64,000 nucleotides of DNA from Chloranthus sessilifolius (taxonomy: Eukaryota > Streptophyta > Magnoliopsida > Chloranthales > Chloranthaceae): the NCBI GenBank assembly GCA_021018995.1, contig CM037585.1, forward strand, positions 69,008,646 through 69,072,645. Reading direction: 5' to 3'. Under the pieces are notes generated by a model. That model saw nothing but the letters and a program-made list of their open reading frames with translations. It was not told the origin of the DNA and did not search any database. The position numbers and the translations under genes were made by a program. Positions 1 to 64,000 of the stretch are shown piece by piece (position 1 is the stretch's first letter; the number at the start of each line of letters is the position of its first letter).

Positions 1-2
1 AT

Positions 3-2183
3 ATGATTGACCAATTTATGGAGATTTTTATGGATGATTTTTCAATCTACGGAGACAGTTTTTCCCAGTGTTTACATCATCTCAAATTGGTGTTACAGAG
101 ATGTGAAGAAACCAATCTAGTTTTGAGCTGGGAAAAGAGCCATTTCATGGTCACCCAAGGCATTGTCCTTGGCCATGTTGTTTCCCACAAGGGCATTGAG
201 GTGGACAGAGCAAAAATTGATTTAATTGCACATTTACCACCTCCCAAAACTGTTAAATAAATCAGAAGTTTTCTGGGACATGCTGGATTTTACAGAAGGT
301 TCATTAAGGACTTCAGTAAAATAACCAAGCCTCTTTGTCATTTGTTGTGCCAAGATGTCCCTTTTGTTTTCAATAATGAATGCATGAAGGCATTTGAGTT
401 CTTAAAAAACTGTTTGATTTCAGCTCCAATATTGCAGTCTCCAGATTATTCACTACCTTTTGAACTGATGTGTGATGCATCAGATTATGCTTTGGGAGCT
501 GTCCTTGGACAGAGAAAGGAAAAGCTGCCTCATGTCATAGCTTATGCCAGTAGATCAATGATTGATGCATACCTCAATTACACAACAACTGAGAAGGAGC
601 TGCTGGCAATTGTTTTTGCTTTAGAGAAATTCAGGTCATATGTCTTGGGTTCACAAATAGTGGTGTTCACTGACCACTCTGCCTTGAAATACCTTCTGTC
701 TAAGAAGGACACCAAACCAAGATTAATCAGGTGGATTCTCCTATTACAGGAATTTGATTTACATATCAAAGATAAAAAGGGGGTGGAGAATGTGGTGGCT
801 GACCACCTATCTAGAATTTTAACTGCTGAGATTGATAGGCTGCCTATCAATGAATCTTTCCCTGATGAGCAACTTTTTGCCATTAGCATACACACTCCTT
901 GGTTTGCAAACATAGTCAACTTTTTGGCTACTAGAAGAATTCCTCAACACTGGAATAAAATGGATAAAGATCTTTTCTTCTCAAAGGTTAAACATTTTAT
1001 CTAGGAAGATCCTTATCTGTTTAAGAGTTGTGCAAACCAAATAATAAGAAAATGTGTCCCTGATCAAGAATTTCATAGAATACTTTCTATGTGTCATGAA
1101 CAGGCCTGTGGAGGTCATTTTAGTGGAAACAAAACTGCTGTAAAGGTTTTGCAGTGTGGATTTTATTGGCCTACACTTTTCAAAGATGCTCTGCAGCACT
1201 ATAAGTCTTGCCAGAACTGTCAGAAATTGGGCAGCATTTCTAAGAGAAACTCAATGCCTTTACAGCCTATTTTGGTAGTTGAGTTATTTGATGTTTGGGG
1301 GATAGACTTCATGGGTCCCTTTCCTCCTTCCAATGGGTATAATTTCATTTTAGTAGCTGTGGATTATGTATCCAAATGGATTGAAGCCACAGCCACTAAA
1401 ACAAATGATCACAAAGTGGTTCTTAAATTTCTTAAGGATCACATTTTTTCCAGGTTTGGTTTTCCCAGAGCCATTATCAGTGATGGGGGAAGCCATTTTT
1501 GTAATAAACATTTTGAAACTTTATTGAAAAAATACTCTGTGACTCATAGAGTAGCCACTTCATATCATCCACAAACCAGTGGACAAGTGGAGATTTCCAA
1601 TAGAGAAATCAAACATATACTGGAAAAGACTGTGAAGAAGGACAAAAAGGATTGGTCCTTTAAGCTAACTGATGCATTATGGGCATATAGGACAGCCTAT
1701 AAAACCCCAATTGGCATGTCCCCATTCAGGTTGGTCTATGGCAAAACATGCCATTTGCCAGTGGAGTTAGAATATAAAGCCTTTTGGGCCATTAAAACAT
1801 TGAACATGGATCTAACTACTGCTGGTAATTACAGGAAACTGCAACTTGCTGAGTTGGAGGAGCTGAGAATGGATGCATACACAAATTCAAGAGTTTACAA
1901 AGAGAAAGTCAAAGCTTTCCATGATAAAAATTTGTTGAGAAAAGAGTTCACAGCTGGCTCTAAGGTATGGTTATTTAACTCAAAACTCATGTTTTTTCCT
2001 GGAAAGCTGAGATCCAGATGGGAAGGGCCATATCGTTATTCGTGACCTTCTGGAGCTGTTGACATCCTTGATCCAAGTAATGGAAGAATCTTGAAAGTAA
2101 ATGGTCAAAGGCTCAAACCATGCATTGAAAATATCCAGGAGCCTGTGCTGCCCATCTATCATCATGAACCTCCCCAAATCTGA
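3..2183 (+). pseudogene. pol: pol fragment: reverse transcriptase end, RNase H, integrase
   Basis: One reading frame runs from 3 to 2183 and is broken by in-frame stops at 258-260, 1002-1004 and 2043-2045. The reverse transcriptase active-site box FMDD is at 27-38. RNase H shows MCDAS, TEKEL and TDHSAL, which hold its Asp/Glu/Asp residues. Integrase follows with an H-H-C-C zinc finger, then [15 protein letters not shown] and GQVEISNRE (the D,D,E catalytic residues) and a C-terminal RWEGPY module. Sister A2 has CAA and TGG at the first two stops, so these are point decay. The protein would have copied element RNA and joined the DNA to the genome. It is not functional as read. Confidence 0.93.
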
Positions 2184-2864
2184 TGGTATATAACTGTACA
2201 TTATGTTTTTATTTCATAGTTTTTGCTTAGTTTCTTTGTTTCTATTTTTATTCATGTTTGTTCTCTTTTCGCATGGTTTAAATAGGTGAAAAGTTATGTC
2301 ACAAAGTAAAAATTGTCTTTTTGCAAAGTTCAAATTACTTTTCGAAAAGAATCTGGAGTTGTAACGAACTGCTCAAAAGCAAGGATTTGCTTTTCGAATA
2401 GTTGTTTCTGAAGCTAGTTTCTTTTCGAAAAGATGTTTCTGAAGCTATTAACTTTTCGAATGGTACTGATGCCATTCGCAGTTGTAAAAAGGTCTATTTT
2501 GGAACTTTTTGAAAACTTAAAAAGGACTTTGTGAAATTAACTCTGAGCATATTTAAACCCTTTCGAAGTAAGGGTTTCATATTCGAAAGCTTTTTGAGAA
2601 CGACCTGTTCCATAGAAACCCTATTTCTCTCTTTCCTTACGTGATTTGAGAATCTAGCCACACTTTTCTTCACCTTTGTTCGATCATTTAAGCTTTCAGA
2701 GAAGGATTTTAGCTTCTGGTCTGGGGGATTTCTGCAAGCAAACAACACGTTCAATCAAAAACCCTAGATCTCGGTATTTCTCTGTGCATTCTCTCTGTTT
2801 ATCATTTGAAAATTTTGATTTTGTGTCAGCATCTATTGTGGGAATTTTCATACATAAATTTAGA
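2184..2864 (+). promoter_or_regulatory. Integrase-ORF2 spacer with TTCGAA motif array
   Basis: No convincing coding sequence. From about 2262 to 2600 there are roughly a dozen copies of CTTTTCGAAAAG and variants (TTTTCGCA, TTTTCGAATAG, TTCGAAAGC), one every 25-35 bases. The same motif fills the upstream part of the LTR of this element at 7386-7642. It may be a promoter or protein-binding array for ORF2; that role is inferred. Confidence 0.6.
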
Positions 2865-5336
2865 ATGGGAAAAGCAGAGAAATCATTGGCTGCCATATTC
2901 CCCAAATCCTCTGCTAAGAAAGTTAGCAAACTTACCCCAAAAGGAAAAACCAAAACTTTAGCCAAAAGAAAACTATCAATGGATAAAGCGGATAGGGTGG
3001 AGAAAGGGAAGAAAGTGAGACATGAGGAACCCATCCCTGCAGCTGCTAGTCCTGAGCCTGAGCTTCCTCCTCTGCCTATACATTTGGTACTGCCAAATCC
3101 ATTCATTGAAGCTCAGAAGCTAATTCCTGAACTGATTGTGGACGAAACTTTTTTCGTCAACAAACCGGATTGTCAGCTATCCTTAAGATACATGAGAGAT
3201 GCCTCACTAAGCAATATCCTTACCCCTCTGCCAGAGAAAATTTACCCGCGAATGGTAAAGTTATGGTACCAAAAGCTGGTAAAAGTCACTGAAAAAGATG
3301 CTGATGTCCCTACCCTGGTTATCTTTATTGATGATTGCGATTTAATTGTCACATTTGAAGACATAGGGAATGCTTTGGGGATACCCTTCCAATTTGATCC
3401 TTCCATTAAAGCGACCTCCTTTAGAGAAATGGTACACATTTAACCCAAGGAATTGTTGGCATGGACTACCATAATGAGGAGAGACCTAGCACCCCAATTT
3501 TTATTGATGGATTCCATTTTAAGGGAAGTTTTATGTCAAAGCACGACCAAGAGAGGAGAACACCAATTCTAGAGGCTCTCTTTCATTTTTCTAAGGGGCA
3601 ATTTTTCAATGCCCCTATGTTAATTTTTGAAGCCATGACTGATATTAGTGCCAAGTTGAAAAAGGAGCAGAAATTAGTTGGCCTCCCATTTGGTAGATTG
3701 ATCACAGCCCTCCTCAGAGCCAAGTTTGACATTGATGACCAGGAGCCATTTGAAGTCATAGCTCCTCACAATTTTGGGAAAAAGGCTTGGACTACAAGCC
3801 AAGCCATGCTGAAAAGACTGAGAGAGGAAGGTGATCCTGCACTGCATTAATGAACCTCCTAGCTCTTTAGAACCGGTTTTGCCAGATCCTGAGGTGACCA
3901 TCTCTTTAGCTGCACCAATTCTTGAAGCAGCTCTGCCAGACCCTGTGGTGACCAGCTCTTTAGCTGCACCCATTTTTGAAGTAACTATCCTTCCCATGGT
4001 GACCAGCTCTTTAGCTGCACCAATTCTTGAGGAAGTTGGCCTTTTACCCTCCTCCCCTAGTCCAGCCCCTGCCACTTCACCTATCCCAGCTGTCCCATCT
4101 CCCATACCCACCATTATCCCAATTGTAGATTCCCCCTCTACACCAACCACTCCAACCATACTCACACCACCAATTTCTCCCACCAATACCCATGTTTTGG
4201 CTGCAGACTTTATTGCCCAATCTCCCTGCACTCCTCTGCTCCAAAGCCCCTCAAATTCACCTGCTCATTCAGCCCACACACCTGAAGTATCCCATACATC
4301 TGAACCTGAGTCTTTCCCTACAGAGGCTTATTCCTCATTAATGGGATCTATTTTTGAAACTGTGGGGCTTGAACCTATCCCTATACCTGATCCTCATCAT
4401 TTCACTCACTTCCCTAATTCTCCCTTTACAGCCATCTCACCCATTGCACCTCCACCATCCACTTCAGTTGTACTAGTCCCTGCTATGCACACCTCTCCCA
4501 CACCTGCATCTATTAACCAAATACTTGCCTACCTCCAATCCATCCAAGCCCAACTACAACTCACAGAAAACCGATCATGACCAATGACCTTCTCAAACCT
4601 TAGCCTCCACATCCCACACAACCACCATTACCCACTGTACCCTCTGTTGATGCCCATGCTCTGAGAAGCCGAACTAGAGGTAGTATTGGTTGATCTGCCC
4701 ACCCCCACCACTACTGCCCATGCTACCCAAACTAAACTTGAAGTACCTCTGGTTGCATCCCCTTCACCACTCCTCACTTTCTCTGAGCAAGCCACTCAGA
4801 CCGACCCTGAAGTCCTCCTTCTAGACACTTCTTCTCCCACTCCCATAGCTAGGATACCTTTGGTCCCCTACCATTCCATTCCCCTTCCCAGATTTGCCAC
4901 CCTCCGAAGAGCCATGGAAGAAAATCCATATATCTGCAGAGATGTTCTAAAGGGGTTAGCTGATTTACAAGCCTACATTAGAACCCCTTATGAAAACCAG
5001 ATTCGGAAATTGGAGTTATTTATGAAATTTGAGAGAGAGAAAATGAAGGACTTGCTGGGGCAAACTTTTTAGATTGTTCGGAGTGAGCAGCACAAGGTGA
5101 CCATGTTGCAAGCACAGCTTGACCAAGAAAAACTGAAGACCACTAGACTTGGAAAGTACATTGGCCTCACCAAAAAGATCAAATCGGAGGAATACACTGA
5201 GCTGCAAAATACAATCCAGGAGAAAGATAAATCAAGTTCAGACTCCAATACTGATTCTAGTTCTGCCTCTGACAGTGACTCCAGTTCTGAGCCCATTGAA
5301 CCAACTTATGATACAGATTTTGACCCCAGTTATTAA
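2865..5336 (+). pseudogene. ORF2 (post-integrase) protein, putative plant transposon protein domain
   Basis: The chosen start is ATG 2865, followed by a lysine-rich N-terminus with nuclear-localisation character. A conserved globular region follows, with YPRMVKLWYQ, a hydrophobic IDD box, IGNALGIPF, ERRTPILEALF and LPFGRLITALL. It resembles the 'putative plant transposon protein' domain (Pfam Transposase_32 type) of Athila ORFs. Next come a Pro/Ser/Thr-rich linker with three ATQT-type repeats, a Lys/Glu-rich helical stretch and a Ser/Asp-rich acidic tail ending in DFDPSY. The reading is broken by a stop at 3441-3443, frameshifts near 3450 and 3835, and stops near 4580 and 5072. I see no signal peptide or membrane segment, so the 'envelope' label often used for Athila ORFs is not supported here. 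Function unknown. Confidence 0.8.
3894..4046 (+). repeat. Three 51-54 bp tandem repeats inside ORF2 linker
   Basis: Units start at GTGACC 3894, 3948 and 3999 and encode the repeated peptide VTSSLAAPI. A2 has a reduced version at 23285-23400, so copy number changes between sisters. Confidence 0.8.
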
Positions 5337-5504
5337 AGCACTTTGTATTTATCTGTGTTATGAGTTTGTAATATAAATTCTGGTTTTTCTTGTGAAATTA
5401 CTGTGCATTTTTGTCTGTCCTCTTGTCATCATGATTTTTTTTATTTTTTTTTCTTGCTTGTGTCTCTTCTTTGCTTTGGACCAGTGTGGACCCTGCTCCC
5501 CTTT

Positions 5505-5518
5505 GGTTTGGGGGTGTG
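5505..5518 (+). other. Internal second polypurine tract
   Basis: GGTTTGGGGGTGTG is nearly the same as the tract before the LTR at 7107-7119 but lies 1.6 kb upstream. Equivalent copies are at 45903-45919 and, reversed, at 62811-62824. Confidence 0.65.
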
Positions 5519-7106
5519 ACAGAAATGTCAATAATCAATAATTGAGTTAACATCAGTACAGCTTATGATCAGTGGAATTTTTGAAAATGAAGTAATTTCA
5601 CATCCGCTGTTTTGAAAAAAATGAAGAAGTTAAAAAACTTTTTAAAATTAATTTCTAGTGTAATTCTAATACTTTCATGAAGTGAATGTCAAGAAATTTC
5701 CAAAAGAAAATTGATGTTTTAGTAAACCTAAAAAGAGGGAAAACAGTGATGATATACCTTAGGAATTTGATAAAAAACCACACCCAGTGAGGTTTGGGCC
5801 TGAAATGTATTCTTTGGAGGTATGAATTGACAATTTTTTCTGCTTTTGGGACTGATTGAACCTGCTTACTTGCACTAGAAGTTACACATATCCAAATTGA
5901 AATAATTTGATAGCACTCGTGATATTAAAGACATGATGTAAGGCCTCCTTTTGGACAGTTTGAACCTTACAAAGCCCCACCTTTTGAAACTGCCCTTGAT
6001 ACACACCATTTGAGCTTTACAAATCTAAGATTTCTTTGAAACCTCATCTAATAACCTCATCAACTTCATTTAGCCTAACCCTCACTCTGAGAAGTCAGAA
6101 GATAAAGGGAAGGAAGCTGAAGAAAGGAGAATTGAGTAACTGTTTGACAACAAAAGAAGAATAAAAAGTGAAGGCAATGATGTATCAGCAGAAGAAATGT
6201 GGCATCCCAGTCAATGCTAATTTGAAAAAAAAAATAAAAAAAAATTGAGAAAAATAAAAAGAGAGAAGGCATTTCATTGGAAGTTTGAAAAAGAAAGAGA
6301 AAAAGATGGCCACTTTGGCTCTAGAAATTCAAAGAAGAAGATGAAAATATGCTGAATTAAAGAAGGTTTGTGTATCACCTCCTTACCTTGACTGACTTCT
6401 CAATTTTGAACACCATTCCACCCCTCTATTCTTGAGAAATTTCACCCATAAGCCACATTACAATCCCAGTAAAGTCCTTACTGATCAATGATGGATTGAG
6501 CTGTCACATGGAGATAAGAATTTGTGTAATCTATGGTGAAAAGAGCAATAAATTCTGAACTAAAAGCAATGCCTATGCTCATGCTTACAGTCCTATTTGA
6601 GGGCTGTAACTGCTCTTGAGCCGTGTGAAATAGTACAACCCTCTTACTTACATGTTGAGTGAAAATCCTGGTGAGAGATGGGTTTGAAATCAACTCATTG
6701 GGGTATCATCAAAGCTGGATTCTTAAATAGAGGGCAAGCTGTTCATTCATTTTCCTTGTAAATAACTTTTGACATAAATTGACTGAGTGGTAACAAGAAT
6801 TACAGCAGAATGTTAGTTTTGAACTGATGTTTTTCTTGAAAATCTTCTTACAACATGACTAATGCAGGTGTGAATAATCTGATTGGATGAAAGTTTGTCA
6901 GTAATGAGCGCAATGATCTTAAGCGATTTATTGAAGAAGTTTGTGGGTACCTTCTTTGAAAACCCTCGGAGACTTCACTCCTCCACTAGGGATCACCTAG
7001 GGGTTTAAAAGGCTTGTTGCATATGCTAAATGCAACTGTGCTCCCTACAAAAGTGGTTGTTTACTTTGTTTTTAATTTTATCTTTGCTCAGGGACTAGCA
7101 AAGCTT

Positions 7107-7119
7107 AGGTTTGGGGGTG
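7107..7119 (+). other. Polypurine tract next to the 3' LTR
   Basis: AGGTTTGGGGGTG directly precedes the LTR start TGTTGAGAACTGG. It is the expected primer for plus-strand DNA synthesis. Confidence 0.85.
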
Positions 7120-7385
7120 TGTTGAGAACTGGAAAATACCAATTTTCACCCCTCAACCTGAGTCTTGATAGACCTTTGAGAGAACTAAATAAGTGTTCTA
7201 AGTGCTTGTGTTTCAGCTAACAATAAAGACAGGCTTAACCATAAAAGCAGCTTAAAAGTGCCAAAGAGATGATAATCCATGTCGATCCAAAGGAAGAAAG
7301 AGAAGGGACAACCTCACTAGCTGTTAAAAGGTCTGAACTGAAGAGGCAAAGACTAGGTCTCAACCCAGAAAAGAAGTATGGAGCA

Positions 7386-7642
7386 ATTCGAACAGAAAAA
7401 TGCACTACAGAGTACTTTTCGCAAAGAGCCTGAACGGTTCGAAAAGAACCAGAACTCTGTGAAAAGAACTGAAAACTCTAGGCTTAACTTTCGAAGAGCA
7501 CCTGAACTCTTCGAAGAGATGATTGACCTTTTCGAAAAGAAGAGAACTCCATTCGAACATAACCAGAACGTTGCGAAAAGAGCTTCAGGAGTTACAACAC
7601 ATTGCGAAAAGTCCCCTAAACTGTGCGAAAAGGTATTCTGGA
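7386..7642 (+). promoter_or_regulatory. TTCGAA / TTGCGAAAAG motif array in U3
   Basis: About 11 copies in 260 bases: ATTCGAAC, TTTTCGCAAAG, GTTCGAAAAG, CTTCGAAGAG, TTTTCGAAAAG, TTGCGAAAAG and similar. The array ends about 350 bp upstream of the TATA box. The A2 LTR has the same array at about 14892-15130. Confidence 0.65.
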
Positions 7643-7989
7643 GATTCCCAGCTTTTGCAAGGGCAATTCAGTAATCTTTTTCATGCGTCCCAATGCATTT
7701 AAAAACCTAGGGACATTCCAGAAGATTCTAAGCATGAAGCGAAGGCATATTCCGCCCCAGGTGAGCACCCTTAAATGAAATAAACTTGGCGGGAACTTCT
7801 AGAAACTCTAACAAACTTTCAAAATGCATAACAGAATTGATGCTTTTGTCGCCTGATTGGCTGAACCAGATCGAGCAATACTGATTGGCCAGAACAGATC
7901 TGGATCCTTGTGCTTGACTACCATTGGTCGATACAGATCTGAGCACTTCTGATTGGTTGATACACATCTAAGCTAGACTTAGAGAAAAC

Positions 7990-7997
7990 TATAAATA
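7990..7997 (+). promoter_or_regulatory. TATA box of A1 LTR
   Basis: TATAAATA in a conserved context (ACTATAAATAGACGAACC). It occurs at the same place in the A2 LTR. Confidence 0.7.
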
Positions 7998-8983
7998 GAC
8001 GAACCATTTACCCAATTTGGGCTTCCAGATTTTGAGTTTCATTCCTATTCCCCCATTACCAAACTAGATAGTTTGTCTGAAATCCCTGTAATAGCCTCAC
8101 TTTTACTTGCAATTGAGAGCTGTGAGATACTTCTGTAATTCAAAAGAGAGTTGTATTCAAGACTACAAATCGAGGAAATTTATTTAAGTGGCATGCTCTG
8201 TAATTGTAATGGTGAATTTGAAAAGGTTGCTGTAAACCGTACATTCTCAATTGGACTCATGTTAAGGGTGCCCTCTGATCTCCTTATTGCATTAGACTCC
8301 TTTAGATTTACTATTTTTCATGCAATTTCCCTTGATTCATTAATCTTGTGAGAATTAGTGTTTGTAACCTAATCTCTCACGGCATTTGTAGTGATGCTTC
8401 CTGTTCTAAATTAAGGCTTTGGAGTTAAGACTATTGAATGGTCTGTGGACAAACCATAGCCATAAGCCTAAATCTAATCCTTGAGTTAGATTTATTTCTC
8501 TTACATCTGTGCTAGTAGCCAGATGAAGATTAGATCATCCCTCAGTTGAGCTGCAGTCTTTCTCATTGTATTTCAAGGACCAAATCAAAGTTAGATATTA
8601 CTTCTCCATTTTTTATAAGTTTACCTCAAAATTCCCCCAACTCGGATCTGAATCATTTAGTTTAACTTTTACTTTTATCATTTAGTTAATGTGACAAATT
8701 CAACCTCCCATCTTATGTGCTTTCTAGATAGGATAAGAGGCCATATCTGGTAGCTCAGATCTGGAGGTTTATCTTGCATTTTAGACAAATTCTCTGTGGA
8801 CGATCTTTTACTCACTTACATTTAAAACTTGCTACAATTGGCCCTGATCTTGCAGGCTAATTCACTTCCCTTTGTGCTGATATTTCTTTACTCTTTTTTT
8901 TGTTCTAGATTCATTATAACTTAGCAGTTGCAAACCTGTTTTCAAAACACAAATAAATCAAGCACACTTAGAACAAATCAACA

Positions 8984-9335
8984 GGAATCAGGCTTACCCG
9001 AAGCAGAAAGAGAAAGATCACGCTTTGATCAGTTGAACTTACTGGACGAAAAGAGACTCCTAGCCTTATGCCATACCCAAGTATACCAGGGGCGAATCGC
9101 ACGTGCCTACAATAAAGGTGTCCGCGATCGAGATCTAAAGGTATGAGACACTGTGCTGAAGAAGATCTTCCCATCCCTCCATGCCGATCCAAGAGGAATG
9201 TTTAACTTGAACTGGGAAGGACCATACGTCATTCAAGAAGTGCTGCCAGGATACGCCATCCGCCTCGCCACCATGGACGGAGATCATCTTCCTGAGCCCA
9301 TCAATGTTGGATACGTTCAACGGTTCTACTCTTAG
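8984..9335 (+). pseudogene. pol: Tat integrase C-terminal fragment
   Basis: The frame runs into Athila A1 on the left, so only the tail remains. It reads LLDEKRLLALCHTQVYQ, ARAYNKGVRDRDLKV, then a stop at 9144-9146 where relatives have Trp, then DPRGMFNLNWEGPYVI and a terminal VGYVQRFYS. The pattern (Arg-rich helix, GPY module, Leu/Met-Asp-Gly turn) matches Tat/Retand-type integrases and differs from the Athila integrases here. Confidence 0.88.
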
Positions 9336-10645
9336 TCCATCGCGAGCAGGTAAGTATTGATGAAACAGATATGTGACTGCTTAAGAACCACCCAAAAGAG
9401 GCCATCATTCCAAGCACAGTAGCCCAAAAACATCCCTAAAAATGATGATATCCTTTGCTACCACATTTGAGCCTGGGCCTTTCTTTCAATAAACCCATTC
9501 CCCAAAAAAATATATAAATGTGTACATATACCAAAAAAAAAAAAAAGATGCATGTGTATCAAGTTACTATCAAAAAAAAAAAAAAATCGAAAAAGCAAAA
9601 CCTTAAAGAGAGATTGCCTCAAATAAAGCAAAAAGGACAAAGAAGAATTACGAGGCATGTACAGCAAAACCCCCAAGGAAGAAAGTATGTTGAGAAAACT
9701 GAAGTCGTATCAAGGAAACCCTTTTAGCCCAGCATACCTTCAAATCCTAACCTAACCCATGGCCAAGCTACACCCTGAAGGATGCCCTCTTTGTAGGTTC
9801 GCAAGCAGTCATAATATATGTTAAATCAACATGAGCCGAGTCGCAAGACGACACCAGAGCCCCATCTAGCCGGCTATGACGGAATCGACGTCTATGTCAT
9901 GGCACTTGAAAAAATAATAATAAAAAGAATAAAAAATAAAAGCTCAAAGCAAGATGGACGTGGTGAAAACCCGAATGGGCGCTACGGGTAAAAATAACGA
10001 GCTTGTGCGGACTAGGTGAAAACTCGAAAGGGCGCTTGGGGTTAGAGAGCTAAACCCATGGACATGGTGAAAACTCGAAAGGGCGCCACGGGTAAAAAAG
10101 GAGAGGAGATAAATAAATAAGAAGAAAAGAAAAAAAAGACAGAGAAAAGTTTGGACTGATAGAAATTATTCAAGAGCCTCCTTGGTTACTAACCCTGCCC
10201 CCTTGATTTTGGGGGGTCGTTCATGCTAGTTCAAGTCAGGTTCCAACCAGAATTGTCTTTGTGAAACCCGCACCGTCAAACGTATGACCCAAGGCAAGGA
10301 GAAAAGTTTAACTCAATCTAAGGGGATCCAATTCTGGCCTTGGCAAAATTCGGAAACCCACCCAGGTCCGACGCCAAAGAAAGGGTTCAACCATGCTCGA
10401 AAAGTAGACCCAGGATTCCCCAAAGTATCACCCAATGATTAAAAATAGTCGGTGTGATGACTAGCGTGTTTTCCTTTTTACAAGTATAGAGCAAAAAAAA
10501 AATAATATAACAACAAAAAATAAAAAAAATATATAGATATATATATATACGTATACCAAAAATGTGTGTATCTGTAAAGGGGTTTTCTACGGCCCTTTTT
10601 TCTGTGTGTATGATCTGTGCAAAAAGTTATGTGTATAGGAAGGAG
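9336..10645 (+). other. Tat spacer between integrase and antisense genes
   Basis: No gene. It holds A-rich simple stretches at about 9530-9600 and 10490-10560, plus the GTGAAAAC repeats listed separately. Confidence 0.7.
9958..10100 (+). repeat. GTGAAAACYCGAAWGGGCGC repeats
   Basis: Three copies of GTGAAAACYCGAAWGGGCGC at about 9962, 10013 and 10069, about 50-60 bases apart. This motif is common in Tat-lineage non-coding regions. Confidence 0.75.
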
Positions 10646-11929
10646 TTAACGGCCCAGCTCGCGCTTCAAAGCGCTAATCTCAGCATAAAGATCATCCTCT
10701 CGGACATTCCTCTCAGTTAACCAACGACCATGCAGGCTCTTGAACTTCTTCCAAGAAGAGTCGGCGGCTCCAAAAGCAACACTCAGTGATTCCTTCAAGC
10801 AGAGAACCTCGCTCTCCGTTGTGTCTGCTCTAACCCTCTCGCATGCCAAGAGTTCTTGCAGGACCCTCTTCTAATCCACCAATAGCTCGATACGGGTTCA
10901 GAGCGCCGCCTCTTTCTTTGGCCAGGGGCCTCTAGTATCAATGATCTCTGACAAATCCGGGCCATCAGCGGCAAGCCGCTCAGCCAACAGCCAGGCCTCG
11001 TACTCAGGAGAAGTTCTAACTGAGTCTCTCTGCTCAAAATCACACATCAGTGTCGACTAAAGCGTCTCCCAAAGAGCAGCAATCCGATCTATGTCCCCAG
11101 AGGATCCCCTAGAAAAGATCAAATCACATAAAGGGGGTCTGGCCTCACAAGGCACCTGTTGAGGGCAGCCGAACTGACGCAGCACCTAGAATAGGAAGTA
11201 GAAGGTGCTGCCGGTCAGCCCTACGAAGGTGATGCCCTCATGGTCTCTAGAATGAATCACTGGGAAGGTCCGGTCCAACCAAGGAAGCCTCCATGTTAGC
11301 TCAACATCGACCAACCAAAGTTTCAGAGCCGACATATCACCCTGGGGAAGTAAGTGGCATCTACCCAAAAAACATTGGGCCACCTCGCCTCGAGCAACAT
11401 AAAAGCGAGGCACGGGCCCCAAAACGGCAAAATGCTCACCCAGCCAGACCTAGAGCAACAAGGGGCATCCCCGAAGGCCCTCCACCTTGCCCAAGGCAAA
11501 AGAATCAAGGCATCGGTACAGCTCGGCAAGCACCACGTGCATCATGGACAGGCCCGCCTCCAACTCCATGAAAATATTGCAAACTACCAATGAGAAGCTC
11601 TCTCCCCCGGTGTAGAAGAGGATTTCAGAGATGAGACCAAGTGCTAGAGCTTTCACGTTAAAGACACTCCTAACCGGCAATCTTCGAAGGCTTTCATAGC
11701 CGAAAAGTTCTTTGAGGAATTTCAGCGAACACCTTGTGGGCCCCCCGACGAGGCTCTTCTCGTACTCGGATTTCTTCAAACCGAGAGTAAAGTGGAAAGA
11801 TCTAGAAGAACCTAGCCTAGGCATAACTCTTACAAGGTCCCTATGAAGCTTAAGGCCAGACAAATTGGATAGCTCCTCAAGGGTTGGGGTCAGCTCCCGC
11901 TTCCCAAAATGGAATACATGGAGGTTCAC
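10646..11929 (-). pseudogene. Antisense Tat gene A (DUF7745-like protein with coiled-coil tail)
   Basis: On the minus strand the frame begins at or before 11929 (the reading upstream, WELLHSAAS...WDVNL, continues the domain to about 11990). It contains FHFGKRELTPTLEEL, a long helical middle and LWLVDVELTWRLPWLDRTF. The C-terminus is Leu/Glu/Lys/Arg-rich and likely coiled coil, ending ISALKRELGR at 10646. Stops at about 11450 and 11186 and a frameshift near 10880 break it. The N-terminal pattern resembles the DUF7745 family found in plant retroelement-linked proteins; I am moderately sure of that family. It lies downstream of gene B on the same strand, with palindrome cluster A (12278-12394) about 350 bp upstream. 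Confidence 0.65.
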
Positions 11930-12277
11930 ATCCCAGCACGAAGCGGCGGAATGAAGGAGTTCCCACCGAAGAAGAATCTCTAGGAAGGAAGGCGAGATAG
12001 CCCAAGGCGCTCCAAGTCAGTGAGCTCACTCTCATTCAGACTCCCAAAACAAGCTGTCAGGAACTTGGGCCTCAGGCCCAACAAAGAGGAGGGTTAGGAA
12101 GCGGATCCATGAACGTACAAGGATCTTTTGGGAATATAAGAATCAATGTAGGGTGATGGACCTGCCTTGGAAAAATAAGAGCAAAAGAGGCCAGTCAAAG
12201 GAGCCAAGTCAAATAAAAAAGGAATAATTTCTGGGCCAACTCGGGCATAAAAGGCCCCACTGCCCCCAGGTCAAACC

Positions 12278-12394
12278 TGGAGCAACTAATAGTTGCGCCA
12301 GTGCATTCTTTCCCCAGTTTGGCCTAGCGCAACTAATAGTTGCGCCAGTGCATTATTGTTTCGATTTAGCCTGGCCCAACTATTAGTTGCGCCA
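12278..12394. repeat. Palindrome cluster A (3 copies)
   Basis: Copies at 12278-12300, 12325-12347 and 12372-12394. Consensus: arm TGGCGCAACTA, one base, arm TAGTTGCGCCA. The left arms of all three carry one change. The cluster lies between antisense gene A and gene B. Confidence 0.9.
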
Positions 12395-12778
12395 AACTAA
12401 AATCCCTCCTCTACAGCCATCTCAGGACCGAACTGAGGAGGGGACTTCTGTCCTTTTTATTGGTTTCACATATATTTGCACTTCCGACCATTGATGGTTT
12501 GAGAATTACTTTGCTATGTGCAGGATTGGTCTTACGTTGAGGCATGCGACCCAAAGGGCCACTTTAAAAAAAAAAAGGGGCATTGAGCAGGCACATCCTG
12601 CAGAGAAATAGATTTGACACCAAGCAATCGGGGCATAAAATCAAAGCAAGACCATCTCCCAAATGATAATAAAAATCAAATTTGTTTCCAAACTACCACA
12701 CCAACCATTCTCCAAATTGTTTAAAAATAGATCCAAACAAATTCAATTCAAAAAAAAATGTTGAAGGAAACTAATAGT

Positions 12779-14622
12779 CTATTCCTTGCTCGCCCCCTTG
12801 GACTTCTTGCGACGGCGAGAGGAGCTCTAATAAGTCCTCATGTCCCCCACTCTAGACCACGCCTGCGAAATCCTACTGAGCAGGGAACGAGACTCCTTAG
12901 CCCGGGCACGCTGTAAGACACAGTCGAGGACAAGATCAGTCAAAGGGCCAGTGATAATGAAAAGAACGAGAGGAGTCGAGCAGCCAAGTACTCACCGTCT
13001 CCACCTCTCGAAGCTCTGCCAGATGACGATGTTACTCTGCATATTCCATGGCCGAGTTGAAGTCCTACGATACATTATTCAGTTGTCAGAATAACCCTGA
13101 AAGCCTATGCAGAAGGAAACTAAAATGAAGGAGAAGTGGCTCATCAGAAAATTTACCCCAGGGACCACCTTAGGAGGAGGAACGCGGGCCGCCTCGGCAG
13201 AGAGTCGTGCCTGTCGATCTATGTCAGCACATAGGTCTGAGAGGAAGCCATCGTCAAGACGTCGAAAGGTCCCATACGCTACAAACGGACCACCACCATG
13301 GACACCCACCTGAGAGGTACCCGACGGACCAGCACCTGATGAACCCTCGCCCGAGGGACCCACACCAGAAGGACCAGCACCAGAGGGATCTACCCTTGAC
13401 ATGTTAGCACCACTCGGCCCACCTTCACAGTCCAAAGCATCCCCCAAAGCAAACTGTGAACTAGACAAGAATCTATTCAGATAATACCAAGGTCGAGTAA
13501 AAGTGAAAGAGAAACTAACCCAAGTTGAGAAGAGGTTACCTGACCAAGTGGGCCCCAGAACGCATGGAAATTAGCTCTAGGGATAAAACGCGGCAGGATG
13601 AACTGGTAGGGCAGACACTCGTACTAGGCATGATAATCCCCAGGCTCATGAAGAGCGTGAATGGGGAACCCATTGTTGAAGAAGGCCGCCGTCAGCTCCT
13701 CAATACTACCAGTGGGACTCCAAAAGTCAGTCGGGGGGTCCACGGGTATGGCGTAGTAGCCCTAAAACTGGTGCACCACTCGCTCCCCCAGATAGTAGCA
13801 TCTAGCCCACGCTCCATAGAAGAAGACAACGCGGCGATTGTTGAATAGGTGGGAGGCACCCACGGCTGCTCGGTCCCAGAAAGGGGATGCCAGGTACGGA
13901 TCAGGGAGAATCTGCTCAAAATTAAAAAGCGAGAGAAACTAAGTAAGGAACACCTCAATCAAAAGAAATTTCCAAGCTAAAAGTAAACAAAGGTTGAAAA
14001 GTTGTCACCTGCTCAAGCACCATCAAATCAAGCTGGGACCTTATGCTCAATTCCAAGTGCTTTAGGCCCACGTCACGGCGTCGGGCCTGATGCTAGTTGC
14101 TGAGGAGGGGATAGGTGAGCACCTCCGAGAAAAGGAGCGAGTGCCCAGGGTGAAAGTGGTGATATCCCCATACCTGAGAAAGGGGCATGGCACAAGAGCA
14201 GGTCAGTAGCGTAAATGGATTAGTCAAAAAAAAGAAAAATGATGAATAGATGATAGTGATAGCAAAAGCAAAGGAGTAAGGAATTACCTCCAGGACGGCC
14301 TAAATTCCCACGGCAGACTTCGAGTCCCCGGTTGTAACCCGGGATAAGTTGTACATCACCCAGGCGTATCCCGCCCCTCCCCAATCATGCCTGGGAACGT
14401 TGCCCCAATTATCCATCACGCTCAACAAGGCCAGGCTGACTCGTCCCTTGCTGGCATTTGTAAAAAGGGTCTTGCCCAGTAGGAGTAGGAGGGTGATGCG
14501 AGCTAAAATGATCACCCGCTCTGGCGCGATGTAAAGCACCTGATCTGGCTGGCCCTGGTCCACCAACTCATCTGCAGAAAAGAGGGAGGTCTGCCAGGAC
14601 ATCTTGACCTTTGTGCCATTGG
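12779..14622 (-). pseudogene. Antisense Tat gene B (plant mobile domain), 3' exons
   Basis: This is the downstream half of a minus-strand gene split by A2. Likely exons by GT-AG sites: end of exon 2 to 14288, then 14173-14009, 13911-13540, 13460-13169, 13064-12996 and 12910-12779 with a TAG stop. Exon 2 reads VLYIAPERVIILARITLLLL and DNWGNVPRHDWGGAGYAWVM; exon 4 reads PYLASPFWDRAAVGASHLF. These match the plant mobile domain (PMD) family, which also gave rise to the host MAIN/MAIL proteins. Exon 5 has collagen-like GPSG repeats; the last exon ends in a basic RRRKKSKG tail. Nonsense changes occur at about 14302, 14088, 13757 and 13625, where Trp or Gln is expected. Confidence 0.8.
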
Positions 14623-14627
14623 TCTAC
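14623..14627. repeat. Target-site duplication of A2, left copy
   Basis: TCTAC directly before the LTR start. The same five bases follow the element at 27017-27021. Joining the two flanks restores the reading of the interrupted antisense gene. Confidence 0.93.
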
Positions 14628-16470
14628 TGTTGAGAACTGGAAAATACCATTTTTCACCCCTTAATCTGGGCCTTGATAGACCCTTGACAGAACTAAATAA
14701 GTGTTTTAAGTGTTTGTTTTACAGCTAACAATAAAGGCAGGCTTAACCTTGAAAGTAGCTCAAAAGTGCCAAAAAGATGACATTCCATGTCAATCCAAAG
14801 GAAGAAAGAGAAGAAACAACCTCACTAACTGTTGAAAGGTTCAAATTGAAAAGGCAAAGACTTGGTCTCAACCCAGAAAAGAAGTATGGAGCAATTCGAA
14901 CAGAAAAATGCACTACAGAGTACTTTTCACAAAGAACACAGGCTACTTAAAGAACACGAAACTGCAAAGAACAAAACTCGAGCTTAGCTTTGAGCATCTG
15001 AACTCTTCGAAGAGATGATTTACCTTTTCGAAAAGAAGAAAACTCAATTCGAACAGAACCAGAACCTTGCGAAAAGATCTTCAGGAGTTACAACACCTTG
15101 CGAAAAGCCCCCTAAACTTTGCGAAAAGGTATTCTGGAGGTTCTCAGCTTTTGCAAGGGCAATTCAGTAATCTATTTCACGCATCCCAATGCATTTAAAA
15201 ACCTAGGGACATTCCAGAGGATTCTAAGCATGAAGCGAAGGCATATTCCACCCCACGTGAGCACCCAGAGATGAAATAACTTGGCGGGAACTTCTAGAAA
15301 CTCTAACAAATTTTCAAAATGCATAACAGAATTGATGCCTTTTTCACCTGATTGGCTGAACCAGATCGAGGAATTCTGATTGGCCAGAACAAATCTGGAT
15401 CCTCGTGCTCAACCACCATTGGTCAATACAGATCTGAGCACCTCTGATTGGTTGATGCACATCTGAGCTGGACTTGGGGAAAACTATAAATAGACGAACC
15501 ATTTGCCCAATTTGGGCATCCAGATTTTGAGTTTCATTCCTATTCCCCCATTTCCAAACCAGATAGTTTGTCTGAAATCCCTGTAATAGCTTCACTTTGA
15601 CTTGCAATTGAGAGCTGTGAGACATTTCTGTAATTCAAAAGAGAGTTGTATTCAAGACTACAAATCTGAGAGTTGTTTAAGCTGTGCTCTGTAATTGTAA
15701 TGGTGGATTTGAAAAGGTTGCTGTAAATCGTATATTCTCAATTGGACTCATGTTAAGGGTTCCCTCTGATCTCCTTATTGCATTAGACTCCTTTAGATTT
15801 ACTGTTTTTCATGCAATTTCCCTTGATTCATTAATCCTGTGAGAATTAGTGTTGGTAACCTAATCTCTCACGACATTTGTAGTGATGCTTCTTGTTCTAA
15901 ACTAAGGCTTTGGATTAAAGACTATTGGATGGCTTGTGGCCATTAAAGTGGACAGACCATAGCCATAAGCTTAAACATAATCCTTAAATTAGATTTATTT
16001 CTCTTGATGAAGATTGGATCATCTCTCAGTTGAGCTGCAGTCATTCTCATTAGTTTTCAAGGACCAAATTAAAGTTAGATATTACTTCTCCATTTTTTAT
16101 ATAAGTTTACCTCAAACGTTTCCCCAACTCGGATCTGGATCACTTAGTTTAATTTTTACTTTTATCATTTAGTTAATGTGACAAATTCAACCTCCCATCT
16201 TATGTGCTTTCTAGATAGGATAAGAGGCCAGATTTGGTAGCTCAGATCTGGAGGTTTATCTTGCATTTTAGACAAATTCTCTGTGGACGATCTTTCACTC
16301 ACTTACATTTAAAACTTGCTACAATTGGCACTGATCTTGCAGGCTAATTCACTTCTACTTGTGCTGATATTTTTTTTTTTTTTTTTTATATTCTAGATTC
16401 AGTATAATTTAGTAGTTGCAAACCTGTTTTCAAAACACACATAAATCAAGCACACTAAGAAGAAACAACA
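14628..16470 (+). repeat. 5' LTR of A2
   Basis: TGTTGAGAACTGG to CAACA, 1843 bp, six bases before the primer site. TATA box TATAAATA at 15485-15492. The TTCGAA motif array lies at about 14892-15130. Confidence 0.95.
15485..15492 (+). promoter_or_regulatory. TATA box of A2 5' LTR
   Basis: TATAAATA, matching 7990-7997 in A1 and the reversed TATTTATA at 25761-25768. Confidence 0.7.
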
Positions 16471-16476
16471 AGTTTT

Positions 16477-16494
16477 TGGCGCCGCTGCCGGGGA
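16477..16494 (+). other. Primer-binding site, tRNA-Asp type
   Basis: TGGCGCCGCTGCCGGGGA differs by one base from the complement of the plant tRNA-Asp 3' end (TGGCGCCGTTGCCGGGGA), the usual Athila primer. The site at 40125-40142 is a perfect match. Confidence 0.9.
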
Positions 16495-16671
16495 ATTTGT
16501 TCTAAAACAGGTAGACCTAAGTTTTTACTTTTATTTTTTATATCATTACTAAACTATTCTATTGTTTATACCTGTGCAGTTATTCATGCCCAATTTTTGA
16601 AGAAGGGAAACTACTTAAAAAGAAATTCTGAAGGTTTGCTGTGAATAATCAGATTTTTTGTTCTGAGTTGT

Positions 16672-18519
16672 ATGTTTGGTAGGAGGACTCTCAGCCCTGA
16701 GATTGTCCCACTGGATTTAGAAGTTGAAAGGCTACTACGAACCAAACAAACAACACAGAATTCTGCTACTATGGGTGAAGAACCTCGACTTTTGAGGGAT
16801 TACTTTGCACCTAGTGCTTATAATTCTCCCTTTTGCATTCAATTTCTTACTATTGAAGGAAATTATGAGATCAAATCATCAACTATCCAAATGTTTCCTT
16901 CCTTCCATGGGTTGAGTAAGGAAGATCCATACAAACATGTGGATGAATTCTTGGCTCTTTGCACCACATTCAACATAGCCGGACTTGGTCCAGAAGCAAC
17001 CAAGCTTAGGCTCTTTCCTTTTTCATTAAAGGATAAAGCTAGAGCATGGTTATCTATGTTAGCACCAAATAGTATCACTTCTTGGAATGATTTGCAGTGT
17101 CAATTTTTAGCCAAATATTTTCCAATGTCTAAAACAAGTCAATTGAGACAAAGTATCATTTCCTTCTCACAAAACTCAACTGAAATTCTCCATGAATCAT
17201 GGGAACGATTTAAGGAACTTTTAAGGCAATGTCCTCATCATCAAATTCCCAGATGGCAGCTGGTTCAAAGCTTCTATCAAGGAATTGATCAAAAAGGCAA
17301 AAATATGGTGGATGCCTCCTGTGGAGGCACTTACTTGCAAAAAATAGTTGAGGAGGTTTGGGACTTGTTTGAAGTAATTGGTGAAAACTCAACTCAACAG
17401 GAATCTCTGTCAAGAGATATTGAAAATCCTGCTAGGTTTAACAATCACCAACCCACCAAAGGGAAGATTTATGAGGTGAATGAGTTGGAAAGAAAGATGG
17501 ACAATTTAACCACAAAGTTTGATAGATTGATGGACTCACTTAAAAATCCAAATGTTGCAAGAGTAGAGGAGGCATGTCTGATATGCCAGTCCCCTACTCA
17601 TTCAATTGACCAATGTCCTGCTGCACCACAGTTCCCAAATTTAATGGTGGAACAAGCTCATGTTGCTCAATCATTTGGACAGATGCAGTCAAATGAATAT
17701 CCATGGAGAGGACACCCCAATTTGAGATGGAACCAAGGGAATTATCAATCCCAATAGCAGCCACAACCAAAGAACCAAATGCCTTTCAAAACTGCACAGC
17801 CTTATCAGCAAAAATTTTATGCCAAACCAAATTTTCAGCAGCCCATTCCACAACAACCTGTGCAACAATCTGCCCCAGTTCAAACCCCTTCCAGGTCTCC
17901 TTCTTTTGAAGATCAAGTCCTGAATTCACTCCAGAATTTAGGATCTTTAACTCAGACTGTGAATTTTCACAGCCAGAGCATAAAGAAGATTGAAGAAACA
18001 TTGGGACAGCTTTCAAATACTTTGGCAAAAAGAGAGGAAGGAAAGTTACCCAGCCAACCTTTGAACAATCCCAAAGGACAGTTCATGATTGGAGAAGCTT
18101 CCAATTCACATGAAGAAGTAAAAACTGTCACCACTTTGAGAAGTGAAAGAATTATAAATAACAAAGTGGGTACTGAAGAAGAAAAAAATGAGGAAAATTG
18201 TAAAGATATGCAGCAAGAGCAGCATAATGATAGCAGTGGGGGTACTGATAGACCTCAGGAAAATCAAAAAAATGAAAAACAAAAAATTCAAAAAGTTTCT
18301 GAAAATACTCCCAAAGCTGTTGATGAGGGATTAGTTCCTCATTTACCATTTCCTCATGCAATGAAATTTGTATCCCCTTTTGATAAAGGGAATACAAAAA
18401 TAGATGAAATGATGGAGACTTTTAAGCAAGTCAAGATAAATCTACCTTTGCTTGAGGCAATCAAACAAATTCCAGCATATGCAAAATTTTTGAAAGATGT
18501 TTGCACTCACAAAAGATAG
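16672..18519 (+). pseudogene. gag: gag polyprotein of A2
   Basis: ATG 16672 begins MFGRRTLSPEI, the same start as in B (33956) and C (40429). The capsid-like part reads SFHGLSKEDPYKHVDEFLAL, FPFSLKDKARAWL and WERFKELLRQCPHHQIPR. A CX2CX4HX4C zinc knuckle (CLICQSPTHSIDQC) is at about 17575-17616. A Gln/Pro-rich stretch and a charged C-terminal part follow. A TAG at 17755-17757 interrupts a Gln run; the frame then continues to TAG 18517-18519 before protease. It would form the virus-like particle and bind element RNA. Confidence 0.92.
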
Positions 18520-18531
18520 TCTAGGATACAG

Positions 18532-19037
18532 TTGTCCATGAAGGTCTTTGCTGTGGAAAGAATTAATCAGGTGTTATCCATTGCCACACCTCCTAAACTT
18601 CAAGATCCTGGAATCCCCACAATCCCTTGCATTATTGGGGAACATACCATTGAAAAGGCTTTATTAGATCTGGGTGCTAGTGTCAACCTACTTCCATATT
18701 CTGTATATGAGAAACTAGGTTTGGGAGAATTAAAACCTACTCATGTGGTGTTACAACTAGCAGACAGATCTGAAAGGAAGCCAGTTGGAATGATTGAAGA
18801 TGTATTGGTAGGAGTAGATAAATTTTTCTATCCTGCTGATTTTCTAGTTTTGGACATGGAACCAACCAAAAGCAAAACTTCCATCCCTGTCATTTTGGGA
18901 AGACCATCCTCAGCTACAAATGCTTGCATCCAATGCAGTCCGGTATTATGGAAGTCTCTTTTGGAAACATGAAGGTAAAATTAAATGTTTATAATGCGAC
19001 ACACCTCAATTCACTCAAGAATGTTTTCATGTTGATC
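18532..19037 (+). pseudogene. pol: Aspartic protease domain of A2
   Basis: In the same frame as gag, just past the UAG at 18517-18519. The active-site box is LLDLGASVNLLP, a DLG variant usual in Athila, followed by VLQLADRS, a VLVGVDKFFYPADF strand and VILGRP. A frameshift near 18930 breaks it before the C-terminus. It would cut the Gag-Pol polyprotein. Confidence 0.87.
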
Positions 19038-19039
19038 TA

Positions 19040-20299
19040 TTGGATGAACTTGTAGAAGGGACTTTACAACAGTTTCTGCAGTGTGAAGATTTCACTATAG
19101 ATGTTAAAGATGCTTGGGAAAATTCTGAAGAAGAAACAGTTTGTATCTCAAGTTCTGAGGAAATAAATGTTGTGCAAGAAATGCATAATCAATCAGCAAG
19201 TTTCTCTTCTTGGAAGCCTGCTACTCTTCCCCTTCCATAAACAGCTAAGGTACCTTTGTTACCTTCTTTTCTCAAATTACGATTTAGAACTAAACAAAAT
19301 TTGAAATATGTGTTTTTAGGAAATCATAAATCATTGCCTGCAATAATTTCTTCCTCCCTCACAAAGGAGCAAGAGAAAGAGTTGTTGGTTGTTTTGAAAG
19401 AACATAGAAGGGAAATTGGCTGGACTATTGCTGATTTGGGAGGAATCAGTCCAGCTGTTTGCATGCATAAAATCCATTTGGAAGAAGATGCAAAGGCTTC
19501 TAGGGAAATGCAAAGGAGGTTGAACCCTCATATGCAAGAAGTGGTCATGAAAGAGGTTGTTAAGTTATTGGATGCAGGGGTCATTTACCCCATTTCAGAT
19601 TCAGCTTGGGTGGCACCTACACAGGTGGTACCTAAGAAATCTGGGATCACTGTTGTAACCGCAGACTCTGGTGAGCTGATGTCAACCAGACAAACAACTG
19701 GGTGGAGAGTTTGTATTGATTACAGAAAATTAAATGCAATGACCAGAAAAGACCATTTTCCCCTCCCATTCATTGATTAGATTTTAGATAAGCTAGCAGG
19801 AAAAGCTTATTACTGTTTTCTTGATGGTTACTCTGGGTACAACCAGATTCCTGTGTACCCACAAGATCAGGAAAAGACCACATTCACTTGCCCTTTTGGC
19901 ACTTTTGCCTATAGGAGAATGCCTTTTGGTCTTTGTAATGCTCCTGCTACCTTTCAAAGATGCATGTATTCTATTTTTTCTGATATGATTGACCAATTTA
20001 TGGAGATTTTTATGGATGATTTTTCAATCTATGGAGACAGTTTTTCCCAGTGTTTACATCATCTCAAATTGGTATTACAGAGATGTGAAGAAACCAATCT
20101 AGTTCTGAGCTGGGAAAAGAGCCATTTCATGGTCACCCAAGGCATTGTCCTTGGCCATGTTGTTTCTCACAAGGGAATTGTGGTGGACAGAGCAAAAATT
20201 GATTTAATTGCATATTTACCACCTCCTAAAACTGTTAAACAAATCAGATGTTTTTACGACATCTTTGGATTTCTGAAGGTTCATCAAGGACTTCAGTAA
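19040..20299 (+). pseudogene. pol: Reverse transcriptase of A2
   Basis: One frame with stops at 19238-19240 and 19778-19780; the second falls where relatives have Gln in the FIDQ box. Motifs in order: GVIYPISDSAWVAPTQVVPK, RVCIDYRKLNA, DGYSGYNQI, FGTFAYRRMPFGLCNAPATF, FMDD (active site, 20009-20020) and LGHVVSHKGI. The segment around 20250-20275 is garbled and shifts frame relative to A1. Confidence 0.92.
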
Positions 20300-20321
20300 A
20301 ATAACCAAACCTCTTTGTCAT

Positions 20322-22169
20322 TTGCTGTGTCAAGATGTCCCTTTTGTTTTCAATAATGAATGCATGAAGGCTTTTGAATTCCTAAAAAACTGTTTGATTT
20401 CAGCTCCAATATTGCAGTCTCTAGATTATTCATTACCTTTTGAACTGATGTGTGATGCATCAGATTATGCTTTGGGAGCTGTCCTTGGACAGAGAAAAGA
20501 AAAGCTGCCTCATGTCATAGCTTATGCCAGTAGATCAATGATTGATGCACAACTCAATTACACAACAACTGAGAAGGAGCTGCTGGCAATTGTTTTTGCT
20601 TTAGAAAAATTCAGGTCATATGTCTTGGGTTCACAAATAGTGGTGTTCACTGACCACTCTGCTTTGAAATACCTTCTGTCTAAGAAGGACACCAAACCAA
20701 GATTAATCAGGTGGATTCTCCTATTATAGGAATTTGATTTACAGATCAAAGATAAAAAGGGGGTGGAGAATGTGGTGGCTGATCACCTGTCTAGAATTTT
20801 AACTGCTGAGATTGATAGGCTGCCTATCAATGAATCTTTCCCTGATGAGCAACTTTTTGCCATTAGTGTACACACTCCTTGGTTTGCAAACATAGTCAAA
20901 TTTTTGGCTACTGGAAGAATTCCTCAACATTGGAATAAAATAGATAAAGATCTTTTCTTCGCAAAGGTTAAACATTTCATCTGGGAAGATCCTCATCTGT
21001 TTAAGAGTTGTGCAGACCAAATAATAAGAAAATGTGTCCCTGACCAAGAATTTCATAGAATACTTTCTATGTGTCATGAACAGGCTTGTGGAGGTCATTT
21101 TAGTGGAAACAAAACTGCTGCAAAGGTTTTGCAGTGCGGATTTTATTAGCCTACACTTTTCAAAGATGCTCTGCAGCATTGTAAGTCTTGCCAAAACTGT
21201 CAAAAAATGAGCAGCATTTCCAAGAGAAACTCAATGCCTTTACAGCCTATTTTGGTAGTTGAGTTGTTTGATGTTTGGGGGATAGACTTCATGGGTCCTT
21301 TTTCTCCTTCCAATGGGAATAATTTCATTTTAGTAGCTGTGGATTATGTATCCAAATGGATTGAAGCCACAGCCACTAAAACAAACGATCACAAAGTGGT
21401 TCTTAAATTTCTTAAGGATCACATTTTTTCCAGGTTTGGTTTTCCTCGTGCCATTATAAGTGATGGGGGAAGCCATTTTTGTAATAAACATTTTGAAACT
21501 TTATTGAAAAAATACTCTGTGACTCATAGAGTAGCCACTCCATATCATCCACAAACCAGTGGACAAGTGGAGATTTCCAATAGAGAAATCAAACATATTT
21601 TGGAAAAGACTGTGAAGAAGGACAGAAAGGATTGGTCCTTTAAGCTGAATGATGCATTATGGGCATACAGGACATCCTATAAAACCCCAATTGGTATGTC
21701 CCCATTCAGGTTGGTCTATGGCAAAGCATGCCATTTACCAGTAGAGTTAGAATATAATGCTTTTTGGGCCATTAAAACATTGAACATGGATCTAACTACT
21801 GCTGGTAATCACAGGAAACTGCAACTTGCTGAGTTGGAGGAGCTGAGAATGGATGCATACACAAATTCAAGATTGTACAAAGAGAAAGTCAAAACTTTCC
21901 ATGATAAAAATATATTGAGAAAAGAGTTCACAGCTGGCTCTAAGGTATGGTTATTTAACTCAAAACTTAAGTTTTTCCCAAGAAAGCTGAGATCCAGATG
22001 GGAAGGGCCATACACTGTCATTCAGACAGCCCCTTCGGGAGCTGTTAACATCCTTGATCCAAGTAACGGAAGAATCCTGAAAGTAAATGGTCAGAGGCTC
22101 AAACCATGCATTGAAAATACCCAGGAGCCTGTGTTGCCCATCTTTCATCACGAACCTCCAAAAATCTGA
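20322..22169 (+). pseudogene. pol: RNase H and integrase of A2
   Basis: A single frame with stops at 20727-20729 (A1 has CAG) and 21147-21149 (A1 has TGG). RNase H keeps [20 protein letters not shown] and [10 protein letters not shown]. Integrase keeps the zinc finger (HEQACGGHF...CKSCQNC), [19 protein letters not shown] and [11 protein letters not shown], then a GPY-type C-terminal module. Apart from the two stops the catalytic residues are intact, so this is a fairly recent copy. Confidence 0.93.
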
Positions 22170-22830
22170 TAGTAGATAATTGTACATTATGTTTTTATTT
22201 CATAGTTTTTGCTTAGTTTCTTTATTTCTATTTTTATTCCTTATTTGTCTCTTTTCGCATGGTTTAAATATGCTCCAAGATAATTCGCAAAGTAATAATT
22301 CTCTTTTCGCAAAGTTCAATTTATTTTTCGCATAGACTCTGGATTTGTAACGAACTGCTCGAAAGCAAGGATTTGCTTTTCGAATAGTTGGTTCTGAAGC
22401 TTGTTCTTTTCGAAAAGATGTTTCTGAAGCGATTAACTTTTCAAATGGTACTGATGCCATTCGCAGTTGTCAAAAGGTCTATTTTGGAATTTTTCGAAAA
22501 CTTATAAAGAACTTTGCGAAATTAACTCTGAGTATATTTAAACCCTTTCAAAGTAGGGGTTCATATTCGAAAGCTTTCTGAAGAGCGACCTGTTCCATGG
22601 AAACCCTATTTCGTTCTTTCCTTGCGCAATTTGAGAAGCTTGCTACATTTTTCTTCACCTTTGTTCGATCATTTGAGTTTTCAGAGAAGGATTTTAGCTT
22701 CTAGTCTGGGGGATTTCTGCAAGCAAACAACTCGTTCAATTAAAAACCCTAGATCTCGGTATTTCTCTGCACATTCTCTCTGTTTATCATTTGAAAATTT
22801 TCAATTTGTGTCAGCGTCTATTGTGGGCAC
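22170..22830 (+). promoter_or_regulatory. A2 integrase-ORF2 spacer with TTCGAA/TTCGCA motif array
   Basis: Matches 2184-2842 of A1. About a dozen motif copies (TTTTCGCA, ATTCGCAAAG, TTTTCGAATAG, TTTTCGAAAAG, CTCGAAAG) lie in 22250-22575. Confidence 0.6.
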
Positions 22831-24704
22831 TGGACCGTCCATCATGAGGAGAGACCTAGCCCCCCAATTTCTATTGATGGACTCCATTTTGAGGGGAAGT
22901 TTTTATGTTACCGGGCACAGCCAAGAGAGGAGAACACCAATTTTGGAGGCGCTCTTTCACTTTTCTAAGGGGCAGTTTTTCAATGCCCCTATGTTAATTT
23001 TTGAAGCCATGGCTGACATTAGTGCCAAGTTGAAAAAGGAGCAGAAATTAGCTGGCCTCCCATTTGGTAGATTGATCACAGCCCTCCTCAGAGCCAAGTT
23101 TGACATTGATAATGAGGAGCCATTTGAAGTCATTGCTCCTCACAATTTTGGGAAAAAGGCTTGGACTACAAGCCAAGCCATGCTGAGACGAATGAGAGAA
23201 GAAGATGAACCTGCACCTGCACCTGTAGCTAGTAATGAACCTGCCCCTGCAGTTCCCTTAGAACCAGTTTTGGCAGAACCTGTGGTGACCAGCTCTTTAG
23301 ATGCACCACTTCTCGAGCCTCGCTGCACTCTGGTGACCAACTCTTTAGTTTGAAGAAACTTTCCATCCCATGGTGACCAGCTCTTCAGCTGCACCAATTT
23401 TTGAGGAAGTTGGCCTTTCACCCTCCTCCCCTATTCTAGCCCCTGCCACTTCACCTATCCCAGCTGTCCCATCTCCCATACCCTCCATTATTCCAATTAT
23501 AGATTCCCCCTCAAAACCAACCACTCCAACCATACTCACCCCACCAATCTCTCCCACCAATGACCATGTTTTAGCTGCAGACTGTATTGCCCCATCTCCC
23601 TGTACTCCTCTGCTCCAAAGCCCCTCAAATTCACCTGCTCATTGAGCCCACACACCTGAAGTATCCCATACACCTGAACCTGAGCCTTTCACTACATAGG
23701 CTTATTCTTCCTTAATGGGATCTATTTTTGAAACCATGGGGCTTGAACCTATCCCTATACCTGACCCTCATCATTTCACTCACTTACCTACCTCTCCCTT
23801 TACAGCCATTGCACCCCCACCCTCCACTTCAGTTGTACCAATCCCTGCTATGCCCACCTCTCTCCCACCTGCCTCTAGTACCCAAATACTTGCCTACCTC
23901 CAATCCATCCAAGCCCAACTCCAAATCAACACAGAAAACCAGTCTGTGACCAATGACCTGCTCCAAACCTTAGCCTCCACATCACACACAACCACCATTA
24001 CCCCTTTACTTACTTTTGATTCCCATGCTACCCAAACTGAACCAGAGGTAGTATTGGTTGATCTGCCCACCCCCACCACTACTGCCCATGCAACCCAAAC
24101 TGAACCTGAAGTCCCTCTGGTTGCATCCCCTTCACCACTCCCCACTTTCTCTGAGCAAGCCACTCAGACCGACCCTGAAGTCCTCCTTCTGGACACTTCT
24201 TCTCCCCCTCCCACAGCTGGGATACCTTTGGTCCCCTACCATTCCATTCCCCTTCCCCGATTTGCCTCCCTCAGAAGAGCCATAGAAGAAAATCCCTATA
24301 TCTGTAAAGATGTTCTAAAAGGGTTAGCTGATTTACAAGCCTACATTCGAACCCCTTATGAAAACCAGATTCGGAAGTTGGAGTTATTTATGAAATTTGA
24401 GAGAGAGAAAATGAAGGACTTGCTGGGTCAAACCTTTCAGATGGTTAGGAGTGAGCAGCACAAGGTGACCATGTTACAAGCACAACTTGACCAAGAAAAA
24501 TTGAAGACCATTAGACTTGGCAAGTACATTGGCCTCACCAAAAAGATAAAATCAGAGGAATACACTGAGCTGCAAAACACTATCCAGGAGAAATCTCAAT
24601 CAAGTTCAAACTCTAATACTGATTCTAGTTCTGATTCTGACAGTGACTCAAGTTCTGAGCCAATTGAACCAACTTATGATACAAATTTTGACCCCAGTTA
24701 TTAG
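22831..24704 (+). pseudogene. ORF2 of A2 with N-terminus deleted
   Basis: Compared with A1, about 615 bp are missing between the leader (ATTGTGGG at about 22824) and the middle of the domain. The start codon, the lysine-rich N-terminus and the first half of the globular domain are lost. The rest reads MRRDLAPQFLLMDSILR, ERRTPILEALFHFS, LPFGRLITALLRAKF, then the Pro-rich linker, ATQTEPEV repeats, a Lys/Glu-rich helix and an acidic Ser/Asp tail. A frameshift near 23350 and small stops near 23643 and 23699 also break it. The 329-codon C-terminal frame from 23715 is fully open. Confidence 0.8.
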
Positions 24705-24892
24705 ATCACATTGTACTTATCTGTGTTATGAGTTTGTAATATAACATTCTGTTTCTTCTTGTGTAATTACTGTGCATTTCTGTCTGTCTTCTTGTGATCA
24801 TGATGTTTTGTTTTTTTTCTTTCTTGCTTATATCGTTTCTCTACTTTGGACCATTGTGGACCCTGCTCCCCTTTCGTTTGGGGAGAGAACAT
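24705..24892 (+). other. Remnant of A2 3' UTR
   Basis: Follows the A1 sequence to the internal polypurine tract (CCCCTTTCGTTTGGGGAG, about 24868-24886), then stops. The remaining 1.6 kb of 3' UTR is missing. Confidence 0.85.
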
Positions 24893-26622
24893 AATTAGCC
24901 TACAAGATCAGGGCCAATTGTAGCAAGTTTTAAATGTAAGTGAGTAAAAGATTGTCCACAGGGAATTGATTTAAAATTTAAGATAAACCTCCAGATCTGA
25001 GCTACCAGATCTGACCTCTGATCCTATCTACAAAGCACATAAGATGGGAGGTTGAATTTGTCACATTAACTAAATGATAAAAGTAAAAATTAAACTAAGT
25101 GATCCAGATCCGAGTTGGAGAAACGTTTGAGGTAAACTTATATAAAAAATGGAGAAGTTATATCTAACTTTGATTTGGTCCTTGAAAACTAATGAGAATG
25201 ACTGCAGCTCAACTGAGAGATGATCCAATCTTCATCTGGCTACAAGCGCAGATGTAAGAGAAATAAATCTAATTTAAGGATTAGGTTTAAGCTTATGGCT
25301 ATGGTCTGTCCACTTTAATGGCCACAAACCATCCAATAGTCTTTAATCCAAAGCCTTAGTTTAGAACAAGAAGCATCACTACAAATGCCGTGAGAGATTA
25401 GGTTACCAACACTAATTCTCACAGGATTAATGAATCAAGGGAAATTGCATGCAAAATAATGAATCTAAAGGAGTCTAATGTACTGAGGAGATCAGAGGGA
25501 ACCCTTGACATGATTCCAATGGAGAATGCATAGTTTACAGCAACCTTTTAAAATTCATCCTTACAATTTACAGAGCACGGCTTAACAGATTTGACGGTCT
25601 TGGATGCAAACTCTCCTTTGAGTTACGAGATCTCACAGCTCTCAAATGCAAGTACAAAGTAGGCTATTACAAGGATTGCAGACAAGCTGTCTGGCTGGGA
25701 AATGGGGGATTAGAAATGAAACTCAAAATCTGGATGCCCCAATTGGGCAAATGCTTCGTCTATTTATAGCTTTCCCCAGGTCCAGCTCAGATGTGTATCA
25801 ACCAATCAGAGGTTCTCAGATCTGTATTGACCAATGGTAGTCGAGCACATCGGATCCAGATCTTCGCCAATCGTAATTCCTCTATCCGTTCAGCCAATCA
25901 GGTGAAAAAGGCATCAATTCTGTTATGTATTTTGAAAGTTTGTTAGAGTTTCTAGAAGTTCCCGCCAAGTTATTCCCTCTCTAGGTGCTCACGTGGGGTG
26001 GAATATTCCTTCGCTTCATGCTTAGAACCCTCTGGAATGTCCCTAGGTTTTAAAATGCATTGGGACGCGTGCAATAGATTACTGAATTGCCCTTGTTAAA
26101 GCTGCGAATCTCCAGAATTCCTCTTCGCACAGCTTAGGGGCCTTTTCGCAAAGTGTTGTGACTCCTGAAGCTCTTTTCGCAATGTTCTGGTTCTGTTCGA
26201 ATTGTGTTTTCTTTTTTTCTCAAAGTTCAATCCTCTCTTCGAATAGTTCAGATGATCTTCGAATGCTACGCCTGGAGTTTTATTCCTTTTTGCAGAGTTT
26301 CAGGTTCTTTGCGAAAAGTACAGGTTCTTTGCGAAAAGGATTCTGTAGTGCATTTTTCTGTTCGAATTGTTCCATACTTCTCTTTCAGGTCTTTGCTTCT
26401 TCTATTCAGACCTTTCAACAGCTGATGAGGTTGTTTCTTCACTTTCTTCCTTTGGATTGACATGGATTGTCATCTTATTGGCACTTTTAAGCTGCTTTTA
26501 TGGTTAAGCCTGTCTTTATTGTTAGCTGCAACATAAGCACTTAAAACACTTATTTAGTTCTCTCAAGGGTCTATCAAGGCCTAGATTAAGGGGAGAAAAA
26601 TGGTATTTTCCAGTTCTCAACA
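24893..26622 (-). repeat. Inverted LTR copy at the 3' end of A2
   Basis: The reverse complement of the A-family LTR from near its 3' part (matching about 16354) to its exact start: CCAGTTCTCAACA ends at 26622. Its last ~115 bp are missing at the 24893 side. Reversed TATA box TATTTATA at 25761-25768. Confidence 0.93.
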
Positions 26623-27016
26623 CTTCTCCATTTTTTATATAAGTTTACCTCAAACGTTTCCCCAACTCGGATCTGGATCACTTAGTTTAATTTTTACTTT
26701 TATCATTTAGTTAATGTGACAAATTCAACCTCCCATCTTATGTGCTTTCTAGATAAGATAAGAGGCCAGATTTGGTAGTTCAGATCTGGAGGTTTATCTT
26801 ACATTTTAGACAAATTCTCTGTGGACGATCTTTCACTCACTTACATTTAAAACCTGCTACAATTGGCCTTGATCTTGTAAGCTAATTCACTTCTACCTGT
26901 GCTGATATTTCTTTTTTTTTTTTTTTTTTTTTTATATTCCAGATTCAGTATAATTTAGTAGTTGCAAACCTGTTTTCAAAACACACATAAATCAAGCACA
27001 CTAAGAAGAAACAACA
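26623..27016 (+). repeat. Forward 3' tail of A2 3' LTR
   Basis: Matches 16085-16470 and ends in CAACA, followed by the TCTAC duplication. It overlaps in content with the inverted copy. Confidence 0.93.
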
Positions 27017-27021
27017 TCTAC
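27017..27021. repeat. Target-site duplication of A2, right copy
   Basis: TCTAC, the partner of 14623-14627. Confidence 0.93.
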
Positions 27022-27643
27022 CCACGAGGAGGATAGGCCCCGATCAACCGAATAATGTCCTCCTGACTCGATACCGCCAAAGTAGATATCGGGACTCCAC
27101 CTATCCCAATGCCAGTAATCATGGCCCAATCAACGGCCGTTAGTGTCAACTCGACGAACGGCATGTGGAACGTCATGGTCTCGGGACGAAACCTCTTGAT
27201 GAGGGCCTTCAGATAGGTGGTGTCAGCCCTCATGGCAAGGCAGGAAAAGAACTCCCCAAAGCCCACCTGCTCCAACAAGACTTTCACCACAGGGGGGACA
27301 TAAAGGTAGAACTCGTGGAAGTCGAGCCACCCCCCGTGGAACACAATGTTGGGCAGCTCCTACACCCAAAGAAATACATATCAGATGGCAAAGGTAAAGA
27401 AAAAAAAAAATTGCGCAAAGGAAAGAAACTTAACCTATCTTTTACCTTGCCCGCTATTCCGAAATTTGAGATATGGGTGTGCTGCTAATGGAGGAGGCCG
27501 ACCTGGGTGGCCTCACCCTGCATCTCGAGCCATGGGCCCGCTCTCCGCTCCACCCAGAGGAACTGCTCTCCCCGCGGACCATGCACTATCTCAGGTCCCT
27601 CCTCCTGCCCCTCCTCGGGAATGTGCTCATCACCGCTCGACAT
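27018..27643 (-). pseudogene. Antisense Tat gene B (plant mobile domain), first exons
   Basis: The likely ATG is at 27643-27641 (MSSGDEHIPEEGQEE). Exon 1 ends at about 27517 or 27503. An acceptor AG at 27361-27360 opens exon 2 with ELPNIVFHGGWLDFHEFYLY, then MRADTTYLKALIKRFRPE, MPFVELTLTAVDWAMITGIG and GAYPPRG. Exon 2 continues past the A2 insertion at 14622. The frame across the joined flanks holds one TAG where CAG is expected. This is the N-terminal half of a plant mobile domain protein; A2 insertion ended its activity. Confidence 0.82.
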
Positions 27644-27971
27644 GCTGGGGCAACAAAATAGTCACATCAAAGTAGATCAGTGACAAAGGAACCATTTATG
27701 TGCACAACATTAAGGGAAGGTAAGTGTGCTCATCCTCTTTCTGCTCATTGTCAAAATAAAGATGCACACATTCAACAAAATATATAATAAAATGAATAAA
27801 TCATTTCTCTTTAGATTGAAATTGCAAAAAAATCTCTTCCTTTCCATCCTAAAAAAAAAAAAAATGAGAGATAAAGTAAAATAAAATAAATCTCCCTTTT
27901 CTTCTATGTTTAAAAATAAAAGCTAGTTGAAATAAAAATCATCATCAAAATTAAAAAGCCCTTCTTTTATG

Positions 27972-28003
<32 letters not shown>

Positions 28004-28358
28004 AAACAACAAAAAAAGAGAGAGAGAGACAAAAAAAAGAAGTCTTATTGTTTACTAAAAAAAAAAAGAGAGAGAGAGAAGTCCTTCGATTTAGAAAAAC
28101 TAAAAACAAAAAAAAACAATTCCATCATCTTATAAAATCATAAAAACGAAAAAAAGAATCCTTTCTTTATCGAAAAAGAAACAAAAAAAATCCTTCTTTT
28201 ATGTTTAGAAAAACAAAGGTCAAAAACAAAAAAATCCTTTTCGTCATGGTCCATAAAATCAAAAAATTCTCCTTTCAAAAAAAAAAGAGATCCCTCCTTT
28301 TGTGTCTATAGAATCAAAAAAAAAAAATCGTTTTTTTACCAAAAAAAAAAAAACTAAA

Positions 28359-28389
<31 letters not shown>

Positions 28390-29050
28390 TATGCCTTACA
28401 ACAAATCAAAGGTAAAATCCTTTTCCTTAATTAATTGAAAGAAAAAATTGAAAAAAGAAAAGCATTCTCCTTGATTAATTTTCAATATATATAGGAGCCA
28501 AAAAATCATTATCTTAATTAATCTTTCAAAAAAAAAGAAACAGAAATAAAACTAAAAATCCCCTTTTTCCTAACTAGTTTGATATATAAAACCTTGGCCT
28601 TGCATTTAGGATAAAAACAAAAAAAAAAAAAAACAACAAAAATAAAACCCCTTTTCTAGGCACAAATAAGAAAAAAAATATATATTGCACCAATAAAACC
28701 CATAAAACTACAAAAATAAGGCATTACTCATTCACACGTCATCAGTCAACATGCTTACGATGGAAATAAACCATTTGTCATCAAGAAATGCAAGATCATG
28801 ATCATATTTGCATGAAAAAGCAAGAAAAAATCAAGAAAAAAAGAGAGTTTTAAATGGTTACCTTATGAAGAAGAAGGGGTCTTTGGTCTAGCGTAAGCCC
28901 GCGATCGATCCGCAAGTGACACAATGGCAATGGGCATGCGTAGAGGCAATGTAAAGGAACCCTAAGGGGAGGGGGAGCAGTTTTTGATTTCAAAGAGGAA
29001 GAAGGGGGGGCAAGAATTCAAAATGAGGCCCCACAGTCCGAGTTCGAGCT
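27644..29050. other. Tat A-rich non-coding stretch
   Basis: Poly-A, poly-T and (AT)n runs dominate 27770-28720, including (AT)n at about 28365-28392. No coding signal. A short purine-rich stretch lies near 28960-29010. Confidence 0.75.
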
Positions 29051-29072
29051 GTTTTAACTACCCAGCCAAACC

Positions 29073-29191
29073 TGGCGCAACTAATAGTTGCGCCAGACAA
29101 ATATTTTCCTTCCTTTGGCTTGGCGCAACTAATAGTTGCGCCAGGCTATCTTTTGGCCCATAGTGACCTGGCGCAACTAATAGTTGCGCTA
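29073..29191. repeat. Palindrome cluster B (3 copies)
   Basis: 29073-29095 and 29121-29143 are perfect (11-base arms, one-base centre); 29169-29191 has one change. The cluster is about 1.4 kb upstream of the gene B start. Confidence 0.92.
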
Positions 29192-29453
29192 GGCACTCAG
29201 GCCGGCTTTTGGGCCTGGTATAGGTCAGTTGGGAAAACCGGCCTCCCCCCCACTTCCTTTTGTTTGTTTGTTCTATCACTTTCGACAAATGCACGTGCTT
29301 TCAAGGCGGCATTTCGGTCATCCTTCGACTTGCCAAGAAAGCCGTGCTAAAATAAGGACAGGCTGAGGTCAACGAGCACCCCGGTCCTACACACAAGGAA
29401 AATCCAAAAAAATATAATCCTCATAGAGAAGCCAGAAATATTCACGAGACAAA

Positions 29454-29671
29454 TCCACATGAAATGATAAAATTCCAAAAAATTCACATAAAATGATAAC
29501 TCCAAAATTCTAAAAATTCACATAAAATAATAACTCCAAAATTCTAAAAAATTCACATAAAATAACAACTCTAAAATTCCAAAAAATTCACATAAGATAG
29601 TAGCTTCAAAATTCAAAAAAAAATCCCATAAAATAACAGTTGAAAAATTCAAAAAATTCGCATAAAATGAT
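29454..29671. repeat. ~36-bp A-rich tandem repeats
   Basis: About six units built on AATTCACATAAAATRATAAC followed by CCAAAATTC. No coding sense. Confidence 0.8.
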
Positions 29672-30993
29672 AGAAAAATCAAAAACAGATTTGAACTCCC
29701 CACAGAGCGCACAAGCATAAAGCGGTAAAACATCAATATTTTATCAGCAATGCAGCTGTGCCACATCGAAGTCCTGAGTTGGAGGTTCGCTTCGGATCTT
29801 TGAATCCTGCCTTAAGGCAGGAGCAAAGGCGTCGGTCCCGATCAAACAATCGATGTTTCGATCGAGTCGACTCCACTGCTAAATCTTTTGAGACGAGCGC
29901 TTCGTTTTGGACTCATGTGAACTTAAGGGTCTTAAGCTTCAGATTCTCCGTTGAAAATGGTCAATCGTTGGTTGAGACCAACCTGATGAGAATGAGATTA
30001 TGTGTCAATCAAACTATGTGCAACCACGCATTCAGAAGGGTTCATTTCCCTTTTATTTTCTGCAGGCTTAAATCCTGTATGGGTAGCGGTATCCTTGTAA
30101 AGTGTATGCCATGCATCTGGGTATCCGTATGATAGTCGTTTGTCCCAGTAAATTATACCCGAGCGGGTCCGGGTCAGGGCTTCCATCGCCTTTGTTGTTG
30201 CTTATTGCCCCTAATGGGTGCATGTTTATGCATAGTTAATTAATGTTTATGATCATTGTTGGCAGAAACCAGAATTGGATGTCTCTTTTGGGTAGACACT
30301 CAATAACTGGTTGGATCTATTTAGTGGTATTTGAAGCTGGATGCTCTGGGTCATGTGGATCTGGGGCACGTTTTGAAAAATGGCATGCACTCCTAAAAAG
30401 CGTTGTGACATCTATTCACTTCGCTCAGGTGGTCATGCTAAATAAACTTTGGGATCGATAGGTTCGCCCAAAGACCTCAAACCCTGCTTTAAGCAGGGGC
30501 ACCCGTGAATAATCTAATGAGGTCGTCAAATGCCTTGTAGGATTGGACGCAAACTGTGGAGCCTTGTGTATGTTTACTTCGCGCCTATCTTTGAATGTGG
30601 GTCAATCACCCCTCTTACTTACGAAACTGTTGTATTCAGAATAAATCTCAAACATCAATCACCTTCAAATCATCTTAAGAAGTGGACATTTTTCCCGACT
30701 AACGAGCTTTCGCAACTCGAGAGGCAAACATTTTTCCCAGCTATTGGGCTTTCGTAACTCATTCCACCTCAATTATGCCCAGTAATGTCACAAAATGCTT
30801 AGGAACCGATTACCTCGAGAAATGAATGATTAGCCTGGCACTCAAGGGCTTTCGTTTTCTCACCATGTTACTCACCTGATGTTTGAAGTTTGTTCTGAAT
30901 ACAGCGGACCCATAGGTAATGCCTTGGGCCTCTTCGGATGTCTCTTTTCTTTGGCATTCGATCATTAGTGATCGGATACCAAAGAGGGGCATC
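29672..30993 (+). other. Tat 3' UTR before the LTR
   Basis: No gene recognised; short open frames look random. A likely polypurine tract, AAAGAGGGGCATC, lies at 30981-30993, directly before the LTR. Confidence 0.7.
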
Positions 30994-31395
30994 TGTAGAC
31001 ACCTAAATTTGGCCCAACGCTAGATCAAAACACATTTCGAGAGAGGTGCATTTCCGAGCTTTTGATGGTATGTATGGAACCCTTAGGAATCACCCTAAAC
31101 CCTTAGGAATCACCCTAGATCCCTTAGGAACCTACCCCGAACCTTTAGAAACCAACCCCGACCCTTAGAACCCTTTCCGGACCCTAAACCTAACCTTCCG
31201 AGGCAATAAGGAGGAGGGGTACATAGAAACTAGCTACGACTCTCTACAGTGACCAACTCTTATACCATTGAAGAGTAGAGGTCATCAGCTTTCTAACGGT
31301 CTAAGAATTGCCCTAATCAGAGGTATATATCAAAAGATATGGCAGTCCAAACTCAGAGGGCAGGGATGTAATTTCAAGTAGGCCCCCTAGAGATT

Positions 31396-31647
31396 TGGCG
31401 CGACTATTAGTCGCGCCAGGCTATTTCTCCCCAGAAATGGCCTGGCGCTACTAATAGTTGCGCCAGGTATAAATTTTGCTTGGTGCAACTATTAGTTACT
31501 CCAGGCCAATTCTCCCAGACTTTAAGTCTGGCGCAACTAATAGTTGCGCCAAGTTTAAAGGTGGCCCCCACCCCGTGAGCTAACTTCCAGACACTGTTCT
31601 GCACTATTTTACTATACATTTATCTAGCGCAACTATTAGTTGCGCCA
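31396..31647. repeat. Palindrome cluster C (5 copies) in the Tat LTR
   Basis: Copies at 31396-31418, 31443-31465, 31481-31503, 31529-31551 and 31625-31647, about 280-530 bp upstream of the TATA box. The first copy reads GCGACTA and TAGTCGC in its arms in place of GCAACTA and TAGTTGC: both arms changed together. Confidence 0.92.
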
Positions 31648-31929
31648 GGCATATGAACAGTAACTATGGGATTTTGCCTCGAATTTCATATTTGGGGTTT
31701 GACTTGTTGACCACCTCGACCATTGGGGTATGTTTTGATAGTTCTGTTGCACCCATTCCTCACCTATTTGCAACCCTCCAAGTGGCCTAAAGCCTCACCC
31801 CATCATCCACCATTAGAACCACCTTCACACATTTCCAAGCTCTTAAAATCCTAGGAAACCTTAGATGGCCCATTACCTAATTCCTAATCTTACTTAGCCT
31901 CTAAGTAGCCGCCTCATCCACCCATTTCC

Positions 31930-31937
31930 TATAAATA
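31930..31937 (+). promoter_or_regulatory. TATA box of Tat LTR
   Basis: TATAAATA followed by GAGCCCCCC, about 940 bp into the LTR. Confidence 0.65.
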
Positions 31938-33060
31938 GAGCCCCCCTCCCCTTGGTTTAAGGGTTGAGAATTTTGGCCTCAGAGAGAAAGAGCTTAAAGT
32001 GAGAAGATCTTTTTCCCTTTGGTGCACACTTCCCGTACAAATTCTAGAATTCTAAAACCTCTTTTGAGTGATATTTTTCACCTTAGATCCCTTAGTTTAG
32101 GTATATGCTACCCATTCCCCTTCCCTCTCCACCTCTTCGTTAGCAAGTCTTAGAGGTTAGAACCCCACTTTCCACCATACAAAGCCTTCAAGAGCTCATC
32201 AAAGCAAGCCACGCAAGGCTCTCCTACGATACTACAAGGGCCTGAGGGCTCCGGCTCTCCCCTTTCTTCTCCTATCTCTTTTTGGCATTCCCTACTCTTT
32301 CATTTGTGCCGTTACGCCGTCAAATTTTTGATAGGAACAGAGGGGCACAAATACGATTGGAGTCCCATTTGGGCAAGAGGGAACCATTTCCTTGTCTTTT
32401 ACATCATTTTATTTTTGGCCATTAGTAGAGACCGCGTTAAGCAGGTTGATCGGGTGCCTAACACCTTCCCGATCGATAACCGAAGCCCCTAACCAAGAGC
32501 CTTTGGTGTGAACCAGATTCAGAGTCATATTTTTAGCACTTCGGTGCTCATAAAAATGAACTAGGTATCTCGGGACACCGAGAGCTCCGGGTGGCGACTC
32601 TATATTTTTTTTGTTAGAGAGCGCATCGTCGCGACGGGGATTGTCCCGATTCCCACGGTTGCACAGTGTGCTTAATTAGCCTGTCAACTTTAATTACGTG
32701 CCTTAATCTAGGTGAGCGACCGGCTGATTGGCTCAGCCGAGTTTCCTAGTTCTAATCACATTAGGACTAATTGTGCACCTCTTTTTGTGTACACAATCTG
32801 ATTAAGAGTTTCAAACCTAGCACTTAATCATAGAATTTTGGTGGTCAAGGGTTGGGAGACTAGGCCAGGGACAAACCAATTGCGTGCTGGTGATATGGCG
32901 CCTAATCTGATTACGCGTTATGTGTGGAGCATGCGATCGAGTCTCGAGGCGGTCTAAAGAAAGGAAATTTGGTCTGGAAGGGACTTATTATGCGCTGGTG
33001 ATGTGGCATGTAATAGGATTGCACGTCTGATTTAAGGCGCGTAATTCAGGATATGTCTCG

Positions 33061-33409
33061 GGTCTGGGTCGGGTCTGAAATGCAAGACTATTGTTTCAGT
33101 CTGCATTTCGACTATATACTATTGTTTCAGTATATAGTCCCCCACATTGGGAGTCTGAGCTACAGAGCTATTATTTCAACCTGTGTTCAGCCATGTACTA
33201 TTGTTTCAGTGCATGGTTCCTACATTAGGGTTAAGGGGTCTGAGCCACAGAGCTATTGTTTCAGCCTGTGTTCCGCCATGTACTATTGTTTTAATGCATG
33301 GTCCCCACATTAGGGTTGAGGGCTCTGAGCCATAGAACTATTGTTTTAGCATGTGCCTAGCTATGTACTATTATTTCAGTGCATGGTCCCCACATTAGGG
33401 TTGTGAAAC
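33061..33409. repeat. ~86-bp tandem repeats in Tat LTR (4 units)
   Basis: Units start near 33061, 33152, 33239 and 33324. Each holds two copies of CTATTGTTTCAG and ends in CCCCACATTAGGGTT. Confidence 0.85.
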
Positions 33410-33508
33410 TTCCAGAGAAGGTAAGCCCTTTATGAAAAGTCATAGGCAAGGTTAAAGCTTAACTGAATGAATTATATATTTCGAGAGGGCAAAATAGGGG
33501 TGTCTACA

Positions 33509-33620
33509 AACAGGTCCTGATCTTGCAGGCTATCTTTAAATCTATGTGTGTATATTTTCTTCTTTATTTCTGCCATTGCTTTAGCATCTTAATAAGCACA
33601 CATAAAAATAAATATTAAAA
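33509..33620 (+). repeat. 3' tail of Athila B 5' LTR
   Basis: CTGATCTTGCAGGCTA matches the end region of the A-family LTR (about 16331). The terminal CA is worn away. The primer site follows. Confidence 0.75.
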
Positions 33621-33626
33621 AGTTTT

Positions 33627-33644
33627 TGGCGCTACTGCCGAGGA
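33627..33644 (+). other. Degenerate tRNA-Asp primer-binding site of B
   Basis: TGGCGCTACTGCCGAGGA has three changes from the expected site. Confidence 0.8.
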
Positions 33645-33955
33645 TCTGTAGATTTAGATTTAGTAAATCTGAGTTTTTCTTTATGTTAGGTTTTAGATAT
33701 GTTATTTGTCTGTGTTGTATTTGAATAATTGCTACTGTAGTTTTTGTAGTCTTCTAACTTTTTACAGATCTGGAGCTGTAGTCTGGAGAGGAGCTAATTG
33801 CTTGTTGTTGGAGCAAATTTTGCTTGAGTTTGCATTTTTCTACTCTTTTGAATACATTTTCATTTATGTCATTTTAGAATTAGTCACAGTATTTTGTGTG
33901 TTTGATTTTGTCTGTTGTGTTTGTTACTGCTATAATTTGTTTGTGTGTGTGTTGT

Positions 33956-35460
33956 ATGTTTGGTAAAAGGACTCTTAACCCTGACATTTAACCTTTAAAT
34001 CTTGAAGTTGAGAGGATCTTTAGAGTTAGACAACCAACGCATATCCCTACTGATCATTATGTAACAACTGAGATGGGTGAAGCTCTTAGAACCTTGAGGG
34101 ACTACTATGCACCTGGGGCATATTCATCCCCATTTTGCATTCAATTACCTGCAGCTGAAGGCAACTATGAGATCAAGGCTCAGACTATTCAAATGCTACC
34201 ATCTTTCCATGGTCTGAGCAAGGAAGATCCATATAAACAGATTGATGAGTTTCTTGCCCTGTGTACCACCTTTACAATTGCTGGTCTGGGAGAGGAGACC
34301 ACGAAAATGAGGCTCTTTCCTTTTTCATTAAAGAACAAGGCTAGATATTGGTTGAACATGCTCCCAGCAAACAGCATTACATCTTGGAGTGATTTGCAAA
34401 GCCAATTTTTGGCTAAATTCTTTCCTATGAGTAAAACCAATCAGCTGAGAAAGAGTATTTTCTCTTTTGCTCAATTCCCAGCTGAGGGCTTTCATGAGGC
34501 ATGGGAAAGATTCAAGGAACTGCTGAGACAATGTCCACACCACCAAATGCCTAGATGACATCTTCTTCAAAGTTTCTATCAGGGTATAGATTCTAAGTGT
34601 AGATACATGGTGGATGCATCATGTGATGGAACATATCTCAGTAAAACTAATGTGGAGGCTCTGTCAAGAAATGACATTGAGCCTGTAGTTGCTAGAGTTA
34701 CAAGAACACCCAATGCATAAGGGAAATTGTATAAAGTAAATGTATACAATAACCTGGAGAAGAAAGTGGACAGCTTGTCTGAACAGTTTGGTAAATTGCT
34801 GAGTGTGATGCAACCCTCAATAGCTGCACAAGAGCAGGAGGCATGCCTGATATGCCAGTCCCCCACACACTCTCTTCAAGATTGTCCCTCTGCTAGTCAG
34901 TACCCTGAGCTTGTCATCGAGCATGCACATGCTGCTCAATCTTATGGGTAGTAGCAGCCTGCTGGGTATGCTTGGAGGAACCACCCCAATCTAAGGTGGA
35001 GACAAGACAGTTTTTAACCCCAGCAGCAATAGGCTATGCCTTACAGACCTGCCCGCCCATACCAGCAAACTTACTTCCCAAGGTATCAGTTCCAACAGCC
35101 AATGGCTCAGCCAAGTCACCAAAGTCTACCAGCACCCCCACCACAAGCAAGGGCACCTTCCTTTGAGGAATAGGTTATGTCCTCATTACAGAACCTCAGT
35201 TCCTTGTAACAAACTGTGAATTCTCATAGCCAGAGCATTAAAAAAATTGAGGACCACCTTGGTCAATTTTCTAATACTCTGACTAGGAGGGAAGAGGGCA
35301 GACTGCCAAGCCAGCTAAAGAATAATCCTAAGGGACAGTACATGGTGGGAGGAGCTTCTTCAACTCATGAGGAAGCTAAGTCCATCACTACTTTAAGAAG
35401 TGGTAGGCTGGTCGATAACCAAGTTGATGTTGGGATCACAAGGAGTGCAGGACAAGAGAA
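33956..35460 (+). pseudogene. gag: gag of Athila B
   Basis: ATG 33956 (MFGKRTLNPDI). The open segment 34073-34558 reads YSSPFCIQLPAAEGNYEIK, FHGLSKEDPYKQIDEFLAL and WERFKELLRQCPHHQMPR. The zinc knuckle CLICQSPTHSLQDC is near 34848-34889. Stops lie at 34556-34558, 34719 and several places near 34950-35175; internal deletions occur near 34650. The C-terminal part runs into reverse transcriptase near 35460-35480, so protease and the first half of reverse transcriptase are gone. Confidence 0.87.
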
Positions 35461-35469
35461 CCAAATCCT

Positions 35470-37772
35470 TGATAGGAAAAAACAACTTTTACTTGTCCAT
35501 TTGGCACCTTTGCTTACAGAAGGATGCCATTTCGGCTTTGTAATGCTCCTGCTACCTTCCAGAGATGCATATATGCAATTTTTTCTGACATGCTAGATAA
35601 GTTATTAGAAATTTTTATGAATAATTTCTCTATGTATGGTGATGATTTTGATCAGTGTTTGCATCATCTCTCCCTTGTGCTTCAGGGATGTGAGAAAACC
35701 AACCTAGTGTTGAGCTGAGAAAAGAGCCATTTCATGGTCACCCAAGGAATTTTTCTTGGTCATGTGGTTTCTAAAAAGGGGATTGAGGTGGACAAGGCAA
35801 AAATTGATCTGATTTCACACTTTCTTCCTCCAAAAACTATCAAACAAGTCTGGTCGTTCCTTGGACATGCTGGTTTCTATAGGAGATTCATCAAGGATTT
35901 CAGCAAAATTTCCAAGCCACTATGCCACTTGCTGTGTCAGGAGGTTCCTTTTGTGTTTACTGCTGAATGTTTGAATGCTTTTGAGGAGCTCAAAAAATGT
36001 TTGGCCTCTGCACCTGTGATCCAGACCCCTAATTACTCCCTTCCCTTTGAGCTAATGTGTGATGCCTCAGATTTGGCAATTGGTGTAGGCTTGGGGCAAA
36101 GGAGAGATAAACTACCTCGTGTAGTTTACTATGTAAGTAGGGCATTGTCTTATGCTCAGCTGAATTACACCACCACTGAGAAAGAGCTACTGGCAGTTGT
36201 CTTTGCTTTGGAAAAATTTAGGCCTTATGTCTTAAAATCTAAAATTGTGGTGTTCACTGACCACTCAGCCTTGAAGTACCCGTTGTCCAAGAAAGAGACA
36301 AAGCCCAGGCTGATAAGGTGGATCTTGCTGCTGCAAGAGTTTGATCTAGAGGTCAAAGATAAAAAGGGTGTGGAGAATGTGGTTTCAGACCACTTGTCTA
36401 GGATGTTGATTACTGATTATGCTGACATACCTGTGAATGATTTTTTCCCTGATGAGCAACTTTTCACCATTAATGTGAACATGCCCTAGTTTGCCAACAT
36501 TGTGAACTATCTTGTTGTTGGTAGGATTCCCCCACACTAGTCCAAGATGGACAAGGACTTGTTCTTTTCTCGGGTCAAATATTTTCTGTGGGAAGATCCT
36601 TACCTTTACAAGTGTTGTGAAAACCAAGTTGTTAGGAGATGTGTTCCTGAAAGTGAATTCCACAACATTCTTACAATGTGTTATGAACAGACCTGTGGAG
36701 GACACGTTAGTGGAGAGAAGGCTGCTGCAAAGGTGCTGTAGTGTGGATTTTATTGGCCTTCCTTATTTAAGGATGTCTTTGCACACTGCAGAACCTACTT
36801 AAGGTGTCAAAGGATGGGTGGCCAGTCAAAATGACATTCCATGCCTCTGCCACCCATCCTTGTTGTGGACGAGCTCTTTGACATTTGAGGGATTGATTTC
36901 ATGGGTCCTTTTCCTCCATTCATGGGCTTTAATTTCGTTCTTGTGGCTGTGGATTATGGGTAGAAGCCACTGCTACAAGAACTAATGACCACAAAGTTAT
37001 CCTCAAGTTTTTCAAAGAGAACATTTTCTCTAGATTTGGCACCCCCAGAGCCATTATCAGTGATGAGAGTAGTCACTTCTATAACAGGCACTTCGAAAGT
37101 CTACTCAAGAAGTATGTTGTTACACATAGGATTGCTACTCCATACCACCCACAGACCAGTGGGCAAGTGGAGATTTCTAATAGAGAAATCAAGCATATCC
37201 TGGAGAAGGCAGTAAGGACTGATAGGAAGGATTGGGCTGTGAAATTAAATGATGCTTTGTAGGCTTATTGGACAGCCTATAAGACCCCAATTGGAATGTC
37301 CCCATTCAGATTAGTCTATGGCAAAGCATGTCATCTGCCAGTAGAATTAGAACACAGGGCCTACTGGGCCATTAAAGCCTTAAATTTTGATCTAACTACT
37401 ACTGGTGCAAATAGAAAATTGCAGTTGTCTGAGTTGGAGGAACTGAGATTGGATGCCTATGCCAACACAAGAATCTACAAGGAGAAGGCCAAGGCTTTCT
37501 ATGATAAAAACCTTCTTAGGAAGGAATTTGTTAAAGGTGATAAGGTATGGCTTTTTAACTCCAAACTTAAGTTTTTTTCAAGAAAATTGAAATCCAGATG
37601 GAATGGACCTTACATTATGCTGCATGTATCCCCATCTGGAGCTGTTGATATCATGGACCCCACTGAGGGAAGGGTCATGAAAGTGAATGGTCAGAGGGTA
37701 AAAATTTGTTTAAAAAATACAGTGATGCCTACTAAAACCATTGACCTTCAGGAACCTCCCACTGCTGAGTGA
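35470..37772 (+). pseudogene. pol: pol of Athila B: partial reverse transcriptase, RNase H, integrase
   Basis: Begins in the reverse transcriptase (CPFGT box) and shifts frame near 35520. The active-site box reads FMNN (35614-35625) where A1 and A2 have FMDD, so both metal-binding Asp residues are lost. RNase H keeps [10 protein letters not shown] and [10 protein letters not shown]. Integrase keeps [17 protein letters not shown] and [11 protein letters not shown], with stops at about 35718, 36487, 36538, 36739 and 36880, a frameshift near 36960 and a stop near 37261. The C-terminal 158 codons, to TGA 37770-37772, are open. Confidence 0.9.
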
Positions 37773-37991
37773 TATTCAACCTTGTAAACCTTGTAACATA
37801 ATTGCCATTTACTGTGTTTTTGTTGTTTACTTTAAAAATTTCTATCAATTTTACCTTTTTTTTTCATTTACTTGTTAGGTCTGAAAATGTTGGGCCCTTT
37901 CATGTTTGTGTTGGTCAAAAAGGGGTTGAGTTTTTACTGATAGTAAGTGATAATCATTGCTGTTGTGGGTTGTGGGTTGTGGGTTCTGGAC
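37773..37991 (+). other. Athila B post-integrase spacer, left part
   Basis: T-rich, with a GTGGGTT triplication near 37964-37985. Interrupted by Athila C; it continues at 49625. Confidence 0.75.
37987..37991. repeat. Target-site duplication of Athila C, left copy
   Basis: TGGAC, repeated at 49620-49624 directly after the other LTR. Confidence 0.92.
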
Positions 37992-38235
37992 TGTTAAGTG
38001 GTGAAAAATGCCTTGCACCCTTTAACCCGACCTTTCATGGACCTGCGAGCACACTAATAAGCCTCTTTTGAGTGCATTTTGTAGATAGCAGAGAAAGTTG
38101 GTAATAATGCAGCAAACCACTTAAGAATGCCCACAAAGAAGTCATCTCTCAGCACCATGCAGACCTAGCAACAAAACAAGGAGAAAGAAGTGAAGATAGG
38201 TCCAAAACATCATATCAAGAGGATGTCTAAAGACT

Positions 38236-38765
38236 TCGATAGGAGCTGAGGATTAAAAGGAAAGAATTCATGCAGTTGGAGAAGGGTTTGATAGAATCCA
38301 AAGGCAGAAGAAGGATGAATTCGTATGGATTGAAGAGTTCGATAGGATTTCAGAACCTATCGAGCAAAGAAAGGAAAGAAGAAACTATCCTATCGAAAAC
38401 TTGTCTGAAGTGTCAAAGGAACCTAGCGAACGGATCTGAGAACCTAGCGAAAGGACTAAAATGCTTGATTACAACCTGTCGAAGGCTCCCTGAACCTATC
38501 GAAGGATGCTTAAGCATTTCGATAGGAATGAGAGCCAACCAATCGGGATGACGCCACACAGAGCTGTACCTATCGAAAAGGACCCTTGGACCTATCGAAC
38601 TACTCAGCCAACCTATCGAATACTCCAGATATTGGGTTGAGGACCCTTAAGCTTCAAAGAGAAAACTCATCCTATCAGTACCTATCGAAGAGACCAGGGA
38701 ACCTATTGAAAGGAACTACAAGCTTACTTTTAACCTGTCAGAAGCTTCTCCAACCTGTCGACATC
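38236..38765 (+). promoter_or_regulatory. TTCGATAGG / CCTATCGAA motif array in U3 of Athila C
   Basis: About 17 copies in both orientations (TTCGATAGGA, CCTATCGAAG, CCTGTCGAAGG, CCTAGCGAAAGG), ending about 200 bp before the TATA box. The 3' LTR repeats it at about 47745-48275. Confidence 0.7.
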
Positions 38766-38972
38766 GTGTGCTGAACTTCTCAGAAACTATGCTATGCACA
38801 CGCTGAAACTTGGTAACCTTTTGCATTCAAACCAAGGCACTTTGGTGATCGGTGCGACGTTCTAGAAGATGCCCTAGAAAGCCCTAACCGACCCACGTGC
38901 TTTAACAGAACTCTAACAAACTCTGACAACCTTCTAGAAGGGATTTTTGGCGAGAAAAAGAGAGGAGAAAGC

Positions 38973-38980
38973 TATATATT
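38973..38980 (+). promoter_or_regulatory. TATA-like box of Athila C LTR
   Basis: TATATATT within GCTATATATTGAGATC. The same sequence lies in the 3' LTR near 48484. Confidence 0.6.
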
Positions 38981-40124
38981 GAGATCCCCAATTGCCATTG
39001 GGGAGGATTAAATTTCTGGACAAATTCCTAGAAATCAGAGCTTGCAGCGAGATTCCATTTCCATCCTTTAGCCCAACCATGGTTGGCTAATTCCCTAGGA
39101 GCAGCAAGGGGTGAGTTAGATCAGTAATTGGGTAAGGTTAAGAGTGTTGCTGGGGTTAATTGCTGCACAGACTACAGATCTGAGAGCATTCCATTGTAAG
39201 AATGACCTTGTTTGCAATGTAAATATTGTCTTTAATGTTTTAGTTAGATCTAAAGCTCTTTTGATTCCTTTTGGTGCTCGATCGGATTTGTGTAGAGGAG
39301 TTGCTTGATCAGCTCACCCACTTAACTGGTAGACCTCTTGGATATCATCTGAATTCCCTGTATCTGATATCCCTGTAATTTCCTGCGTCTGTGACCTAGA
39401 AATTGCAGCATCTGTAGTGGTTTTAATTGTTCTAATTGATGCTCTGGCTTTGTAGGAGATCTCTAGGATGGTCTGTGACCATTAATGTGGACAGATCATA
39501 ACCTTAAGGTAAATCTGAGCTCAGGCCTGAATTGGATTCATCTGCTGCAATCCATGGATTTGATAAAGCCTATAGGATGGTCTATGACCATTAAAGTGGA
39601 CAGATCATAGCCTTAAGGCCAGGTGGATCCTATAATTTGAAGTGGAATTTATACCCTACAGCTGTGCTTGCAGACAGTGCCTGTGGTCAGTCGAGGGACT
39701 TGTGTGCTTTTGAACCCCTATAATATGCTTAGCTCAACCTGATTGCAGTGAAGACAATCTCCAAGCTGCTCTTCTCCATTTTTTGAGCTTTTAAACCATC
39801 CACCTGCAAGATCTGAGGCTCCAGATTCGATCTAAAACAGTTTGCCTTTTAACTGTAGTTTAGTTTAAGTGACAACCCTATCCAAACCTCTCCCCTGTCT
39901 TTTAACTAAAGTAGAGATAGCTAGGGTGCCAGATCTCTTACAGATCTGAAGATTTATGCAATTCCAAACCACCTCTCTGTGGACTTTCCCTTACTTTTAA
40001 AACTTGCTACAAAGGACCCTGTATCTTGCAGGTCTAGGATATTTTTAGATGTGCTGAATCCATCTCTATTTTCTCCTGATTTTTACACCATGAATCAGCA
40101 CACTGAAAATCCACAACAAGTTTT

Positions 40125-40142
40125 TGGCGCCGTTGCCGGGGA
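40125..40142 (+). other. Primer-binding site, perfect tRNA-Asp type
   Basis: TGGCGCCGTTGCCGGGGA equals the complement of the plant tRNA-Asp 3' end. Confidence 0.93.
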
Positions 40143-40428
40143 GGTGTTTGTGAATTTGATAGATCTAGTTTTGTTTTATAAATCTGTAACTGTGTGTTTG
40201 ATTTTACTAACTGCATTTGTGAGTTTTGTTGTTTTTCAGTATTTTTGTTCATTTCACTAGATCTGAGTACAGTGTGAGAGGAGAGCTATGCTGAAGGCTG
40301 CTCTATAGTTTGCATCCCTTCTCCCCTATTTATTTTCAAATTTGTTGATTTTTTTAGATAAGTTAATCAATTGTGTGTTCCTATTTGTTGTATTGAGAAT
40401 TTACTCTGCATTCAGTTGTGAGTGTTGT

Positions 40429-42270
40429 ATGTTTGGTAGGAGAACTCTGAAACCTCAAATTATTCCCCTAAATCCAGAGGTTGAAAGACTTCTCAGAACC
40501 AGACCAACTACATTCACGGCTGTTGAAATTGAATCTGTCGAAATGGGTGAGCAGCAACAGCCTTGAACTCTCAAGGAATTCAATGCACCAGGGGTCTACA
40601 ATTCCCCCTTTTGCATTCAATTCCCTACTGCTCAAGGAAACTATGAAATTAAATCTTCCATCATTCAAATGTTACCCTCATTTCATGGCCTGACCAAGGA
40701 GGATCACAGGTTTGGGGGAGGAGGCCACCAGGATGAGACTCTTTCCTTTTTCATTAAAGGACAGAGCCAGGACCTGGTTATCCCTGCTTCCACCTAACAG
40801 TATACAGTCCTGGAGTGATCTCCAATGTCAGTTTTTGGCCAAATTCTTTCCTATGTCAAAGACCAGTCAGTTGAGGAAGGGTATCATCTCTTTTACCCAA
40901 GATCCAACTGAAGACTTTCATCAATCCTGGGAGAGATTTAAAGAACTCCTCAAGAAATGCCCCCACCATCAAATCCCTGAATGACAATTGGTTCAAAGCT
41001 TTTACCAGGGAATTGATGCTAAAAGCAGAGATATGATAGATGCCTCTTGTGGTGGCACCTACCTCCATAAAACTGCTGAGGAGGCATGGGAGCTCTTTGA
41101 CATCATCAGTGAAAACTCTATGCAAAGGGAAACCTTAGCAAGAGATCTAGACCCTTCTAAATTGATGAAAGAGAACACCTCAAGAGGAAAGAAATATGAA
41201 GTGAGTGTGCCCAGTGAGTTGGAAAGGAAAGTGGACAGCTTAACTCTAAAATTTGATAGGCTGATGGGAGCAAAGCAGTCACCTGTGGCTGCTAGAGTGG
41301 AGGAGGCATGTGCTATATGCCAGTCCCCTGCTCACTCCCTAGATGAATGCCCATCAGCTGCCCAATTTCCTGATTTTGTAACAGAGTATGTGGCTGCAAC
41401 TCAAGCCTATGGGCAGCAGCCTGCTGCTAGGTATCAATGGAGAAATCACCCCAATCTGAGGTGGAGACAAGATGGATACCCCAGCCAGCAGTAGCAGCCG
41501 CCCCAGCAGCCCATGCCCTACAGAAATGCTCAGCCCTATCGAGAAGGTTATGCCCCAAGACCTCAATATCAGCAAACCATGGCCCAACCTGTAGCTCCTC
41601 TTGTGCAGCAAGCTACACCTACTCCAACTGTGAGAGCACCATCTTTTGAGGAATAAGTTCTATCTTCATTATAGAACTTGAACACCTTAACCCAAATTGT
41701 GCACTCTCACTACCAGAGCATCAAAAAGATAGAGGACCAGCTTCGTCAGCTGTTTGATGCTCTGACTAGGAGAGAAGGGGGAAGGTTACCTAGCCAACCA
41801 CAGGATAATCCGCGAAGACAGTTTGTAGTGGGTGAAGTTTCCTCCACCTATGAGGAAGCCAAATATGTGACAACTTTGAGGAGTGGTAGGCTAGTGGACA
41901 ATCAGGTGGGCTGTGAACCTGTGAGAAGTTTGAAGAAAGATAATGGAAGGAGTTTTCCAAGAACACAACAAAGGCCACCAGTGGTGGACCTGACAGAACC
42001 ACCCAGTGTCAATAAAAAGGATGATATGGATCCTAAAGAAAAATCAAAAATCAAAAAGAAAGAAGCCCCATTGGCTAAGGCTGCAAGTGAGGGAGCACCC
42101 CCACACTTGCCATTTCCCAAGGACCTCCCTTTTGACAAAGGCGGTGGCAAAATTGAGGAAATGATGGAGACTTTCAAACAAGTAAAAATTAATCTGCCTT
42201 TACTAGATGCCATTAAACAAGTCCCACCTACGCCAAATTTCTAAAGGAGTTATGCACCCATAAAAGATAG
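40429..42270 (+). pseudogene. gag: gag of Athila C
   Basis: ATG 40429 (MFGRRTLKPQI). A stop at 40564-40566 and a small deletion near 40705 remove the EFLALC segment. The later frame reads MRLFPFSLKDRARTWL, WERFKELLKKCPHHQIPE, the zinc knuckle CAICQSPAHSLDEC (near 41310-41350), a Gln-rich stretch with TAG at 41492-41494, and the charged C-terminus with MMETFKQVKINLPLLDAIK. The last part shifts frame near 42225. Confidence 0.9.
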
Positions 42271-42282
42271 TCTAGGACATAC

Positions 42283-42852
42283 TTGTCCAAGAAAGTCTTT
42301 TCAGCAGAGAAGGTAAAACACATTCTGTCCATTGCAACCCCCACCAAACTTCAAGACCCTAGAGTGCCCACTATCCCCTGCATCATTGGGGATTATAAAA
42401 TTGAGAAGGCCCTATTGGATCTAAGAGTCAGTGTAAACTTGCTGCCCTATGCAGTCTATGAAAAATTGGGCCTGAGAGACTTTAAGCCCACACCTGTGGT
42501 TCTGCAACTGGCTGACAGGTTCGAAAGGAAGCCTGTGGGAGCCACTGAGGATGTCCTGGTGGGAGTTGACAAGTTTTTTTACCCTGCTGACTTTGTGGTA
42601 TTAGATATGGAGCCAAGTAAAGGTATTTCCTCCATCCCTGTGATTACGATAGCCCTTCTTGGCCCGCCAATGCCCGATTCAAAGGATCCATCATGGAGGT
42701 CTCCTTTGGCAACATGAAAGTAAAGCTGCATGTGTACAGCACTAGCTCTCAACCCCCTTTTGATGAAACTTGTTTTTCCATTGTAGGGCTAGAGGAGGCT
42801 CTGCATGATAATCCTCAGCAGCTGCTGCAGAACAATGATTGGCCTATAGAGA
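42283..42852 (+). pseudogene. pol: Aspartic protease remnant of Athila C
   Basis: Reads IPCIIGDYKIEKALLDLR where A2 has the DLG active site, so the Gly of the catalytic loop is replaced by Arg. VLQLADR and VLVGVDKFFYPADF are kept. A frameshift near 42640 leads into MEVSFGNMKVKLHVY. By about 42860 the sequence jumps to the end of pol; about 3.5 kb present in A2 are absent. Confidence 0.85.
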
Positions 42853-42971
42853 CAAAATTGCAACCAGGGGTTGAACAATTGCTGAGGAATGGATCCAAGA
42901 AGGATGAAAGTTCAAGGAACATGGGGAGGCCGTTAACCTTCAAGATCCTCCAGATTAGCACCTGCAGTTGA

Positions 42972-43879
42972 GTATGTATCATATGTACCATATTTTACTT
43001 CTGTTTTAGATTTTTTTTTACTTTGCATCTCTAGTAGAATTCTTTTGCAATAAATATGCCATGCTCTCTAGTGGGTCGCCTTTTCAAATTTGCTAGCTGC
43101 TCTAAGGTAATGGGAGCTCATCCACATAAGAATCCAATCTTAGGGCCGCACAGCAACAGAGCCTGATAAGTGCTGAAGCTAAGGGTGCTCAGAAAGGCAG
43201 CTCTATCTGGGTTTTGGAGCCTTCGATAGGCCTAATCTACATTTCGTTAGGTTTCATGGTGATTTTGATAGGATATCTAATGGTATTTTTTTGATAGGAA
43301 CTGGATGTTTTGATAGGTAAAACCAACTGCTCGGCAGGTTAAATAAGGGCAAACAAAGATTTCGATAGGAGCTGAGTACATATCGGCCACCTATCGAAAA
43401 AATGCTATCTCTGCCGTTTAAACCTATCGATAGGATGGTCACACCTATCAAAATCCTTAAAAATCATCCCTTTTGAAAGCTTTGATGTCTAAGCTTTCGA
43501 TAGGTCGCATCAACCTATCGAAACCATTCCATTCATCCTATCGAAATCGCATTTTCACCTATATATACCTGCTGATAGGTCATTTGTGCTTCATTCCTTA
43601 CCCTCTGAAAAAACCCTAGCTCCCTTCCTCATTTTTCACCTCCCTCTTTCTCTACTAAACTCGCACGGAATCATCTACTATTTAGTGTGCCATCTTGTCA
43701 ATACATTCAGCTTGCGTAGAGGAGCATTTTGCCCCTGATTTTAGAGAAATTGGAGCGATGCATCGCTAGCTTTGTGAAACCCTAGGTACCTGGAGGTGAG
43801 TTGCCTTCCTACCATCACTCTGTTGTCTTTTTAAGTTTTCCCATTTTAAGTTGGTGAGAAATTACTCCCTGAGATTACA
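42972..43879 (+). promoter_or_regulatory. Athila C spacer before ORF2 with TTCGATAGG array
   Basis: No gene. About 14 motif copies between 43210 and 43560 (TTCGATAGGCC, TTTGATAGGA, CCTATCGATAGGAT, CCTATCGAAATC). These are the same motifs as in the LTR of this element. Confidence 0.65.
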
Positions 43880-45737
43880 ATGGATGAGCCTGAGGAAACG
43901 CTAGCCAGCATACACCGGAAATCAACTGCATCCACCCCTAAACCCCCCAAGAAAGCGCTACCTACTACCAAACCACCTATAAAGAGGAAGCTAGCTGGGG
44001 GGACACCCAAAAAGAGCCCTAAAGCTAAGAAAGCTAAGGCTGTTAAAATTCAGGAACCGGTGGTAGAAACACCCTTAGAGAGAGCTACCCCTGACAGGCC
44101 CACTGCTGTAGAGCTTTCGGCTATACTAACCACCCCCAATAAATTTGTTGACAAGCTAAACCTTGTCCCTGAGATTGAATTTGATCTGGTATATTTTGCC
44201 AACATTGGAGAGTGCCAGGAAACACTAAGCTATTTAAAGAAAGAAGGCTTGTTGCCCCTACTATCGCCATTGAAGGAATCAGTGTATCCCAGGCTGGTGA
44301 AGTTATGGTACCAAAATCTGAAGAAGGTGGCACAGGGGACTGATGATATATTAGAAATTTCGATTGATGATTGGCAACTAACTATCGATCACAGAGACAT
44401 AGGAATGGCTTTGGGGGTCCCATACCAATTTGACTCCAATCGCGCTGAGGGAGCACCTGTTGGAGATACATTTAAGGATATGGCCAAGCAGCTAACCAAT
44501 GGGATTGTGGGTTCTGGAGAATCCCTAATGAGAAGAGACCTCCATCCTAGCCTTAGATTCATGGATACCATCTTAAGGAAAAATGTCTATGTTACAGGAC
44601 ATTTGCAGGAGAGAAGGTCCCCATTAGTGGATGCTTTATTTTATTGTTCCAAGGGGCAATTCGTGAATGCACCTAAGTTGATCTTTGAAACTATGGTGGA
44701 CATAAATGACAAGGTGCTAAAAAGAAAGGCTTTTGCTAAGGGAGGAGGCCTACCCTTCAGCAGACTCATCACTTGTCTGCTCAAAGCTGGAAAGTATAGG
44801 ATCAAGGAGGCTGAGCCAGTGGAGAAAATGGCTCACAAGGTTTTTGGAAAGAGGGAATGGTCTATAAGTTTAACCCAGATTCAAAAGACTAAGCCGGCTG
44901 TAGCAGAGAAGGAGGTGCCCACTACCTCAGCAGCAAATCATGCTGCTGACATTCCCCCATCCACCATTCCTCCTACATCACCCACTTTTTCATCCACCTT
45001 ACCTACACCATCACCTACACCTGGGATCCTGGAACTCCCCACCTTCTCCGAGCCTATCCCCACCATGTCTTCCCCACCCTCCCTCCAACCCCTTCCTGAT
45101 TTTCACCCTCCACCACTTCCTATACATACACAGGGTTTGGACCAGTTCACTTCTACTGGTTTCTCTATCCTCATTTCTTTAATTGTGGAGGATGTTGCTC
45201 ATGAGTACACCCCACTTCCTGACTCCCCCCACACCACTCCTCCTCATTTTACCCCATGTCCCCCCTCTACAACTATTCCTTCATGACCCCACCCATGGAT
45301 GTTCCCTCCCGCCACCGCCTCTCCCCAAGACTTCGGCCTGCAACCTCCTCCCTCCTCCCGCCTGTGTCCCTCCACCTGACCAACCTATCCCTCCCAAATC
45401 CAAAAGGTCTGTCTCCAAAAGAATCGCCACTGCCAAGAGATCTGCTTCTGTTGCTGCCTCTATCAAAAAAGGAAAACGACCTGCTACCTCATCCAAAGCC
45501 GCTAAGCACACCAGGTCATCCGCTCAATCTGACCCCCATGGGACCCTACTCTCTAGGGATGAAAGAAGGAAGGCTGCTGCAGCTCTAGGATTGGATCCCT
45601 TGGAACTTTTTCCTTCTGATTCGGATTCGATTCTCGCTCGCTGATCCTAAGGTAAAATAAATTACCACGAGGAGGCACCCGCAACACATCAGCAGAAATC
45701 TAAATCCAAGGGCAAGGCCCCTGTATCTAAGGGATAG
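43880..45737 (+). pseudogene. ORF2 of Athila C, nearly open
   Basis: ATG 43880 opens 468 codons to 45284-45286, the longest coding frame in the window. A Lys/Pro-rich N-terminus (KRKLAGGTPKKSPKAKKAK) suggests nuclear import. The domain follows: YPRLVKLWYQNLKK, IDDWQLTIDHRDIGMALGVP, GSGESLMRRDLHPSLRFMDT, ERRSPLVDALFYCSKGQFV and LPFSRLITCLLKAGKY. Then a Pro/Ser/Thr-rich linker. After one frameshift near 45250 the reading continues (45183-45644 frame) with a basic KRSVSKRIATAKRSASVAA stretch and a Ser/Asp end; a second small shift leads to TAG 45735-45737. No membrane segment is seen. Function unknown; DNA binding is possible. Confidence 0.8.
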
Positions 45738-45902
45738 TTGGCACCAAGTTGTATCTGAATGTGACCATTTGTTCCTTCAGCTTCTTTTTCATTTGTCTCT
45801 TGTATATACTTGACATTTTGTTGTGTTATTCTATAGCTGTCTTCTTACACTGTCTCTCCCTTGATTGCATTTTCTCGAAACAGTGAGGACACTGTTTAGT
45901 TT

Positions 45903-45919
45903 AGGTTTGGGGGGTGTGG
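45903..45919 (+). other. Internal second polypurine tract of Athila C
   Basis: AGGTTTGGGGGGTGTGG, followed by CATGTATGCC. It matches the tract at 47488-47500 beside the LTR. Confidence 0.65.
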
Positions 45920-47487
45920 CATGTATGCCAACAAACTAGTTAATTTTAGTGCAGCCAAGTTAAAAAGGAATAATCAAAAAGAGAATGAATTCACCTCATA
46001 ATTGTTGATTAAGAAAATTTTAAAAACCATTTGCAACTGAAGTAAGCTGAAGTTTTAACATTTTTCATAAAGAAAATGTCAAGAATTTTTGCAGGAAGTT
46101 TTTGATGTGTGATAAACCAGCAACGAGAAGAGACTGTGAAGATACTCTCCAGAAATTGGATGGAAGACCATACCCAGTGAGAATTGGGCCTAAAAAACTT
46201 CTTTGAAGAGTGTCTTGGCAATTCATTCTGCTTTGAGAACTGACTGGACCTAATCTGGATCACTAGAAGTTAGGCAAATCTGAGTTGAAACAACTTGACA
46301 GCACTCAGAACATGGAAGACATGAAGTAAGGCCATCTCTTGGACAGTTTGGGCATTAAATTCCCCACCATTGAACTGCCCTTGATGCACACCACTTGAGC
46401 CTCAAAAGCCTCAATTTTCTTTGATGAAAACCAGAAATTCTAAACCCAAAACCTCTTGACCTATTTCATTTCACCCTCAATCTGAGAAATCAGGAAGAGG
46501 AAGGAGGAGAAAGGTTAGAGGAGCAAGATCCCAAATCAGGTTGAAAGAAAGAGAAATGCAGTTGGTGGTATTTGTGGTATTACATTTAAAAAAAAAAAAA
46601 AAAGAGAGAGAGAGAGAGAGAGAGCAGAAGAATGAGAAAGAGAAGTCATTTCATTGGAAAAACTGAAAGGAAGAGAAGAAGCTGGCCACTTTGGCTCTGA
46701 AAATTCAAAAAAGTAGATGGAATTGTGCTGAATTAAAGGTGAAGTCATGAATCACCTCCTTACCTTTACTGATTTCTCAATTTTGAAATCTGTTATCTCT
46801 TTTGTTCCTCCACAAACCTCATCCCTAAGCCACATTCCAACCTAATAAAAAGACCTTACTGATCTAAAAGTGGATTGAGCTTTCATGTGGAGAAGAGAAT
46901 TTGCTTCACCTATGGTGTAAAGAGCTAGAAAAGTCAGAAATTTAAGCAATGCCTATGCTCCTGCTTGCAGTCCTATTTGAGGGTTGTAACTGCTCTTGAG
47001 CTGAGTGATATGATTTACCCCTCTTCTCTGTACTAATGAGTGAATAGCCCTGGTGAGACTTGGGTCTGAAATACAGTTGATGGGGGAAGTATCTAAGCAG
47101 GATCCTCAAATTGATGGTGAGTTATGCATAAAAGTTCAGAAGAAATGCCTGGACACAAACTGAGTGATGATGGAGAGATTTCAGCAAACTTTCATATTTC
47201 CAAATGGGTGTTTTTTCTGTTGAATTTCCTTTAATGAAGGGGCATGATGTGAATTTATTTGATGTGCTTAAACTCTGCTTTAACAGGTTGCACTATTATT
47301 AACTAAGTGTATAGGAGAAGTTTGTGGGTTCCTTCACTAAAAACCCTCAGGAGACTTCACTCCTCCACTAGGGATCATCAAGGGGTTTAAAAGGCTTGGT
47401 ACATGTGTTAAATGCATCCATGCTCCCTACGAAAGTGGCATTTTATTTTTCTTTGAATTCTCCTTTGCTCAGGGACTAGCAAAGCTT

Positions 47488-47500
47488 AGGTTTGGGGGTG
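47488..47500 (+). other. Polypurine tract of Athila C
   Basis: AGGTTTGGGGGTG directly before TGTTAAGTGG. Confidence 0.88.
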
Positions 47501-49619
47501 TGTTAAGTGGTGAAAAATGCCACTTTGTACCATTTAACTTGACCTTTTATGGACCTGTGAGCACACTAATAAGCCTCTGTTGAGTGCATTTTGTAGATAG
47601 CAGAGAAAGCTAGTAATAATGCAGAAAACCACTTAAGAATGCCCACAAAGAAGTCATCTATCAGCACCATGCAGACCCAGCAATAGAACAAGGAGAAAGA
47701 AGTGAAGATAGGTCCAAAACATCCTATCAAGAGGATGTCTGAAGACTTCGATAGGAGCCGAGGATTAAAAGGAAAGAATTTGTGCAGTTGAAGAAGGATT
47801 CGATAGGATCTGAAGGCAGAAGAATGATGAATTCGTATGGATTGAAGAGTTCGATAGGATTTCAGAATCTATCGAGCAAAGAAAGGAAAGAAGAAACTAT
47901 CCTATCGAAAACTTGCCTGAAGTGTCAAAGGAACCTAGCGAAAGGATCTGAGAACCTAGCGAAAGGACTAAAATGCTCGATTCCAACCTGTCGAAGGCTC
48001 CCTGAACCTATCGAAGGATGCTTAAGCCTTTCGATAGGAATGAGAGCCAACCTTTCAGGATGACGGTACACAGAGCTGAACCTGTCGAAAAGGACCCCTG
48101 GACCTATCGAACTACTCAGCCAACCTATCGAATACTCCAGATATTGGGTTGAGGAACTTGAAGCTTCAAAGAGAAAACTCATCCTATCGGTACCTATCGA
48201 AGAGACCAGGGAACCTATCGAAAGGAACTACAAGCTTACTTTTAACCTGTCGGAAGCTTCCCCAACCTGTCGAAATCGTGGGTTGAACTTCTCAGAAACT
48301 ATGCTATGCACACGCTGAGACTTGGTAACCTGTTGCATGTAAATCGAGGCACTTTGGTGACCGGCGCGATGTTCTAGAAGATGCCCTAGAAAGCCCTAAC
48401 CAACCCACGTGCTTTAACAGAACTCTAACAAACTCTGGCAACCTTCTAGAAGGGATTTTTGGCGGGAAAAATAGAGGAGAAAGCTATATATTGAGATCCG
48501 CAATTTCCATTGGGGAGGATCGAATTTCTGGACAAATTCCTAGAAATCAGAGCTTGCAGCGAGATTCCATTTCCCTCCTTTAGCCCAACCATGGTTGGCT
48601 AATTCCCTAGGAGCAGCAAGGGGTGAGTTAGATCAGTAATTGGGTAAGGTTAAGAGTGTTCTTTGGGGTTAATTCTTTTCGAGCATTCCATTGTAAGAGT
48701 GACCTTGTTTGCAATGTAAATGTTGTCTTCAATGTTTTAATTAGTTCTAAAGCTCTTTTGATTCCTTTTGGTGCTCAATCGGATTTGTGTAGAGGAGTTG
48801 CTTGATCAGCTCACCCACTTAACTAGTAGACCTCTTGGATATCATCTGAATTCCCTGGATCTGATATCCTTGTAATTTCCTGCATCTGTGACCTGGAAAT
48901 TGCAGCATCTGTAGTGGTTTTAATTGTTCTAATTGAGGCTCTGGCTTTGTAGGAGATCTCTAGGATGGTCTGTGACCATTAAAGTGGACAGATCATAAAC
49001 TTAAGGTAAATATGAGCTCAGGCCCCAATTGGATTCATCTGTTGTAATCCATAGATTTGATAAAGCCTATAGGATGGTCTATGACCATTAAAGTGGACAG
49101 ATTATAGCCTTAAGGCCAGGTGGATCCTGTGATTTGAAGTGGAATTTATACCCTGCAGCTGTGCTTGTGGACAGTGCCTGTGGCCAGCCGAGGGACTTGT
49201 GTGCTTTTGAACCCCTGTAATATGCTTAGCTCAACCTGATTGCAGTGAAGACAATCTCCCAGTTGTTCTTCTCCATTTTCTGAGTTTTTAAACCATCCAT
49301 CTACAAGATCTGAGGCTCCAGATTCAATCTAAAATAATTTGCATTTTAACTGTAGTTTAGTTTAAGTGATAACCCTATCCAAACCTCTCCCCTGTCTTTT
49401 AACTAAAGTAGAGATAGCTAGGGTGCCAGATCTCTTACAGATCTGGAGATTTACTCAATTCCAAACCACCTCTCTGTGGACTTTCCCTTACTTACTTTTA
49501 AAACTTGCTACAAAGGACCCTGTATCTTACAGGTTTAGGATATTTTTAGATGTGCTGAATCCATCTCTGTTTTCTCCTGATTTTTATACCATAAATCAGC
49601 ACACTGAAAATCCACAACA
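47501..49619 (+). repeat. 3' LTR of Athila C
   Basis: 2119 bp, TGTTAAGTGGTG to CAACA, followed by TGGAC at 49620-49624. Confidence 0.95.
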
Positions 49620-49624
49620 TGGAC
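49620..49624. repeat. Target-site duplication of Athila C, right copy
   Basis: TGGAC, the partner of 37987-37991. Confidence 0.92.
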
Positions 49625-50346
49625 AGTAGACAAAAAAATGTTGAGCATAGGTACAATTCTGAAGTTTTCGAGAGGTTTTAAGTACATTTGGGAGGTCCTG
49701 AGCAGTGTTCGAGAGGTTCTAACATTGAATAAGTACTTCTCGAGAGGATCAGGTATCTTCTTGAGTTCATTGTTCTGAGTGCCAAGTGATCACGACAGGT
49801 TCCCATTTCCTAAGTAATCCAGTCGAGGAATATTTTATGAAGCCCACTGAACTGCTAGAGGAGTTTTACACCTTCAACAGGTTGTAGTTTGTGTCACTTC
49901 GCCGCTCGAGAAACCACTCGAAGAGTTCCCCAACCCGTCGAGATCATATTTTTTAGGTTTTAAAACCTTTCGTGGGGTTTATTTTCTCATTTTCTCTCTT
50001 CTGTGCGACACCTGGTCATTCTCCCCCGCGAGAGTTCTCTATTTATTTCCTAGCCAACTCACTTGTTGAACCTTCATACACCTATTACTTCTGCTGGTTG
50101 GATCAGCTTGGTAAAGTCAACATTTTGCACCACGTTTCTTCCAGTTTGATTTTCTAAGCTCAATTTGGAGTGAAACCCTAGCTGTAGGGTAAGTACTCCA
50201 TCATTCTCTGTCCCAATTGTGGTTAAGTGCTTATTTATTCTGAATTTAGTTCATTACACTGTGGATTATCATTTGGGTACGAGTTTTTAAACTACTGAGA
50301 AAGTGATCTGTTGTGTTGGAAGATATTTTGGATTTTCTATTTATAA
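49625..50346 (+). promoter_or_regulatory. Athila B spacer before ORF2 with TCGAGAGG array
   Basis: Continues 37991. About ten motif copies in 49660-49955 (TTCGAGAGGTT, CTCGAGAGGATC, CTCGAAGAG, GTCGAGATC). No gene. Confidence 0.6.
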
Positions 50347-52017
50347 ATGGTTGAACCTGATAAATTTGATGATTCCCTCACCCATTTACTTCAGCCTTCC
50401 CCAAAATCAGTAAGAAAATCTAGTAGGATAGCTTCAGCCCAGCTTCAAACTAATCCACCATCTCCTGTAGCCCAACCTGTCAAAAGGAAGCTGAGTGATT
50501 CATTTGAGCATGCTGAGAAATCTAAAATTGTTGCCCAAAAATCTAAAAAATCCAAGAAAACCACAAAGTCTAAGAAAGGCAAGAAAATTGTTGAGGAGGC
50601 ACCTGCTGTACCTGAGCCTGTGCCTAAATTTGACCCCCTCACAACACCCAATGAATTTGTAGATGAGCTGCAGCTGATACCTAAGATAGTTTTCGATGTA
50701 CCTTACTTCACTAAGGTAGAGTGGGGGAGTGAGACCTTAGCTTACTTGGCTAAAGCTTCCTTGGAACCCCTCTTGAGCCCATTGGATGAGAGAGTGTATC
50801 CCAGACTGGTGAAGGTTTGGTATAAGAACCTCAGGGTGCTCAGGCTAGTGGGGCAACAGAACCTATTTTTGTGATATTAATTGATGATTGGGAGATTGTG
50901 GTGGACACTAGGGACATAGCAATTGTTTTGGGAATCCCATTTCAGTATGATTCTTCCTCTAGTTTAGGAGCTCCCATTAGTGTTGCATTTCAAGATATGG
51001 CTAAACATTTGACTAAGGGAATTGCTTGATCTGGAGAGTCACTCATGAGGAGAGAATTTGATGCCAGCATGTTACTTATGGATAGCATTCTGAGAAAAAA
51101 TGTTTTATGACTGGCCATCAGCAAGAAAGAAGGTCCCCAATTGTAGATGCCTTATATTCTTTCTCTAAGGGGCATTACATCAATGCTACAGATTTGATTT
51201 TTAAGGGAATGAGGGACATTCATGGGAAAGTGAAGAAGAGGCAGTTGCTGTTTGGTTTGCCTTATGGTAGGCTCATTACAGCCTTATTGAAGAAGGGGAA
51301 GTATGTATGGAAGGCAGAAGAACCAATTGAAGAATTGCCACCTATGGTTTTTGAAAAGAAATTATGGTCAACAAGTATGACTTTGATAGGGAAAAGGACA
51401 AAGGGGATTGAGGGTACATCAGTTGCCATCCCTACTTCAGCTATCACTACTGCTGCCTCAACAGTAGCCATATCAGTTGTTATACCTTTTTCTGCCACAT
51501 CACCACCTTTGTCAGCAGCTTCTAATATGTTCAGTGCCACACATCATCCCTTCACCCATCATTCCTTCTGCCATCCCTGCTCCTATGCCTGTCATGTCCA
51601 CTACACCCTCCACAATCACCACCATCATCCTTGTGTCAGCTCCATCTTCTTCCACTTTCCCATTTACCTTACCTACTTCCACCACAAAAGGAACATACCA
51701 AAAGAGAACCCCTCAACCTAAATCACCACCCATTACATCTGGCCCATCAATTTCTCTACCTCAACCAAGTCCTTCCATTCTAACTCCTGAACCCACTAAC
51801 ATTGACCAACCTATCACCACTGAGCCAGTTACCTCTCCTACCCATTCCCTATCACCTATTCATACCCAGGGCCTGAAGGAGCTCACCTCTGAGGGATACT
51901 CAGCCCTGATTGACTCCATTGTGGAGAAAGTTGGGCATGAGTACATACCCTTCCCAGACTCTCCACAGCCTGACCATTTCCACCATGCTGTTGAGGATAT
52001 TTCAGGTACGGATTTAT
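50347..52017 (+). pseudogene. ORF2 of Athila B, 3' end cut by Athila D
   Basis: ATG 50347 opens 175 codons: a Lys-rich N-terminus (KKSKKTTKSKKGKKIVEE), then FVDELQLIPKI and YPRLVKVWYKNLR. A frameshift near 50835 and a stop near 51028 follow. The domain continues from 51107 with ERRSPIVDALYSFSKGHYI and LPYGRLITALLKKGKY, and after another shift near 51540 a Pro/Thr-rich linker runs to HTQGLKELTSEGYSALIDSI. It ends where the inverted LTR of Athila D begins. Confidence 0.8.
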
Positions 52018-52964
52018 TGTGTGTGATAAAAATAATTTTAAAACAAAGTAAAACAGAGGATGGAATCAGCACACTAAAATTATCCTAGACCTGCAAGATA
52101 CATGGTCCATTTGTAGCAAGTTTTAATAAGTAAGAGTTTGTCCCAAAGGGAGTAGTGATCTAAAACCTAAGAGGTGTATACTAGACCTCCAGATCTGCTA
52201 CAGATCTGGCAATTCTAGCCTAAATCTAAGAAAAAAAAGAGAGCTTTTTGGGTGTCACTAGATCTAATTTTACAAAACTGAAGTATAAAACTAAGTCTAA
52301 AAGATTGAGGAAGATGAATGGTAAATTAAATAAAAAATGGTGAGAAATAGGCAGCTAGGGATTGGTTTTTACTGAAAATCAATTTATTCAAAGGCAAAGT
52401 ATAGAATTGATTTGCTACAATCATTCATCTGGCTACAAGCTCAGATGCAAGGTATAAAAAGCTAATCTCAACTAAAGAATTGGATCAATCCTAAGGCTAT
52501 GATCAGTCCACTCGAATAGTCACAAATCATCCCAGAGATTGTTCTAATTCAAGGATCTTGATTGGAACAGGTAAGCTATTACAGAAGCTGTGGGTGCCAG
52601 GCTACAAGCTCAAGCATCCACAGGAATCTCTAATCAAGGGAAATCAAATACAAAAAAGTGAAAATTAGATCAGAATCACCTTTAAATATCACAATTACTA
52701 TAATTATACAACTTACAGCCTATTGTGCTCAGATATGCAATCTGTGCAACATCGAATCCATTTACAAAGTCTTTGAAACTCTCAATTTATAATTATAAAC
52801 CAGATCTGGACTGCTTATCTAGATCTAATATAACAGGCTGGATTAGAGAGAGAATGGGGAAGAGAAAAAGGAAAAATAAAAGCTAAACTAAAACTAAATG
52901 AGCTAAGGAGAACCAAAGTTATTCTATGGATTCCTTGCTGAGAAATTACAACACCAAGGGGTTT

Positions 52965-52972
52965 TATTTATA
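52965..52972 (-). promoter_or_regulatory. TATA box of Athila D LTR
   Basis: TATAAATA on the minus strand. Confidence 0.65.
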
Positions 52973-53479
52973 CACAACCAGTGATCCAAGTTCTTTGGAT
53001 TGCAGGCAATCAGAGGAGAGGATTTGATGCTTTAATCTCTATTTTAGCATTTCAACCAATAAGAGAGAAGAGAGGGAGATCCAATTCTGTTTATGCAGCT
53101 GGAGTAGTTTGCATTCCCGCCAAATATTTGAAAATCAGTTCATGCCCATGTGCAGACCTCTCTTTTGCTTTGGAGTTCCCAAATCTGCCCCTGCCGTCCA
53201 TTGTTATTTCCAACTGTAGCCCAATGTAACTTCTGCTACTATTTTTTAACAAAATAGCCCCAAATGGAACCCGATTTGCTAATCTGCTAGGGTCTTGAAG
53301 GTGTTTAATCAAATGGCTGCACACCTCGACTAGTTTATTAGTTGAAACTCAATGGAGTTTGGTGGGCCCGAGCTAGATCAGCTTTGAAAGAGTGTAAACT
53401 GCAGCAGAGGAATATTGGCTTGAAAGCTTAGATTGTAGTTTTATATGACTACAGCTTCAGGTACATTTTGTGAGGATGG

Positions 53480-54830
53480 AAGGTTGATCTTGAGAGGTTG
53501 GAGCAGCTCTAGGAAAGGTGTCGTTAGGTTGTGGGTGAAACTCGACAGGATGGAGGGGATTATTGCTGAAGGTCGAGAGGATGGCTGAGTAGGGAGCTAG
53601 AGTTCGAGTAGTTGGTTGACATGCAGCTTATGCCGTTCGATAGGATTGATGGTAGGATGGGCTGGAATCTTGAGAGGTTCTGAAGCCAAGTTTGTAGGAT
53701 TAGACAGGTTGCTGGAGTGCAGATTGAGTGCTCGATAGGATAGATGTTTGGGGATTTAACTAGTCGACAGGTTGATGGAAAATGGCTTTGAAACTTTGCT
53801 GGTTGAGAGGTTGGCTGAACGTTACCAGCTGAATCTCGAGAGGATGTGGGTGGTTCTGAAGGTGTGGTCGATAAGTTGAAGGGCCCTTGAGCTGAACTCT
53901 TCGATAGCATTAAAGCTTGGAGGCTTCAACAACTAGTCGTGAGGTAGGCTGCATGGGGTTCAAAGCTCAACAGGATCTAAAAGTGTGCATTTGATCTGCT
54001 CGAGATGTTGGCCAGAGAAAGCTGTAAATGCTGGTCGAGAGGATGTTGAATAGAGAGCTTGCTGTTCTTGAGAGGATTGAAAGTGAACTTGGAGAGCCAA
54101 ATGGTCGACAGGTTTGCTGGTTGGGATAAGGGCATCTGCTCGAGATGTTGGCTGGAGAGAGCTGCAAAGCTGTTGACAAGTTCTAAGGCAGCTGCATGCT
54201 GAAATTGATAGGATCTGAGAATAGAGGGCTGTCAATTCATCTACCAATCGATAGGTAGGCTGAGTGCATTCGATAGGATGCTGCAACTGTGGCTTGATGG
54301 TGCACTCGATAGATTTGGATTATTGGAGTGCTCGAGTATTGGCTGAAGGTGTTCTTCCCGTTTGACTGGTTGAATCTCAAGGCTCAGAGGCTGCTACTGT
54401 TATTTCCATTTGGCAAGTTGCATGCCCTTCTAATTCGAGAGTTTAGTGAAGTGTGTTGGGCTCCTTTTGACAAGTTGCAGAAGCTATAGCTTGAACTACT
54501 CTACAAGAGGACTGAAAGGGTATCCACTCGAGAGCTTAATGGACTGTTAGTGCAACTCGACAGGCAGCTGCTGATGCTGAGGCCAAGTGCACTGCTCCAT
54601 TCGATAGGATGCTGAATGCATTGAGGTTTTCGAGAGGTGCTCGAACAGGTGCTTCTTGCATTCGATGGAATTAAATGCAGACTTGCATGGGTGCAACTCG
54701 AGAGGTCTGATGGTGCAATGCATGGATTGCCCGATAGGTACTCCTCTTGCTGAAATCGCCAAGATGAAATGCATTTGATTTTGGGAGCTTGAGTCTTTAA
54801 TAGGTGCTGAGACATAAAGCTCTAAAGATT
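53480..54830 (-). promoter_or_regulatory. TCGANAGG motif array in U3 of Athila D
   Basis: About 35 copies by eye in 1.35 kb, one every ~40 bases: on the + strand CTCGACAGGATGG, GTCGAGAGGATG, TTCGATAGGATT, TCGACAGGTTG, CTCGAGAGG and similar. Nearly all point the same way. The array accounts for most of the extra U3 length. Confidence 0.72.
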
Positions 54831-55242
54831 GACAGGTTGGCTGGGGAGTGAGCTTTAAGTCTACATAGTCTACCTTGTTGTAGCTCTTAAGAGCTTGAGT
54901 AAATTGTTGCTTCCATTTGGAAGTATTGGTGCTGCTGAAGTGATGACCCCAAGCTGTCTTAGTATGTTGCTATGGAAGGGAGTTCACATGGCTGCTGTGG
55001 TTCATGAGGTCCAAGAACATGTTGTTGCACTTCTTTTTCATGTCTGAAAGCACATCTTTCTCTCTCTGCTCTTAAATGATTTCAAAACTCCTCCTTAGTG
55101 GCACTTTTTAACTAAAAACTGCACTATGGCTGCAATTACCTCTTTACTGCAAATCAACACTAAAAAGCAATTATTAAATACTCCGAGGCTTAGCAAAAGC
55201 CTGGTTTAAGGGGTATATAATGGTAAAAATCATTGACTAACA

Positions 55243-55788
55243 CACCCCCAAACCTAATTTTTGTTAGTCCTCAAACAAAGTGAAATTTAAAACAATTACC
55301 CTACAAAACTAAATGCCACTTTCGTAGGGAACACGGGTGCATTTGGCACATGCACCAAGCCTTTTAAACACCTAGTGGAGGAGTGGAGTCTCCTGAGGAT
55401 TTTCAGTGAAGGTACCCACAAACTTCTCCAATCAAATCAGTTAATACTAATCCAACATGCTAAAACAAAGTTTGACTAAAATAAAATTCATTTCGCACCT
55501 TCATTTAATTTTGGAGGATTCTCAATAGAAAAATATCAGTTCAAACTTGAAATTCAGCTGTAATTATTTCACCATCAATCAGCTCATGTCAAGGCAATGC
55601 GCATGAAAATTAATGCAGAGTTCACCTTTCATTCGAGAATTCTATTTTGATATTGCCCGCAACAAGCTTTGATTTCAGACCCAAGTCTCACCAGGGCTAT
55701 CACTCAAAATAAAAATAGAAGGGTGCATCATTTCACACAGCTCAAGAGCAGTTGTAGCCCTCAAATAGGACTGCAAGCATGAGCATAG
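55243..55788 (-). other. Athila D 3' UTR, part next to the LTR
   Basis: The polypurine tract reads AGGTTTGGGGGTG on the minus strand (55255-55243). The stretch 55320-55430 is the reverse complement of the conserved GAGACTTCACTCCTCCACTA region at 47350. It ends at the LTR array. Confidence 0.82.
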
Positions 55789-56806
55789 TGTGACGGGGCC
55801 AATACTCGAGCTTGCAGCATGGTGCTTGGGGCACGACATGTGGTGCCAGGAGGGCACGCGACATGGGGGCCAAGAAGGCCTTGTGACGTGGTCATGCTGC
55901 GGGGTCGCAACACGGTCTCATGGAGGGGGAAGATGCGGGAGCGATGTGGTCACAACGCGGGAGCGACATAGCCAAGGTGGGCTAGTGACGCAGGAGGCAT
56001 TGCGGTATGTCAAACCAAGGGGTTTGAGGTTCTCCTGCCATTCTGGCTGAATAACTATTTTACCCTTCTATGTGGGAGAGGAGCTGGAGAGTTACCTTCC
56101 ACCCACACGGGACCTAGCGTTGCCAAAGGGGGCGCAAGTGTCTCCTAGGCCTGAAAGGGTGGGCCTAGGACGTCAACGCAGCGATGCCGTGTGGCACCCA
56201 AGGGAGGTTGAAGTATGGCCCCGGACTACACATCGCGGTGCATACGGCTGGGCAACCTCGTGTGACAACACAAGGGCACTATGTGGGACTCAGTTGAGCA
56301 CGACAGCACATGGGTCAAGCATAAACGGTGCTAGTAATTCAGAACGCACACGAAGGCAGGCTAGGTGGGACTAAGTTGAGCACGCGAGCGCGAGGCACAA
56401 GGCTATGGGCTTGGTTCGGTATGTGAGCGAGACATGGTGGCATGGGAAGCTACATGCCGAGACTGTTGCGAGTGAGGTACTAGTGCAGTGCACAGGGTGA
56501 AGCTTGAGCAGGCCAAGTTTAGCACAGTGGTGCAGTTGGCGTGTCGAAAGGGGCACGATACAGTTGGATGGTAGGCCGTGAAACAGAGATGACCATGTTG
56601 GGGGAGTTCCTGTCCTCTAGGCTGGTGGTATTAGAGCTGATGTGTAGATGGGTTGGCTTCGTTGCATGCGGTAGCGAAGCACCGCACAGGTTAAAAGCAC
56701 GTCGAAGGACACCCCACGACTGTTGGAATCAGAAGTAGGCTGACCTAGCAAAGCGTGCGTTAGGTGCCGCACGGGACTGAGGTTGCAGAAGTGCGACCCC
56801 GTGACA
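55789..56806 (+). repeat. Array LTR1
   Basis: 1018 bp, TGTGACGGGG to CCCCGTGACA. Confidence 0.85.
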
Positions 56807-56809
56807 TTT

Positions 56810-56823
56810 TGGTATCAAAGCCA
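56810..56823 (+). other. tRNA-iMet-type primer-binding site, array copy 1
   Basis: TGGTATCAAAGCCA differs by one base from the complement of the initiator tRNA-Met 3' end (TGGTATCAGAGCCA). Also at 58168 and 60587; deleted after LTR3. Confidence 0.8.
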
Positions 56824-57157
56824 AGTTCGATCCAGAAGAGATGATGCTATTGAGCAATTGGTGTGGAGGCACGCGATGGGGTGTCAAGAGGGCACGCGAC
56901 TTCCTTGAACAATTGGTGCGGAGGCACGCGATGTGGTGTCAAGAGGACACACGACATCCCTGAGCAAGTTAACAGGCGAAGGCCTTGTGACATCAAAACC
57001 AAGTTGACCAGGCCGGGGTGACAGTGGGGAGCTAGTGGGAAGGTGTGGACTTAAGAACTAGAAATGTGTTGCTAACAAGCTGGGAGGAGTTGGCGGGGTC
57101 AGTTCACTGCGATAATGTGTTAACGAGGACGTTGACATTTTATGAAGTGGTGGAGGA

Positions 57158-58164
57158 TGTGATGGAGCCAATACTCGAGCTTGCAGCATGGTTCTTGGGG
57201 CACGACATGTGGTGCCAGGAGGGCACGCGACATGGGGGCCAAGAAGGCCTTGTGACGTGGTCGCACTGCGGGGTCACGACACGGTCGCATGGAGGGGGAA
57301 GACGCGAGAGCGATGCGGCTGCGACATAGCCAAGGTGGGCTAGCATCGCAGGAGGCATTGCGGTATGTCAAACCAAGGGGTTTAAGGTTCTCCTGCCATT
57401 CTGGTTGAATGACTGTTTTACCCTTCTATGTGGGAGAGGAGCTGGAGAGTTGCCTTCCACCCACACGGGACCTTGCGTTGCTAGAGGGGGTGCAAGTGTC
57501 TCCTAGGCCTGAAAGGGTGGGCCTAGGACGTTGATGCAGCGATGCCGTGTGGCACCCAAAGGAGGTTGAAGTATGGCCCCGGACTACACGTCGCGATGCA
57601 TATGGCTGGGCAACCTCGCGTGACAACACAAGGGCGCTGCGTGGGACTCAGTTGAGCACGACAGCACGTGGGTCAAGCATAAACGGTGATAGTAATTTGA
57701 AACGCCCATGAAGGCAGGCTACGTGGGACTCAGTTGAGCACACGAGCATGAGGCACAAGGCTGTGGGCTTGGTTCGGTATGTGAGCGAGACATGGTGGCA
57801 TGGGAAGCTGCATGCCAAGACTGTTGTGAGCGAGGTACTAGTGCAGTGCATAGGGTGATGCTTGAGCAGGCCAACTTTAGCATAGTGGTGCATTTGGCGT
57901 GTCAAAAGGAGCATGATACAGTTAGATGGTAGGCCGTGAAACAGAGGTAACCATGTTAGGGGAGTTCCCATCCTATAGGCGGGTGGTATCAGAGCTGATG
58001 TGTAGATGGGTTGGATTTGTTGCACGCGGTAGTGAAGCATCGCGCGGGTTAAAAGCACGTCGAAGGACACCCCGCGACTGTTGGTATCAAAAGTAGGCTG
58101 ACCTAGCGAAGCGTGCGTTAGGTGCCGCACGGGACTAAGGTTGCGGAAGTGTGACCCCATGACA
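57158..58164 (+). repeat. Array LTR2
   Basis: 1007 bp, TGTGATGGAG to CCCCATGACA. Confidence 0.85.
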
Positions 58165-58460
58165 TTTTGGTATCAAAGCCAAGTTTGATCCAGAAGCGAT
58201 GATGCTATTGAGCAATTGGTGTGGAGGCACGCGATGTGGTGTCAAGAGGACACGCGACATCCCTGATCTAGTTAACAAGCGAGGGCCTTGTGACAGCAAA
58301 ACCAAGTTGACCTGGCCGGGGTGACCGTGGGAAGCTAGTGGGAAGGTGCGGACCTAAGAACTAGAAATTTGTTGCTAACAAGCTGGGAGGAGTTGGAGGG
58401 ATCAGTTCACTGCGATAATGCGTTAACAAGGACATTGACATTTTATGGAGTGGTGGAGGA

Positions 58461-59456
58461 TGTGACGGGGCTAATACTCGAGCTTGCAGCATGGTGCTTG
58501 GGGCACGACATGTGGTGCCAGGAAGGCATGTGACATGGGGGCCAAGAAGGCCTTATGACGTGGTCGCACTGCGGGGTTGCGACACGGTCGCATGGAGGGA
58601 GAAGACGTGGGAGCGATGCGGTCGCGACATAGCCAAGGTGGGCTAGCGATGCAGGAGGCATTGCGGTATGTCAAACCAAGGTGTTTGAGGTTCTCTTGCC
58701 ATTCTGGATGAATGACTGTTTTACCCTTCTATGTGGGAGAGGAGCTGGAGAGTTGCCTTCCACCCACACTGGAGCTTGCTTTGCCAGAGGGGGCGTAAGT
58801 GTCTCCTAGGCCTGAAAGGGTGGGCCTAGGACGTTGATGCAGTGATGCCGTGTGGCACCCAAGGGAGGTTGAAGTATGACCTCGGACTACGCATCGCGGT
58901 GCATACGGCTGGGCAACCTCGCGTGACAACACAAGGGCGCTGCGTGGAACTCAGTTGAGCACGACAGCACGTGGGTCAAGCATAAACGGTGCTAGTAATT
59001 CAGAACACCCACGAAGGCAGGCTGCGTGGGACTCAGTTGAGCACACGAGCACGAGGCATAAGGCTGTGGGCTTGGTTTGGTATGTGAGCGAGACATGGTG
59101 GCATGGGAAGCTACATGCCAAGACTGTTGCGAGCGAGGTACTAGTGCAGTGCATAGGGTGAAGCTTGAGCAGGCCAAGTTTAGCACAGTGGTGCAGTTGG
59201 CGTGTCGAAAGGGGCACGATACAGTTGGATGGTAGGCCATGAAATAGAGGTAACCATGTTGGGGGAGTTCCCATCCTATAGGCGGGTGGTATCAAAGCTG
59301 ATGTGTAGATGGGTTGGCTTCGTTGCACGCGATAGCGAAGCATCGCGCGAGTTAAAAGCGCGTCGAAGGATGCCCTGCGACTGTTGGTATCAGAAGTAGG
59401 CTGACCTAGCGAAGCGTCCATTAGGTGCCGCACAGGACTGAGGTTGCAGAAGTGTG
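58461..59456 (+). repeat. Array LTR3, 3' end deleted
   Basis: Starts TGTGACGGGG. Near 59456 the sequence jumps from the last bases of the LTR to late internal sequence (CCTAAGAACTAGAAATG), so LTR end and primer site are lost. Confidence 0.82.
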
Positions 59457-59565
59457 GCCTAAGAACTAGAAATGTGTTGCTAACAAGCTAAGAGGAGTTG
59501 GCGGGGTCAGTTCACTGCGATAATGCGTCAACGAGGACGTTGACATTTTATAGAGTGGTGGAGGA

Positions 59566-60583
59566 TGTGACGGGGCCAATACTTGAGCTTGTAGCATGGT
59601 GCTTGGGGCACGAATTGTGGTGCCAGGAGGGCACGCGACATGGGGGCCAAGAAGGCCTTGTGACGTGGTCGCGCTGCTGGGTCGCCACACGGTCGCATGG
59701 AGGGGGAAGACGCTGGAGCGATGCAGTCGTGAAGTGGTCGCGACATAGCCAAGGTGGGCTAGTGACGCAGGAGGTGTTGTGTTATGTCAAACCAAGGGGT
59801 TTGAGGTTCTCCTGCCATTCTGGCTGAATGACTGTTTTACCCTTCTATGTGAGAGAGGAGCTAGAGAGTTGCCTTCCACCCATACGGGACCTTGCGTTGC
59901 GAGAGGGGGTGAAAGTGTCTCCTAGGCCTGAAAGGGTGGGCCTAGGATGTCGACATAGTGATACCATGTGGCACCCAAGGGAGGTTGAAGAATGGCCCCG
60001 GACTACGCGTCGCGGTGCATACGGCTTGTCAACCTCGCGTGACAACACAAGGGCGCTGCGTGGGACTCAGTTGAGCATAACAGCACGTGGGTCAAGCATA
60101 AACAGTGTTAGTAATTCGGAATGCCCACGAAGGCAGGCTGCATGGGACTCAGTTGAGCACATGAGCATGAGGCAGAAGGCTGTGGGCTTGGTTCGGTATG
60201 TGATCGAGACATGGTGGCATGGGAAGCTGCATGCCAAGACTGTTGTGAGCGAGGTACTAGTGCAGTGCATAGGGTGAAGCTTGAGCAGGCCAAGTTTAGC
60301 ACAGTGGTGCAGTTGGCGTGTCGAAAGGGGCATGATACAGTTGGATGGTAGGCCGTGAAATAGAGGTAACCATGTTGGGGGAGTTCCCGTCCTATAGGCA
60401 GGTGGTATAAGAGCTGATGTGTAGATGGGTTGGCTTCGTTGCACGCGGTAGTGAAACACCGCGCGGGTTAAAAGCGCATCAAAGGATACCCCGCGACTGT
60501 TGGTATCAGAAGTAGGCTGACCTAGCGAAGCGTGCATTAGGTGCCGCACGGGATTGAGGTTGTAGAAGTGTGACCCCGTGACA
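59566..60583 (+). repeat. Array LTR4
   Basis: 1018 bp, TGTGACGGGG to CCCCGTGACA, with the primer site at 60587. Confidence 0.85.
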
Positions 60584-60879
60584 TTTTGGTATCAAAGCCA
60601 AGTTCGATCCAGAAGCGATGATGCTATTGAGCAATTGGTGCGGAGGCACATGATGTGGTGTCAAGAGGACACGCGCCATCCCTGAGCTAGTTAACAGGCG
60701 AGGGCCTTGTGATAGCAGAACCAAGTTGACCCGGCCGCGGTGACTGTGGGGAGCTAGTGGGAAGGTCCGGACCTAAGAACTAGAAATGTGTTGCTAACAA
60801 GCTGGGAGGAGTTGGCGGGGTCAGTTCACTGCAATAATGCTTCAACGAGGATGTTGACATTTTATGGAGTGGTGGAGGA

Positions 60880-61800
60880 TGTGATAGGGCCAATACTCAA
60901 GCTTGCAGCATGGTGCTTGGGGCACGACATGTGGTGCCAGGAGGGCACGCGACATGGGGGCCAAGAAGGCCTTGTGACGTGGTCGCGCTGTGAGGTCGCG
61001 ACACGATCGCATGGAGGGGGAAGACGTGGGAGCGATGCGGTCACGACGTGATCGCGACATAGCCAAGGTGGGCTAGCGATGCAAGAGGCATTCCGGTATG
61101 TCAAACCAAGGGGTTTGAGGTTCTCCTGCCATTCTGGTTGAATGATTGTTTTACCCTTCTATGTGGGAGAGGAGCTGGAGAGTTGCCTTCCACCCACATG
61201 GGACCTTGTGTTGCCAGAGGGGGCGCAAGTGTCTCCTAGGCCTAAAAGGGTGGGCCTAGGATGTCGACGCAACGATGCCATGTGGCACCCAAGGGAGGTT
61301 GAAGTATGGCCCCGGACTACGCGTCGCGGTGCATACGACTGGGCAACCTCGCATGACAACACAAGGACACTGCGTGGGACTCAGTTGAGCACGATAGCAC
61401 GTGGGTCAAGCATAAACGGTGCTAGTAATTCGAAACATACACGAAAGCAGGCTGCATGGGACTCTATTGAGTACGCGAGCGCGAGGCACAAGGCTGTGGG
61501 CTTGGTTCGGTATGTGAGCGAGACATGGTGGCATGGGAAGCTGCATGCCAAGACTGTTGCGAGCGAGGTACTAGTGCAGTGCACAGGGTGAAGCTTGAGC
61601 AGGCCAAGTTTAGCATAGTGGTGCAGTTGGCGTGTCGAAAGGGGCACGATACAGTTGGATGGTAGGCTGTGAAAGGGGCACGATACAGTTGGATGGTAGG
61701 CGGGTGGTATCAGAGCTGATGTGTAGATGGGTTGGCTTCGTTGCACGCGGTAGCGAAGCACCGCGTGGGTTAAAAGCGCGTCGAAGGATGCCTCGCGACG
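60880..61800 (+). repeat. Array LTR5, truncated
   Basis: Starts TGTGATAGGG. A local duplication of GGGGCACGATACAGTTGGAT lies at 61648-61697. It stops about 90 bp before the expected end; D 3' UTR sequence resumes. Confidence 0.82.
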
Positions 61801-62810
61801 AAGGTTCCCATCCTCTACATGACAGCTCAAGCCATTTCAGATCAGTAAGAACTTTTTATTGGGTTGTAATGTGGCTTATGCGTGAAGTTTACCAAGAATA
61901 AAAGAGATAAGGAAGGATTCAAAATTGAGAAATCAGTAAAGTAGGGAGGTGGTGCACACACCTTCTTCATTTCAGCACAATTCCATCTACTTCTTGAATT
62001 TTCAGATTTGAAGTGACCAGTTTCTATTCTTCTTTTCAATCTTTCAATGAAATGACTTCTCTTTCTCATTCTTTTGTTTTGTTTTTCTATTTTTCTTTTC
62101 TTTTTGTATGCTTTTTATATTTTTCTCCATTTTTCTTTTTATGGGCTGGGATGCCACAGTGCCACCAAATGTGTTTTCTTCTCTTTCAACCAAAAATCAA
62201 ACCTTTCTCCTCTAACCTCACTTCTCCTTCTATTTCCTAATTTCTCAGATTGAGGGTGAACTGAAATAGGTCAAGGGGTTTTGGGTTCAAATTTTCTAGT
62301 TTTTCTCAAAGAAAAACTGAGATTTTTAAGGCTAAATGGTGTGTATCAAGGGCAGTTCAAAGGTGGGAAATTTTAGGCTCAAACTGTCTAAAGGATGGCC
62401 CTACTTCATGTCATCAATGTCATGAATGCTTTCAAACTGTTTCAACTTGGATTTGCCTAACTTCTAGTGAGCAAGACTAGATTTAATCAATCCTTAGAGC
62501 AGAAAAATTACCAAGACACTTTTCAAAAAAAAAAATTCAGGCCCAAATCTCACTGAGTATGGTCTTCCATTAAATTTCTAGGGTATATCCTCATAATTTT
62601 CTCTCTTCCAAGTTCACTAAGCATTAACTTTTGAAAATTCTTGACATTTGCTTCATGAGAAATGTTAGAACTACAACACATTTCAATTTTAAATTTTTTT
62701 AAATTTCCACTTTTTTAAAAAAATCAGGTGGGAAATCACTTTATTTAAAAAAAAAAAAAAAAAAAAATTTAGCTACACTAGCATTAACTTATTTCATTGG
62801 CACACCTGCC
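61801..62810 (-). other. Athila D 3' UTR, upstream part
   Basis: The reverse complement aligns with 45920-46880 of Athila C. About 55 bp of flank are missing at the array junction compared with C. Stem arms AGACAGTTT and GAACTGCCC are at 62389-62381 and 62358-62350. No gene. Confidence 0.8.
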
Positions 62811-62824
62811 ATACCCCCAAACCT
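62811..62824 (-). other. Internal second polypurine tract of Athila D
   Basis: AGGTTTGGGGGTAT on the minus strand. Confidence 0.6.
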
Positions 62825-64000
62825 ATAATGAGCATTGTCCTCAATGTTTACACAGTGAGTAACTAGGGGCAGCAGAGCAAAGCAAGAAAAATAATGAACA
62901 GAAAAAATAGAAACTATATGCAGTAGAGAAGAAAAAATGCAAAACTAAAGATACGAATAGAAAAATGGAAGAAAATGATATACAAATGCAGGAAAATTAC
63001 TGCAAAAATAGATAAATAGCAAAACAAAAGTAAAGAACTGAATAGAAAACTATAAAAATGAACAATAAAACTGGGGCACACATTAACCTAAGAAAAAAAT
63101 CAGCAATCTAAAAACAGTATTTAAACTAAAATTCCTAAAACAGAAAATCGTAAGAATCAGACCTGTTAAAGTAATACCCACTTGTGCTGTTGTGTATGCT
63201 TAGTATTGAGAACTTGCTAAGAATGTGTAGGAATCAATAAAAATTTCAAAGTGATGTAAGCATGAATGCACACAGTTAAAAATAGGATGCATACATAGTT
63301 GAGACCCATTTATGGTGAAATATTTTGAAAGTAAATAAAATCAGAGGCTCCATCAAATTTTCAATGCAAAAATATGATCCACTGCTCATTGACCTCCATT
63401 AATCCTCAAAATTAAAAGCCATGATCTCAGCAGTTTCAGATGGGGAATATGAATGTAGGCAAAGGAAGATAGCCTATCTGGAAAAAAAATTTATGTTTTT
63501 ATATTTTTTGACTTTTTATGTGTTTTTTATCAGCCTGGGTGCAACAAGAGCCCTTATTTACTACTGCTGAAAAATAATAAGAAACAACTCAAATTTATTT
63601 TTTTTTATTTGTGTTTACATTTTCTTTTTATTTGGTTTTGTTATGTTAAAAAAAAATCAGCATGCCTAAATGACAGCAGAAATTAAAACCAAGACAAACA
63701 CCAAACACAGCAAAACTGCTGGGTTGAAAGAATTTAAAAATTGAAAAAGAAAACAAAGGAGAAAGGGATGAAAACTCAAGCAAATCTGCTCCAACTGCAA
63801 TCCAATGGCTCCTCTTTTGGCTGTTGCTCCAGATCTGTAAAATTTCAAAAACTGCAGCAGTACCTTATTCAAGCAAATTGACAAAAACAAAAAGAAAAAC
63901 TCAGGCCACAACCTCATTTCTGCAAAAAAATGCAAAAGGCTGCATCAACATTTATTCAAATAGCTAAAAGGTAAAAACATAAAAACTCAGAAAAATCAGA
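62825..64000 (-). other. Athila D leader and non-coding middle
   Basis: No gene. The minus strand of 64000-63760 matches the B leader at about 33660-33850, including ACAGATCTGGAGC and GTTGGAGCA..TTTGCTTGAG. 63660-62825 is AT-rich filler. The primer site and 5' LTR should lie within a few tens of bases beyond 64000. Confidence 0.65.

Follow-up and report, generated by a model that had tools for sequence, protein, structure and literature searches.

Athila-type elements and their word arrays

The window, by which we mean the whole 64-kb stretch of DNA that was analysed, holds LTR retrotransposons with the gypsy order of gag upstream, RNase H and then integrase. We take them to be Athila elements, a name that follows the preliminary description and known traits of the lineage, the primer-binding site among them. 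An additional open reading frame, here ORF2, lies between pol and the 3' LTR in six families. Element C, for which no integrase match was found, is inserted between the integrase match of B (end near 37760) and the B spacer array; a search of D for gag, integrase and ORF2 gave no match inside the element. The features are as follows.

2262..2600, + strand: A1 spacer array, between INT and ORF2, CTTTTCGA type (word enrichment, 8-mer search)
2865..3823, + strand: A1 ORF2 pieces, broken frame, KRKL in the N-terminus
7120..8983, + strand: A1 3' LTR, TATA near 7990
7386..7642, + strand: A1 U3 array (word enrichment, 8-mer search)
14628..16470, + strand: A2 5' LTR, U3 array 14892-15130, primer-binding site next after the LTR
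22250..22575, + strand: A2 spacer array (word enrichment, 8-mer search)
22820..23320, + strand: A2 ORF2 core piece
26050..26400, - strand: decayed U3 array in an inverted A-type LTR (24893-26622)
37992..40118, + strand: C 5' LTR, U3 array 38236-38765, TATA near 38973, TSD TGGAC
43210..43560, + strand: C spacer array, CCTATCGA type; a TATATATA box begins near 43560
43880..45286, + strand: C ORF2, open frame of 468 aa, N-terminus rich in K/R and bearing KRKL, PF20167 match below the cut-off
47501..49619, + strand: C 3' LTR, U3 array 47745-48275, TSD TGGAC
49660..49955, + strand: B spacer array, CTCGA words
50359..51980, + strand: B ORF2, broken, interrupted by D near its end
51989..55238, - strand: D 3' LTR, TSD CATGC; D extends to about 67711, past the window
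53480..54830, - strand: D U3 array, mixed CCTNTCGA, every scored site in the same orientation; the longest array in the window

Nine dense arrays of short degenerate words had been listed in the preliminary description, and all nine were found in place. In a density check with 500 dinucleotide shuffles per array, the family word reached the floor of P=0.002 in 9/9. TCGATAGG occurs 10 times in the C 5' U3 (0.02 expected), the C-family word 8 times in the C spacer (0.01 expected), TCGANAGG 14 times in the D array (0.11 expected) and TCGAGAGG 3 times in the B array (0.02 expected). The shuffles rule out chance or CpG content alone as the origin of the arrays. A tenth, decayed array, absent from that list, lies in the inverted A-type LTR (26050-26400), where CGAAAAG is found 4 times against 0.18 expected from shuffles, TCGA by itself gives P=0.064 and a search for exact TTCGAAAAG found none. 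Motif discovery with no motif supplied returned an identical or close family word from the U3 and from the spacer before ORF2. In this unbiased 8-mer search ACCTATCG ranks first in the C spacer and both C U3s, and CTTTTCGA is within the first four words of the A1 and A2 spacers and U3s and is not among the first four of the inverted A-type LTR. Most families are better described by C-Y-T-N-K-C-G-M than by the proposed TCGA core by itself, and two families from outside the window are of CGCG type. CYTNTCGA is present 89 times in the window, 71 times inside the ten arrays and 18 times outside.

Genome-wide, CCTATCGA pairs number 27,227, against 116 for the reversed control. The sole fixed-spacing A-type pattern tried, TTCGAAAAGNNTTCGA, is not enriched (27 vs 83 for its reversed control); two of the eight loci fetched (L008 and L010) lie in Athila A-type LTR arrays. 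One 19-mer made of the PPT plus the LTR start has 13,586 exact genomic copies. Outside this genome, relatives turned up in L001 and L002 only, two plant-like contigs that are nearly identical and come from two bacterial assemblies. They have an Athila-like integrase and one CYTNTCGA word with no array, and a search for ORF2 gave no match at E<=1; this is consistent with the array reading but amounts to a single locus. Viral contigs searched by integrase and by primer-binding site yielded nothing, and neither did a tRNA scan.

One family version in two places

Do the U3 and the spacer of an element share one version of the word, and do versions differ by family? This claim, made on two families, now holds on six: A, B and C plus E, F and G from DNA flanking the window in the 2.17-Gb plant genome. 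The flanking DNA also supplied what is presumably the U3 of B, beyond D and outside the window, whose CTCGA-type words are close to those of the B spacer. Two of the three added families have CGCG-type words; one of these, F, departs from C-Y-T-N-K-C-G-M, with 2 such sites in its spacer (0.8 expected) and 3 in its U3 (1.2 expected). Family words can be unlike, as in C (CCTATCGA), G (CCTCGCGA) and A (CTTTTCGA).

Over all 720 pairings of the six families, the match between spacer and U3 words within elements has P 0.0014-0.0028. U3 words scored in spacers give P 0.0014, which is the floor, with the own family best in 5/6, and spacer words scored in U3s give P 0.0028, with the own family best in 2-3/6. 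The C U3 words score higher in the E spacer than in the C spacer because C and E words overlap heavily. PWM cross-scoring sets A apart from the other families, but the C-U3 PWM also has matches in A arrays, four of the five showing 12-26 sites per kb. Outside the six-family test are L017 and L021, where the top words upstream of the ORF2 relatives are only weak or CpG-free, and L022, with a poor PPT and weak words. L021 also has a strong CCTNTCGA array at 8300-9300, not assignable to an element and likewise outside the test.

In none of the six families does the U3 align with the spacer of the same element better than the highest-scoring of 20 block-shuffled controls (G ties with it), a result on which homologous transfer between the two places is rejected. 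The window spacers of A, B and C show no significant alignment to one another, their mutual matches being only 14-18 bases at E 0.008 or weaker.

CpG retention, divergence and promoter signals

CpG observed/expected is 0.49-1.41 in the nine window arrays and 0.01-0.29 in the remaining parts of the elements for which it was measured, the exception being the tandem repeats inserted in D (0.77). A leave-definer-out comparison of five A-type copies shows that word columns diverge less than their flanks, both at non-CpG columns (0.116 vs 0.187 in the spacer, 0.140 vs 0.219 in U3) and at CpG columns (0.243 vs 0.433 and 0.160 vs 0.351, respectively). CpG differences between the two C LTRs affect 3/34 positions in words and 14/44 elsewhere (Fisher 0.025, the positions not being independent); between the A1 and A2 spacers the two classes of position do not differ in this way (5/20 in words vs 4/16 elsewhere).

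A TATA box lies 3' of the main array in 6/6 U3s. The suggestion that the spacer array drives ORF2 fares well in C and G, where a canonical TATA directly follows the array, but not in E and F, where none canonical follows it; A and B have weaker TTTAAA-like boxes where the array ends. A telobox-like word stands between array and ORF2 in 6/6 spacers and is also present in 3/6 U3s, counts that carry no chance rate. A promoter role of the spacer array fits the TATA boxes, the TTTAAA-like boxes and the telobox-like word.

ORF2 as a candidate array-binding protein

Between the six families ORF2 is 25-50% identical, GAG 57-68% and, in five families, INT 71-77%. The more alike the words of two families, the higher the identity of their ORF2s (r 0.62, P 0.028); no such correlation is seen for INT (r -0.08) or for GAG (r 0.19). 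Leaving out family A lowers the ORF2 correlation to r 0.37, P 0.15, and the co-variation could stem from linkage because spacer, ORF2 and 3' LTR adjoin. The ORF2 core has a dN/dS of 0.26 between A1 and A2. The ORF2s of A, B and C carry the NLS-like KRKL in a lysine-rich N-terminus, and that of C, scored for the transmembrane segment expected of a retroviral-type Env, has a best 19-aa hydropathy of 1.18 and apparently no strongly hydrophobic stretch. No recognised DNA-binding domain was found in ORF2, the only match being PF20167, below cut-off wherever it occurred. A structure predicted with AlphaFold was too poor to use (pLDDT 38). In the protein database no match to C ORF2 reached E<=0.001 among 7997 candidates scored, and a PDB sequence search found nothing (best E 0.22). 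ORF2 is the best candidate for the array-binding factor, being fast-evolving and bearing an NLS-like motif, with a divergence that tracks the words while that of integrase does not. The NLS-like N-terminus and this tracking are consistent with binding of the arrays by ORF2.

A model for the arrays

What reads the arrays? We interpret them as clustered putative binding sites of a sequence-specific factor before two promoters in each Athila-type element, and we give just over an even chance to the reading in which that factor is the ORF2 protein. The basis lies in the DNA itself: the clustering of words, the matching family version in two places that cannot be aligned, the retention of CpG and, among A-type copies, the slower divergence of word columns. 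An array would stand before each of two promoters, one in the LTR (U3) that serves gag-pol and one inside the element that serves ORF2. The ORF2 protein would enter the nucleus, recognise the word of its own family and, once bound, increase transcription or lift silencing at both promoters, a positive feedback through which protein and word would evolve in step. Non-autonomous copies such as D, which retain the U3 array only, would borrow the factor. A fuller version, which we advance tentatively and would sooner doubt than assert, casts ORF2 as a nuclear activator or anti-silencer that reads a CpG-centred word, specific to the family, both in the LTR and in its own promoter; protein and word would have switched specificity jointly between TCGA and CGCG types, leaving families mutually deaf and open to exploitation by non-autonomous copies. 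Taken as a whole, the earlier interpretation is partly borne out.

It is unlikely, if by no means far-fetched, that host transcription factors bind the arrays instead. Element families would then have come, by drift, to rely on different paralogues within a single factor family, and the two promoters would have followed since they need to work in the same cells. The central CpG of the words might make such factors sensitive to methylation. The clustering, the retained CpG, the place of the TATA and the slower divergence are all accommodated without ORF2, and D, which lacks an ORF2 match, bears the longest array. However, a conserved factor would be expected to keep one stable word, yet versions are family-specific and shift in both places together, and their changes follow the divergence of ORF2, not of INT.

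A neutral by-product, whether CpG-rich minisatellites or gene conversion spreading between U3 and spacer, is disfavoured and in our view improbable. The A arrays do contain some local tandem duplication (periods 20 and 31), and individual sites turn over between A copies. Against this, a tandem-repeat finder detects no repeat in the arrays of B, C and D, flanks in A copies outpace word columns, U3 and spacer do not align above block-shuffled controls, and families with non-alignable spacers still keep words at the same two places.

We give very little credence to an action on RNA or single strands, in which opposed words would form hairpins that seed small RNAs or that package or stabilise the transcript. 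Folding is stronger than in dinucleotide shuffles for the C spacer (z -9.4, -8.2), the A spacers (-4.7, -4.8) and the C U3s (-3.3 to -7.4), but weak in B (-1.0) and the A2 U3 (-0.4). Random word flips (25 versions each) leave folding about equal in 5/6 non-D arrays tested (z -1.0 to 0.3), with z -1.9 in the C spacer, and D, its sites all one way, folds worse than random orientation (z +2.6, +3.6); on the flip test the hairpin is rejected as the conserved property. That the arrays serve packaging or targeting by binding Gag or integrase is suggested by both array regions belonging to the element. We hold this most improbable: neither INT nor GAG identity follows the similarity of the words, and integrase stays 71-77% identical across the TCGA-/CGCG-type switch.

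What would follow if ORF2 binds the arrays? The role of env-like ORFs in plant LTR retrotransposons is described as controversial or unknown (PMC7264820, PMC11728184), and a matched cis-array with a co-diverging protein gives such an ORF a directly testable role. The arrays and ORF2 would offer an LTR-retrotransposon counterpart of VANC, the proposed circuit could help to explain the high element numbers in this genome (the 13,586 copies of the 19-mer), and natural protein/word pairs would lend themselves to research on the evolution of DNA-binding specificity.

Comparison with known systems

We know of no pairing of U3 and spacer motifs in Sireviruses, and of no word array in the Grande LTR that matches gene23. 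Sireviruses, which are of the Ty1/copia lineage, share short conserved non-coding motifs in plant LTR retrotransposons (PMC2829016), and maize Grande shares an accessory gene with its own promoter and a protein that is nuclear according to a cited title; gene23 differs in being antisense (PMC7264820). The layout of gag-pol, spacer and extra ORF is that of Athila elements with env-like or additional ORFs, although the available text of those papers does not mention word arrays (PMC7264820, PMC2410132, PMC11728184). The sunflower Athila 3'aORF(+) protein, predicted to be nuclear, is reported to have the NLS RGGKRKL, of the KRKL type seen in the A, B and C ORF2s (PMC11728184). In one sunflower Athila clade methylation is reported to drop in LTR regions, and a general remark holds that LTR-retrotransposon proteins, Athila named, might shape their own methylation (PMC12844716). 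Short interrupted direct repeats (SIRC) of Arabidopsis, some in ATHILA2 and ATHILA6A (PMC10342631), might overlap with Athila-type word arrays. A literature search, with preprints and most subscription papers beyond its scope, found no description of such arrays for Athila in the text available.

The arrangement may work in the manner of VANDAL and VANC, an analogy that claims no membership. The carrier here is an LTR retrotransposon, with LTR pairs, TSDs, gag, RNase H and integrase, and not a Mutator-like DNA transposon; ORF2 matched PF20167 only, below cut-off. The arrays, read as putative binding sites, precede two promoters; orientation is mixed in A, B and C and one-way in D alone, and tandem repeats are few. 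Athila words are centred on CpG, whereas those given for VANDAL (YAGTATTAY, AGTTGTCC, AGTTGTAC) have none. VANDAL elements bear dense arrays of short family-specific words in non-coding parts and are served by VANC, an anti-silencing accessory protein whose target specificity has changed (PMC5735166, PMC10398659). Dense family-specific arrays in non-coding regions are likewise what enrichment, the 8-mer search and the six-family test found here, and the non-autonomous D may bear the words of other elements much as AT9TSD1, an unrelated element, bears those of VANDAL (PMC5735166, PMC10398659).

Elements in and around the window

Nested Ty3/gypsy elements of Athila type lie in the window, as judged by self-comparison, Pfam and termini. 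A1 and A2 are related copies; the old element B is broken up by C and, on the minus strand, by D:

37992-49619, element C, TSD TGGAC, open ORF2 of 468 aa
51989 to ~67711, minus strand, element D, TSD CATGC, LTRs of ~3.2 and ~3.5 kb, extent taken from neighbouring sequence

Pfam and similarity searches of the window found no integrase match in C, and no gag, integrase or ORF2 match lies within D over its whole span. The 3' untranslated region of D, a non-autonomous element, holds tandem repeats (55789-61799) of ~1.1-1.25 kb, ~90% alike, with a GC of 0.55 and a CpG o/e of 0.77, a possible satellite seed. At 24893-27016 an inverted A-type LTR adjoins a plus-strand A-type LTR at the latter's 3' end, truncating A2 after the ORF2 region. 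Two Rfam snoR71 matches on the minus strand (17141-17246 and 34443-34548) are antisense within gag of A2 and B; this Rfam family may include retroelement sequence. Fragments of PF10536, a plant mobile domain, occur on the minus strand at 11450-11929 (under the Pfam cut-off) and 27018-27344, in CpG-richer inter-element intervals. Bacterial assemblies (Solirubrobacter and Geminicoccus, both CPCC strains) contain two almost identical contigs, L001 and L002, that encode an Athila-like integrase and are probably plant contamination.

Family words in the LTR U3 and in the spacer before ORF2

The preliminary description listed nine dense arrays of short family words, and this was borne out: each array was compared with 500 dinucleotide shuffles, and its family word reached P = 0.002, the floor, in all nine. 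By the same shuffles, a tenth array, in the inverted LTR, is decayed. Enrichment of 8-mers, with no motif given, recovered the family words in both places for A and C. C yielded ACCTATCG (log10 P -21.9 and -25.1 in its two U3s, -17.0 in the spacer), and A U3s and spacers yielded CTNTTCGA-type words (top words -7.3 to -11.0); B gave CTCGA words (-6.7) and D gave CCTATCGA/CCTCTCGA (-25.2, -22.4). When 364 window segments were scanned, array segments ranked near the top, alongside simple and tandem repeats. At position 2 of the word, family A has T (36 of 39 sites) and family C has C (44 of 46). At position 4, T is invariant in A (39 of 39 sites), A prevails in C (33 of 46) and C in B (four of five), and the 17 D sites have A, C or G in seven, five and five cases. 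Adjacent A sites frequently overlap, making a 12-bp palindrome with the pattern CTTTTCGMAAAG.

Do the two places of one element share a version? Flanking DNA (250 kb) supplied a U3 for B, taken from the first plus-strand PPT beyond D and thus itself inferred, and three further families for which U3 and spacer are both available, namely E (CCTNTCGA), F (CGCGCGAT) and G (CCTCGCGA). F and G have words with a different core, which makes them informative: each word again turns up in the U3 and the spacer of its own element, ranking first in the U3 and second in the spacer of F, and first in both in G. For B and E, the top words of U3 and spacer are similar without being identical. With the six spacers and six U3s paired in all 720 ways, a U3 and spacer of one element indeed share the same or a close family version, and versions differ between families, as had been proposed: own pairing gave P = 0.0014, the floor, when spacers were searched for U3 words (own partner best in five of six) and 0.0028 when U3s were searched for spacer words (own partner best in 3/6, 2/6 and 3/6 with one, three and six words), the ranks being imperfect because C and E words are close. 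In none of the six families did U3-spacer alignment within one element exceed the best score among 20 block-shuffled controls (G equals it), and the match is therefore at word level. We conclude that the family-specific, two-place array system is real. A strong CCTNTCGA array (log10 P -18.5) also occurs without an assigned element at 8300-9300 of L021, a locus outside the window.

CpG retention and divergence of the words

CpG o/e is 0.49-1.41 in nine arrays; elsewhere in the elements the parts measured have 0.01-0.29, the D tandem repeats apart, and between 4/11 (B) and 17/22 (C 3' U3) of array CpGs fall within words. CpG is almost gone from the gag-to-3' UTR bodies of every window family; inter-element intervals have an o/e of ~0.6. 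A1 and A2 differ by merely 6-11% despite their depleted bodies. Because the bodies of related copies are already CpG-poor, CpG kept in arrays suggests that the words are under selection or are protected from methylation. Divergence was scored in five A-type copies, with word columns defined in one copy and differences counted between the others; cells are not independent. Word columns diverged less than the remaining columns of their array: 0.116 versus 0.187 (spacer) and 0.140 versus 0.219 (U3) outside CpG, and 0.243 versus 0.433 and 0.160 versus 0.351 in CpG columns.

Genome-wide spread

In the 2.17-Gb genome, where the window lies on sequence C2 at 69008646-69072645, a 19-mer joining PPT and LTR start is matched exactly at 13,586 places (control 0). 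CCTATCGA pairs spaced 4-34 bases number 27,227 versus 116 for a reversed control, a word without CpG; an A-type pattern of fixed spacing is not enriched genome-wide (27 versus 83 in the control). Among the matches listed on sequence C1 to ~78.4 Mb (38 PPTs and 90 pair places), 11 PPTs have a pair no more than 1.5 kb into the LTR (random anchors gave 0.15 on average and 3 at most), and a pair also lies 1.5-8 kb upstream for 7 of these 11 versus 2 of the 27 others (Fisher 0.0007). One of the seven upstream pairs repeats LTR sequence and is probably a 5' LTR; without it P is 0.002-0.0035. Most of the others among the seven bear no strong likeness to C's LTR or spacer; judged from distance, they would sit in a spacer. 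Every fifteenth C1 place among the matches listed gave six PPTs (P1-P6), five with a recognisable word version (P6 excepted; second-ranked in P1): P1 and P5 are A-type, P2 C-type, P4 weakly F-type (-5.1) and P3 of TCGCGAAG/CCTCGCGA type. P1 and P5 have the A-type word in their spacers as well; for P2, P3, P4 and P6 the sequence covered took in the spacer partly or not at all. The array system is genome-wide, at least for the CCTATCGA version.

Promoter-like signals and a candidate binding factor

A TATA box lies downstream of the main array in all six U3s. Among the spacers, C and G have a canonical box after the array, A and B weaker boxes at its end, and E and F none after it. In raw counts, 6/6 spacers have a telobox-like word between the array and ORF2, and 3/6 U3s have one somewhere. 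Folding exceeds shuffles in the C spacer and U3 arrays and the A spacers. With words randomly re-oriented, it stays about equal in five of the six arrays other than D, and the one-way D array folds worse than its re-oriented versions; hairpins therefore seem a by-product of two-way layout, and we reject them as the property that is conserved.

What might read the words? ORF2, the extra frame between integrase and 3' LTR, is the fastest-diverging part (25-50% identity between families; GAG 57-68%, INT 71-77%), with an A1/A2 dN/dS of 0.26 in its constrained core, 0.71 in its C-terminal part and 0.22 in INT. Between families, word similarity follows the identity of ORF2 (r 0.62 with P 0.028, and r 0.73 with P 0.017 over five families), with no correlation for INT (r -0.08) or GAG (r 0.19); without A, the ORF2 correlation is weak (r 0.37, P 0.15). 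The ORF2s of A, B and C share a lysine-rich N-terminus with KRKL, and RGGKRKL is reported for a sunflower Athila protein predicted to be nuclear (PMC11728184). Counting against ORF2, Pfam found no known DNA-binding domain in it, the sole match being a sub-threshold PF20167, and the structure model was unusable. The ORF2 relative at 540-1580 of L017, another outside locus, shows 24-33% identity to the six families, and the integrase preceding it is only 23-28% like theirs, which suggests that ORF2 is common to another Gypsy lineage as well.

The main rival to ORF2 is a host factor that would bind the arrays. ORF2 is our leading candidate for the factor recognising them, in a working hypothesis that we rate about as likely to hold as to fail. 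A methylation drop is reported for LTR regions of one sunflower Athila clade (PMC12844716). Under the ORF2 hypothesis, an LTR retrotransposon would contain a self-recognition circuit like that of VANC, the anti-silencing protein that binds short-motif arrays of VANDAL DNA transposons.
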